From Oscillospiraceae bacterium (lineage in GTDB: Bacteria; Bacillota; Clostridia; Oscillospirales; Oscillospiraceae), in assembly GCA_017522015.1 (NCBI GenBank), contig JAFXAW010000025.1, positions 1 to 40,413 on the forward strand: DNA of 40,413 bases, given 5' to 3'. Made by a program: the position numbers and the translations under genes. Every line of letters begins with the position of its first letter. Within the stretch, counting starts at the first letter, position 1. Shown here in pieces: positions 1 to 40,413 of the stretch. A model generated the notes under the pieces. It had not been told where the DNA came from and ran no database searches. It saw only the letters and a program-made list of their open reading frames with translations.

Positions 1-732
1 AAGGCTTCCGAGGCCCATCTGGTCAAGGCGCTTGACAAGCTGGTCACCAAGGGCAAGATGGACGAGGCCGGCAAGAAGGCTCTCCTGGACAAGGTCAGCT
101 TCACCATGGATATGGCCGCTGCTGCCGACGCCGATCTGGTCGTCGAGGCTGCCATCGAGAACCTCGAAATCAAGAAGAGCGTGTTCGCCGAGCTGGATTC
201 TATCTGCAAGCCCGAGACCATCCTGGCCACCAACACTTCTTCCATCTCCATCACTGCCATCGCCGCTGCCACCAAGCGTCCCGACAAGTTCATCGGTATG
301 CACTTCTTCAACCCCGCAACCGTCATGAAGCTTGTTGAGGTCATCCGCGGCGAGCACACCTCTGACGAGACCTACAAGGCCATCTACGATCTGTCCGTGG
401 CCATTGGCAAGGAGCCCGTCGAGGTCAACGAGGCCCCCGGCTTTGTCGTCAACAAGATCCTGATCCCCATGATCAACGAGGCCATCGACCTGCTCTACAC
501 CGGCGTTGCTTCCGCCGAGGGCATCGACACCGCCATGAAGCTGGGCGCCAACCATCCGATGGGCCCGCTCGCTCTGGGCGATCTGGTCGGTCTGGACGTG
601 TGCCTGGCCATCATGGACACCCTCTACAACGAGACCCATGATCCCAAGTACCGCGCCTCCCTGCTGCTGCGCAAGATGGTTCGCGCCGGCAAGCTCGGCC
701 GCAAGACCGGCGAGGGCTTCTTCAAGTATTAA
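1..732 (+). CDS. hbd: 3-hydroxybutyryl-CoA dehydrogenase, C-terminal part (5' truncated by window edge)
   Basis: NAD(P)-dependent oxidation/reduction of 3-hydroxybutyryl-CoA and acetoacetyl-CoA in clostridial butyrate synthesis, in the cytoplasm. The frame is open from base 1, so the N-terminal part of the Rossmann fold lies outside the window. What remains shows [12 protein letters not shown] and the family signature [16 protein letters not shown], then [19 protein letters not shown] and the C-terminal helical domain with [18 protein letters not shown]. It ends in [11 protein letters not shown], the usual end of this family. It is followed at 838 by butyryl-CoA dehydrogenase and then etfB-etfA, the standard clostridial order. 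Family assignment is very secure; cofactor preference (NADH or NADPH) cannot be read because the nucleotide-binding start is missing. Confidence 0.95.
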
Positions 733-742
733 GTTATATAAA

Positions 743-797
743 ATACGGTCAGGGGCGGGCTTTCGCCCGCCACACCGTCACAGGCGGATGACCGTAT
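743..797 (+). promoter_or_regulatory. Nested stem-loop between hbd and bcd
   Basis: An outer 8-bp inverted repeat ATACGGTC (743-750) / GACCGTAT (790-797) encloses a GC-rich hairpin GGCGGGC-tttc-GCCCGCC (754-771). There is no T run after it, so it is not a classic terminator. It sits inside the butyrate operon and could set segmental mRNA stability or act as a processing site. The role is inferred; the fold is plain in the sequence. Confidence 0.6.
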
Positions 798-837
798 CCA
801 ATATGGAAACAACAATTCTGTAAGGAGAGTCATTTTT

Positions 838-1998
838 ATGGATTTCAGGCTTACCAAAGAACAAGAAATGCTGCAGAAGCTGTTTCGTGACTTCGCCCAG
901 AACGAAGTGAAGCCTCTGGCTGCTGAGGTGGACGAGAACGAAATGTTCCCCGCTGAGACCGTCAAGAAGATGGCCAAGCTGGGCATGCTGGGCATTTACT
1001 TCCCGAAGGAGTACGGCGGCGCCGGCGCGGATGTGCTCAGCTACGTCCTCTGCGTGGAAGAGCTGTCCAAGGTCTGCGGCACCACGGGCGTTATCGTTTC
1101 CGCCCACACCTCCCTGTGCGCTGCTCCCATCTATGAGAACGGCACCGAGGAGCAGAAGCAGAAGTACCTGCCCAAGCTGTGCAAGGGCGAGTGGCTGGGT
1201 GCTTTCGGTCTGACCGAGCCCGGCGCCGGCACCGACGCCCAGGGTCAGCAGACTGTCGCCGTGAAGAACGAGAACGGCGATTGGGTACTTAACGGCTCCA
1301 AGATCTTCATCACCAACGCCGGCTACGCCGATGTGTTCATCATCATCGCCGTCACCGGAACCGTTCTGGACAAGAAGGGTCGCAAGAGCAAGGAAATCTC
1401 CGCTTTCATCGTCGAGCGCAATGACCCCGGCTTCAAGGTCGGCAAGCACGAGATGAAGATGGGTATCCGCGGCTCCTCCACCTGCGAGCTGATCTTTGAA
1501 GACTGCGTCATCCCCGCGGACCGTCTGCTGGGCAAGCAGGGCAAGGGCTTTGCCATCGCCATGAAGACGCTCGACGGCGGCCGTATCGGCATTGCCGCGC
1601 AGGCTCTGGGCCTCGGCGAAGGCGCCGTGGAAGAGGCTGTGAACTACACCAAGGAGCGCGTCCAGTTCGGCAAGCGCATCTCCGCTTTCCAGAACACCCA
1701 GTTCCAGCTGGCTGACATGCACACCCGCATGGAAGCTGCCAAGTATCTGGTCTACTCTGCCGCTTACAAGAAGCAGACCGGCCAGCCCTATTCCCCCGAT
1801 GCCGCAATGGCCAAGCTGTTCGCCTCTGAGGCCGCCAGTGACGTCACCCGCCGCGCTGTCCAGCTCTTCGGCGGTTACGGCTACACCCGTGAATATCCCG
1901 TGGAGCGCATGATGCGTGACGCGAAGATCACCGAGATTTATGAAGGCACCAGCGAAGTCCAGCGCATGGTCATCTCTGCCGCCATGGGCGTTAAGTAA
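838..1998 (+). CDS. bcd: Short-chain (butyryl-CoA) acyl-CoA dehydrogenase
   Basis: FAD enzyme that reduces crotonyl-CoA to butyryl-CoA, in clostridia normally as the Bcd/EtfAB electron-bifurcating complex that also reduces ferredoxin. The protein is 386 aa, the usual family length. The sequence shows the N-terminal helical domain (MDFRLTKEQEML), the flavin-site signature GAFGLTEPGAGTDA, the beta domain with MGIRGSSTCEL, and the C-terminal signature RMMRDAKITEIYEGTSEVQR. The Glu of IYEGTSE (about residue 369) is the expected catalytic base. AAGGAGAG lies 8-9 bases before the ATG. The etfB and etfA genes follow directly at 2013 and 2832, which supports the butyryl-CoA role over fatty-acid oxidation. 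The exact acyl-chain preference is an inference from context. Confidence 0.95.
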   Translation: MDFRLTKEQEMLQKLFRDFAQNEVKPLAAEVDENEMFPAETVKKMAKLGMLGIYFPKEYGGAGADVLSYVLCVEELSKVCGTTGVIVSAHTSLCAAPIYENGTEEQKQKYLPKLCKGEWLGAFGLTEPGAGTDAQGQQTVAVKNENGDWVLNGSKIFITNAGYADVFIIIAVTGTVLDKKGRKSKEISAFIVERNDPGFKVGKHEMKMGIRGSSTCELIFEDCVIPADRLLGKQGKGFAIAMKTLDGGRIGIAAQALGLGEGAVEEAVNYTKERVQFGKRISAFQNTQFQLADMHTRMEAAKYLVYSAAYKKQTGQPYSPDAAMAKLFASEAASDVTRRAVQLFGGYGYTREYPVERMMRDAKITEIYEGTSEVQRMVISAAMGVK

Positions 1999-2012
1999 GG
2001 GAGATTTGAGAA

Positions 2013-2816
2013 ATGAAAATTATCGTTTGCGTAAAACAGGTTCCGGATACCTCCGGTAAGGTTTCCGTCAAGGCGGACGGTACGCTTGACCGCGCCTCCA
2101 TGGCGACCATCACCAACCCCGATGACCTGAACGCGGTTGAGGCCGCGCTCACGCTGAAGGATCAGAATCCGGAAGCGAAGATCATCGTGATCACCATGGG
2201 CCCCGCGCCCGCCGAGGGCATGCTGCGTGAGCTGCTGGCCATGGGCTGCGATGAGGCCGTTCTGGTCTCCGGCCGTGAGTTCGGCGGAAGTGACACCTTT
2301 GCCACCTCTCAGATCCTCGCCGGCGCCATCGCCCACATCGGTCTGGAAGATGATGACATCATCCTCTGCGGCCGTCAGGCCATCGACGGTGACACCGCGC
2401 AGGTTGGCCCGCAGATCGCTGAGAAGCTGAATCTGCCCCAGGTCTCCTACGTGTCCGAGCTGCAGGTGGAAGGCAAGACCATCACCTGCCGCCGCGCGCT
2501 CGAGGACGGCTACATGACCATCAAGGTCAGCACCCCCTGCCTGCTCACCTGCATCAAGGAGCTCAATGAGCCCAGATATATGTCCGTTTCCGGCGTTATG
2601 GAAGCCTGGAACAAGCCCTACACCGTCTTTGACTTCGAGACGCTGAAGGACGAGCCGCTGATCGAGCTCGACACCATCGGCCTGAAGGGCTCCCCCACCA
2701 ACGTGTACAAGTCCTTTACGCCTCCTCAGAAGGGCGGCTGCACCATGATGCCGGGCGCCGACAAGGAATCCTGCCGGCAGCTGGTTGATACCCTTGCTGC
2801 GAAGCACATCATCTGA
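2013..2816 (+). CDS. etfB: Electron transfer flavoprotein beta subunit
   Basis: Beta subunit of the EtfAB heterodimer that partners the acyl-CoA dehydrogenase encoded just upstream. In clostridial butyrate synthesis this complex bifurcates electrons from NADH to crotonyl-CoA and ferredoxin. The protein is 267 aa, normal for the family. It opens with MKIIVCVKQVPDTSGKV and contains the beta-subunit signature region GDTAQVGPQIAEKLNLPQVSYV. The C-terminus is the typical CRQLVDTLAAKHII. A GGGAGA ribosome binding site precedes the ATG, 14 bases after the bcd stop codon. The gene is the third of a tight operon; only 15 bases separate it from etfA. Confidence 0.95.
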   Translation: MKIIVCVKQVPDTSGKVSVKADGTLDRASMATITNPDDLNAVEAALTLKDQNPEAKIIVITMGPAPAEGMLRELLAMGCDEAVLVSGREFGGSDTFATSQILAGAIAHIGLEDDDIILCGRQAIDGDTAQVGPQIAEKLNLPQVSYVSELQVEGKTITCRRALEDGYMTIKVSTPCLLTCIKELNEPRYMSVSGVMEAWNKPYTVFDFETLKDEPLIELDTIGLKGSPTNVYKSFTPPQKGGCTMMPGADKESCRQLVDTLAAKHII

Positions 2817-2831
2817 CAGGAGGAGAAAACA

Positions 2832-3947
2832 ATGACAGAATTCAAAAACACCGAAATTTCCGAGTTCAGCGGAGTATGGGTATTCTGCGAGCAGCGCGCC
2901 GGTTCCCTCATGCCTACGGACTTCGAGCTTATGTCCGAAGGCCGCAAGCTGGCTGACGAGCTGGGCTGCGAGCTGGCCGGCGTCCTCCTGGGCGACGACG
3001 TTGACGGCATTGCCAAGGAGCTTGGCGGCTACGGCGCGGACAAGGTCTATGTCTGCAACTCCCCGCTGCTGAAGCACTACACCACCGACGCTTATGCGAA
3101 AGTGTTCTGCGACCTGGTTGTTGAGAAGAAGCCTGAGATCGTCCTCATCGGCGCCACCAACATCGGCCGTGACCTCGGTCCCCGCTGCGCAGCCCGTCTG
3201 CACACCGGTCTGACCGCGGACTGCACGCACCTGGACGTCAACATGGAAAAGTATGTTGAGTTCCTGGCTGCGAACTCCACCATGGATCTGTCCAAGCAGA
3301 ATCTGGACATGGCTGACCGCAACCTGAAGATGACCCGTCCGGCTTTCGGCGGTCACCTGATGGCCTCCATCATCTGCCCCCGCTTCCGTCCCTGCATGTC
3401 CACCGTTCGCCCCGGCGTTATGAAGCGCGCCGAGTTCGATCAGGCCAAGGCTGACGCCTGCGTGATCGAGCATCCCGCTTTCGAGCTCTCCGAGGCTGAC
3501 ATTCACACCGAGGTCGTCGAGGTCGTCAAGGCTGCCAAGCAGCTCGTCGACCTGACCGGCGCCGAGGTCGTTGTTGCGGTTGGCCGCGGCATCAGCAAGG
3601 ACGTTGAGAAGGGCCTCGCGCTGGCTGAGGAGCTGGCTGCGCTGCTCGGCGGCGTTGTCGGCGGCTCCCGTGCCGCGATCGACGCCGGCTGGCTCACCGC
3701 TGACCACCAGGTTGGTCAGACCGGTAAGACCGTCCATGCGAAGATCTACGTTGCCCTCGGCATCTCCGGTGCCATCCAGCACATGGCCGGCATGCAGGAT
3801 TCCGAGTGCATCATCGCCGTGAACAAGAACGAAGGCGCCCCCATCTTCGAGGCTGCCAGCTACGGCATCTGCGGCGACCTGTTCAGCGTGACTCCGATGC
3901 TCATCGAGGCCATTGCCGCCACCAAGGCGGAGAAGGCCGCTGTGTAA
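2832..3947 (+). CDS. etfA: Electron transfer flavoprotein alpha subunit
   Basis: Alpha subunit of EtfAB, carrying FAD in its C-terminal domain. At 371 aa it is a little longer than the shortest family members, without an N-terminal ferredoxin extension. The N-terminal domain begins NTEISEFSGVWVFCEQRAG; the FAD domain holds GRGISKDVEKGLALAEELA, GGSRAAIDAGWL, HQVGQTGKTVHAKIYVALGISGAIQH and the C-terminal GICGDLFSVTPMLIEAI. A clear AGGAGGAG lies 5-8 bases before the ATG. It is the last gene of the butyrate operon; the strong hairpin terminator at 4022-4060 follows. The gene products form a membrane-independent complex that passes electrons to Bcd and ferredoxin. Confidence 0.95.
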   Translation: MTEFKNTEISEFSGVWVFCEQRAGSLMPTDFELMSEGRKLADELGCELAGVLLGDDVDGIAKELGGYGADKVYVCNSPLLKHYTTDAYAKVFCDLVVEKKPEIVLIGATNIGRDLGPRCAARLHTGLTADCTHLDVNMEKYVEFLAANSTMDLSKQNLDMADRNLKMTRPAFGGHLMASIICPRFRPCMSTVRPGVMKRAEFDQAKADACVIEHPAFELSEADIHTEVVEVVKAAKQLVDLTGAEVVVAVGRGISKDVEKGLALAEELAALLGGVVGGSRAAIDAGWLTADHQVGQTGKTVHAKIYVALGISGAIQHMAGMQDSECIIAVNKNEGAPIFEAASYGICGDLFSVTPMLIEAIAATKAEKAAV

Positions 3948-4021
3948 GCGCTTACAGGAAACACATTTAACAAATTCTCCCCACGGACAAGCCCATCCGG
4001 GAATTCCTCCGGGAGTAAAAC

Positions 4022-4060
4022 AAAAAGATACCTCTCCCGATTCGGGAGAGGTATCTTTTT
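4022..4060 (+). terminator. Rho-independent terminator of the butyrate operon
   Basis: Near-perfect inverted repeat: left arm 4022-4039 (AAAAAGATACCTCTCCCG) and right arm 4043-4060, three-base loop, ending in TTTTT and followed by further T-rich sequence. It lies 75 bases after the etfA stop. The A run on the left also makes it able to work from the other strand, but no minus-strand gene ends here. Confidence 0.93.
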
Positions 4061-4090
4061 TATTTTTTTGAAATCATATCCTTATAGCAA

Positions 4091-4119
4091 TTGCATAACG
4101 AAAAAATATACTGTATAGT
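4091..4119 (+). promoter_or_regulatory. Sigma-A promoter of the MoaF-like gene
   Basis: A -35 hexamer TTGCAT (4091-4096) and a -10 hexamer TATAGT (4114-4119) are separated by exactly 17 bases. Transcription would start near 4126, giving a leader of about 45 bases to the ATG at 4171. The -10 box lies inside the palindrome cluster 4107-4137. Confidence 0.75.
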
Positions 4120-4137
4120 AAACTATAGTGAGTATAC
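4107..4137. promoter_or_regulatory. Palindromic operator candidate overlapping the -10 box
   Basis: Overlapping AT-rich palindromes: TATAC-T-GTATA (4107-4117), TATAGT-AA-ACTATA (4114-4127) and GTATAC (4132-4137). The outer arms CTGTATA (4111-4117) and TATACAG (4133-4139) also pair. Because these cover the -10 box and the predicted start of transcription, a dimeric repressor bound here would block the promoter. No repressor gene is adjacent; PucR- and LysR-type regulators lie at 37.5-40.0 kb. Confidence 0.55.
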
Positions 4138-4170
4138 AGCCGAGACGAATCGGCGGAAAGGATGATTTTA

Positions 4171-5067
4171 ATGGATCTGCGTGAATACAGCAAGTTCGCA
4201 AACAGCACATTCCGCTTCGTTCCTCCCAGATGCTTTGAACTCTCCGGAAAGAGCTTTGAGCTGCAAATGGACGACGGATACGACATGGTCATCAGCTTTG
4301 CTGACACAACGCTGGAATGGAACTATCTGGCCAAGGAGCCGACCGTTCCGCAGCAGGAGACCTATGAGTGCAGAAAGATTGACGACACCACCTATTTTGT
4401 GTCGTACAACCTCCATGACGTAACGCCGAAGCAGAACAACGTCCTCGTGGTCGATCTGGAGCAGATGCTCGTGACCATTATGATCGCGAAAATCGGCACG
4501 AATCCCCGCTGGCCCTATCTGATCACGACCGAGTTCGTGTTCGGCGCGATCAAGCAGGATGACGTTCCCTATCAGCACTATCCCCGCCATTGCTTCACGG
4601 ATGAGGTCGTCGGCAATCTCGTAAAGTGGCAGTATTCCCCGTCCATGGCCACCGTCCACTGCTACCACAACCCCAAGTGGTATCGCATCACCTATCCGCG
4701 CGACGCCCGCGAGCAGCAGAGCTCCGGCACAAACGTCGTGCGCGAGGCGATGAAAAAGCTGCCGAGCTCCGACGAGCCGGCCGATTACATCAAGATCAAG
4801 GACGGCATCTATCTCGTGAGCATCACCGAGCAGAACATGGAAAAGCTCCTCGGCGCCGAAGTCGGCTTCCGCAGCGACAACATGTGCTTCCTTGACAACT
4901 TCAAAACCTGCATGAACGTAGGCCGCGGCTTCGGCACCATCACGAACGCCGACGGTGAGGATCGGGACGTTTTCGTGATGATCGGCGCCTACGGCCGCAT
5001 TGTCGGTGAGGACGAAAACGAGGCCTACAAGCAGATGATGCACGATCCCATCCCTTTCACGGTGTAA
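4171..5067 (+). CDS. MoaF-like protein (single N+C lipocalin-like pair)
   Basis: A soluble 298-aa protein with no signal peptide or membrane segment. It resembles the MoaF family, whose prototype sits in the Klebsiella monoamine (tyramine) regulon and has no established biochemical role. The N-terminal half carries the GKSFELQMDDGYDMVISFAD strand pair; the C-terminal half carries PRHCFTDEVVGNLVKWQYS then VHCYHNPKWYRITYP. This is the same R-H-x2-T-x-(D/E)-x-VG-x4-W-x-Y pattern as the protein at 22738-24501. Lipocalin-type beta-barrels are expected and may bind or act on a small aromatic ligand. The ATG at 4171 is chosen over 4162 because GGAAAGG (4154-4161) then has a 9-base spacing. It has its own promoter and operator and is convergent with GRE1. 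Family assignment is fairly sure; function unknown. Confidence 0.8.
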   Translation: MDLREYSKFANSTFRFVPPRCFELSGKSFELQMDDGYDMVISFADTTLEWNYLAKEPTVPQQETYECRKIDDTTYFVSYNLHDVTPKQNNVLVVDLEQMLVTIMIAKIGTNPRWPYLITTEFVFGAIKQDDVPYQHYPRHCFTDEVVGNLVKWQYSPSMATVHCYHNPKWYRITYPRDAREQQSSGTNVVREAMKKLPSSDEPADYIKIKDGIYLVSITEQNMEKLLGAEVGFRSDNMCFLDNFKTCMNVGRGFGTITNADGEDRDVFVMIGAYGRIVGEDENEAYKQMMHDPIPFTV

Positions 5068-5110
5068 CTCCGGAATCGGAGTAAGGGCATTTGCCTGATA
5101 TTCCGGAGTT
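5066..5110 (+). repeat. 11-bp inverted repeat starting in the stop codon of the MoaF-like gene
   Basis: AACTCCGGAAT (5066-5076) and ATTCCGGAGTT (5100-5110) are perfect inverted arms 23 bases apart, the first overlapping the TAA stop. There is no T run. It precedes the real terminator at 5126 and may protect the mRNA 3' end. Confidence 0.6.
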
Positions 5111-5125
5111 GGATAAAGAAAAGAA

Positions 5126-5166
5126 CCGGGCGGAACGCAATGCGTTCCGCCCGGCTTGTTTTTTTG
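5126..5166 (+). terminator. Terminator between convergent MoaF-like and GRE1 genes
   Basis: A 14-bp inverted repeat CCGGGCGGAACGCA (5126-5139) / TGCGTTCCGCCCGG (5141-5154) is followed by CTTG and a run of nine T. It serves the plus-strand MoaF-like gene. It may also help stop GRE1 transcripts from the other side, although the A run there is short. Confidence 0.9.
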
Positions 5167-5183
5167 TCTGTGATTCTGCGATT

Positions 5184-7634
5184 TTAGAATGCGTGCTCCG
5201 CGCGGGATATGACATCCTCCTGCATGGCGGGCGTCATATCCACAAAGTATGCGCTGAAACCGGCGATGCGCACAACAAGGTTGTGGTAAGCCTCGGGATC
5301 CGCCTGCGCCTTTCGAAGCGTTGCGGAGTCCACGATGTTATACTGCACTTCCATGCCGCCCATGTCGAAATAGGTCTTCGTCATGTCCTCCAGCTTCGTC
5401 ACGCCTTCGTTGGAGTTGAGGGAGGTCGGATGGATCTTGATGTTCAGCGCCATGCCGTCGAGGAAGTGCGAATGGTCATAGCTCGCAGCCGAGGTGAAGA
5501 CGCTCGTGGTGCCGTTTACGTCTCTGCCCTGGCCGGGGCTTGCCGCATCGGCGATGGGCGTGCCCGTCTTGCGGCCGTCCGGCGTCGCCCAGGTGATCTC
5601 GCCCTGCGCGATATGGTCGGAGGCGCCGAAGGTGCCGCATTTGTAGACCTTGCAGCGGGGATTGTGGAAGGCTCTGGAGGTGTTGTAATACAGATCCATC
5701 ATGTACTTCATCTCGACATCCGCATAGGGATCGCCGTTGCCGAAATGCGGCACCTCGTTGAGAATCCGCTGGCGCAGCGGCTCATAGCCCTCCCAGTTGG
5801 CGAGGATGGCCTTGAGGTATTCCTCCGCCGAGATGAGCTTCTTGTCGAAGATCATGTACTTGAGTGCGGTGAGGCTGTCCGCCGTGGTGGCAAGGCCCGT
5901 CGCGGTGCCGCCGAAGGAGTTATACTTCGCGCCGCCCTCGGAAACGTCCTTTCCGCTCTCCATGCAGCCGGTCGTGGAGATCGACAGGTTCGGGAACGGG
6001 AACAGACGCGGATACTCATGCTCCGTGTAGTTGTTGAGCGTCGCGCTCCAGGTGAGCATCCAGGTCGTGATCTTCTCAAACGCCGCGCGCACCTCGTCCA
6101 TGGACTTCATGTCGTACAGATAGCCGGAGCGCAGCTTCTCAGGCACCTGCTCGCCGTTGATGGGGTTGATGCCGTTGTTGATCGCCATCACCAGCGCGAT
6201 CGCCCAGTAGATGCCGCTGTGCGACATGGCAGAGCCGTTCGGCGCGGGATAGTCGTTACCCGAGCCCGTGATCTCCTGGCAGCCGATGAAGGCAAAGTTT
6301 CTGGCATCCTCCAGCTCAAAGCCCAGCTCATTGATCAGCGCGGGGATGATCACCTCGTCGTTTTGCAGCAGCGGCAGACCGCCCACGCGCATGGAGGTGG
6401 CCATCGCGCAGTCCCAGATCTCCTTGGGGGAGTTCCGGCTCAGACGCAGGGAGATGGTCGGCTCATGCAGCTCAAGGCGGGCAATTGCCTCCAGCACCAT
6501 ATAGGTGACCGGGTTGGTTGCGTCCTCACCCGTCTCGGGAATCACGCCGCCGATGGTGGTGTGCTGGCCGAGGTGGCCGACGCCGGCGGTCTGCGCCGTC
6601 TTTCCGAAGCCGCCATAATAGAAGGTGTTGATCTTCAGGAAGAAGGCGTCCACCAGTTCCTGCGCCTCATCCATCGTGATTCTGCCCTCTTCCAGATCTT
6701 TCTTGAGGTAGGGCCAGGTATACTGGTCGAATCTGCCGAGGCTCGTAACGCCGGGGTCGTTGTCCACCTTGAGGAAGACGTTATAGAGCATGACCTGCTG
6801 GCAAGCCTCGCGGAAGGTGCGGGCCGTGTTCTCCACGAGCCAGTCGAGGCTCTCCGCCATCTGCTCCAGCTCCTGCCGGCGCTCGTCCGTCTTGGCCTCC
6901 TTGGCCTTTTCCCGCGCCAGATCGGCGTAACGGCGGGTAAGCGTCATGGCGCCGTCACAGGCGACGGTCGCCGCCTTGTAGAACATATATTTGCCCATGT
7001 TGTCGCCCTGTACGTTGCCCTCATGCGCATCCAGCCACTCCTGCGCCTGCCGGCGGATGTCGCCGTAGCCGCGCTTGAGGATGTTCTGGAAGCCGGGGGT
7101 CAGGTGTCCCGGAGGCAGCATGGTGGGGAACCCGCCGATTTTGCCGTAATCGGAGGCCTGAAGCTTATAGAAATCCCGTGCGCCGTCCGGCAGCCACTCT
7201 TCAGGTGTGATGTTGCCATAGACTGCGCGCTTCTGCGCTGCGATCTCGCGCAGCTTGCGGATCTCCTCCGGCGCGATCGCGAGCTTCTGATGCGAATAAA
7301 ACGGATCGTCGTCCGGGGCATGATGCAGCCCGTCCGCCTCAATGGGCCAGGTGTTCTCAAGGTCCACGGAAAGCCAGTGCGCGCCGCCCGCAGCGCCCCA
7401 GCCGCGGTTGCCCATATCGCCGACAAAGTATTCGTCCTCCACAATGTCAATGTGCATTCTGGAGATCACTTCCAGCGAGATGTGCGGCTTTTGCAGCATC
7501 GGCGGGAAATTATAGTATCTCTGCAGTGCTTCCAGCTTGATCTGTTCCTTCGAGGAATCCGCCACGATCAGTCTGTCGCGCACCTTTGCGCGCATTCTTT
7601 CAATGCGATCGCAAACCGGTCTGAATGTATACAT
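5184..7634 (-). CDS. Glycyl radical enzyme GRE1 (PFL/glycerol-dehydratase-like, substrate unknown)
   Basis: An 816-aa glycyl radical enzyme: a PFL-type barrel followed by a C-terminal glycyl-radical domain. The thiyl cysteine is Cys452 in FAFIGCQEITGSGNDY; the Cys-x-Glu arrangement (Glu454) is that of dehydratases, C-N lyases and aryl-acetate decarboxylases, not of pyruvate formate-lyase (Cys-Cys). The radical site is Gly792 in RIAGFSAYF. The start MYTFRPV at 7634 has AAGGAAGG upstream and aligns with GRE2 (31732-34176), placing the cysteine at residue 452 in both; a longer reading to 7751 adds 39 unrelated residues. No activase is adjacent; the nearest in the window is 34260-35216. A promoter with an extended -10 lies at 7693-7721, divergent from a flavin reductase. 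The substrate cannot be named from sequence; choline, glycerol and hydroxyproline enzymes usually have GCVE here, not GCQE. Confidence 0.93.
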   Translation of the reverse strand: MYTFRPVCDRIERMRAKVRDRLIVADSSKEQIKLEALQRYYNFPPMLQKPHISLEVISRMHIDIVEDEYFVGDMGNRGWGAAGGAHWLSVDLENTWPIEADGLHHAPDDDPFYSHQKLAIAPEEIRKLREIAAQKRAVYGNITPEEWLPDGARDFYKLQASDYGKIGGFPTMLPPGHLTPGFQNILKRGYGDIRRQAQEWLDAHEGNVQGDNMGKYMFYKAATVACDGAMTLTRRYADLAREKAKEAKTDERRQELEQMAESLDWLVENTARTFREACQQVMLYNVFLKVDNDPGVTSLGRFDQYTWPYLKKDLEEGRITMDEAQELVDAFFLKINTFYYGGFGKTAQTAGVGHLGQHTTIGGVIPETGEDATNPVTYMVLEAIARLELHEPTISLRLSRNSPKEIWDCAMATSMRVGGLPLLQNDEVIIPALINELGFELEDARNFAFIGCQEITGSGNDYPAPNGSAMSHSGIYWAIALVMAINNGINPINGEQVPEKLRSGYLYDMKSMDEVRAAFEKITTWMLTWSATLNNYTEHEYPRLFPFPNLSISTTGCMESGKDVSEGGAKYNSFGGTATGLATTADSLTALKYMIFDKKLISAEEYLKAILANWEGYEPLRQRILNEVPHFGNGDPYADVEMKYMMDLYYNTSRAFHNPRCKVYKCGTFGASDHIAQGEITWATPDGRKTGTPIADAASPGQGRDVNGTTSVFTSAASYDHSHFLDGMALNIKIHPTSLNSNEGVTKLEDMTKTYFDMGGMEVQYNIVDSATLRKAQADPEAYHNLVVRIAGFSAYFVDMTPAMQEDVISRAEHAF

Positions 7635-7692
7635 GTCCGTCCTTCCTTTCGTTGTCCCTGTCATTTTGGGATGACTTGCCTTGTTGCTGTTC

Positions 7693-7721
7693 ATTTTATC
7701 ACACAGGTACCCGCTGCGCAA
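7693..7721 (-). promoter_or_regulatory. Promoter of GRE1
   Basis: On the minus strand, TTGCGC (7716-7721) and TAAAAT (7693-7698) are spaced 17 bases apart, with TG-A just before the -10 (extended -10). The spacer and -35 overlap a 12-base element (GCGCAGCGGGTA, 7708-7719 on the minus strand) that also occurs in the LUD-MoaF promoter at 25205-25216. Confidence 0.65.
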
Positions 7722-7787
7722 GATGCTCTTGCAGTTTGCCTCCGGCTTCACGGGCTAAGTTTTTGCCCTCCCGCGCAATCCGCGCGC

Positions 7788-7816
7788 TTGTCACGGGCGA
7801 TGCCGTGTGGTATACT
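7788..7816 (+). promoter_or_regulatory. Strong sigma-A promoter of the OYE-type reductase
   Basis: TTGTCA (7788-7793), 17-base spacer, TATACT (7811-7816), with TGG immediately before the -10 (extended -10). Start of transcription is predicted near 7823. That is only six bases before the ATG at 7829, which argues against that ATG as translation start. Confidence 0.85.
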
Positions 7817-7843
7817 GTTATTTAATTTATGATGACAGAAACA

Positions 7844-7869
7844 GAAAGGAGCGCGCGGCAGCCCCGCGC
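7844..7869 (+). promoter_or_regulatory. Ribosome binding site separated from its start codon by a hairpin
   Basis: AGAAAGGAG (7843-7851) is the only good Shine-Dalgarno sequence near the start of the reductase gene, but the first plausible ATG is at 7880. Between them GCGCGG (7853-7858) and CCGCGC (7864-7869) form a six-base-pair GC stem. Folding it brings the site to about 11 bases from the ATG. This resembles the hairpin-bridged initiation known for T4 gene 38. Confidence 0.5.
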
Positions 7870-7879
7870 AACAATCGCT

Positions 7880-9826
7880 ATGGCCGAAATGAAATATCCG
7901 CATCTGTTCCAGCCCATCATCATCGGAAAAACCGTTTTCCGCAACCGCATTTTCGCCTCGCCCACCGGCTCGCTCGACATGACGACCGACAATTTCCCCA
8001 CGGAGGAGGCAGCGGCTTATTACGAGCTCAAGGCCCTTGGCGGCGCGGCCTGCGTCACCATCGGTGACAGCGGCATCGACCCCAAATACGGTCTGCCACA
8101 CCAGCGGCAGATCAATCTCTATGACCCGGACGGGCGCGGCCCGCTCGTCAACATCTCCCGCGCCATCACCCGTCACGGCGCGGTTGCCTCGGCTGAGCTG
8201 CAGCACGGCGGCATGTATTCCATCTTCTCCCCCGAGCCCTACTACGGCCCTGTGGAGACGGAGCTTCCCGACGGGCGCGTCGTGCGCGAGATGCCGGAGA
8301 GCGTGATTGAAGAGATCATTTCGCGCTTCGGTGACGCGGCGGCCTGGGTCAAAACCTGTGGCTTTGGCATGGTCATGGTGCACGGCGGTCACGGCTGGCT
8401 GCTCAACCAGTTCCTTTCCCCGACGCTCAACCGGCGCAAGGACCGCTGGGGCGGCTCCTTTGAAAACCGCATGCGCCTTACTTACGCCGTGATCGACGAA
8501 ATCCGCCGCAGATGCGGGCGGGACTTCCCTATCGAGTTTCGCATGAGCGGCTCGGAGTGCAATCCCAACGGTTATGACATCGACGAGGGCGTGCGCATCG
8601 CACAGGCGCTCGACGGCAAGGTGGACATCATCCACGTCTCCGCCGGACATCACGAGATTCCGGAGGTCTTTTATGTCACGCACCCGACCATGTTCCTGCC
8701 GGACGGCGTGAACGTCAAGTACGCCGCCGAGATCAAAAAGCATGTGAAAACGCCCGTCGCCTGCGTCGGCGCGATGGCTGACCCGGCCTATATGGAGGAG
8801 ATTGTCGCTTCCGGCCAGGCCGACATCGTCAACCTCGCCCGCGCGCTCATCGCCGACCCCTATCTGCCCCGCAAGGCGCGGGAGGGCCGCGACGGGGAGA
8901 TTCGCCAGTGCATGCGCTGCTTCGCCTGCTATTCCATGCACGTGACGCAGGGGCATTACACCTGCGCGATCAATCCGGCCATCGGCATCGAGCGCGAAAT
9001 GAAATATCAGCTGCCGCCCGCGGACAAAAAGAAAGTGCTCGTTGTCGGCGGCGGCGTCGGCGGCATGCAGGCCGCGCTGGAAAGCGCGCGCAGAGGGCAC
9101 GAGGTCATCCTCTGCGAAAAGAGCGGCGTCCTCGGCGGCACGCTTCGCTGTGAGGAGCGGGTTCCCTTCAAGCAGCGCCTCGGCCGCTATCTCGACCAGC
9201 AGGCGAAGGCCGTCTCCGAAAATCCGAACATTGATTTGCGCCTGAACACCGAAGTCACGGCCGCGCTGGCCGAAAGTCTGGCGCCCGATGTCATCATCGC
9301 GGCGCTCGGCGCAAGACCCATCAAGCCCGATTTGGAGGGCATCGATGGCGAAAATGTGCTCGGCGCGGAATACGCCTATATGCACATTGAAGAGGTCGGT
9401 CAAAAGGCCGTGATCCTCGGCGGCGGACTGGTCGGGCAAGAGCTTGGCATATACCTTGCGCGCGAAGGCCGCGACGTGACCATTCTGGAGATGCGCGACA
9501 CACCGGATCCCGGCGAGAACCGCCTGCACGTGCGTGCCCTCGGCTATCAGCTCAAGGACGACGGCGTGAAGCTGGAGCTCTCCACCAAGGCACTGGCCAT
9601 CACCGAAAAGGGTGTGCGCGCCGAAAAGGCGGAGGGCGAACGGTTTTACGAGGCCGACACCGTCATCTACGCCGTCGGGCAGAAGCCGCTCTGGGAGCAG
9701 GCCGACGCGCTGCGCTTTGTCGCAAAAGAGTTCCATCAGATCGGCGACTGTCTCGCTCCGCGCACCATCCGCGCCGCCACCAGCGAGGCTTTCCACATTT
9801 CCCGTGACCTCGGCGTGGAATACTGA
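7880..9826 (+). CDS. Old-Yellow-Enzyme family enoate / 2,4-dienoyl-CoA reductase (FMN, 4Fe-4S, FAD)
   Basis: A 648-aa three-cofactor reductase of the bacterial 2,4-dienoyl-CoA reductase / enoate reductase type, which reduces activated C=C bonds. The N-terminal FMN barrel begins KYPHLFQPIIIGKTVFRNRIF, with active-site region VMVHGGHGWLLNQFLSP. The 4Fe-4S motif is CMRCFACYSMH then YTCAINP. The FAD and NAD(P)H sites are VLVVGGGVGGMQAAL and AVILGGGLVGQELGIYLA, near the usual family length. ATG 7880 (or 7889) is preferred to 7829, because the promoter would start RNA about six bases before 7829 and homologues start at KYPHLF. It is divergently transcribed from GRE1, so a shared pathway is likely. 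Related enzymes in gut Clostridia reduce cinnamate-like acids, flavonoids and bile acid intermediates; the substrate here is unknown. Confidence 0.9.
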   Translation: MAEMKYPHLFQPIIIGKTVFRNRIFASPTGSLDMTTDNFPTEEAAAYYELKALGGAACVTIGDSGIDPKYGLPHQRQINLYDPDGRGPLVNISRAITRHGAVASAELQHGGMYSIFSPEPYYGPVETELPDGRVVREMPESVIEEIISRFGDAAAWVKTCGFGMVMVHGGHGWLLNQFLSPTLNRRKDRWGGSFENRMRLTYAVIDEIRRRCGRDFPIEFRMSGSECNPNGYDIDEGVRIAQALDGKVDIIHVSAGHHEIPEVFYVTHPTMFLPDGVNVKYAAEIKKHVKTPVACVGAMADPAYMEEIVASGQADIVNLARALIADPYLPRKAREGRDGEIRQCMRCFACYSMHVTQGHYTCAINPAIGIEREMKYQLPPADKKKVLVVGGGVGGMQAALESARRGHEVILCEKSGVLGGTLRCEERVPFKQRLGRYLDQQAKAVSENPNIDLRLNTEVTAALAESLAPDVIIAALGARPIKPDLEGIDGENVLGAEYAYMHIEEVGQKAVILGGGLVGQELGIYLAREGRDVTILEMRDTPDPGENRLHVRALGYQLKDDGVKLELSTKALAITEKGVRAEKAEGERFYEADTVIYAVGQKPLWEQADALRFVAKEFHQIGDCLAPRTIRAATSEAFHISRDLGVEY

Positions 9827-9852
9827 GTTCCGCCGAAGCGCAAGGTTTCATC

Positions 9853-9885
9853 AGCGCGGCAGGCCGTCAAAAGCCTTTCGCAAGA
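9853..9885 (+). repeat. Copy 1 of a 34-bp direct repeat flanking the MBOAT-DHHW pair
   Basis: 33 bases beginning AGCGCGGCAGGCCG and ending TCGCAAGA. It matches copy 2 at 13027-13060 at about 30 of 34 aligned positions (three substitutions and one gap). Flanking sequence does not match. It lies in the space between the reductase stop (9826) and the MBOAT gene. Confidence 0.75.
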
Positions 9886-9930
9886 GCGCGCCGCCAAACT
9901 GTATGTATGGCAAGCGACGATTACGCGCGC

Positions 9931-9959
9931 TTGCGCCAAGCGTCCGAACGGACTATATC
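9931..9959 (+). promoter_or_regulatory. Possible promoter of the MBOAT-DHHW operon
   Basis: TTGCGC (9931-9936), 17-base spacer, TATATC (9954-9959). The hexamers are only moderate matches. The -35 overlaps the right arm of a GCAAGCG/CGCTTGC hairpin (9910-9934). Confidence 0.4.
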
Positions 9960-9999
9960 GTTTTATTGGGTGCATCATAGCAGAACTATAAAGAAAGGA

Positions 10000-10018
10000 C
10001 GGCCCGGTCTTTGGGCCG
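10000..10018 (+). promoter_or_regulatory. Hairpin between ribosome binding site and MBOAT start
   Basis: AAGAAAGGA (9991-9999) is followed at once by a stem CGGCCC (10000-10005) / GGGCCG (10013-10018) with a seven-base loop. The family-type GTG start is at 10032, about 13 bases after the stem. A TTG at 10011 would have normal spacing but falls in the loop and adds seven residues not expected in the family. Confidence 0.45.
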
Positions 10019-10031
10019 CACGGACTGTACT

Positions 10032-11417
10032 GTGGTTTTTTCTTCCCTCACCTTTGCGGCATGTTTTCTGCCGTCGGTGTTTTGCCTCTATTTTCTAAGC
10101 AAAAATCCCCGCTGGCGCAACGGCGTGCTGCTGGTGTTCTCCATTCTGTTTTATTCCTGGGGAGAGCCGCGCTTTCTGCTGCTGATGCTCCTGAGCATCG
10201 GGATCAACTATCTCTCCGCGCTGGGAATCGCAGGCAGCGCACGCCCCGCCGTGCGAAAGCTGTGTATGCTCCTCGGCGTCATGACAAGTCTTGGGCTGCT
10301 GATCTGGTTCAAATACAGCGCCTTTGCGGTCAACTCGCTGTCCGGCCTGCTTGGCCTGGGCGACGTGATGCAGCCGAAGACACTGCCCATCGGCATCTCT
10401 TTTTACACATTTCAGGTTCTGACCTATACCATTGACGTCTACCGCGGCAAATGTCCCGTGCAGAAAAATCTGTTCCGGCTCGCGCTCTACATCAGCTTTT
10501 TCCCGCAGCTCATCGCCGGACCCATCGTCAATTACAGCTATATTCAGCCGCAGCTTGAAAAACGCGACATTTCGCACGAAGATGTGTACCTCGGCCTGCG
10601 GCGTTTCATCATCGGACTCTCCAAAAAACTTCTGCTGGCGAATCTCTGCGGCGAGATCACGGATCTGCTCGGAGGTGGAAGCAGCATGCTCGGCGCATGG
10701 CTGAGCGCCATCGCCTTCACATTGCAGATTTATTTTGACTTCTCCGGCTATTCCGATATGGCGATCGGCATGGGCCGCTGCTTTGGCTTCCGCTTTTTGG
10801 AGAACTTTGACCACCCCTATGTCTCGCTGTCCGTTTCGGAATTCTGGCGGCGCTGGCACATCTCGCTGGGCGCGTTCTTCCGCGAATATGTCTACATCCC
10901 GCTCGGCGGAAGCCGCGTAAACAAAGCGCGGCTGGCGCTGAATCTGCTGGTTGTCTGGGCGCTCACGGGTCTTTGGCACGGCGCGTCCTGGAATTTCCTC
11001 GTCTGGGGGCTGTATTACTGCATCCTCCTGATTATCGAGAAGCTCACGGGCGTTTCGGAAAAGCTCCCGCGCGCAATCCGCTTTGCGGGAACGCTTCTGC
11101 TTGTCATCTTCGGCTGGGTAATCTTCTACAACGAGAGCCTTACGCAGGGTCTTGGGCAGATCTCGCGGATGCTCTGCTTCGGCGCAGAACATCTCAGCGA
11201 CGGCGTTGCCGTCTACTGCCTCAAGCGCTATCTCGGCGTGCTGCTGATCTCCGTGGCCGCCTGCCTGCCGTGGACGCGGCTGCGCAAATGCTTCGCTTGC
11301 CGAAACAAAAAGCTGTTCGCCGCAGCGGAGGGCATCGTGCTCACAGCGCTTCTCGTGCTCTGCTATCTTTCCCTGGCCGGTTCCAGCTATAACCCGTTTC
11401 TGTATTTCCGCTTCTGA
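10032..11417 (+). CDS. MBOAT family membrane O-acyltransferase (AlgI-like)
   Basis: Polytopic membrane protein of 461 aa that moves acyl (usually acetyl) groups across the membrane for O-acetylation of cell-surface or exported polysaccharide. The N-terminus MVFSSLTFAACFLPSV is the usual AlgI/PatA/DltB-like start, so GTG 10032 is chosen over TTG 10011. Family hallmarks are LPIGISFYTFQVLTYTIDVYRG, FPQLIAGPIVNY, DFSGYSDMAIGMGRCFGF, FWRRWHISLGAFFREYVYIPLGG, and the catalytic-type histidine His316 in GLWHGASWNFLVWG. Many hydrophobic segments span the protein. The stop is 17 bases before the DHHW gene at 11435, so both form one operon, as AlgI with AlgJ/AlgX. The acceptor glycan is unknown; DltB-type teichoic acid alanylation is less likely because no dltA or dltC is present. 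Confidence 0.92.
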   Translation: MVFSSLTFAACFLPSVFCLYFLSKNPRWRNGVLLVFSILFYSWGEPRFLLLMLLSIGINYLSALGIAGSARPAVRKLCMLLGVMTSLGLLIWFKYSAFAVNSLSGLLGLGDVMQPKTLPIGISFYTFQVLTYTIDVYRGKCPVQKNLFRLALYISFFPQLIAGPIVNYSYIQPQLEKRDISHEDVYLGLRRFIIGLSKKLLLANLCGEITDLLGGGSSMLGAWLSAIAFTLQIYFDFSGYSDMAIGMGRCFGFRFLENFDHPYVSLSVSEFWRRWHISLGAFFREYVYIPLGGSRVNKARLALNLLVVWALTGLWHGASWNFLVWGLYYCILLIIEKLTGVSEKLPRAIRFAGTLLLVIFGWVIFYNESLTQGLGQISRMLCFGAEHLSDGVAVYCLKRYLGVLLISVAACLPWTRLRKCFACRNKKLFAAAEGIVLTALLVLCYLSLAGSSYNPFLYFRF

Positions 11418-11434
11418 GGAGGTTTAATGCGATT

Positions 11435-12982
11435 ATGAGTCTTTTCTCCTCGAAAAATGGGCGCCATGAAGCGCCCGCATCCGGCAGACGGATGCGCAAA
11501 TCCGCATCGGCACGCGAGCCCGGCAGGGCAGCCCCCAAGCGGACAAACGGCCTGCGCGTTTTCTTTTCGGCCCTTTGGGTTGTGCTGCTGGTCGTGCTCG
11601 GCGTATATTTCTGCGCCTTTGCCCCGCGCGAGGGTGTGTACAACGAGCGGGAAAACCGGCTGCTCGCCAACGCGCCGGATTTCTCCGCGAAGTCCATTTT
11701 CGGCGGCGCGCTCGACACGGAAACCGAGGCTTATCTCAGTGACCATATCCCCGCCCGCGAGGGTGCAATCCGCCTGAGCAACGCGCTGCGCGACATGCTG
11801 AGTATTGCCAGTTATGAAGACGGTCTTGCCATCGCCGGAAAGCAGGAGGATGCACTGACCTCCGCTGCGCCGGATGCGGACATTCTCGACGACATGATCT
11901 CCGTCTTTGACCAGCCGGCCGTCACGCCAACCCCCTCCGGGTCGGAAACGGACACGCCAACGCCGGACGGCACCGTACCTCCGGATCCGACAGAGACGCC
12001 GGACGATGAGCCCGTGGTGGAAACGCCGTCCGTGCCCCGCCGCGAAAAGCCGGCGGTATCGCCGGATGACTACCCGGAAATTCTCAGCGTATATACGGAA
12101 ACGAATTCCGGGCGCGCAACCTATTACAGCTACGGCCGCTCCAACGTGCTGGCCGTCACGAGCGTGCTCAACCGCGTTGCGGCGCTGCTTCCCGAGGACG
12201 GCAGCCTTGTCTATACGATGGTTCCGCAGGCGAGCATCGGAAACCTCTATGTCGCGGCGGCGGAGAAAAAAGCTTTCGTCTCGGAGACCGAGGCCGTGGT
12301 GGACGCCTTTGGCAGCGAAAAAGTCACGGCGATCAGCTCGGCGGCGATTCTGGGCGAGGCCATCAAGAATGACGAATATGTCTATTTCCGCACGGATATG
12401 CACTGGACGCCCTACGGCACCTATCTGGTATATTGCAAAATGCTTGAGGCGATCGGCATGACACCCGCCGCGCGCGAGGATTTTTCCATTGAGATTGAGG
12501 AGCCCTTCCGCGGCACCTATTACCGCGACAATCCCACGAACTATATGTACAACAACCCCGACCGGCTGGAGCTGCTGCAGCCACGCTTCCCGCTGGAGTG
12601 GCGGCGCATTACGGGGCCGGACGGCCAGTACAAGCTGATTGACTTTCTCAACTGGAACGCCGCTGCCAATGACCGCTACACGATCTATCTCGGCGGCCCG
12701 GCAGGTCCCTGGACCTATGCACAGTGTGACAACGGGCAGACGAAAAACTGCCTCGTCATCACCGACTCTTTCGGTCTGGCTTTCGTGCCGCTGATGACGC
12801 AGAACTACGCGCAGGTGCATTATTACGACCCGCGTTACTTCAATGGCGGCATCGTCGGCGCTTCGGCGAAAGAGATGATCGAGGCCTATGACATCACGGA
12901 CGTCTTCGTGGTGGTCGGCGATCTGCACAGCTACAACAGCGATTTTATCCTCGGCCAGCTCAACACCCAGCTCGGGGATTAA
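11435..12982 (+). CDS. DHHW/AlgJ-like SGNH-fold acetyltransferase partner of MBOAT
   Basis: A 515-aa membrane-anchored extracytoplasmic protein, probable final O-acetyltransferase acting with the upstream MBOAT. A cytoplasmic tail of about 40 residues precedes one membrane segment (FFSALWVVLLVVLGVYFCAF). A low-complexity Pro/Thr/Asp/Glu linker follows (VTPTPSGSETDTPTPDG onward). The catalytic domain has Asp321-Met-His323-Trp324 in YFRTDMHWTPYG and a candidate nucleophile Ser445 in CLVITDSFGLAF, matching the Asp-x-His plus Ser triad of AlgJ/AlgX proteins. GAGGAGG (11416-11422) serves the start; a three-codon reading frame ATG-CGA-TTA-TGA (11427-11438) ends on the true ATG and may couple initiation. 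It is followed by repeat copy 2 and a terminator, closing the two-gene unit. Confidence 0.88.
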   Translation: MSLFSSKNGRHEAPASGRRMRKSASAREPGRAAPKRTNGLRVFFSALWVVLLVVLGVYFCAFAPREGVYNERENRLLANAPDFSAKSIFGGALDTETEAYLSDHIPAREGAIRLSNALRDMLSIASYEDGLAIAGKQEDALTSAAPDADILDDMISVFDQPAVTPTPSGSETDTPTPDGTVPPDPTETPDDEPVVETPSVPRREKPAVSPDDYPEILSVYTETNSGRATYYSYGRSNVLAVTSVLNRVAALLPEDGSLVYTMVPQASIGNLYVAAAEKKAFVSETEAVVDAFGSEKVTAISSAAILGEAIKNDEYVYFRTDMHWTPYGTYLVYCKMLEAIGMTPAAREDFSIEIEEPFRGTYYRDNPTNYMYNNPDRLELLQPRFPLEWRRITGPDGQYKLIDFLNWNAAANDRYTIYLGGPAGPWTYAQCDNGQTKNCLVITDSFGLAFVPLMTQNYAQVHYYDPRYFNGGIVGASAKEMIEAYDITDVFVVVGDLHSYNSDFILGQLNTQLGD

Positions 12983-13026
12983 CCGTCAGCACCGGACACC
13001 CGGAAAAAGAAGCCGTCCGCCGCGAT

Positions 13027-13060
13027 AGCGCGGCAGGACGCCAAAAGGCTTGTCGCAAGA
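13027..13060 (+). repeat. Copy 2 of the 34-bp direct repeat
   Basis: 34 bases starting AGCGCGGCAGGACG and ending TCGCAAGA, the same orientation as copy 1 (9853-9885). Its left part also pairs with upstream sequence: GTCC-GCCGCG (about 13013-13022) with CGCGGC-A-GGAC. It lies 45 bases after the DHHW stop codon. Confidence 0.75.
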
Positions 13061-13068
13061 AAGTGCTG

Positions 13069-13110
13069 CAGGCCCGGCGGATCAATCCGATCCGCCGGGC
13101 CTGTTGTTGT
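13069..13110 (+). terminator. Terminator of the MBOAT-DHHW operon
   Basis: A perfect 15-bp inverted repeat CAGGCCCGGCGGATC (13069-13083) / GATCCGCCGGGCCTG (13089-13103) with a five-base loop, followed by TTGTTGTATTT. The T run is interrupted by G, so efficiency may be moderate. Confidence 0.85.
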
Positions 13111-13171
13111 ATTTGCGGGCAGGCTGTGGTATGGTTGATACATCCCCGTTTTCCCTTCCCTTTTCACTTCG

Positions 13172-13204
13172 CCAACGGTTGATTTTTCCCCACTCAACCA
13201 TTGG
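13172..13204. promoter_or_regulatory. Imperfect palindrome upstream of the XRE gene (operator candidate)
   Basis: CCAACGGTTGA (13172-13182) and TCAACCATTGG (13194-13204) pair at 10 of 11 positions. They lie about 30-60 bases upstream of a -10-like TATACT at 13232-13237. This position suits autoregulation by the XRE protein. Confidence 0.45.
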
Positions 13205-13258
13205 TTCGTGTACTTTTCTCTTCCAAGGGCCTATACTCAAAGCAAAAGGAGGCAATCC

Positions 13259-13873
13259 ATGGACCAGATAAAAATCGGAAAGTTCATTGCCGGGTGCCGA
13301 AAAAAGAAAAACCTCACGCAAATGCAGCTGGCGGAAAAACTGAACATCACCGACAGAGCCGTGTCAAAATGGGAAACGGGCAAAGCGTTGCCGGATTCTT
13401 CCATTATGCTTGCATTGTGTGAGATTCTCGGCATCACCGTAAATGATTTGTTAAGTGGGGAGATTGTTACAATGGATCACTACAACAAGGAATTAGAAAA
13501 CAATCTGCTTGAAATGATAAAGCAGAAAGAGGCCAGTGATAAACGCTTGCTGATGCTTGAATGGGTGGTTGGCGGACTTTCGCTGATTATCCTCATGGCG
13601 CCGATTATTTGCGGTGCCCTTCTGCCGATCGAACCGGAGTGGGTGAGAATCGTCATCGTGTTCTCCGGCTTTATTCCGGCACTGATTGGGTTCCACTTTG
13701 CCATAAAAATCGAACAGACTGCCGGATACTACGAGTGCAGTCACTGCAAGCACAAGTATGTTCCGAAAATTCAGGCGATGTATGCCGCACCGCATATGGG
13801 AAGAACAAGATATATGCGCTGCCCGGAGTGCGGCAAAAAATCCTGGCAGAAAAAGGTGTTAAGCAAGGATTAA
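13259..13873 (+). CDS. XRE-family membrane regulator with C-terminal zinc ribbon
   Basis: A 204-aa predicted transcription regulator. Residues 7-66 form a classic HTH_3 domain (LTQMQLAEKLNITDRAVSKW, then ETGKALPDSSIM). Residues about 75-98 are a charged linker; two membrane segments follow at about 102-122 and 129-149. The tail holds a zinc ribbon, Cys160-x2-Cys163 and Cys188-x2-Cys191. The ATG at 13259 has AAAGGAGG at 13245-13252; upstream in-frame codons lack such a site. DNA binding by a membrane-held XRE protein suggests a link to envelope or metal stress, but no ligand can be read. A GNAT gene follows 32 bases downstream and is probably co-transcribed. Base composition is lower in G+C than the neighbours, which may indicate transfer. 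Confidence 0.88.
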   Translation: MDQIKIGKFIAGCRKKKNLTQMQLAEKLNITDRAVSKWETGKALPDSSIMLALCEILGITVNDLLSGEIVTMDHYNKELENNLLEMIKQKEASDKRLLMLEWVVGGLSLIILMAPIICGALLPIEPEWVRIVIVFSGFIPALIGFHFAIKIEQTAGYYECSHCKHKYVPKIQAMYAAPHMGRTRYMRCPECGKKSWQKKVLSKD

Positions 13874-13905
13874 GCAAAGCCGATTTGGCAGGGAGTTTGA
13901 GCATT

Positions 13906-14355
13906 ATGGGCTGGACATACGGCAAAGCGCAAAGGAAAGACATCGACAGAATCAATGCATTATTCATAGAAATGCTGCAAACCATTTACCGCACAAATCA
14001 AGCGGAGGGCTATCCGGCCGGTGCCCTGGACAGGTTTTTTGACGGTCGGGATGAATGGATCAGCATCGCAACGGACGGCGATGAAATCATCGCCTTTCTG
14101 TCCATCGAGGTGCACCACGAAGACGTCGAGTATATCTATCTGGACGATTTGTCTGTAACAAAGGCATATCGAAACAAGGGCATCGGAACGCAGCTCATCC
14201 GCAAGGCCGAAGCCTACGCGCACGAAATCAACATCCCTGCCATCTGTTTTCATGTGGAAAAATCGAACGATGCGGCATTTCGCCTATACACACGGCTTGG
14301 ATATGAAATCCACGAAGACCAGGGGCACAGATATTTCATGCACAAAACACTTTAG
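13906..14355 (+). CDS. GNAT family N-acetyltransferase
   Basis: A 149-aa acetyl-CoA-dependent acetyltransferase of the GNAT superfamily, soluble. Acetyl-CoA motif A is visible as Arg89-Asn-Lys-Gly92-Ile-Gly94 in TKAYRNKGIGTQLI. The next helix and strands read AEAYAHEINIPAICFHVEKS, NDAAFRLYTRLGYEI and HRYFMHKTL, the usual GNAT ending. The start at 13906 has CAGGGAG about 10 bases upstream; the ATG lies 32 bases after the stop of the XRE gene, so the pair is likely an operon. The substrate (protein N-terminus, amino sugar, drug) cannot be told from sequence. Confidence 0.88.
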   Translation: MGWTYGKAQRKDIDRINALFIEMLQTIYRTNQAEGYPAGALDRFFDGRDEWISIATDGDEIIAFLSIEVHHEDVEYIYLDDLSVTKAYRNKGIGTQLIRKAEAYAHEINIPAICFHVEKSNDAAFRLYTRLGYEIHEDQGHRYFMHKTL

Positions 14356-14476
14356 ATCCGCTGCACCTGTCGGCGGCACACCGGCGCTTCCATGCGTTCG
14401 CTGCGCAGACCGCGCGGCTGCGGGCTTGTCATCTTCCCAAAGCCTTTCCTGCTCCGCAAATGCTGTAACACATAAA

Positions 14477-14511
14477 AAAACCCCGACCTGTTCTTCACAG
14501 GTCGGGGTTTT
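14477..14511. terminator. Bidirectional terminator between GNAT and Lgt-like genes
   Basis: AAAACCCCGACCTG (14477-14490) / CAGGTCGGGGTTTT (14498-14511), a 14-bp perfect stem with a seven-base loop, A run on the left and T run on the right. It ends the plus-strand XRE-GNAT unit and the minus-strand NAGPA-Lgt unit. The 239-base gap 14356-14594 holds nothing else that I can see. Confidence 0.9.
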
Positions 14512-14594
14512 CCGGTTTTATAAAGTCCACTCGGGGCAAAGACAGGCTTTGTTTGCGCCCGTCATCCTGTCATCGCTGCTGCGCGCGGAGAAAA

Positions 14595-15596
14595 TCAGTG
14601 CGACGGCGCGATTCTCCTCCCCCGTCTGCGCTTGCGCACAAGCAGCAGAAGCAGGATTGCCAGCAGACACAGCAGCAGCGCGGCAGTCATCAGCTTATAG
14701 GCGAGCATATAGGCATCCCCGTGACGCTGCACGTAGTATTCCATATAGCCGGCGCCGCCCAGTCCGGCAAGCGCCGCCACCCACATGACAATGTGGAAGA
14801 CGCGGAAACCGTCGTTTCGGATGGAGCGCACGCTCAGCAGGATTACAGCGCCCACCAGCACGACCGCGCAGAGAATCTGCTCCAGACTGACAAAGCCGTT
14901 GCTGCGCAGGAACAGCGCATCGTAGCGGGTGCTGTCCAGAACAACCTGGCTGATGCTGTACAGCGTTAAGAAAATCAGCGCCACATCCCCGTCCCGTCGG
15001 CGTTTTGACCGCAGAAGGAACATTACCATCAGCAGAACGAACAACACCGCGCCCACCAGACTCTGCATAAAGAAGGTTGCAAAGCGCCATTCCGTCGCAC
15101 CGGAGGTGGCGTTCACCACCGTTGTGGCATACGGCAGACGCTGCAGCGCCGGGTTGGTGACAAACATCTTGCCCCGGTCTGCATAGGTGAACAGGTCACC
15201 CAGCCGCCCGATTGCGATGCCGAGCGCCGCGCCGGGCGCTGCGCAGTCCAGCAGGGCGGGCAAATTATCCTCCAGCTTGCACAGCCGCGCAATGCCCAGC
15301 GCAAGCGGAACGCCAAGGAACGCGCCGATCAGGCTGTACCCGCCGCCTTCCAGCGTCTGCAGCGCAGCACGCAGGCTTTCATAGCTCTCATACCGGCAAT
15401 ACCAGTGGATAATCCGCGCGAAAAAGAGGGACAGCACCACCGCCAGTGGCAGTGCCAGCAGCAGCGCGGCAATGCGCCGCTTCCGGAGGATACACAGCGC
15501 CAACGTCATCAGCGCCGCTGCCAGCGCGCCCAGCACCAGCAGGATGGGGCGCCAGTAGATCCAACCGTTCTCCGTGAAAAACGCTACCTGATCCAT
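14595..15596 (-). CDS. Lgt-like membrane protein (diverged prolipoprotein diacylglyceryl transferase homologue)
   Basis: A 333-aa polytopic membrane protein with the Lgt fold signature but changed active-site positions. Visible are EGGGYSLIGAFLGVPLALG, the GRLGD segment (Arg131, Asp134) and LDSTRYDALFLRSNGFVSLEQ (Arg224). These correspond to E. coli Lgt Arg143, Asn146 and Arg239. Thus both key arginines are kept, Asn146 is replaced by Asp, and the His103 position is not a histidine. The C-terminus is a long hydrophobic hairpin ending in a basic tail. Its ATG overlaps the stop of the upstream NAGPA-like gene (TAATG), indicating translational coupling. It is probably not the housekeeping lipoprotein enzyme; lipid transfer to another acceptor is possible but unproven. 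Confidence 0.75.
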   Translation of the reverse strand: MDQVAFFTENGWIYWRPILLVLGALAAALMTLALCILRKRRIAALLLALPLAVVLSLFFARIIHWYCRYESYESLRAALQTLEGGGYSLIGAFLGVPLALGIARLCKLEDNLPALLDCAAPGAALGIAIGRLGDLFTYADRGKMFVTNPALQRLPYATTVVNATSGATEWRFATFFMQSLVGAVLFVLLMVMFLLRSKRRRDGDVALIFLTLYSISQVVLDSTRYDALFLRSNGFVSLEQILCAVVLVGAVILLSVRSIRNDGFRVFHIVMWVAALAGLGGAGYMEYYVQRHGDAYMLAYKLMTAALLLCLLAILLLLLVRKRRRGRRIAPSH

Positions 15597-17230
15597 TACG
15601 ATGCTCCCTCCTCCGACGGGATCGCCGTTGCAAAATAGATAATGTCGCTGATTGCCCGCTCGCTGCCAAACTGCACGGCGTTAATCAGCTTCCCGTTTGT
15701 TATGAGCGCGGCCGTTTGTCCGCCGTCGAGCACATAGGCATTTTTCACACCCATCGCCTCCAGCGCATTGCACAGCGTATGTGCCGTGGCTGCATTGGTA
15801 AAGGGTGCCTCAGTGTTGACCGTCACCAGCAGGTAATGCAGATCGTCAATCTGACAGATCACGCTGCGGGCATAATAGTCATCAATCTCGCCGATGAGAT
15901 AGTAATCCAGATTCCTGCGCTGGCCATCATGCAGCAGCACGGGGCCGAAGGCAAGAGAAAACAGAATGTCGTTTTCCTCGATGTACGCTTTCACGTCCGC
16001 TTCCTGCGTAAGCTCCCCGGCCATGACGAAGTTCAGGTTGCCCTGCCCATCCACCATGCAGGTATCCAGGTGTTGCCCCAGGCAGCGATAGAGCTGCCGC
16101 TGATACACGATAATGCCCAAATTGCGGAACTTATGGAAGTCTCCGCTCAGCGCGGTGACCGCGTTTACCGCCCGCGCCATCTCCGAGGGCTTGTACTGTC
16201 TGGCCGCGGAGAAGGTGTTGTCCGCAAAATATCTGCGGAACTGGGAGGGGTGGGCAATTTTGACCTCCGAAAAGGTATACATGGCGTTATCAATGCCCTG
16301 TTTCCATGTCACAGACAAAATGGTGTCATCCAGATACCAGTGCACCTGTGAACCGGGCGCCACCTTGGTCTCCGGGCTCCAGATCATCTCCTGTCCATCC
16401 AACAGCTTGGCAGCATCGGAAATTACGCTTTCCGTGTCGGCAGGATTGGCGGATGCCCCGAAGCGCGCCAGATCCGGTACCGGCGCAACCACCAGACTCT
16501 CATCCAGCCAATAGACCTTCTCGATGGGCAGCACCCCGTCCATCGCCGTGGCGATCATGTTGTTGATGCGCATGCTGTACGCCTGCACAAGCGCATTTCC
16601 CACGCCGCCGGTCATCGCCCGGAGCAGCTCCTCACTCGGCAGGATGCGCCACTGCCCCAGCGCCTTATCGTAACGCAGGCGCACCGTCACATTCTGCTGG
16701 CGGCAATAGGACGCGGAATCGGTCAGCAGCATTGTCGCTGCGTCCGTCAGCGCCTGATAGGCCACCTCATCCCGGAATGCGCCGTTTTCGTCATAAATTT
16801 CGCTGGCAAGACGTGCCTCCTCCGTGCGCAGACGCAAAATTTCCTGCACCTGCGTCTGCAGCGGCACCGCCATATCCTCCGGCGCCATGCCGGAAACCTG
16901 TACGGTTTTCTGCACTTCAGCACCAACCAAGGTGTAACCCTCTTCAATCCGGAAATCCCAGGACTGTCTCTGCGCTTCCCAGAACATGGTGTTGATTTCC
17001 GTATCCGGCGACTCCGCCAAGCCCAGGCTGCCGCCGTCCATCAGCGACTCCGCCCCAGCCCAATCCCCTGTCTGCAAACAGCCGAGGAAGTGCGACAGCG
17101 TCTCTGTCGGGCCGCCCTCGCCATCCGGAATCACCGCCTGGTGATTCCCGGCATAGACGCAAAGGCTCACCGCCAGCCCTGCCAGCGCCAATGCCACAAG
17201 GCCAAAAAACACAGACAGCAGTTTTCTCAT
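15596..17230 (-). CDS. Membrane-anchored protein with C-terminal phosphodiester-glycosidase (NAGPA)-like domain
   Basis: A 544-aa extracytoplasmic protein. One N-terminal membrane segment (LLSVFFGLVALALAGLAVSL) is followed by a region of about 300 residues without a clear family (helical, with an NTF2-like look near LSHFLGCLQTGDWAGAESLM). The last about 130 residues match the NAGPA domain: FGPVLLHDGQRR, LLVTVNTEAPFT, LEAMGVKNAYVLDGGQTAAL and the GSERAISDIIYFAT ending. In typical members the loop is LDGGGS or LDGGSS; here it is LDGGQT. The start MRKLLSV at 17230 has AAAGGAG nine bases upstream and is preferred over the longer frame to 17278. The stop overlaps the Lgt-like start. Family members remove sugar residues linked through phosphodiesters or act on wall polymers; the substrate here is unknown. 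Confidence 0.75.
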   Translation of the reverse strand: MRKLLSVFFGLVALALAGLAVSLCVYAGNHQAVIPDGEGGPTETLSHFLGCLQTGDWAGAESLMDGGSLGLAESPDTEINTMFWEAQRQSWDFRIEEGYTLVGAEVQKTVQVSGMAPEDMAVPLQTQVQEILRLRTEEARLASEIYDENGAFRDEVAYQALTDAATMLLTDSASYCRQQNVTVRLRYDKALGQWRILPSEELLRAMTGGVGNALVQAYSMRINNMIATAMDGVLPIEKVYWLDESLVVAPVPDLARFGASANPADTESVISDAAKLLDGQEMIWSPETKVAPGSQVHWYLDDTILSVTWKQGIDNAMYTFSEVKIAHPSQFRRYFADNTFSAARQYKPSEMARAVNAVTALSGDFHKFRNLGIIVYQRQLYRCLGQHLDTCMVDGQGNLNFVMAGELTQEADVKAYIEENDILFSLAFGPVLLHDGQRRNLDYYLIGEIDDYYARSVICQIDDLHYLLVTVNTEAPFTNAATAHTLCNALEAMGVKNAYVLDGGQTAALITNGKLINAVQFGSERAISDIIYFATAIPSEEGAS

Positions 17231-17380
17231 TGGTTCACACTCCTTTGCGTTCTCTTCTCCGCCCGCAATCCGAAGCACTCCGCTCCGAATTCGGATAAGG
17301 CATACGCAGTATACACATTTTCCCGGAGAATGGAATCGTTTTTCCTCAATGATGAAAAGAATTTGTCGGTTTCTGTGACG

Positions 17381-17431
17381 AAAAAAGCAGAACCGGTGCG
17401 TGGTTATTTTGCGCCGCTTCCGGTTCTGCTT
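17381..17431 (-). terminator. Terminator of the PIG-L to GT2 operon
   Basis: Read on the minus strand, AAGCAGAACCGG (17431-17420) and CCGGTTCTGCTT (17396-17385) pair over 12 bp across a 23-base loop, and are followed by TTTT. It lies about 50 bases after the GT2-GtrA stop codon. Confidence 0.85.
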
Positions 17432-17479
17432 GATTGTCCCTGTGCCGCCGGAAATTACCTCTTTCCCGGCACGCCGGAA

Positions 17480-18550
17480 CTATTTCTGTCCGCGGAAAAC
17501 CCAGCGCAGCTGGATCTGATAGCTCAGCAGGAACAGGATCAGGTCCACCAGCAGCTTCAGCGGTGTCTCGGCAGCGGGCGTTGCGCTGAACAGAACGCTG
17601 AGCAGACTCAGCAGCCCGTAAGAGGCCGCGGCCTGCGCCACCGCAAGAATGTAATACCGCAGCAGCGAACCGCGGACAGATCCGCGATCATGGAAAACCA
17701 TATTGCGGTTGAGCGTGTAATTGACCAAAGAGGACACCACGCGCGCCGTCACCGTGGCGATCAGACGCCGCGCACCGGGCTCCACGCTGCCGTCAAGCAA
17801 CAGGTTCAGCAGCGTAAACAGTCCCATATCCACAAGGAATGAGATCGCCGCGCTGGAAACATACTTCAGCACGATCCGCAAAATGCGCAGACTGTCATGC
17901 AGCGGACGGTAATGGCTTGTCTGATTCCCGTCGATATAAACGGTTTCGATGGTCACTTCGCCAAAACCGATATGTGCGCGGTGTGCGGCAAGGAGCATCT
18001 CCGTTTCGTATTCGTAGCGTTCACCGGGAATCTGGCTGATCTGCGGAAGCAGAGCAGCCGATATGGCGCGCAGGCCGGTCTGCGTGTCGCTGACCTTCAC
18101 GCCGCAGAAGATGCGCAGCGCAGCTCTTGTGGTTCTGTTGCCCGTCCGGCTCTTGGGCGGCACATTCTCGCCGTCAAAATCCCGAACGCCGAGCCACAGC
18201 TTTTCCGGCTGCTCGAGCATGGCCAGCGCGCAGCGGCGCACATCCGCAGGGCGGTGCTGATTATCCCCGTCCACGGTGACAACACCTTTCAGCTCCGGCC
18301 GGTTCTCCAGGCACCAGGCGAAAGCGGTTTTCATCGCGCGGCCCTTTCCCCTGTTTTCCGGGTGGGTCAGCAGCGTCACCTCCGGAATCTCCGCTGCCTC
18401 CCGAAACGGCTGCATATGCTCCGGGCTGCTGCCGTCGTTAATCAGCACGATGTCCGAAAAACCCTCCTCCAGCAGACCGCGGATCACCAGCATCAGCTTT
18501 TCGTCCGGGTTCAGGGAAGGCAGAACAATTGTCACATGTTCCAGATCCAT
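17480..18550 (-). CDS. Glycosyltransferase family 2 fused to a GtrA-like membrane domain
   Basis: A 356-aa fusion. Residues 1 to about 215 are a GT-A glycosyltransferase of the dolichol-/polyprenyl-phosphate sugar synthase type: VTIVLPSLNPDEKL, VLINDGSSPEH, NRGKGRAMKTAF and the metal-binding Asp94-Gly-Asp96 in VVTVDGDNQHRPADV. Residues about 225-355 form four membrane segments of the GtrA/DPMS type (FLVDMGLFTLLNLLLDG, ARVVSSLVNYTLNRNMVF and the final helix pair). Such proteins load a sugar on undecaprenyl phosphate and help move it outward for surface glycan decoration. The gene starts 26 bases after the preceding gene (18577-19713) and is the last in the operon. The nature of the sugar is unknown. 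Confidence 0.9.
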   Translation of the reverse strand: MDLEHVTIVLPSLNPDEKLMLVIRGLLEEGFSDIVLINDGSSPEHMQPFREAAEIPEVTLLTHPENRGKGRAMKTAFAWCLENRPELKGVVTVDGDNQHRPADVRRCALAMLEQPEKLWLGVRDFDGENVPPKSRTGNRTTRAALRIFCGVKVSDTQTGLRAISAALLPQISQIPGERYEYETEMLLAAHRAHIGFGEVTIETVYIDGNQTSHYRPLHDSLRILRIVLKYVSSAAISFLVDMGLFTLLNLLLDGSVEPGARRLIATVTARVVSSLVNYTLNRNMVFHDRGSVRGSLLRYYILAVAQAAASYGLLSLLSVLFSATPAAETPLKLLVDLILFLLSYQIQLRWVFRGQK

Positions 18551-18576
18551 TGTTTTCTCTCTTTCTGCAAATCGGC

Positions 18577-19713
18577 TCAGAGCGTCTCCAGTCCGGTGAT
18601 GCCAAAGCCCTTGCCGCTGTCCGTGAAGAAGATGCGGTATGCCCCATCCATGGTTTTCTCATGCCGTCCGGTGGAGCCGGAGGCCTTGCAGGCCACATCC
18701 ACGCTGTAGCAGTTGTCCGCCCAAACCAGCACATCGCCGGCCGTGGCTTCACAGCTGTAATCAATGTAAAAACAGTCCGTCCAGGTGACACCGTCATACG
18801 AGCCGCTGATGATCTTGTACGCCGGGCTGTCTTTGACGGTTTTGCTCGCGGCGGCACTCATGTTGTTGTATGTATTCTGGTTGCCCCACATGTAATAGTA
18901 CACCAGGCTTTTCACCAGAGCTTCGGCTTTCTTCTGATAGGTCTCTGCCTCTGCCTCCGGCAGCGCAAGCGCCCAGGTATCCTCCTCAATGGACACAGCA
19001 CGGAAGCCCGCCGGCGCCTCCACACGAAACGCCGCTTCCGCAAACAGTCCGGTCACAAGGCAGGTCTTCCCGCGCACGGCTTCGGTCAGCTCTTCCGGGA
19101 AATCCATCTCGCGAAGCGCAAAATCACGCTCCGTGATGTTCTCCTCCCCAAGCTCCACACCGCCACAATAGACGGTGCAGCCCTCCGGCACGCGGATGCT
19201 TCCGCTCTTGTCACCCTGCAGCAGCAGCTCAGCATGCCCGACCTGCCAGCTGTTGTTCTGTCTGACCATGGTCACGTCGGCAAAGGGCGCCTCATCCCGA
19301 TAAATCAGATAATGCGGATTTTCCAAAGACCAATCCTCTGCCTTGTAGCAGGTCGGCTCGCCGGACAGCAGCGCAATCAGCGAATCCTTCACCGTATCCC
19401 AACTCTCAAAGCGGGAAGTCTCGGGATAATACACCGCCCACTGCTCTGCATCCGCCTCCCGCGCAAAGCGCAGGAAACTGTCCTCCAGATCGCGGCGCTC
19501 CTGCAGCGCCTGCTCTTTGGCAAGCTCCTCCTGCCGCTCCTGCTCGGCGGCGAGTGCATTCGCCTCGTCCACGCGCGCCTGTCCGCGTGTCAGCGCGACC
19601 CAGAGCACAACAAGCGTCGCCACCAGCACAAGCGCGAGCACGCACAGATAGATGCAAAAGCCTCTGCGCCAGCGTTTTTTCTTCATATCCATTGTTGCAG
19701 CGCGATCCGACAT
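18577..19713 (-). CDS. Membrane-anchored extracytoplasmic protein of unknown function
   Basis: I do not recognise this 378-aa protein. It has a short basic cytoplasmic N-terminus (DMKKKRWRRGF), one membrane segment (IYLCVLALVLVATLVVLWVAL), then an acidic coiled coil of about 45 residues (ANALAAEQERQEELAKEQ onward) and a globular exterior of about 270 residues rich in Trp/Tyr. It contains the segment VYCGGVELGEENI, reminiscent of a small beta domain, and a C-terminal NTF2-like-looking region (LVKSLVYYYMWGNQ onward). ATG at 19713 overlaps the TGA of the upstream NAGPA gene (TGATG) with GGAAGGAGG before it, so translation is coupled. The coiled coil resembles that of the PIG-L protein two genes upstream, so they may interact; this is inference. 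Confidence 0.7.
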   Translation of the reverse strand: MSDRAATMDMKKKRWRRGFCIYLCVLALVLVATLVVLWVALTRGQARVDEANALAAEQERQEELAKEQALQERRDLEDSFLRFAREADAEQWAVYYPETSRFESWDTVKDSLIALLSGEPTCYKAEDWSLENPHYLIYRDEAPFADVTMVRQNNSWQVGHAELLLQGDKSGSIRVPEGCTVYCGGVELGEENITERDFALREMDFPEELTEAVRGKTCLVTGLFAEAAFRVEAPAGFRAVSIEEDTWALALPEAEAETYQKKAEALVKSLVYYYMWGNQNTYNNMSAAASKTVKDSPAYKIISGSYDGVTWTDCFYIDYSCEATAGDVLVWADNCYSVDVACKASGSTGRHEKTMDGAYRIFFTDSGKGFGITGLETL

Positions 19714-20789
19714 CACGACGCGCCTCCTTCCCCTTCCGGCAGAACCAGAATGGCCGTGGCCATCTGGCGCGAACCGACGATGTTGGAGCCTCTGGTGATC
19801 TGCTCGCCCTCATAGAACATGGTGGAGGAAGATCCGCCGTCCAGATTCGCGGCGTTCACCGCGCCGTAATCGTGCATCAGCTCGGCAAGATCGTCATAGG
19901 TTGCGCCGAAGGAGCTGGGATGCCGCCCCTCGATCACCGCCAAAAGAACGGTTCCGTCCGGACGCTGCCCGATGCAGGTGCGGGGGTTCATGCCGCCGCC
20001 CAGATTGGGCTGCACCACGCCGTCCTTGATCAGCACCGGGCCGGGCGCAAAGCTCACCGCGGAGACAATGCCCAGGTCCAGCGCCTCCTGCCCGGTCATG
20101 TTGCCGACGTGGAGCTTGTGCTCGGCATCAAAGCCGATCACGTCGTTATAAAACAGGCCCGGCTGGCCCCAGGCCAGCTTGCCGTCCTTAATCACCAGAC
20201 CGTCCGGAATTGCGCCGGTTCCGTTGCCGTTGAGATCTTCAAAACCGCCGGCATTCGTGCCGCCGACCGCGTTATATTTCTCGATAAACTCGGTCAAATA
20301 CATGCCGTAGCCCGAGCCGTAATGATCCAGCGTGCCCACGATCACACGGGAGGGATCCTTCACGATCATGAGCTTGCCCTTATAGGTTGCGCCCTTGATG
20401 TCCAGAACCTCAAGCTCCGGCTGCGTCTCGGGCGGCTTTTCCGTTTCCTGCTGCTGCACGGGCGGCTCCACGCCGGGCGCATAGCCCAGCTCCGTCAGCG
20501 CGGGATCGACCGGAGGGGCTTCAATCTCCGTCTGTCCGACGCCGGACAAAATTTCCTCGATCTCCGTCTTTGACATGCAAAGAGACGGCAAAAACTTCAT
20601 CGCGCTGGTCTCGTTGGCCGAGAGCACAAAGATGCGTTTTGCATTCTCCGAGGGGCCGTGCGTCAGCACAAGCATCACGCAGTAGAGCCCGATCACCAAA
20701 AACAGCACCACGCTGCACAGCACAGCAAGAAAGCGTCCCACACCGGTTTTGAAGCGGCCGGTGGGAGGAGCCTGATGACGTCCTTTCAT
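19713..20789 (-). CDS. Phosphodiester glycosidase (NAGPA) family exoprotein
   Basis: A 358-aa protein with one N-terminal membrane segment (FLAVLCSVVLFLVIGLYCVML) and an exterior NAGPA domain. The family prototype is the mammalian uncovering enzyme for mannose-6-phosphate. Bacterial members are wall- or exopolysaccharide-linked. Key signatures are GGTNAGGFEDLNGNG, AVSFAPGPVLIKDG, MNPRTCIGQRPDGTVLLAVIEG and AANLDGGSSSTMFYEG (Asp317), then the GSRQMATAILVLPEG end. A Pro/Glu-rich linker (PPVQQQETEKPPETQPE) separates membrane anchor and domain. ATG 20789 overlaps the PIG-L stop (ATGA) and its own stop overlaps the next start (TGATG), so three proteins are made from tightly coupled frames. The substrate is probably a glycan phosphodiester at the cell surface (inferred). 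Confidence 0.9.
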   Translation of the reverse strand: MKGRHQAPPTGRFKTGVGRFLAVLCSVVLFLVIGLYCVMLVLTHGPSENAKRIFVLSANETSAMKFLPSLCMSKTEIEEILSGVGQTEIEAPPVDPALTELGYAPGVEPPVQQQETEKPPETQPELEVLDIKGATYKGKLMIVKDPSRVIVGTLDHYGSGYGMYLTEFIEKYNAVGGTNAGGFEDLNGNGTGAIPDGLVIKDGKLAWGQPGLFYNDVIGFDAEHKLHVGNMTGQEALDLGIVSAVSFAPGPVLIKDGVVQPNLGGGMNPRTCIGQRPDGTVLLAVIEGRHPSSFGATYDDLAELMHDYGAVNAANLDGGSSSTMFYEGEQITRGSNIVGSRQMATAILVLPEGEGGAS

Positions 20790-22312
20790 TTCCGAGTCCC
20801 TCTCTTTTTCTTACTTAATAGCAGCACAAGCACAATCACGAGCACAAGCCCGAGCGCCAGACAGATCGGCAGTCTGCTCCGCTCCAAGAGCTGTTTTTCC
20901 GTTTCCTGTTCTTCTCTGGATTCCTGCTCCAGACGTTCCTGCTCCGCTTTCGCGGCAGCCTCCTGCTCCAGACGTTCCTGCTCTGCCTTTGCGGCAGCCT
21001 CCTGCTCCAGACGCTCTTGCTCCGCCTTTGCGGCAGCCTCCTGCTCCAGACGCTCTTGCTCCGCTCTTTCCGCTTCCTCCTGCGCAAGGCGCTCCTCCTC
21101 GGCGATGCGCTCCTGCTCTGCATAGGAAACGATATGTTCAAACAAATCGTTCTTTTCCTCGTCCTCGCCCACCGTGCTGCGCCAGAGGCCCCAGAGGCAC
21201 GGACTGTACTTCTGAATCTCCGAGGCTAAGTCCTGCCCGTACATCCAGTTGTAAAAACCTTTCCAGATGAGCTGGGAATTGTGCCAGCGGAAACCGTCCT
21301 GCGACACACGAAATGCCGTGCGCCCGCCAAACTCCTCCAGCGGCGTATCCAGATCCAGCACCGTGGGATCATCGCCGTAGAGGTGGACATAGACCTTGGG
21401 AACCTCCCAAACGCCCCAGCGCTCCGCACTCTCCGGGAAAGCTTCGCTGTCGTTGGCAAGTTCCACGGCCTCCAGCGCCGTTTCGGCGTTGGCCATATGC
21501 GCGCCGTGGCCGTATTCTCCCTCCAGATCGTGCACCGCGATCACCTGCGGGTGGAAACGGCGCAGCAGCTCCGTTTGCCGCTCGAGAACCATCTCCCGGG
21601 TGCAGCCCTCCGCCGCCAGATAGCTAAAACACTCCTCTGCGGTTTCGGAATAGAGATCGCGGAAGCCATCAATCAGCGGATAATTGCGCATGCCGCACTC
21701 CCACAAGCCGTTGAGAATCTCATGCGGGCGGACGCGCTCGTTCCAATGATTTACAAAAAGCGCCAACTGCACGCTGTAGCCCTTGGCCACGCTGCTGGCC
21801 ACCATGCCGGCAAAATAGAGCTGATCGTCATCGCTGTGGGTGGTCAGCATCAGGAGATCCGCCTTTTCCAGCGGCGGCTCCCATCTTTGCACCCAGTCCG
21901 GCAGATCGCCGGCGGAGAAGAAATAAATATCGCACAGCAGCGCCCGCTCCGGGAAAGACAAAACCAGTTCGGTTTCGGAAAATCCGTCCACCAACTCATG
22001 GATGAACCCATCCCCACCGCAATTACGGGTCTCTCCCGCGACGGTGAGCGTCCATCCCGCGATCGGTCGGTCAAACTTCAGGTAAACGGCGCTGACCGGC
22101 TCCGACGCCTTCACGTGCAGTTCGCTGCCCGCGGGGATCGTTGTCCAGGTCTGTTCATCGTCATCGAAGGCGTGCCCGCTCAGATAACCGCCGTTGAGCA
22201 GAAGGCTGCACTTGCCGTTGAGCAGCTCGGCCGGACCATCCGCAAGCGCAAAAGTGCAGCACAAAATGGCGCACAGCAGCACAAGGGAAAACGTTAACAA
22301 GCATTTTTTCAC
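20786..22312 (-). CDS. Secreted, membrane-tethered PIG-L family deacetylase with repeat coiled-coil tail
   Basis: A 508-aa protein. GTG 22312 is chosen because GGAGGT precedes it by eight bases and yields a clean signal peptide (MKKCLLTFSLVLLCAILCCT, then FALADG). Residues about 28-140 look like a discoidin/carbohydrate-binding beta domain. The PIG-L (LmbE-like) domain has the zinc motif His159-Ser-Asp161-Asp162 in LTTHSDDDQLYF and a second histidine motif EYGHGAHMANAE; such enzymes remove N-acetyl groups from GlcNAc-containing glycans. Near the C-terminus four copies of a 13-residue Glu/Gln/Ala-rich unit form a coiled coil, then a membrane helix and a basic tail (SKKKRGTRK) hold it to the membrane. 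It heads a four-gene operon. The typical motif is HPDDE, so Ser and Asp replacements are notable. Confidence 0.88.
   Translation of the reverse strand: MKKCLLTFSLVLLCAILCCTFALADGPAELLNGKCSLLLNGGYLSGHAFDDDEQTWTTIPAGSELHVKASEPVSAVYLKFDRPIAGWTLTVAGETRNCGGDGFIHELVDGFSETELVLSFPERALLCDIYFFSAGDLPDWVQRWEPPLEKADLLMLTTHSDDDQLYFAGMVASSVAKGYSVQLALFVNHWNERVRPHEILNGLWECGMRNYPLIDGFRDLYSETAEECFSYLAAEGCTREMVLERQTELLRRFHPQVIAVHDLEGEYGHGAHMANAETALEAVELANDSEAFPESAERWGVWEVPKVYVHLYGDDPTVLDLDTPLEEFGGRTAFRVSQDGFRWHNSQLIWKGFYNWMYGQDLASEIQKYSPCLWGLWRSTVGEDEEKNDLFEHIVSYAEQERIAEEERLAQEEAERAEQERLEQEAAAKAEQERLEQEAAAKAEQERLEQEAAAKAEQERLEQESREEQETEKQLLERSRLPICLALGLVLVIVLVLLLSKKKRGTRK
20923..21078 (-). repeat. Four tandem 39-bp repeats inside the PIG-L gene
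   Basis: The phrase CCTGCTCCAGACG recurs at 20923, 20962, 21001 and 21040, exactly 39 bases apart. Each unit encodes 13 residues (AEQERLEQEAAAK on the minus strand). Copies differ at a few third positions. Changes in copy number would stay in frame and alter the length of the coiled-coil stalk. Confidence 0.92.
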
Positions 22313-22358
22313 GGCACAACACCTCCACCCAACATCGATTTGCACACAAATTCAATGT

Positions 22359-22387
22359 AGTATATCACATTCCCTTTGATTTGTGAA
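22359..22387 (-). promoter_or_regulatory. Promoter of the PIG-L operon
   Basis: On the minus strand TTCACA (22382-22387), 17-base spacer, TATACT (22359-22364), with TGA before the -10 (extended). The predicted RNA start is near 22352, about 40 bases before the GTG. The rest of the gap 22388-22630 shows only an A/T-rich palindrome (CCAAAAA..TTTTTGG, about 22407-22423). Confidence 0.7.
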
Positions 22388-22630
22388 TACAAGTCCGAAA
22401 AAAGTCCCAAAAAATCTTTTTGGTTTTTTATGGCAAAAACCTCGCTTTTCCCGCACATCCCAAGCAGGAAAAGCTTGCCGGAACATTTTTCCGCCGGCGG
22501 CGTAACGCAGCTTTGCTAAAAGCCACTATATCCGGAGGTTTTTCACAGCGTTCGACCCAATTCTTATCAGTTCTCCCCCACACGCTCCCCCGCTGCTGTG
22601 CAAACGGATGCTTTGCAATGTATTCCCCAA

Positions 22631-22673
22631 ACAAAGGTAAGCGGGCGCACGGAAACGTGCGCCCGCTCTTTGT
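22631..22673. terminator. Hairpin terminator after the double MoaF gene
   Basis: AGCGGGCGCACG (22640-22651) / CGTGCGCCCGCT (22656-22667) with a GAAA tetraloop on the plus strand; the arms extend into ACAAAG/CTTTGT. Because no plus-strand gene ends here, it most likely serves the minus-strand LUD-MoaF operon, about 65-100 bases after its stop. Confidence 0.75.
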
Positions 22674-22737
22674 TTTCGTCCTGTTGCGGAATTAAGACTT
22701 ATTCGTCAAATCCAAAATTGCCGCAAAGCTTGCTTTT

Positions 22738-24501
22738 TCAAAAATAGCCCTTGATGTCAAAGGTTCCCAGATCGCGGGCCACGGCACCGGTCACATGGTG
22801 GATCAGGCCGCCGTGATTCACGCCGTAGGAGAAGCCGGCATCGTGGAGCAGCCGCGGGTTGAGCACCACGACGGTCTGGATGCCGTTGCAGTTTTCCTCA
22901 ACCCACTGGAGGAGATAGGCGTCCTCACGCAGCTTGATATAGTAGCAGGGGCTCGACCATGTGGCGCCGCCGGAGTTGTTGTCCTGGAAGATCGTCCAGC
23001 TGTAGCTCTCGGGCGAGGAGTAAACATGGATGGAGCTCATGTGCGAGCCGTAGCACCAGGCGTAGGCCTTGCCGACCAGGTCGGTGGTGAAGTGGTGACG
23101 GCGCGCGAAGGGCGGCACGATGTCGCCGTACTCCAGCGTGCCGAAGTTGACCTTGGAACCGGCCTCCCACTCGCTGTGCCAGTTGCCGATCTGCGCGCGG
23201 ATGGTGGTGGTCAGGCCGTTGGAGAAATCGCAGGCATGCGTCAGGTTGGCAAAGTCGGGGTCGCCCGTGCACATGTGCGCGAAGAAATAAATGTCGGGCG
23301 CGGGCTCGAAGCAGCGGTATTCCTCCTCCTGCCATTCCCCGCCGCTTACGCGCCAGCGGAGCTTTTCGCTGGTGAGCACGTCGTATTCATAGACGATGCT
23401 CTGATCGCCGTTCCAGGGCGCGGCGGCATAGGTCTCGCAGTCGAGCTTGATTTTGAACTGCTTGCCCGCGAGGAATTCGGAGAAGGGCAGATTGTTGCGG
23501 CTGGCCATGATGCCGCTGTCGCTTTCATAGATGCTCTGCGCCTTGCGGGCACACGCCAGCGCCTCATCATGCGGCATGGGCACATCGTAATCCAGCGGCC
23601 GATAGGCATAACGCCCACCATGACGGCCGACCAGTCTGGCCATCGGCGGCTCCTTGTCGCCCTCGGAGAAGATGTTTTCCATATGCGCGATGTCGCCGGT
23701 GATCTCCAGCGTCGCGTTGTGGAAAGCATAAGTGAAGCTGTTGTCCTTTTCAAAGCCGAACTCCATGCCGATGGCATTGAGCTTGGCAAAATCCACGACC
23801 TCAATCCAGAACTTGCCGGAGAACTCCACCTCACTGCGGGTGTAGATGAAATAGCGGTCGTTGATCTTCAGGAAGTCCGAGGGATTGGTCACGGTGATGC
23901 CGCCCATTTTGGGGCCCAGTTCCACCAGCGTGGAGCAGATGACGCTGGGGAAGAAGGTCAAAAGCTCATAACCCGTGGAGAAGTTCCAATGCAGGCCGCG
24001 GCCCTCGAGACGGTTGGTAGTGGTGTGCAGTTTCTCCGGCTTCTCATTTCCGAAGTCGGCCCAGCCGAAGTGATAGTGGCGCTGAATCTCGCGCGGCACA
24101 TCGCGGTAATGATCGGGCTCTCGCTGTCCCATAAGGTCGCCGCCCACGGGAACGGTAACGCCAAACCAGGTCTCGAACATGGTGATGGCTTTCGTCTCCC
24201 AGTCCAGAATGCCGTGCCAGCCACGGGTCGTTCCGGGCACGAGATGGCTGAACAGCGTCACCTGCCCCAGCGTGGCCGCGGCATAGGGCGCTTCATAGCG
24301 CACGCCGTTTTCGGTGAAGCTGAGGTTTCCCGCGTCCAGGAACTCATAATCCAGCTGCGCAGGGGCAAACTCTCCCTCCAGCTTCGCGCTGAAAGACTTG
24401 CCGGCAAGGCATTTGCAGCAGGCATCAGCAGGCTTACGCTGCGCATCCAGCTTCTCAAACACTTCCTGATCGGTCATGGGGTCAAATCTTGTAAAGAACA
24501 T
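22738..24501 (-). CDS. Tandem (fused) MoaF-like protein, four lipocalin-like half-domains
   Basis: A 587-aa cytoplasmic protein that looks like two MoaF units in one chain. First unit: GKSF at residues 34-37 opens an N-type barrel, and HTTTNRLEGRGLHWNFS from His159 a C-type one. Second unit: GKQF at 346-349, and RRHHFTTDLVGKAYAWCYGS around His469-His470, then VYSSPESYSWTIFQ. Normal MoaF proteins, like the one at 4171-5067, have one such pair in about 260-300 aa, so this is about double length. A GGAGGT site precedes the ATG. It is 42 bases after the LUD gene and shares its promoter. The biochemical role of MoaF proteins is not established; ligand binding or action on phenolic compounds is a guess from fold and context. 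The repeated architecture is plain. Confidence 0.8.
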   Translation of the reverse strand: MFFTRFDPMTDQEVFEKLDAQRKPADACCKCLAGKSFSAKLEGEFAPAQLDYEFLDAGNLSFTENGVRYEAPYAAATLGQVTLFSHLVPGTTRGWHGILDWETKAITMFETWFGVTVPVGGDLMGQREPDHYRDVPREIQRHYHFGWADFGNEKPEKLHTTTNRLEGRGLHWNFSTGYELLTFFPSVICSTLVELGPKMGGITVTNPSDFLKINDRYFIYTRSEVEFSGKFWIEVVDFAKLNAIGMEFGFEKDNSFTYAFHNATLEITGDIAHMENIFSEGDKEPPMARLVGRHGGRYAYRPLDYDVPMPHDEALACARKAQSIYESDSGIMASRNNLPFSEFLAGKQFKIKLDCETYAAAPWNGDQSIVYEYDVLTSEKLRWRVSGGEWQEEEYRCFEPAPDIYFFAHMCTGDPDFANLTHACDFSNGLTTTIRAQIGNWHSEWEAGSKVNFGTLEYGDIVPPFARRHHFTTDLVGKAYAWCYGSHMSSIHVYSSPESYSWTIFQDNNSGGATWSSPCYYIKLREDAYLLQWVEENCNGIQTVVVLNPRLLHDAGFSYGVNHGGLIHHVTGAVARDLGTFDIKGYF

Positions 24502-24543
24502 CTTTGCGCTACCTCCGTTATTTTTTATTTATAAATTGCTTTT

Positions 24544-25134
24544 TCACATTCCAAGGGGCTCGTCGATCAGAACGATCTCCGTCTCCATGTCCATCATGGG
24601 CGCCCACAGCACCACCAGGGCGTTGCAGATGCGCTCCGGGCTGCGGCAGTCATGGCATTTGCCGTCCTGCTTGCACGGGGTCTTCGCCGGAAAACGCCTG
24701 CAATTCTCCGTTGCGGCGGTGTTCCGCGCCCGGTACAGCGCGCTGTCAAAATCCGGACAGATCTTTTTCACGCTGCTGACCACATAGACCTTTTCATGCC
24801 CATAAAGCTGCGATGCCAGCCGGTTTCCCCGTCCGTCAATGTTCAGAATCTCGCCGTCCTCACTGATGGCATTTGCGCCCGTGATGTACACATCGGCCGA
24901 GGCTGCCGCGGCATAGATCTCCTCCCCCGCGCCCTGCTTCCAGTGCCAGAAAGCCTTGCCGTCCTCCAGCATATCCCAAAGGCCGATCTGATCTACGGTC
25001 TTGCAGCCGCCGATGCCCACCGTCTTGCCGCCGACGGCTTCGGCGAGATACGCCGCAGCCTCCGCTCCAGTGGAAAAGCGGCGCACCTGAAACCGCCGAT
25101 GCTGCAAATTCGCAATGGTTTTCTCCACGTCCAT
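24544..25134 (-). CDS. LUD-domain protein (LutC/YkgG-like) with Cys-rich tail
   Basis: A 196-aa soluble protein of the LUD family. Members include LutC of the lactate-utilisation complex, but many stand-alone versions in Clostridia are uncharacterised. The N-terminal part reads ANLQHRRFQVRRFSTGAEAA, then the glycine-rich VGIGGCKTVDQIGLWD, DVYITGANAISEDGEILN and NIDGRGNRLASQLYGHEKVYVV. The tail has Cys145, Cys154, Cys160, Cys163 and Cys170, enough for a metal or FeS site. ATG 25134 has AAGGAGG seven bases upstream; longer in-frame readings to 25308 cross the promoter and are rejected. It is the first gene of a two-gene operon with the double MoaF. No lutA or lutB is nearby, so a lactate role is not supported. 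Confidence 0.88.
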   Translation of the reverse strand: MDVEKTIANLQHRRFQVRRFSTGAEAAAYLAEAVGGKTVGIGGCKTVDQIGLWDMLEDGKAFWHWKQGAGEEIYAAAASADVYITGANAISEDGEILNIDGRGNRLASQLYGHEKVYVVSSVKKICPDFDSALYRARNTAATENCRRFPAKTPCKQDGKCHDCRSPERICNALVVLWAPMMDMETEIVLIDEPLGM

Positions 25135-25200
25135 AACGTTTCCTCCTTCAGGCTGTTCCGGCCAAGCCTTTCGCCTTACAGTTTTTTCCTCGTTACCGCC

Positions 25201-25229
25201 ATTATACCCGCTGCGCCACGGCAGGTCAA
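25201..25229 (-). promoter_or_regulatory. Strong promoter of the LUD-MoaF operon
   Basis: On the minus strand TTGACC (25224-25229), 17-base spacer and the consensus TATAAT (25201-25206). The spacer and -10 start contain GCGCAGCGGGTA (25205-25216), the same 12 bases found in the GRE1 promoter. Confidence 0.88.
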
Positions 25230-25274
25230 CAAAAAACAGCGTGCGCCGCAGCGCAGAAATCCGCCGTAAAACGC

Positions 25275-25314
25275 AAAAACAAGCGGCCAATCCCCGCGGG
25301 GTGACCACTTGTTT
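25275..25314 (-). terminator. Terminator of the acyltransferase-3 gene
   Basis: On the minus strand AAACAAGTGG (25314-25305) pairs with CCGCTTGTTT (25286-25277) with one G-T pair, enclosing an inner CCCC/GGGG, and is followed by TT. It lies about ten bases after the stop codon of the acyltransferase. Confidence 0.75.
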
Positions 25315-25323
25315 CTTATCGCC

Positions 25324-26391
25324 TTATTTGAAAACTTTTTCGGCCAGCGCAGTAAGCCGCTCGCCCAAAGTCTCCGCCAGTTTGTTGATGCGCAGCAGAC
25401 GGAAAACCTGTCCCCGCAGCCAGTCCACGGCGGCGCAGACCACAAAAATTCCCAGCGCCGCGCCCAGCACGCCCAAAACCATCACAAGCGGATTGGCGCT
25501 GCCAAGGGGCGCAAAAAGTCCGCCAAGCACAAAGTTCCACACGCTGGGATGCACATGGATCAGATACACACCAAGGGTCACGGGTCCAAGAAGCTTCAAC
25601 AGCTTTTTCACGGCGGGCGCCACGCTTACGCGGGAGAAAAACAGCAGCAGCGCAACAGAACCCACCAAAGTGAACACAGACGTAAAGCTCACGAAGCGGT
25701 CCGTCTTCCCCGCTGCAAAAAATTTCCACGCGCAGATGCAGAGCATGCTCAGGGCATAGATGAGCAGCAGCCAGCCCCGACGGAGATTTTTCAGCGGCGC
25801 ATAGCGTTTGATGTAGCCGCCCACCATCGCCAGAATCCCCAGCCACGCCATGTGATAACCGCTCTGCAGGCGGAAAACGTCCTCTCCGTAAACCGAGGGC
25901 AGCAGGGAGAACAGGCATACAAGCGCCAGCACCAGAAGCGATGCCTGTCTGCGGCTGATATGGTCATAGAGGACGCCCATGAAGGGCAGGAAAAACACGA
26001 TTCCGAAATAGGCGGTCATATACCACCAGCGCCCCGAGAGAACCGGAAACGCGGTTTTCAGCGGTTCAAAGGCGCTGATCCCGAAAACGCGAAACAGCGC
26101 GGAAATGCCCACGGAATAGGCAAACATCTGCAGCCATAAGGCGATGGGCCGCGATGCGCGAAAGCGCGAATCCACGGAAACGTAGCCCGTGACAAGGGCA
26201 AAGCAGTTCACATCCACGATCACGAAAATGCGCATGACCCACGCAATATACCGGTTTGCCCCCGCCGTTTCCGCCGAGGCCAGCACGCCGCCCTGCGTGA
26301 ATATATGCGCCACTACGATCATCAGCATGGACAGCACCCGCAGGGCATCCACGCCGTAGTTGCGCGGGGCTTTCAAGGTTTCATTTTTCAC
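25324..26391 (-). CDS. Acyltransferase-3 family membrane protein
   Basis: A 355-aa polytopic membrane protein of the acyltransferase-3 (OafA/NodX-like) family, which O-acylates surface sugars or small molecules. It opens with YGVDALRVLSMLMIVVAHIF, whose Arg and final His are the hallmark of the first membrane segment, and has about ten hydrophobic segments. Further family-like parts are GRWWYMTAYFGIVFFLPFMG, MAWLGILAMVGGYIKRY and LGPVTLGVYLIHVHPSVWNF. GTG 26391 is chosen because GGAGG then has a spacing of eight bases; the in-frame GTG at 26400 overlaps that site. The gene stands alone with its own terminator. The acceptor is unknown; a surface glycan is plausible given the glycan operons nearby. 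Confidence 0.9.
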   Translation of the reverse strand: MKNETLKAPRNYGVDALRVLSMLMIVVAHIFTQGGVLASAETAGANRYIAWVMRIFVIVDVNCFALVTGYVSVDSRFRASRPIALWLQMFAYSVGISALFRVFGISAFEPLKTAFPVLSGRWWYMTAYFGIVFFLPFMGVLYDHISRRQASLLVLALVCLFSLLPSVYGEDVFRLQSGYHMAWLGILAMVGGYIKRYAPLKNLRRGWLLLIYALSMLCICAWKFFAAGKTDRFVSFTSVFTLVGSVALLLFFSRVSVAPAVKKLLKLLGPVTLGVYLIHVHPSVWNFVLGGLFAPLGSANPLVMVLGVLGAALGIFVVCAAVDWLRGQVFRLLRINKLAETLGERLTALAEKVFK

Positions 26392-26686
26392 GGCGTTCAC
26401 CTCCGCAATCGGGTTTGCATTTCATGCTTTGGGGTCAGTCTACCACATTTCCGCCGCAGCCGCAAGCCATGATCCCGCAGCCTTAAGCCATTCGCTCCCG
26501 CAGCGGGTGTTTTGACCTTGCCTGCGCCGTCTTTCCGCGCCGCAAAAATTCTTCTGACTGACTGCTGCCGGCGCAGGCAGCGCTGCGTACCTGCCGCGCG
26601 CGAAGCGCCGCGCCGCGCCGGACATCAAGGCCGATTGCGGATTTGCCGTTTTTCCAAACTTCGGTGCAGTTTTTGCCAGGCGGAGA

Positions 26687-26715
26687 TTGATTTGCCCGCA
26701 TAGATCTGTTACTAT
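26687..26715 (+). promoter_or_regulatory. Promoter of the GH120-ROK operon
   Basis: TTGATT (26687-26692), 17-base spacer, TACTAT (26710-26715) with TGT just before it (extended -10). Predicted RNA start near 26722 gives a leader of about 68 bases. The preceding 26401-26680 stretch is GC-rich without a gene that I can support. Confidence 0.75.
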
Positions 26716-26789
26716 TATTACAAAGATATTGACGCCCGCGGAAAAACCGGGCGACCTGCAAAACGGGCAAAACAACAGGAGGTATCCTC

Positions 26790-28814
26790 ATGCTTTACCA
26801 TGTGAACGCTTCCGCTGTCCCGGGTGGGGACGGCAGCAGCTTAAAGCCTTTTCGGACGATTCAGCAGGCAGCGGAGCTGGCGCTGCCCGGGGACGAGGTG
26901 CTCGTCGCGCCGGGCATCTACCGGGAATGGGTCGATCCGAAACACAGCGGCACAGCCGGCAGCCGGATTGTTTACCGCTCTGCCGAGCCGCTCGCAGCGG
27001 TCATCAGCGGCGCGGAGGCGCTGCGCGACTGGGAGAATGCCGGCAACGGCGTCTGGTTTGCCCGCGTACCCAACAGCCTTTTCCCCGACCGCAATCCCTT
27101 CACAACGAAGGTGCGCGGAGACTGGTTCATGGCCGCTTACACCGCCCATCTGGGTGATGTGTATCTGAACGGGAAATCCATGTACGAAGTGCGCACAAAG
27201 GATGAGGTGTACGCGCCGAAGCGCTCCGACGCCTCCTGGGATCCGGACTTTTCGCTTTACGTCTGGTATGCCGAGCAGTCCCCCGATGGGAACGAGACCT
27301 GCATCTGGGCCAACTTCCGGGACAGAGATCCCCGGCAGGAGAATGTGGAAATCAGCGTGCGCAAGCACGGCTTTTATCCCTCCGCCGAGGGTGTGAGCTA
27401 CATCACGCTCTCCGGCTTCACCGTCTGTCAGGCCGCAACACAGTGGGCGCCGCCCACGGCCTATCAGGAGGGCATGGTCGGGCCGCACTGGTCGAAGGGC
27501 TGGATTATTGAGGACTGCGAGATTTTCGAGAGCAAATGCAGCGGCATCTCGCTGGGCAAATATCTGCAGCCGGAAAACGACAACAAGTGGCTTCTGCGCA
27601 AGTACAAGGACGGCACGCAGACGGAGCGGGACTGCATCCTGCAGGCCTGGCGGGAGGGCTGGCGCAAAGAAAATGTCGGCTCCCACATTGTGCGCCGCTG
27701 CAACATCCACGACTGCGGACAGACCGGCATCGTGGGGCATCTCGGCGGAGCTTTTTCCGTCATTGAGGACAACCATATCCACCACATCAACAACAAACAG
27801 AATCTGGCGGGCGCGGAAATCGGCGGCATCAAGATGCACGCTGCCATCGACGTGATTTACCGCCACAATCACATCCACCATTGCACCCGCGGCCTTTGGC
27901 TGGACTGGCAGGCGCAGGGCACGCGCGTGACCGGAAACCTTTTCCATGACAACGCGCTCCCCTTCCCGCATCTGATGAATCCCGCCGCGCTGGACGGCTA
28001 CGGAGAGGATCTTTTCGTGGAGATCTCCCACGGACCGACGCTGATTGACAACAACCTGTTGCTGTCCACGCGCTCGCTGCGTCTGGCAACGCAGGGCTGC
28101 GCTTTTGTCCACAACCTGATCGCGGGCTCCATCACCTCCGTGGGCCGGGGCGTGGAAAACGGCTCGAAGAGCCTGCCCTCCCATCGCTTTACGCCCTATC
28201 ACGTGCCCCACAGCACGGATGTGGCCGGCTTTATGACTGTTCTTAATGGCGATATGCACTTTGTGAACAACATTTTCGTCCAGCCGCGCGTTCCGGACTA
28301 TCTTTACGAGGTGATGGAACAGCGCCGGGACGATCCCTGGGATGAGTGCAACGTCGTTGCCGGACTCCACGTTTTCGATTTCTGCCCCACGCAGGAAGAA
28401 TGGAAGGCGGAGTTTGAGGGTTACTGCGGCATGGGCTCGCCGCGCTCGGATCGCTACTATATGCCTCTGCCCGTGCACGCGGAGGGCAATGTCTATTTCG
28501 GCGGCGCGAAGCCCTGGTGCAAAGAGGCTTCCGCGCAGCTCGTGGACGGAGAGGTCACGCTCAATCTCACGCAGCGGGAAGACGGCTGGCATCTGGAAAC
28601 CGGGCTGGGCAAACAGCTTGTGCGCGGCCACGCCGTGCCCGTGAGCACGGCCACGCTGGGCGAGGCCTTCGAGCCGGAGCAGCGCTATGAGATGCCAGAC
28701 GGCGCGCCCATCTTCTTTGAGACGGACTGCCCGGGCGAGGCGAGAGGCGCCTCCCCGCTTCCCGGCCCGGTTGAAAACTGGGACGAGGACGGCGCGCTGG
28801 TCTTTGCATTCTGA
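26790..28814 (+). CDS. Beta-xylosidase, glycoside hydrolase family 120
   Basis: A 674-aa right-handed beta-helix enzyme without signal peptide, so it acts in the cytoplasm on imported xylo-oligosaccharides. It follows the Thermoanaerobacterium GH120 beta-xylosidase closely as I recall that sequence: GDWF with HLGDVYLNGKSMYEV, WAPPTAYQEGMVGPHWSKGW, GSHIVRRCNIHDCGQTGIVG and GLWLDWQAQGTRV. The recalled catalytic Asp (nucleophile) and Glu (acid/base) correspond to Asp372 in LWLDWQ and Glu411 in DLFVEISHGP. The gap between the two is 39 residues here against about 23 in the prototype, because of an insertion around LPFPHLMNPAALDGYG. AACAGGAGG precedes the ATG. A ROK kinase follows 90 bases downstream. 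Assignment is strong; true substrate range (xylobiose or other xylosides) is inferred. Confidence 0.92.
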   Translation: MLYHVNASAVPGGDGSSLKPFRTIQQAAELALPGDEVLVAPGIYREWVDPKHSGTAGSRIVYRSAEPLAAVISGAEALRDWENAGNGVWFARVPNSLFPDRNPFTTKVRGDWFMAAYTAHLGDVYLNGKSMYEVRTKDEVYAPKRSDASWDPDFSLYVWYAEQSPDGNETCIWANFRDRDPRQENVEISVRKHGFYPSAEGVSYITLSGFTVCQAATQWAPPTAYQEGMVGPHWSKGWIIEDCEIFESKCSGISLGKYLQPENDNKWLLRKYKDGTQTERDCILQAWREGWRKENVGSHIVRRCNIHDCGQTGIVGHLGGAFSVIEDNHIHHINNKQNLAGAEIGGIKMHAAIDVIYRHNHIHHCTRGLWLDWQAQGTRVTGNLFHDNALPFPHLMNPAALDGYGEDLFVEISHGPTLIDNNLLLSTRSLRLATQGCAFVHNLIAGSITSVGRGVENGSKSLPSHRFTPYHVPHSTDVAGFMTVLNGDMHFVNNIFVQPRVPDYLYEVMEQRRDDPWDECNVVAGLHVFDFCPTQEEWKAEFEGYCGMGSPRSDRYYMPLPVHAEGNVYFGGAKPWCKEASAQLVDGEVTLNLTQREDGWHLETGLGKQLVRGHAVPVSTATLGEAFEPEQRYEMPDGAPIFFETDCPGEARGASPLPGPVENWDEDGALVFAF

Positions 28815-28904
28815 AATCATACAGGCAGGGGTTTTGCCGCCATGTTTCCTCCTCGGGAACAAAGCTGCAGGCCGCGCCGCTTTAGGGAAAGGAGGCACCG
28901 CGCG

Positions 28905-29858
28905 ATGAAATCCTATGTCTTTGGCGTGGACCTCGGCGGTACCACAATCAAATTCGGTCTGTTCCGGGCAGACGGAACGCTTCTGGACAAGTGGAGCCTC
29001 CCCACGCGGACGGAAAACCGCGGGGAGCATCTGCTACCCGACATTTCCTGCGCGCTGCTCGGCAAGCTTGAGGAAAATAACATCCCCGTTTCGGAGGTTT
29101 TGGGCGTCGGCGTCGGCGTGCCCGGCGCTGTGCTGCGCGGGAGCTATGTGGGGCCCTGCGTCAACCTTGCCCAGTGGGGCGGTTTTGACGCGGCGCAGGC
29201 GCTGGAAGCGCTTTGCGGCTTCCCGGTGAAACTTCTCAACGACGCCAACGCGGCCGCTCTTGGGGAAATGGCCGCCGGCGGCGGACACGGGAAGCAAAAC
29301 GTCGTTTTCGTCACGCTCGGCACGGGCGTCGGCGGCGGCGTCATTCTCAGCGGCAAGCTGCTCTCCGGCACGCACGGCTGCGGCGGCGAGATCGGGCATC
29401 TCAAGGTCAAGGACGGCGAAACGCTTCGCTGCGGCTGCGGAAAATACGGCTGCCTCGAGCAGTACGCCTCCGCCAGCGGCCTTGTGCGTCAGGCAAAAGA
29501 ATTTTTGCGCAGCAGCAGCGAGGCAAGCGCGCTGCGCGATTATGAAGCGCTCAGCTGCGAGGATATTTTTGACTGCGCCAAGGCCGGAGACGCTGCGGCG
29601 CTGCGTCTCGTGGACGAAATGTGCTACGCGCTCGGCAAGGCCCTCGCCGCTGTATCCTGCGTTTGCGACCCCGAGATCATCGTAATCGGCGGCGGTGTCG
29701 CCGCGGCCGGGGACATTCTCCTGCGCGGCGTGGAAAAGCATTTCCTCTCCTGCGCCTTCCCTCCGGCGGAGAGCACGCTTTTTGCGCTGGCGGAACTGGG
29801 CAACGACGCCGGCATTTACGGCGCAGCGCAGCTCATCCTCGGGGAGGCGCAGGCATAA
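28905..29858 (+). CDS. ROK family sugar kinase (glucokinase-like)
   Basis: A 317-aa cytoplasmic ATP-dependent hexose kinase of the ROK family. The phosphate-binding motif is VFGVDLGGTTIKFGLF at the N-terminus. VGVGVPGAV, LLNDANAAALGEMAAGGG (catalytic Asp) and FVTLGTGVGGGVIL follow. The ROK zinc site is His165 in GEIGHLKV with Cys176-x-Cys178-Gly-x2-Gly-Cys183 in RCGCGKYGCLEQ. AAAGGAGG lies six to nine bases before the ATG at 28905. The gene is downstream of the GH120 beta-xylosidase, probably in one operon; phosphorylation of a sugar released from a plant oligosaccharide is likely, but glucose is the safest prediction. It is a kinase and not a ROK repressor, as no N-terminal helix-turn-helix exists. 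Confidence 0.9.
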   Translation: MKSYVFGVDLGGTTIKFGLFRADGTLLDKWSLPTRTENRGEHLLPDISCALLGKLEENNIPVSEVLGVGVGVPGAVLRGSYVGPCVNLAQWGGFDAAQALEALCGFPVKLLNDANAAALGEMAAGGGHGKQNVVFVTLGTGVGGGVILSGKLLSGTHGCGGEIGHLKVKDGETLRCGCGKYGCLEQYASASGLVRQAKEFLRSSSEASALRDYEALSCEDIFDCAKAGDAAALRLVDEMCYALGKALAAVSCVCDPEIIVIGGGVAAAGDILLRGVEKHFLSCAFPPAESTLFALAELGNDAGIYGAAQLILGEAQA

Positions 29859-29993
29859 GCACGCGCACCGCCGGAAAGGCTTTCCCGTCTTTCCCGGCAC
29901 CTCCGGAAGATTTATACGCAGATTTCACGGCGAAAAAGAGCAATTCCCAGCGCCTCACGCATCGGCCGGAAACAGATACGATACAAACATGTA

Positions 29994-30002
29994 TGTTATA
30001 AT
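29994..30002 (+). promoter_or_regulatory. Extended -10 promoter of the WYGWW lipoprotein gene
   Basis: TGT-TATAAT (29994-30002) is a consensus extended -10; no good -35 lies 17 bases upstream. RNA would start near 30009, about 28 bases before the ATG. Confidence 0.6.
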
Positions 30003-30036
30003 GGAAGCAGACAGCATACAGAAAAGGGAGAAAACG

Positions 30037-31518
30037 ATGAAAAGAACAATCGCGATCAGCCTGGCGCTTGTCCTGATTCTGCTGGCATCGGCCTGCGGCA
30101 TTGGGGAGAGCAATCCTGACTATGCCGGCACCTACACGTTGGTCTATGAGTCGGGCGATGACTACAGCTTCTTCGGCGATGACGATGTGCGTCTGGAGCT
30201 CCATGACGACGGCAAGGGGCTGGATATTTCCGACCGGGAGGAATGGGACCTCCAATGGAGCGTGCGCGGCAACACCGTCACCATCCACGAGGGCATCCTC
30301 TTCGGCACCTACACGGGCAAGATGTATGACGGCTTCATGGTATTCGCCGATTGGGAAGACAGCTATCGCGTCTACGCGCTCGACGGCGTAAACGTTCCGG
30401 ACAGCTTCACGGACGGCAATTCGCCCGACAGCGCGGACAAACCCGCGGCAGAGCCAAAGCCTACCGCCGGAATCCTGCCTGCAGAAAACGTCGACCTTTC
30501 GTGGTGGACGCGCGACTGGTACGGCTGGTGGCAGATTTCCAACGCCACCGGCGATTACACCGAATGGTACGACTCTGCTGACTGCGGCGCTTCCTTTGAA
30601 GTGGCGGAGGACGGAAGCTGCACCCTGTACATCTGGGACAAGGACTGGTATGACCGCTATGACGGCGTCGCCGCCATCGAGGTCGGCTTCTCCAAGGACG
30701 GCAGCAGCGCATACTCCACCGGCGGCTGGTTCATCTTCCGCGAGCTGGGATATGCCGACATCGTGATCACGCGCGACGCGGAAAACGGCGGCTCCACGTT
30801 GGTTTTCAGCGGCCATTATGTGGATACAGCCGGCAGCTTTGATTTCCAGTTCATGCTCCGCCCCTGGGGCGAGCGCTGGGATGATGTGGACGCGGCCGAC
30901 CGGCCCAGCTACTATCACAACTGGTATCTGCCGCTTCTCGAGGCCGGTGCAAAATTCTGCCCGGACGAGATTGGCCTGCTCATCCCCGTCACGGGCGAAA
31001 CGGAAGATACCGAGCCGGAGCTCACCGGCCTTGACTGGTGGGCCCGCGACTGGTACGGCTGGTGGCAGCTTTCGGAGGGCACGGGTGACTACGCCAACGG
31101 ATACTGGAACGATTTTGCCGACTGCGGCGCCTCCTTTGAACTGGCCGAGGACGGAAGCTGCATCCTGTCCATCTGGGATGAGGACTGGGGCATGGATATC
31201 GACGGCGTTGGGATCATGGCCATGAATTTCACCGAAAATTATGACAGCGCATATTCCGTCTCCGGCCGGTTCATGTTCAAGGAACTCGGGTATTCTGACA
31301 TTGAAATCACCCGCGGCAGCGCCGGCGACGGTTCCACGCTGATTTTCGGCGGCCATTACGAGGACGAAAGCGGCAGTTTTGACTATTACTTCATGCTCCG
31401 CCCCTGGGGCATGCGTTGGGATAACGTCTCCTACACCCTCCCCAAGTCTTACTACGACTGGTATCTGCCGCTTCTGGAGGCCGGTGCTGCACACTGCCCC
31501 GACACGATCGGCAACTGA
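30037..31518 (+). CDS. Lipoprotein with a duplicated WYGWW domain, function unknown
   Basis: A 493-aa predicted lipoprotein. The signal peptide MKRTIAISLALVLILLASAC carries a lipobox with Cys20 as the lipid-modified residue. Residues about 25-130 form a small beta domain ending in a Pro/Ala linker. Then two related domains of about 160 residues follow (DNA 30490-30975 and 31018-31515). Each begins W-W-x-R-D-W-Y-G-W-W-Q, runs through DCGASFE(V/L)AEDGSC, F-K/R-E-L-G-Y, GHY and FMLRPWG, and ends WYLPLLEAG. AAAAGGGAG precedes the ATG; longer frames to 29695 lie in the ROK gene. I do not recognise the domain. Aromatic-rich outer-surface modules of this kind often bind glycans or wall polymers, which is only a guess here. 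Own promoter and terminator. Confidence 0.8.
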   Translation: MKRTIAISLALVLILLASACGIGESNPDYAGTYTLVYESGDDYSFFGDDDVRLELHDDGKGLDISDREEWDLQWSVRGNTVTIHEGILFGTYTGKMYDGFMVFADWEDSYRVYALDGVNVPDSFTDGNSPDSADKPAAEPKPTAGILPAENVDLSWWTRDWYGWWQISNATGDYTEWYDSADCGASFEVAEDGSCTLYIWDKDWYDRYDGVAAIEVGFSKDGSSAYSTGGWFIFRELGYADIVITRDAENGGSTLVFSGHYVDTAGSFDFQFMLRPWGERWDDVDAADRPSYYHNWYLPLLEAGAKFCPDEIGLLIPVTGETEDTEPELTGLDWWARDWYGWWQLSEGTGDYANGYWNDFADCGASFELAEDGSCILSIWDEDWGMDIDGVGIMAMNFTENYDSAYSVSGRFMFKELGYSDIEITRGSAGDGSTLIFGGHYEDESGSFDYYFMLRPWGMRWDNVSYTLPKSYYDWYLPLLEAGAAHCPDTIGN

Positions 31519-31565
31519 TCTCTGCCGGCACCGCATCTCCCGGCTGCGCCGGTGCATACAGACAA

Positions 31566-31622
31566 AAAGCGCTCCCTCCATGTGCAAAACCGGTTTTCCG
31601 GTCTCGCGGAGGGAGCATTTTT
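31566..31622 (+). terminator. Terminator of the WYGWW lipoprotein gene
   Basis: GCTCCCTCC (31571-31579) / GGAGGGAGC (31608-31616), with a second small hairpin CCGG-tttt-CCGG-like in the loop, then TTTTT at 31618-31622. A left A run precedes the stem. Confidence 0.8.
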
Positions 31623-31654
31623 ATGCCGCGAACACAAAAGCAAGCCGTTTCGGC

Positions 31655-31698
31655 AAAAAGAGGATTCGGTATGCCGAAGCATACCGAATCCTCTTTTT
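31655..31698. terminator. Bidirectional terminator after GRE2
   Basis: A perfect 20-bp stem: 31655-31674 beginning AAAAAGAGGATTC and 31679-31698 ending GAATCCTCTTTTT, with a CGAA loop. It lies 33 bases after the GRE2 stop on the minus strand and works from both sides. Confidence 0.95.
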
Positions 31699-31731
31699 AT
31701 GATTTCCGTATTACGTTTTTTCTTATTTTTC

Positions 31732-34176
31732 TTAGAGCGAGTGGTCGTGACGGCGGATCAGGTCGTTCTGGCAGTCGGTGCTCAGCTCGACGAAGTAGGC
31801 GGAATAGCCCGCGATACGCACGATCAGATCCTTATACTCCTCCGGCTCCTTCTGCGCCGCGCGCAGCACATCCGCGGAGACGACGTTATACTGGCACTCC
31901 ATGCCGCCTTCCTCGAAATAGGTCATCGTCATGTCGCGCAGCTTTTCAATGCCCTCCGCGCCGGCGATGGCGTTGGGATGGATCTTCAGGTTGACGGCAA
32001 GACCGTCAATAAAGCGCTTGTGATCCCAGGAAACGCTGGAGGTGAACACGCCGGTGGGGCCATTGAGGTCACGGCCCTGCGCCGGGGAGCTGGCATCCGC
32101 GATGGGATCGCCCGTGAAACGGCCGTCCGGCGTTGCCCAGGTCGTGTAGCCCTGCGTGACATGGTCGGAAGCGCCGTACAGACCGCACTTGTAAACCTTG
32201 GAACGCATGGAATAGCACTCCTGGCAGGCGTTGTAATACACATCCAGAATCCACTGCATCTCCATATCGGCATAGGGGTTGCCGTTGCCGTAGTGCGGAA
32301 CCTCGGCGAGGATGCGCTGGCGCAGGGGCTCGTAGCCCTGCCAGTTCGCCATAACGGCGTCATACAGCTCGCGCGTCGTGCAGAGCTTCTTGTCAAAGCA
32401 CATGTACTTGATGGTCGTCATGCAGTCCGCAATCGTGGCAAGACCCGTGGCCGTGCCGCCGTAGGAGTTGTAGCGGCAGCCGCCCCAGGTGGCGTCCATG
32501 CCCTGCTCCATGCAGCCCGCCATGCTCAGGGACAGGATGTTCTCCGTGCCGTGATACATGTGGAGATACTCGGTGTAGTTATCCACGCTGACCTGCAGCT
32601 TGATGAAGTAATACACCATCTTCCGCATCGCCTCGCGGACTTCCTCGATGCTCTGCATATCGTACAGGAAGCCGGTGTGCAGCGAGCACTGTTCGTTGTT
32701 AAAGGGGTTCTTGCCGTCGTTGATGGCCATCATGAACACGGAGCCGTAGTTCAGGCTGGAATACGGCGGCGTGCAGCCGTTTGCAGCGGAATAGTCCGTG
32801 CCCGGTCCGACAATTTCCTGACAGCCCATGATCGCATAGTCACGCGCGTCCTCCAGAGAGAAGCCGACCTCCTGCATCAGCGCAGGCACGATCACCTCGT
32901 CGTTCTGGAACAGCGGCAGACCGCCGACGATCTTGGTGGTCTCGATGGCGAGCTCCCAGATCTCTTTGGGCGTGTTCTTGTTGATGCGCAGGGAGATGGT
33001 GGGGTCATGCAGCTTCAGCCGCGCGATGGATTCCAGCACCATGAAGCTCAGCTCATTGGTCGAGTCGTTGCCCTGCTTGTCAACGCCGCCGATGGTGGTG
33101 TGCTCATAGGTGTTCGCGCCGATCATGTGCACCATGTACTGCGAAGCGCCAGCCCAGGTGTTATTGAGCTTGAGGAAGAACGCGTCCACGATCTCCTGCG
33201 CCTCGTCCATCGTGAGCGCGCCGCTCTCGATGTCCTGCTTGAAATATTTATAAGTATACTGGTCAAAGCGTCCCATGGAGATGGCGCCGCCGCCATCGAT
33301 CAGGATGCAGAACTGGTAAAGCAGCGCGGCCTCGACCGCCTCAAAGAAGTTGCGCGCGGGATTTTCGGAAATCCAGTGCAGGCTCTCGCCCATCTTTTCC
33401 AGCTCGGCCTTGCGCTTGGGATCCTTCTCCGTCTTGGCCTTGTCAAAGCAGGCGTCGCCCGTGCGGCGGACATAGGTGCTGCACGCATCGCAGGCGATGA
33501 CCGCGGAGGAATAGAACAGGTACTTCTTGACGTCGTCACCCATGATGTTGCCGCGGTGCTCGTCAAGCCAATCCTGCGCCTGCTTGCGGATGGCACCGTA
33601 GCCGACGTTGATGATCTTCTCGTGGCCGGGGATCAGGTGTCCCGGACGGCAGCCGACAAGATGCTTGAGGAAGACGTTGTGCTTGGTTGCGCCCATGCGG
33701 CACAGCTCATCCAAACCCTCGGGAGCCCAACCGTCACCGCAGGTGTTGAAGCTCTTATCCTTCCAGAACTCGGCAATGCTCTGCATATACTCCACGTCCT
33801 CGGGCGCTGCCATAATCCGGTAGTCATCCGTGTCGGGGTTGTGCCACAGGCCGTCCTCGCCCATGTACCACTCGCCCTTTTCGATCGCCTGGATGATCCA
33901 CAGGTTGTCGCCGCGCATCGCGGGGTTGGGGCAGGAGCTGGAGAAGAAGCGGCCCAGATTGCCGGCCAGAACGTCAAAATCCTCCACGCGCATGGTCATC
34001 TGCTCGGCAACCGCCTTGGTGATCGTGGGCCGGCGGATGGTGGGCACGAGCGTGACATGCTTCTTAAATTCTTCCGTGATGATTCTGGCGCGCTCCGAGT
34101 CAAGCTGGACACGGCGGTTGCGGATGCGGCTGCGCATCTCCTGAATTCGCGGAGAAATCGGTCTGAACTGATACAT
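31732..34176 (-). CDS. Glycyl radical enzyme GRE2 (PFL/glycerol-dehydratase-like, substrate unknown)
   Basis: An 814-aa glycyl radical enzyme, a paralogue of GRE1 along its whole length. Thiyl cysteine Cys452 and acid-base Glu454 sit in YAIMGCQEIVGPGTDYS; the radical glycine is Gly790 in LIVRIAGYSAYFVELS. The C-terminal half is most alike to GRE1 (for example GYEPLRQRIL, VPHYGNGNPYAD). The N-terminal part is more different and has its own start MYQFRPISPRIQEM. The ribosome site AAAGGG is moderate. The activase gene lies directly upstream (83-base gap), so this operon makes enzyme and activator together. GCQE followed by G-x-G-x-D-Y is not a motif I recall from choline, glycerol, hydroxyproline, isethionate or arylacetate enzymes, which often have GCVE. 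The substrate is unassigned. It depends on anaerobic conditions. Confidence 0.93.
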   Translation of the reverse strand: MYQFRPISPRIQEMRSRIRNRRVQLDSERARIITEEFKKHVTLVPTIRRPTITKAVAEQMTMRVEDFDVLAGNLGRFFSSSCPNPAMRGDNLWIIQAIEKGEWYMGEDGLWHNPDTDDYRIMAAPEDVEYMQSIAEFWKDKSFNTCGDGWAPEGLDELCRMGATKHNVFLKHLVGCRPGHLIPGHEKIINVGYGAIRKQAQDWLDEHRGNIMGDDVKKYLFYSSAVIACDACSTYVRRTGDACFDKAKTEKDPKRKAELEKMGESLHWISENPARNFFEAVEAALLYQFCILIDGGGAISMGRFDQYTYKYFKQDIESGALTMDEAQEIVDAFFLKLNNTWAGASQYMVHMIGANTYEHTTIGGVDKQGNDSTNELSFMVLESIARLKLHDPTISLRINKNTPKEIWELAIETTKIVGGLPLFQNDEVIVPALMQEVGFSLEDARDYAIMGCQEIVGPGTDYSAANGCTPPYSSLNYGSVFMMAINDGKNPFNNEQCSLHTGFLYDMQSIEEVREAMRKMVYYFIKLQVSVDNYTEYLHMYHGTENILSLSMAGCMEQGMDATWGGCRYNSYGGTATGLATIADCMTTIKYMCFDKKLCTTRELYDAVMANWQGYEPLRQRILAEVPHYGNGNPYADMEMQWILDVYYNACQECYSMRSKVYKCGLYGASDHVTQGYTTWATPDGRFTGDPIADASSPAQGRDLNGPTGVFTSSVSWDHKRFIDGLAVNLKIHPNAIAGAEGIEKLRDMTMTYFEEGGMECQYNVVSADVLRAAQKEPEEYKDLIVRIAGYSAYFVELSTDCQNDLIRRHDHSL

Positions 34177-34259
34177 TTTCTACACCCTTTCTTATCCACA
34201 TATTATTATATTTTTCTTTTTTTGATTCCGTTCATTGTCCTTTGCCGGCGGGAAATCAC

Positions 34260-35216
34260 TCAGCTGATCTGCGCGGGCAGGCCAAGGCTCTTGAAATACT
34301 CCAGCTGTTCCTGCATGAACTCGGCAGGAGGCGCCTCCACATTGGGGAGGCGATATTTCAGGCCCAGGCGGTCATACTTCGTCTGTCCCATCTTGTGATA
34401 CGGCAGAAGCTGCACAACGTCAATGGCGTCCACCAGCTCCTTGCAGAAGGCAGCGGTTGCTTTGATGTTCTCCTCGCTGTCGTTGAGCTTGGGGATGATC
34501 GGGAAACGGAACTGGAAGCGTGCGCCCGCGGCAGCGAGCTTGCGCGCGTTGTCCAGAATCAGCTCGTTCGGCACGCCGACAAGTACCTTGCTCCGCGCGG
34601 AGTCCATGTGCTTGAGGTCGTAGAGGAACAGGTCAACGTAGGGCAAAATTTCCTTATAATGCTCCCAGGGGGCAAAGCCCGTTGTATCCAGCGCGACATG
34701 GATGCCCTCGGCCTTGCACTGCTTGGCCAGCGCGAGCGTAAACTCGAACTGACTCATCGGCTCGCCGCCGGAAATCGTCACGCCGCCGCCGGACTTGTCA
34801 TAATACTTCTTGTCCATGCGGATGGCTTCCATGCACTCCTCCACCGAGATGCGGCGCAGGGTGTTATACAGCGCCTTCGACGGGCAGGCCTCCGCGCATT
34901 TGAGGCAATTCGTGCATTTGGAGCGATCGACCTCGGGCAGAATGATGGTCGAAGTGCCGTCAATCGTCGGCACCGGCTCGCGCAAACTGATTGCGCCCTG
35001 ATCGCAAGCCTTCACGCACATCCCACCGTAGCCGGCGCCGATGCAGCGCAGCTCCATCCATGCCAGATCAGGCCCGAATTCCTGCGACTCGGGGCTGTGG
35101 CACCAGAGGCAGCGCAGCGGGCAGCCCTTTGTGAACACGTCCGTCCGGATACCCGGCCCGTCGTGCACAGAAAACTTCTGAATGTCATAAATATTGCCGT
35201 AGATTTCTTCCGCCAT
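34260..35216 (-). CDS. Glycyl radical enzyme activating protein (radical SAM)
   Basis: A 318-aa S-adenosylmethionine radical enzyme that makes the glycyl radical in GRE2, and possibly GRE1, which has no activase of its own. The radical SAM motif is Cys32-x3-Cys36-x2-Cys39 in KGCPLRCLWCHSPES, preceded by IQKFSVHDGPGIRTDVF. A typical extra ferredoxin-like site is Cys101, Cys104, Cys107, Cys111. The first insert site is unusual: Cys58, Cys67 and Cys71 with a Gly-rich insertion (CIGAGYGGMCVKAC), not C-x2-C-x2-C-x3-C. GGGVTISGGEPMSQ is the SAM-binding GGE loop. ATG 35216 follows GGGAGGG by nine bases. A near-consensus promoter lies 48 bases upstream. Activase function is very likely; specificity for GRE1 is an inference. 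Confidence 0.93.
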   Translation of the reverse strand: MAEEIYGNIYDIQKFSVHDGPGIRTDVFTKGCPLRCLWCHSPESQEFGPDLAWMELRCIGAGYGGMCVKACDQGAISLREPVPTIDGTSTIILPEVDRSKCTNCLKCAEACPSKALYNTLRRISVEECMEAIRMDKKYYDKSGGGVTISGGEPMSQFEFTLALAKQCKAEGIHVALDTTGFAPWEHYKEILPYVDLFLYDLKHMDSARSKVLVGVPNELILDNARKLAAAGARFQFRFPIIPKLNDSEENIKATAAFCKELVDAIDVVQLLPYHKMGQTKYDRLGLKYRLPNVEAPPAEFMQEQLEYFKSLGLPAQIS

Positions 35217-35263
35217 AATTCGGGACCCTCCCATTTTTTAGCAGACTTAATATATATAGAATC

Positions 35264-35292
35264 AGTATATCCGACTCTCCTCTCCCTGTCAA
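35264..35292 (-). promoter_or_regulatory. Near-consensus promoter of the activase-GRE2 operon
   Basis: On the minus strand TTGACA (35287-35292), exactly 17 bases, TATACT (35264-35269). RNA would start near 35257, about 41 bases before the activase ATG. Confidence 0.9.
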
Positions 35293-35413
35293 GAAAAGGC
35301 GACAAAAATACGGACGCAGAAACACCGCGGCAAGCTGCGGAAAAAGCCCTGCAAATTTCGTTCCCGCCGTCATGAAAAAAACGGTTTTTTAATGGAAGCC
35401 AATGCCCGCGAAC

Positions 35414-35451
35414 AAAAAAAAATGCCCGCAGGCCATATGGCCTGCGGGCAT
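35414..35451 (-). terminator. Terminator of the FabK-like / PhlG-like operon
   Basis: A perfect 30-base palindrome at 35422-35451 (ATGCCCGCAGGCCAT and its complement) is followed on the minus strand by nine T (A run 35414-35422). It is 38 bases after the PhlG-like stop, so that operon is separate from the activase-GRE2 unit. The gap 35293-35413 holds nothing else that I can see. Confidence 0.93.
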
Positions 35452-35489
35452 CCGTTTTGCTTTTATCTATGCTGTTTTGCGGAACTCAC

Positions 35490-36320
35490 TCAGTCGAGAT
35501 CGACGGTGAAGTTGTCCTTATACTCGGCATAGAGGCTCGGGAGGATCTTCGCCAGGTGACGGTACTCCTTGATGTTGTGCAGGAGCATCATTCTGCTTCC
35601 CATATCGCCGCCCATGGACGGACGGTTCGGATCTTCGGGCAGACGCTCCACAACGCCGTTAGCCGCACGGTAGCCGGAATAGAATCTCGTTCTGAGCTCA
35701 CCGCCCTCGGGCGTGCCGCGGAAGAAGTGAATCATCAGAGAAGGTGGTCCCGGTGTGCAGATGATGGTGCCGTTGTAATCCTTGAGCTTCTCGCCGTCAA
35801 AGCCGAGCTCGGTGGGATTGACAAAGTGCAGTCTCACGGGGATGGCCGGGCCGCCGGGCACGATGGATTCCTTGATCTCGTGCTGGGTGTCCCAGAAACG
35901 CTCACGCAGGCTCAGAGAAGTGTCCAGCGCCTGCTCGACGTTCTGCGTCTGGCAATAGTAATGCTCGTCCTTGTTCCAGATCGTGTAACGAAGGGAGTCC
36001 AGACCATGCCAGGCAAACCACCAGTCGAACATCTCGGGCGTGACGCCGGGGAAGGGCGTGAGGTTGGCGAACATGGTGCCGCCGTCCGGCAGAGTGTAGA
36101 AGCCGAACTCGCTGTCGGTGTAACCCTCGTCGAACATCTTGTTGAGTTCCTCAACGGGCGTGCCGGGCAGATTGTCGCTGTAGGTCATCTTCATAACCTG
36201 CTCGACCAGATCGGCCGGGACGGGCTCAATGTCCATGTTGTAATACTTCATCAGCGGGCTCTGCTTCTGCTTTTCCGTCAGCTCGGGGGGCGGAGTAGGC
36301 TTAAAATTCATCTGATCCAC
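35490..36320 (-). CDS. DAPG/phloretin hydrolase (PhlG)-like protein
   Basis: A 276-aa soluble protein of the 2,4-diacetylphloroglucinol hydrolase family. Characterised members cut a C-C bond next to a phloroglucinol ring (PhlG of Pseudomonas; phloretin hydrolase of Eubacterium ramulus) with a zinc site. Visible family parts are PEMFDWWFAWHGLDSLRYTI (His about 105), then IWNKDEHYY, MIHFFRGTPEGGELRTRFYSG and LLHNIKEYRHLAKILPSLY, whose His-x3-Glu (about 248 and 252) matches the His-Glu zinc pair of PhlG. GTG 36320 has GGAGGG six bases upstream. It follows the FabK-like gene by 43 bases in one operon. Family assignment is good from motifs, but whether it cleaves a flavonoid-derived dihydrochalcone or another diketone or ketone cannot be read. 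Confidence 0.82.
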   Translation of the reverse strand: MDQMNFKPTPPPELTEKQKQSPLMKYYNMDIEPVPADLVEQVMKMTYSDNLPGTPVEELNKMFDEGYTDSEFGFYTLPDGGTMFANLTPFPGVTPEMFDWWFAWHGLDSLRYTIWNKDEHYYCQTQNVEQALDTSLSLRERFWDTQHEIKESIVPGGPAIPVRLHFVNPTELGFDGEKLKDYNGTIICTPGPPSLMIHFFRGTPEGGELRTRFYSGYRAANGVVERLPEDPNRPSMGGDMGSRMMLLHNIKEYRHLAKILPSLYAEYKDNFTVDLD

Positions 36321-36363
36321 AAGTATCCCTCCTTAAAGTATAATTCAAAAATCAGAGTTTCTC

Positions 36364-37338
36364 TTACAGGCCCAGGGTGTAGCTCTTGCGCAGGAGCTCC
36401 TCGGTCTCGTGGCAGAGATCCACGACCAGGTTGCGGACCGTCTTGATCTCGGTGATCAGGCCGCAGACCTGACCGGTCATGACAGCGCCGACATCCAGAT
36501 CGCCGTCGCGGGAAGCGGCGGCCAGGGAGCCACGGGAGGCTTCCATCAGCAGCTTGGCAGCGACATCGCGCGGATTCTCGGCCTCGATCTTGAGCAGCTC
36601 ATCGGCCAGCTTGTTGCGGATCTGCCAGCTGGGCTCGCCGGTGCACTCGCCGCAGGAGACGATGTCGATATCCTGCGCCTTGAGGACGGCCTGCTTGGCG
36701 TTCTCGTGCATGGGGGCCTCAACAGCAGTCAGGAAGGCAGAGCCCATCTCGATGCCCTCGGCGCCGCCGACGACGCAGCTTGCAAACTGGCGGGCAGTGT
36801 AGATACCGCCGGAAGCAACGATCGGCACATCCTTGATGTTCTCAACCAGCTCGGCCAGCAGAACACGGCCGCTGATTCTGGCCTTGTGGCCGCCGCCCTC
36901 AACGCCCTTGGCGATGATGACGTCCGCACCGGCCTTGGCCGCAACCAGACCGTCCTGCAGGCAGTTGACCTTGGCAACGACCTTCGCGCCGGTCTTCTTC
37001 ATGCGCTCATAGTAACGGGCTGCGAAGTCGTACTCCAGCAGTCTCAGGGTGTCCAGGTACACGACCGGAACCGGAACCTTCTCCAGGGTGGAGCAGTTGA
37101 TCTCAATCTGCTCACCGGGATCCAGGAAGATGTTCGCGCCGAAGGGCTTGTCGGTCATCTTGCGGATCTCAGCGATCTGCGCCTCGATGATGAAGCCGGG
37201 CATAAAGCCGCAGCCCAGAACGCCAAGGCCGCCGGCCTCGGAGACGGCACCGACCAGGGGGGCCATTGCGGTCCAGGCCATGGCGCCCTGAATTACGGGA
37301 TACTCGATACCAAGCGCTTCGCATACACGGTTTTTCAT
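36364..37338 (-). CDS. FabK / nitronate monooxygenase family FMN flavoprotein
   Basis: A 324-aa TIM-barrel flavoprotein of the 2-nitropropane dioxygenase/FabK family. Sequence marks are YPVIQGAMAWTAMAPLVGAV, GGLGVLGCGF, KPFGANIFLD, ADVIIAKGVEGGGHKA with the active-site type His151, VPIVASGGIYTARQFASCVV and GAEGIEMGSAFLTAVEAP. FabK enzymes reduce enoyl-thioesters; nitronate enzymes need oxygen, which is unlikely in an anaerobe, so an enoyl or enoate reductase role is favoured. No fatty-acid synthesis genes adjoin it; instead it is the first gene of an operon with the PhlG-like protein, which hints at a catabolic role. ATG 37338 has GAAAGGAG 11 bases upstream and is preferred to 37359, whose codon is part of that site. 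Confidence 0.88.
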   Translation of the reverse strand: MKNRVCEALGIEYPVIQGAMAWTAMAPLVGAVSEAGGLGVLGCGFMPGFIIEAQIAEIRKMTDKPFGANIFLDPGEQIEINCSTLEKVPVPVVYLDTLRLLEYDFAARYYERMKKTGAKVVAKVNCLQDGLVAAKAGADVIIAKGVEGGGHKARISGRVLLAELVENIKDVPIVASGGIYTARQFASCVVGGAEGIEMGSAFLTAVEAPMHENAKQAVLKAQDIDIVSCGECTGEPSWQIRNKLADELLKIEAENPRDVAAKLLMEASRGSLAAASRDGDLDVGAVMTGQVCGLITEIKTVRNLVVDLCHETEELLRKSYTLGL

Positions 37339-37547
37339 GTTTTGATGTGCTCCTTTCATTCGTTGCGGGAGAGCTTTGATCGCTCCCTCCGCGCTTATAA
37401 ATTGGGCAGCAGTGACTGTCCGAAAACGCCACTATACCTCTTGCCTTACATTTTAACTGTTTCCTGCAAAAACTTCAATGAACTGGCAGCTTGAAATTAT
37501 ATACCGCTCGGCCGCACCTTTCGTACTGCCAGTACCAATCCTGATTT

Positions 37548-39137
37548 TCAATCCCTTTCAATCTCCGCAGAAACAGGCTCCGACACAGCGCGGCGCAGCC
37601 CGTCTGCCGGCGAATCATGCAGCAGGCAGGCGCGGCAGCACAGAAGATAGTGCTGCTCCCGCACCGGATCGTCCAGCTGCAGATGATAGATCTCCTTCAT
37701 TCTCCCCAGCCGATAGACGATCGTGCTTCTGTGCATATGCAGCGCCCGGCAGGCGCCGGCCAGAGACTTGCCCATCAACAGATAAAAATAGAGAATGCGG
37801 CAGTCATTGCGCCCGGACCGCTGGTCGGCGCGGTGGAGCGCGGCGATCTCGGGCGCCAGATAATAGGGCATCCGCTCGTCGCTGAAAAAGCTGTCCAGAA
37901 TATCGTCCGACGCCACGTCAATGTAAAACCACAGGCGGCGCTTGCCCGCCGCGGGCTCGTCCGACAGGGAAAGCCGGCCAAGCTCCAGCGCTCGCAGACT
38001 CTGTTTGAGTCCGAAAGCCACACCCAGAAGATCGGACATGGCATAACTCAGGCCGAAACGGCCGTTCATCGCCTCCGCGAGCGTTTCCAGACGCTGATAT
38101 TGGTACTGGGAGTACACCACGTCCGTCTCTCTTTCGCTGACGCACATCACGAAACGGAGCCGCCCGTCGTGCATGTAAACCGCCGAGTGGGGCAGCATTT
38201 CCCGCAGCTGCAGCATATAGGCGGCCGCCCGGTTATCCGGCACGGCCATCTCCAGCGTTCCCGTCACGAAAGCCCAGTCCGGCTTCGGGGAGAGCAGTGC
38301 GGTCAGCGGTTCCGGATCCCGGAACTGCAAAAGCTGATCGAAGGCGAAAGCGGCAATGCTGCCGGGCGCAAGGCGCAGCTTGGACAGGTTCAGCGAATGC
38401 CGCATAAAGCGGCACAGATCGTGCATCAGATCCAATATCCCCTGCGAGAGCGCCGTGCGGGTGACGGCGCAGGTCACATTGGCGCACAGCACACCGTCAC
38501 TGATGATGTTATAGAAAATCTGCGGCTTTCCGTCCTGCTCCGCGACAACGGCGCGCCCTTCGTCGTCATAGATATAGCGCCGCACGGGCATCAGCTCCCG
38601 GCGCGCATTGAGCAGGAATTCCGGCATCGGCCGCATGGTTCCGTCAAAGTCGAAGAAGGGATAGTCCTCCGTCGAAGCATCCCGGGAGATGGCAATCAGC
38701 GTATAGGAGGAATCCTGCACCAGCATCGGATTGAGCAGCATGTGCTCGCTGGCGTTGAGATATTCCTGCGGATTGCGCTTATCCAGCGAAAGCTCGGTCA
38801 GCGCTTCAATCCATGCGTGATAGCGCTCGATCGCATCGAGAAGAAGCTCCAAAAGCTCCTCCTGCCGCGCATCCTTACACAGCGCGATGCAATTGGGCAG
38901 GCTGCCGGTTTCCGCCTCCGCGCGCGTCACAAAGCAGGCATCCGCAGGGATCTCCATGCCCTCGCCCGGCAGCTGCTCCAGGCACAGATAGAGCGTGCGT
39001 GCGCGCAGGCGCTCCGTGCCCGGACGGAGGATCGCCGCGTGCGACACCTTGCGCGCCGGACGCTCCGTGAGGTCAAAGCGGCATTCCGGCTCAAACGCCG
39101 CCATGCAGTCGATCAGGTATGAAATCCAGACGTTCAT
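37548..39137 (-). CDS. PucR/CdaR-type transcription regulator
   Basis: A 529-aa regulator. The C-terminus carries the PucR-type helix-turn-helix, KSLAGACRALHMHRSTIVYR, then LGRMKEIYHLQLDDP, at about residues 463-500. The central part has the GGDEF-like/CdaR regulatory region (FGLSYAMSDLLGVAFGLKQS) and the N-terminal half a possible sensing domain (PMLVQDSSYTLIAISRDAS). Members control purine, amino acid, sugar acid and aromatic catabolism in answer to small molecules. The gene is 37 bases after the LysR gene, so both are likely one transcript, and 209 bases upstream of the FabK-PhlG operon in the same direction. It may activate that operon or the GRE genes; this is inferred from position only. 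Confidence 0.88.
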   Translation of the reverse strand: MNVWISYLIDCMAAFEPECRFDLTERPARKVSHAAILRPGTERLRARTLYLCLEQLPGEGMEIPADACFVTRAEAETGSLPNCIALCKDARQEELLELLLDAIERYHAWIEALTELSLDKRNPQEYLNASEHMLLNPMLVQDSSYTLIAISRDASTEDYPFFDFDGTMRPMPEFLLNARRELMPVRRYIYDDEGRAVVAEQDGKPQIFYNIISDGVLCANVTCAVTRTALSQGILDLMHDLCRFMRHSLNLSKLRLAPGSIAAFAFDQLLQFRDPEPLTALLSPKPDWAFVTGTLEMAVPDNRAAAYMLQLREMLPHSAVYMHDGRLRFVMCVSERETDVVYSQYQYQRLETLAEAMNGRFGLSYAMSDLLGVAFGLKQSLRALELGRLSLSDEPAAGKRRLWFYIDVASDDILDSFFSDERMPYYLAPEIAALHRADQRSGRNDCRILYFYLLMGKSLAGACRALHMHRSTIVYRLGRMKEIYHLQLDDPVREQHYLLCCRACLLHDSPADGLRRAVSEPVSAEIERD

Positions 39138-39173
39138 GCTTTTCGTCCCCCGAATCTTTCTGCGCGGCCGGGC

Positions 39174-40049
39174 TTATTTTTGACCATCGCAGTTAAAGAT
39201 CTCCGCGAGCTCATCGGCAAAGGCCGCCGCAGCCTGATTCTCCACGGAAAAGACGGCGTTGATATACACATTCGTGTCCAGCGGCAGATATTCAAACAGC
39301 TCCGAGTGCACAGCGCTGTCCCAGTCCGCAAAGATCATCACGCCGTTGCCGCGGGTGAGCTCGAACACCGCCGTATGGTAGTTGGCGCAGTTCTTGAACA
39401 CCGGCGTGAACTCGTCCCCGCAGATTCTGCTGGCCAGCGCCTCAAACTGATCCTTCGCGCTTGTGTCCCAGCCGAGGAACTGCGTATACCGCAGGTCGCC
39501 GATGCTCTTGACGTCCGGAAAGCACTTTTTGGAATACAGCACGCCGCAGCCCGTCGTGGCAACATGCTTCGTGCACATTCCCATCAGGAAGGTCTCCCGC
39601 AGATCAAGCGAGAGGATCATGTCCAGCTCCCGGTTTTTGAGCATATTGAGCATCTCCGGCAGGGGGAAGCACTCGATTCCGATGGTCAGATCCGGCTGCG
39701 TGGCGTGGAAGTGATCCATGATGGTCGGGCAGAAAGCCTCCGGATTCCAGGTGGAGGGGCAGCCGATGCGGATGTGCCGCGCCGTGCGGTCCCTGTACTG
39801 GTCGATCTCCTTGAGCAGATGGCGATACTCATCCTTCGAGCGGGAGAAAAATTCGTACAGCAGCTTGCCCGCGTAGGTCAGCGTGATGCTCTTCTCCCAT
39901 CTGGAAAACAGCGCAAATCCAAGCTCTTTTTCCATTGCAGAGATGCTCTTGCTGATCGCCGGCTGCGAGACAAACAGGCGGCTTGCAGCGCGGGTGATGC
40001 TTCCGTCTCCGGCCACGGCCAGGAAATAGTTGATCTGGGACTGTGTCAT
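39174..40049 (-). CDS. LysR-type transcription regulator
   Basis: A 291-aa LTTR. Residues 1-60 are the winged helix-turn-helix (INYFLAVAGDGSITRAASRL, FVSQPAISKSISAMEKELGF). Residues about 90-285 are the two-lobed ligand-binding domain (RHIRIGCPSTWNPEAFCP, TIGIECFPLPEMLNMLKNRE, LDMILSLDLRE). GTAGGA lies upstream of the ATG. It is divergently transcribed from the ferredoxin-like gene at 40246, with two 27-bp direct repeats in the gap, the common arrangement in which an LTTR activates the divergent gene and represses itself. The PucR regulator follows 36 bases downstream. The ligand is unknown; a short aromatic or carboxylic acid is usual for LTTRs near catabolic genes. Confidence 0.92.
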   Translation of the reverse strand: MTQSQINYFLAVAGDGSITRAASRLFVSQPAISKSISAMEKELGFALFSRWEKSITLTYAGKLLYEFFSRSKDEYRHLLKEIDQYRDRTARHIRIGCPSTWNPEAFCPTIMDHFHATQPDLTIGIECFPLPEMLNMLKNRELDMILSLDLRETFLMGMCTKHVATTGCGVLYSKKCFPDVKSIGDLRYTQFLGWDTSAKDQFEALASRICGDEFTPVFKNCANYHTAVFELTRGNGVMIFADWDSAVHSELFEYLPLDTNVYINAVFSVENQAAAAFADELAEIFNCDGQK

Positions 40050-40099
40050 GCGTCATTCCTACTTTCTCAGAAATATATCAAAACTTTTATAATGCTTTT

Positions 40100-40160
40100 G
40101 CCATGCATGTGCTGGAATGGTTATAATCCCTGCGCCATATGTGCGCTGAAATGGTTATAA
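40100..40160. promoter_or_regulatory. Two 27-bp direct repeats, probable LysR binding sites
   Basis: Unit 1 (40100-40126) and unit 2 (40134-40160) match at 22 of 27 positions, start with GCCAT and end with AATGGTTATAA. Their starts are 34 bases apart, about three helical turns. They fall between LysR and the ferredoxin gene, upstream of a weak -10-like TAAAAT at 40204-40209. Confidence 0.75.
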
Positions 40161-40245
40161 CAAATTTACCATAAGTGAATTAGATATTTCAAGTCCTATA
40201 TGTTAAAATGTAAATATATTTTAAGATGGAGGTATTGGGCTTTAT

Positions 40246-40413
40246 ATGATTTTCACGAATCACAGAATCGAATTCGATCCCGAGAAGTGCGTCGGTTGCC
40301 AGCTGTGCTACAAGGCTTGCTTCGTAGACGTCATCCGCTGGGATGCCGAGGCGAAGAAGCCGGTCTTCAAGTATGTTGAGGACTGCGAGCACTGCTTCTA
40401 CTGCCAGAGCGTC
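40246..40413 (+). CDS. 4Fe-4S ferredoxin-like protein, N-terminal 56 residues (3' truncated by window edge)
   Basis: The frame starts at ATG 40246 with GGAGG at 40228-40232 and is still open at the window end. It holds a full 4Fe-4S motif, Cys15-x2-Cys18-x2-Cys21-x3-Cys25 (EKCVGCQLCYKAC), and the start of a second, Cys47-x2-Cys50-x2-Cys53 (DCEHCFYC). Such two-cluster proteins are electron partners of FAD-dependent reductases, aldehyde oxidoreductases or adenylylsulfate reductase-type enzymes. What follows is outside the window. It is divergent from LysR and likely the first gene of a LysR-controlled operon. Electron transfer is sure at the level of family; the partner is not known. Confidence 0.88.
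   Translation, partial: MIFTNHRIEFDPEKCVGCQLCYKACFVDVIRWDAEAKKPVFKYVEDCEHCFYCQSV

Follow-up and report, generated by a model that had tools for sequence, protein, structure and literature searches.

A flavoprotein-ferredoxin-PhlG module as a candidate for anaerobic plant-phenolic degradation in gut Oscillospiraceae rich in glycyl radical enzymes

The closest described counterpart of the genes analyzed here is the anaerobic phloroglucinol cluster (PGR, DPGC, TfD and TAL) reported for Clostridium scatologenes, F. plautii, Eubacterium ramulus and other bacteria; according to the same publication, a phloretin hydrolase gene joins this cluster in mycobacteria (PMC10470551). The same four enzyme families, plus a CoA-transferase and a thiolase, are encoded on one contig (C29) of the genome that is the subject of this work. 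The original prediction, which knew of no described pathway for the gene combination in question, was too strong for the lower part of the route, the phloroglucinol route having been published (PMC10470551). Five genomes of this lineage add to the cluster a module of flavoprotein, ferredoxin and PhlG, whereas the genome under study carries its PhlG block on a separate contig, with a glycyl radical enzyme (GRE) and an activase.

Described relatives are also available for the individual enzymes. The PhlG-like hydrolase shares the PF18089 family and four mapped zinc residues with phloretin hydrolase (5xe5) and PhlG (3hwp), its closest relatives in the PDB, but the similarity is modest (118 and 88 bits, respectively), and its relatives include flavoprotein fusions. 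With the AprA/PAPS-reductase and fumarate-reductase flavoproteins, the module flavoprotein has in common the FAD_binding_2 and Succ_DH_flav_C domains and the pairing with a small 2x[4Fe-4S] gene, but it differs in its weak similarity (97 bits to 8a8o and 70 bits to 1jnr, PAPS/APS reductases that are its closest solved relatives), in the fusion to PhlG and in the phloroglucinol-gene context. The two GREs share the Gly-radical motif, the Cys-x-Glu pair and the dehydratase histidine with glycerol dehydratase 1r8w (402 bits to GRE2), CutC, HYPD and HpsG/HpfG, but carry GCQE where glycyl radical dehydratases and lyases have GCVEP. Knowledge of how herbivore guts, including the rumen, dismantle polyphenols without oxygen is still incomplete; the flavoprotein-PhlG module, located on phloroglucinol clusters, offers a candidate for the reduction and cleavage step that can be tested directly.

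The window, that is, the whole stretch of 40,413 nucleotides analyzed here, is one entire contig of a 1.87 Mb metagenome-assembled genome (MAG) of an uncultured gut bacterium from the rumen; a second Oscillospiraceae MAG (G001), a close relative, is referred to as the sister. The functions in Table 1 are predictions from sequence. Pfam scans recovered every gene named in the original prediction, including both flavin reductases, the activase, LUD and the PucR and LysR regulators, with the qualifications that the ferredoxin gene is truncated by the contig end and that, of the three MoaF units proposed, two exceed the Pfam cut-off, whereas the third, at the N-terminus of the double protein, falls below it.

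Table 1. Genes and gene stretches in the window, with the supporting matches
Feature	Position	Strand	Match or remark
3-hydroxyacyl-CoA dehydrogenase (3HCDH)	58-732	+	Pfam; frame open at contig start
Acyl-CoA dehydrogenase (ACAD)	838-1998	+	Pfam
EtfB	2013-2816	+	Pfam
EtfA	2832-3947	+	Pfam
Single MoaF (MoaF1)	4162 or 4171 to 5067	+	PF10703 44 bits, PF17409 26 bits
GRE1, GCQE-type	5184-7634	-	PF02901 433 bits, PF01228 97 bits
OYE/2,4-dienoyl-CoA-reductase-type flavoenzyme	7829 or 7880 to 9826	+	Pfam OYE + Pyr_redox
MBOAT, DHHW, HTH, LGT, NAGPA1 stretch	9829-17489		Missing from sister at same place
Double MoaF (MoaF2)	22738-24501	-	C-terminal half: PF10703 56 bits, PF17409 45 bits
LUD-domain protein	24544-25134	-	PF02589 109 bits
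GRE2, GCQE-type	31732-34176	-	PF02901 462 bits, PF01228 95 bits
GRE activase (radical SAM + 4Fe-4S)	34260-35216/35234	-	TIGR02494 335 bits, cut-off 174
PhlG/phloretin-hydrolase-like zinc C-C hydrolase	35490-36320	-	PF18089 196 bits, cut-off 22.7
FabK/nitronate-monooxygenase (NMO)-like flavoenzyme	36364-37359	-	PF03060 174 bits
PucR-type regulator	37548-39137	-	PF13556
LysR-type regulator	39174-40049	-	PF00126; divergent from ferredoxin
2x[4Fe-4S] ferredoxin, 81-residue type	40246-40413	+	56/81 codons before contig end

The catabolic genes occupy both strands and are interspersed with unrelated ones (MBOAT, DHHW, HTH, LGT, NAGPA, GT2/GtrA, GH120 and ROK); the set is not a single operon. About 7.7 kb between the OYE and GT2 genes, the stretch from MBOAT to NAGPA1, is missing from the sister and was taken to lie outside the system; positions 20830-22641 are nearly missing as well, and the remaining gene order is retained, within one genus. 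Long antisense open reading frames over GRE1, GH120, GRE2 and OYE had no Pfam match and were rejected as genes, as was the minus-strand frame 40189-40413 as a ferredoxin, which is antisense to the actual gene.

The best-supported part of the window is the block at 31.7-40.4 kb, comprising the genes for LysR, PucR, the FabK-like and PhlG-like proteins, activase, GRE2 and ferredoxin; GRE1, OYE, MoaF and LUD show no tie to PhlG. Four putative zinc-site residues, H129, E160, H270 and E274 in PhlG numbering, which we take to be the zinc ligands as mapped onto the alignment, are kept in all 28 aligned PhlG domains, including that of the window. Because the window protein reaches only 93 of the 600 bits demanded by the equivalog model of DAPG hydrolase (NF047887), it is not classified as a 2,4-diacetylphloroglucinol hydrolase proper; the FabK-like protein likewise misses the FabK model (239 vs 453 bits). 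Across the loci examined, FabK, PucR and activase are not constant partners of PhlG, and GRE2 adjoins PhlG only in the genus of the window and in one other genome (G188), which leaves GRE2 a tentative member of the route.

The recurrent partners of PhlG lie partly beyond the end of the window. In the sister, the ferredoxin gene is followed by a gene for an AprA/fumarate-reductase-like flavoprotein, and this pair occurs twice; the sister flavoproteins are unfused and 57-64% identical to those of the relatives. At least 71 PhlG places were found in the relatives, 20 of the 71 in open frames of 816-928 residues, the size of a fusion. Twenty loci, mostly the better matches, were taken from these 71 places, with genes called by a caller trained on homologues; with eight genes from outside this set, 28 PhlG genes were compared, overlapping and orthologous loci being retained as duplicates. 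Of these 28 genes, 12 encode a fusion of flavoprotein and PhlG, and another eight are unfused but have both a flavoprotein and a ferredoxin gene at a distance of 5 kb or less; neither partner was called at that distance in the remaining eight, namely, the window itself (with the ferredoxin cut at the contig end), a locus on a 5-kb contig (L148) and six others. Of the 20 loci retrieved on the basis of PhlG only, 14 carry the module. Two of the fusions were scanned with Pfam, which confirmed the two domains in each, and the fused flavoproteins are spread over more than one branch of the tree, with weak support at some. In the PMC literature searched, no paper joined phloretin hydrolase with fumarate reductase.

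In five genomes (G008, G188, G097, G064 and G171), PhlG, flavoprotein and ferredoxin share one stretch with phloroglucinol genes. The arrangement in G008 is PhlG-ferredoxin-flavoprotein-SDR-3HCDH-cyclase-BKACE, consecutive on one strand, its last four genes representing the families of the published pathway (PMC10470551), whereas in G188 the PhlG-module and phloroglucinol halves are divergent, and G097, G064 and G171 are similar. The genome of the window has its phloroglucinol genes on contigs separate from that of the PhlG block: C29 carries the pathway cluster (CoA-transferase, BKACE, 3HCDH, cyclase, SDR and thiolase), adjacent to a pyrogallol hydroxytransferase-like pair (828 bits for the large and 107 bits for the small subunit to 4v4c), and a second BKACE and cyclase are on C37. 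The C29 BKACE misses the NCBIfam 3,5-dioxohexanoate cleavage model (141/430 bits); in 10 of the 10 genomes tested, a cyclase and a BKACE gene are separated by no more than about 1.5 kb.

Judging from these gene contexts, a role of the PhlG block in plant-phenolic catabolism is well supported, because the module shares a stretch with phloroglucinol genes in five genomes and because the genome of the window itself encodes a phloroglucinol pathway and a pyrogallol-transhydroxylase-like enzyme. This part of the original prediction is supported; its uniting of every module in a single pathway centered on a GRE step is not. Our main reading, to which we assign a probability of roughly 55%, is that the 31.7-40.4 kb block, together with the flavoprotein beyond the contig end, represents an upper-pathway module of anaerobic acylphloroglucinol or flavonoid degradation. 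The block probably performs a reduction followed by C-C hydrolysis that releases phloroglucinol: the ferredoxin-linked AprA/fumarate-reductase-like flavoprotein would reduce a substrate of the chalcone or flavanone type, yielding an aryl ketone that resembles a dihydrochalcone, and the PhlG-like zinc hydrolase (unfused in the window; flavoprotein fusions are common in relatives) would, judging by its family and conserved metal site, cleave the C-C bond beside the trihydroxy ring. Phloroglucinol would then be processed by a reductase, a cyclohydrolase, a dehydrogenase and a triacetate-acetoacetate lyase, families encoded elsewhere in the same genome, with predicted products acetoacetyl-CoA and butyrate. 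LysR and PucR presumably control the block. GRE2, with its activase, would probably act beside the main route on substrates of this class, conceivably removing an oxygen or a carboxyl group, as proposed from its retention of the Cys-x-Glu pair together with the dehydratase histidine. GRE1/OYE/MoaF1 and MoaF2/LUD would serve the same polyphenol-degrading way of life as modules of their own.

Both GREs combine PF02901 and PF01228 with an RxAG[FY] glycine loop and the catalytic Cys, and thus belong among the PFL-like GREs; the motifs are GCQEIT and RIAGF in GRE1, and GCQEIV and RIAGY in GRE2. Neither reaches any of the NCBIfam equivalogs for HYPD, CutC, HpsG, HpfG, IAD, HPAD or PFL (best scores 401/1100 bits for GRE1 and 459/1000 bits for GRE2), and both appear, by sequence, to be of a GCQE type fitting none of the assigned families. 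The activase adjoins GRE2, and none is next to GRE1; with duplicates retained, an activase is the immediate neighbour of 5 of 67 GCQE genes vs 11 of 28 GCVE/GCVD genes, and the removal of identical proteins reduced the motif comparison from 95 to 90. Glycyl-radical matches in ten relatives number 4-22 per genome, with up to 22 in a single 2.4-Mb genome, some PF01228 matches in these counts being frames cut at contig ends. A dedicated GRE1 neighbourhood was rejected: among the 26 orthologue loci examined (20 plus six, cluster labels compared by eye), surroundings vary and no neighbour is constant.

Both MoaF proteins are members of the family by PF10703 (cut-off 23.3 bits). MoaF2 was aligned over 24 sequences; its N-terminal unit is weak and was detected in the sister alone, below the cut-off (20 bits). 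The two-domain OYE flavoenzyme, divergent from GRE1, stays under the model cut-offs for BaiCD (385/825 bits), mycofactocin OYE (405/793) and bilirubin reductase (340/750). The open frame of the LUD protein reaches 25308, and the domain starts at residue 61. No paper in the PMC literature searched joined MoaF with a glycyl radical enzyme or with lipocalin.

At the genome level, the families co-occur beyond chance, as the original prediction requires. In a 200-genome sample of the family, MoaF coincides with GCQE-type GREs in 28 genomes vs 5.4 expected and with PhlG in 22 vs 7.4 (genus-level p <= 8e-7 for both pairs, in statistics that ignore phylogeny). These overlaps exclude the genome G000, n being kept at 200; the MoaF2 set comprises genomes with a match at E <=1e-8, including some with single-MoaF relatives only, the GRE set requires E <=1e-240 to GRE1, and all counts are lower bounds, the MoaF2, PhlG and GRE searches having scored some candidates per genome (five for GRE). 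Such co-occurrence would also fit a lineage that runs several pathways in parallel. Local proximity across genera, likewise expected of a single pathway, was clear for GRE-OYE alone in ten whole genomes, each from a different genus and selected for carrying MoaF2 on an assembly of few contigs; the sister, whose locus prompted the test, is among them. Against an expectation of uniform placement that ignores contig breaks, GRE and OYE lie within 5 kb in 20 of 114 cases vs 7.5 expected (P ~1e-4), MoaF and GRE in 5 of 38 vs 2.1 (P 0.056), MoaF and OYE in 4 of 38 vs 2.4 (P 0.22), and a GRE is near PhlG in 2 of 10 vs 0.5 (P 0.09), one of the two being the sister; OYE and MoaF are near PhlG in 0/10 each. 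The 38 MoaF places derive from 39 rows, with two dropped on merging double hits in one open reading frame and one Pfam-missed MoaF2 added. General MoaF-OYE or PhlG-GRE linkage, not being significant in this test, was rejected.

It is fairly probable that the window holds several independent catabolic modules of a polyphenol-degrading lineage, with no common pathway past the PhlG block, and that they are neighbours simply owing to the abundance of genes of this kind in these genomes: the ten genomes contain 114 GRE, 138 OYE and 38 MoaF places, the proximity of PhlG to GRE, OYE and MoaF, and of MoaF to OYE, does not clearly exceed expectation, GRE1 orthologues sit in changing surroundings, and the OYE-to-GT2 stretch is missing from the sister; the very strong genome-level co-occurrence, the local GRE-OYE clustering and the gene order otherwise kept in the sister, though within one genus, speak against this view. 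The main reading concerns the PhlG block and is compatible with such independence. A single plant-phenolic pathway with GRE chemistry as its key C-C or C-O step, as originally predicted, is improbable. It draws on OYE-ferredoxin-flavoprotein/PhlG-MFS-GRE-activase on one strand in G136 (L253), with two called genes between MFS and GRE; on PhlG, a PucR-type gene, URO-D and a GRE2 orthologue (76%) in G188 (L164); on a GRE2 orthologue (68%)-BKACE-MoaF in G012 (L048); on GRE-butyrate genes-MoaF in G188 (L256); and on two GREs beside phloroglucinol genes in G084 (L278). Each such arrangement is rare and different from the others, however, and was spotted by eye among about 160 loci (L253-L265 and L274-L282 were chosen for known hits; MATE, ABC and some cluster labels were assigned by eye), and the PhlG pairs are not significant in the ten whole genomes.

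Within the block, the flavoprotein and ferredoxin might act elsewhere than before PhlG, on another ring substituent, for example, by reductive dehydroxylation, the fusion merely holding flavoprotein and PhlG in one complex. We regard this as less likely: the closest solved relatives are PAPS/APS reductases rather than OYE-type ene-reductases, yet the G008 flavoprotein between PhlG and the SDR, a putative phloroglucinol reductase, and the recurrence of the PhlG fusion in at least two branches fit consecutive steps best, as in our main reading.

The novelty lies in the module of flavoprotein, ferredoxin and PhlG and in the GRE-rich background rather than in any proven pathway. A bolder, unlikely combination would hold jointly that the module is a previously undescribed bifunctional enzyme, in which a flavonoid is reductively opened and phloroglucinol cut off in one complex, and that the GCQE GREs, mostly without an activase of their own, are a new class acting on plant phenolics that cleaves aryl-side-chain C-O or C-C bonds, with MoaF barrels and OYEs helping. 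The many GREs of a type without assigned function suggest that much radical chemistry, some of it perhaps directed at plant compounds, is still to be explored here.

The original prediction, which began at position 4091, missed the genes 3HCDH-ACAD-EtfB-EtfA (1-3947), likely a butyrate arm; they share their strand with MoaF1 and occur in identical order in the sister. In G188, the same families lie in order on one strand with a GRE, crotonase, PTA_PTB, a gene of the acetate/butyrate-kinase family and a double MoaF.

All genes named in the original prediction were confirmed, the ferredoxin as a fragment only, and its observation is sound. The catabolic genes are spread over both strands and do not form a single operon (see table). 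The window is the whole of contig C25 (40,413 bases) in a 1.87-Mb MAG of 49 contigs, about 91% complete. It can be compared with its near relative G001, a sister from the same genus that shares 91-97% DNA identity with the window over the main blocks. At the same place, the sister lacks 9829-17489 (MBOAT, DHHW, HTH, LGT, NAGPA1; about 7.7 kb), a difference that, judged by this comparison, is a recent insertion or loss; 20830-22641 (PIG-L-like) is nearly absent, and gene order elsewhere in the window is the same. The dispersed appearance of the gene set is therefore explained in part by unrelated genes inserted or lost.

Catabolic features of the window
Feature	Coordinates	Strand
Single MoaF protein (MoaF1)	4162-5067	plus
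Glycyl radical enzyme GRE1	5184-7634	minus
OYE flavoenzyme	7829-9826	plus
Double MoaF protein (MoaF2)	22738-24501	minus
LysR, PucR, FabK-like, PhlG-like, activase, GRE2, in that order	40049 to 31732	minus
Ferredoxin, at the window's right edge	start 40246	plus

For the PhlG block, and for the organism as such, catabolism of plant phenolics is a well-supported reading. The PhlG-like protein matches the solved structures of phloretin hydrolase (5xe5, 118 bits) and PhlG (3hwp, 88 bits), and four putative zinc-site residues, mapped onto the alignment from what we take to be the ligand numbers of PhlG, are kept in 28/28 related domains. In the sister, the same ferredoxin is followed by a flavoprotein of 559-561 residues with FAD_binding_2 and Succ_DH_flav_C domains, and this pair is present twice; among solved structures the flavoprotein comes closest to PAPS/APS reductase and fumarate-reductase-type subunits. 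The two pairs stand in tandem (L044, 561-4656), with flavoproteins 84% identical and ferredoxins nearly identical by eye.

In relatives, the PhlG domain sits C-terminally on the same flavoprotein. Such fusions account for 12 of the 28 PhlG genes examined, and a ferredoxin gene adjoins 11 of the 12, the twelfth being located where the retrieved sequence ends; independently of gene calls, 20/71 PhlG places sit in open frames of 816-928 residues. Where PhlG is unfused, the flavoprotein and ferredoxin lie within 5 kb in 8/16 cases. Among 20 loci retrieved on the basis of PhlG only, 14 hold the flavoprotein-ferredoxin-PhlG module. The flavoprotein tree places fused proteins in more than one branch, some of them with weak support; fusion or fission probably occurred more than once, which speaks for consecutive or cooperating steps of the two proteins. 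The module looks new. The literature searched, with most subscription journals outside it, yielded nothing joining phloretin hydrolase with fumarate reductase, or MoaF with a glycyl radical enzyme.

According to Zhou et al. (PMC10470551), phloroglucinol degradation involves PGR, a cyclase-family cyclohydrolase, a 3HCDH-type dehydrogenase and a BKACE lyase. Cyclase and BKACE genes lie close together in 10/10 genomes tested. One relative (G008) carries PhlG, ferredoxin, flavoprotein, SDR, 3HCDH, cyclase and BKACE in that order on one strand; in another (G188), which also has CoA-transferase genes, the PhlG and lower-pathway halves are divergent; and in three more (G097, G064, G171) the PhlG/flavoprotein/ferredoxin trio is accompanied by all or all but one of the four lower-pathway genes (SDR, cyclase, 3HCDH, BKACE). 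At least three of these genes occur in 3/20 loci fetched for PhlG alone. In the MAG itself, contig C29 groups CoA-transferase, BKACE, 3HCDH, cyclase, SDR and thiolase, and the end of contig C37 carries BKACE and cyclase, joined in the sister's copy by SDR and 3HCDH. The BKACE proteins of C29 (141 bits) and G008 (246 bits) score below the cut-off of 430 of the NCBIfam 3,5-dioxohexanoate cleavage model. Judging by the gene families encoded, one and the same cell could both release phloroglucinol through PhlG and use it up. Pyrogallol hydroxytransferase-like subunits (large, 828 bits; small, 107 bits) adjoin the C29 cluster (L275, L281), making gallate or tannin use likely.

The original prediction had further joined all modules into one pathway for a plant phenolic, and this part is not supported. 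The co-occurrence it anticipated is strong at the genome level: among 200 sampled genomes of the family, in counts uncorrected for phylogeny, a MoaF relative accompanies a GCQE-type GRE in 28 genomes against 5.4 expected (18 genera against 4.3), MoaF accompanies PhlG in 22 against 7.4, and PhlG accompanies a GRE in 21 against 7.4. At distances of up to 5 kb in ten genomes, however, only the GRE-OYE proximity is clear (20/114 against 7.5 expected, P about 1e-4, in 8 genomes). The counts are 5/38 against 2.1 for MoaF-GRE (P 0.056), 4/38 against 2.4 for MoaF-OYE (P 0.22), 2/10 against 0.5 for PhlG-GRE (P 0.09), and 0/10 for both PhlG-OYE and PhlG-MoaF; the picture is the same at 10 kb. A GRE is present in one of 20 PhlG loci, and 20 loci of MoaF2 orthologues include OYE in five and a GRE in two. 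Suggestive single cases of linkage were spotted by eye (L253, L164, L048, L256, L278).

Both GREs keep the glycyl loop and the Cys-x-Glu pair (motif GCQE), and none of the characterised NCBIfam equivalogs fits either. GRE2 retains a histidine at what we take to be the glycerol dehydratase position, but not the serine and aspartate, presumably substrate contacts in that enzyme. In a set of 90 unique GREs, 62 of them GCQE-type, the histidine is kept in at least 75. The likely chemistry is a radical reaction of dehydratase or lyase type, with a substrate other than glycerol. An activase is the immediate neighbour of 5/67 GCQE genes versus 11/28 GCVE/GCVD genes, duplicate places included. PF01228 has 11 matches in the MAG, one weak. 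Each of ten relatives has 4-22 (E up to 1e-10), including some whose frames are truncated by a contig end. High counts for such small genomes occur in G084 (22 in 2.4 Mb, three or four of them in shortened frames), G109 (16 in 1.8 Mb), G116 (13 in 2.2 Mb) and others. The large number of GCQE-type GREs, a background to the module, also looks new.

In L213, L234, L265, L259 and L278, GRE genes form same-strand tandems with gaps of 28-71 bp or divergent pairs, several combining GCQE- and GCVE-type members; these are possibly paired or heteromeric enzymes. URO-D-family genes, possible O-demethylase methyltransferases, lie near GREs in L164, L250, L262, L263 and L278; a raw count places them in 6/60 GRE-anchored loci. 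In L257 and L258 (G084, G221), MoaF is directly upstream of a GCQE-type GRE; FAD_binding_4 and CCG genes are nearby, as is an importer whose binding protein is of the Peripla_BP_4 type. L256 (G188, 6488-18073) carries, on one strand, GRE, 3HCDH, acyl-CoA dehydrogenase, crotonase, EtfB, EtfA, PTA_PTB, an acetate/butyrate-kinase family gene and a double MoaF, an order in which the GRE product may feed butyrate formation.

The segment 26790-31518 is a separate sugar module of a GH120-like beta-helix glycosidase, a ROK kinase and a putative lipoprotein (30037-31518; no Pfam match at E 0.001). Among the sources named for the 37 loci with a MoaF2 relative are the rumen of sheep, yak and buffalo, the duodenum of sheep and the faeces of horses; we read some isolate names as pointing to termite guts and digesters.
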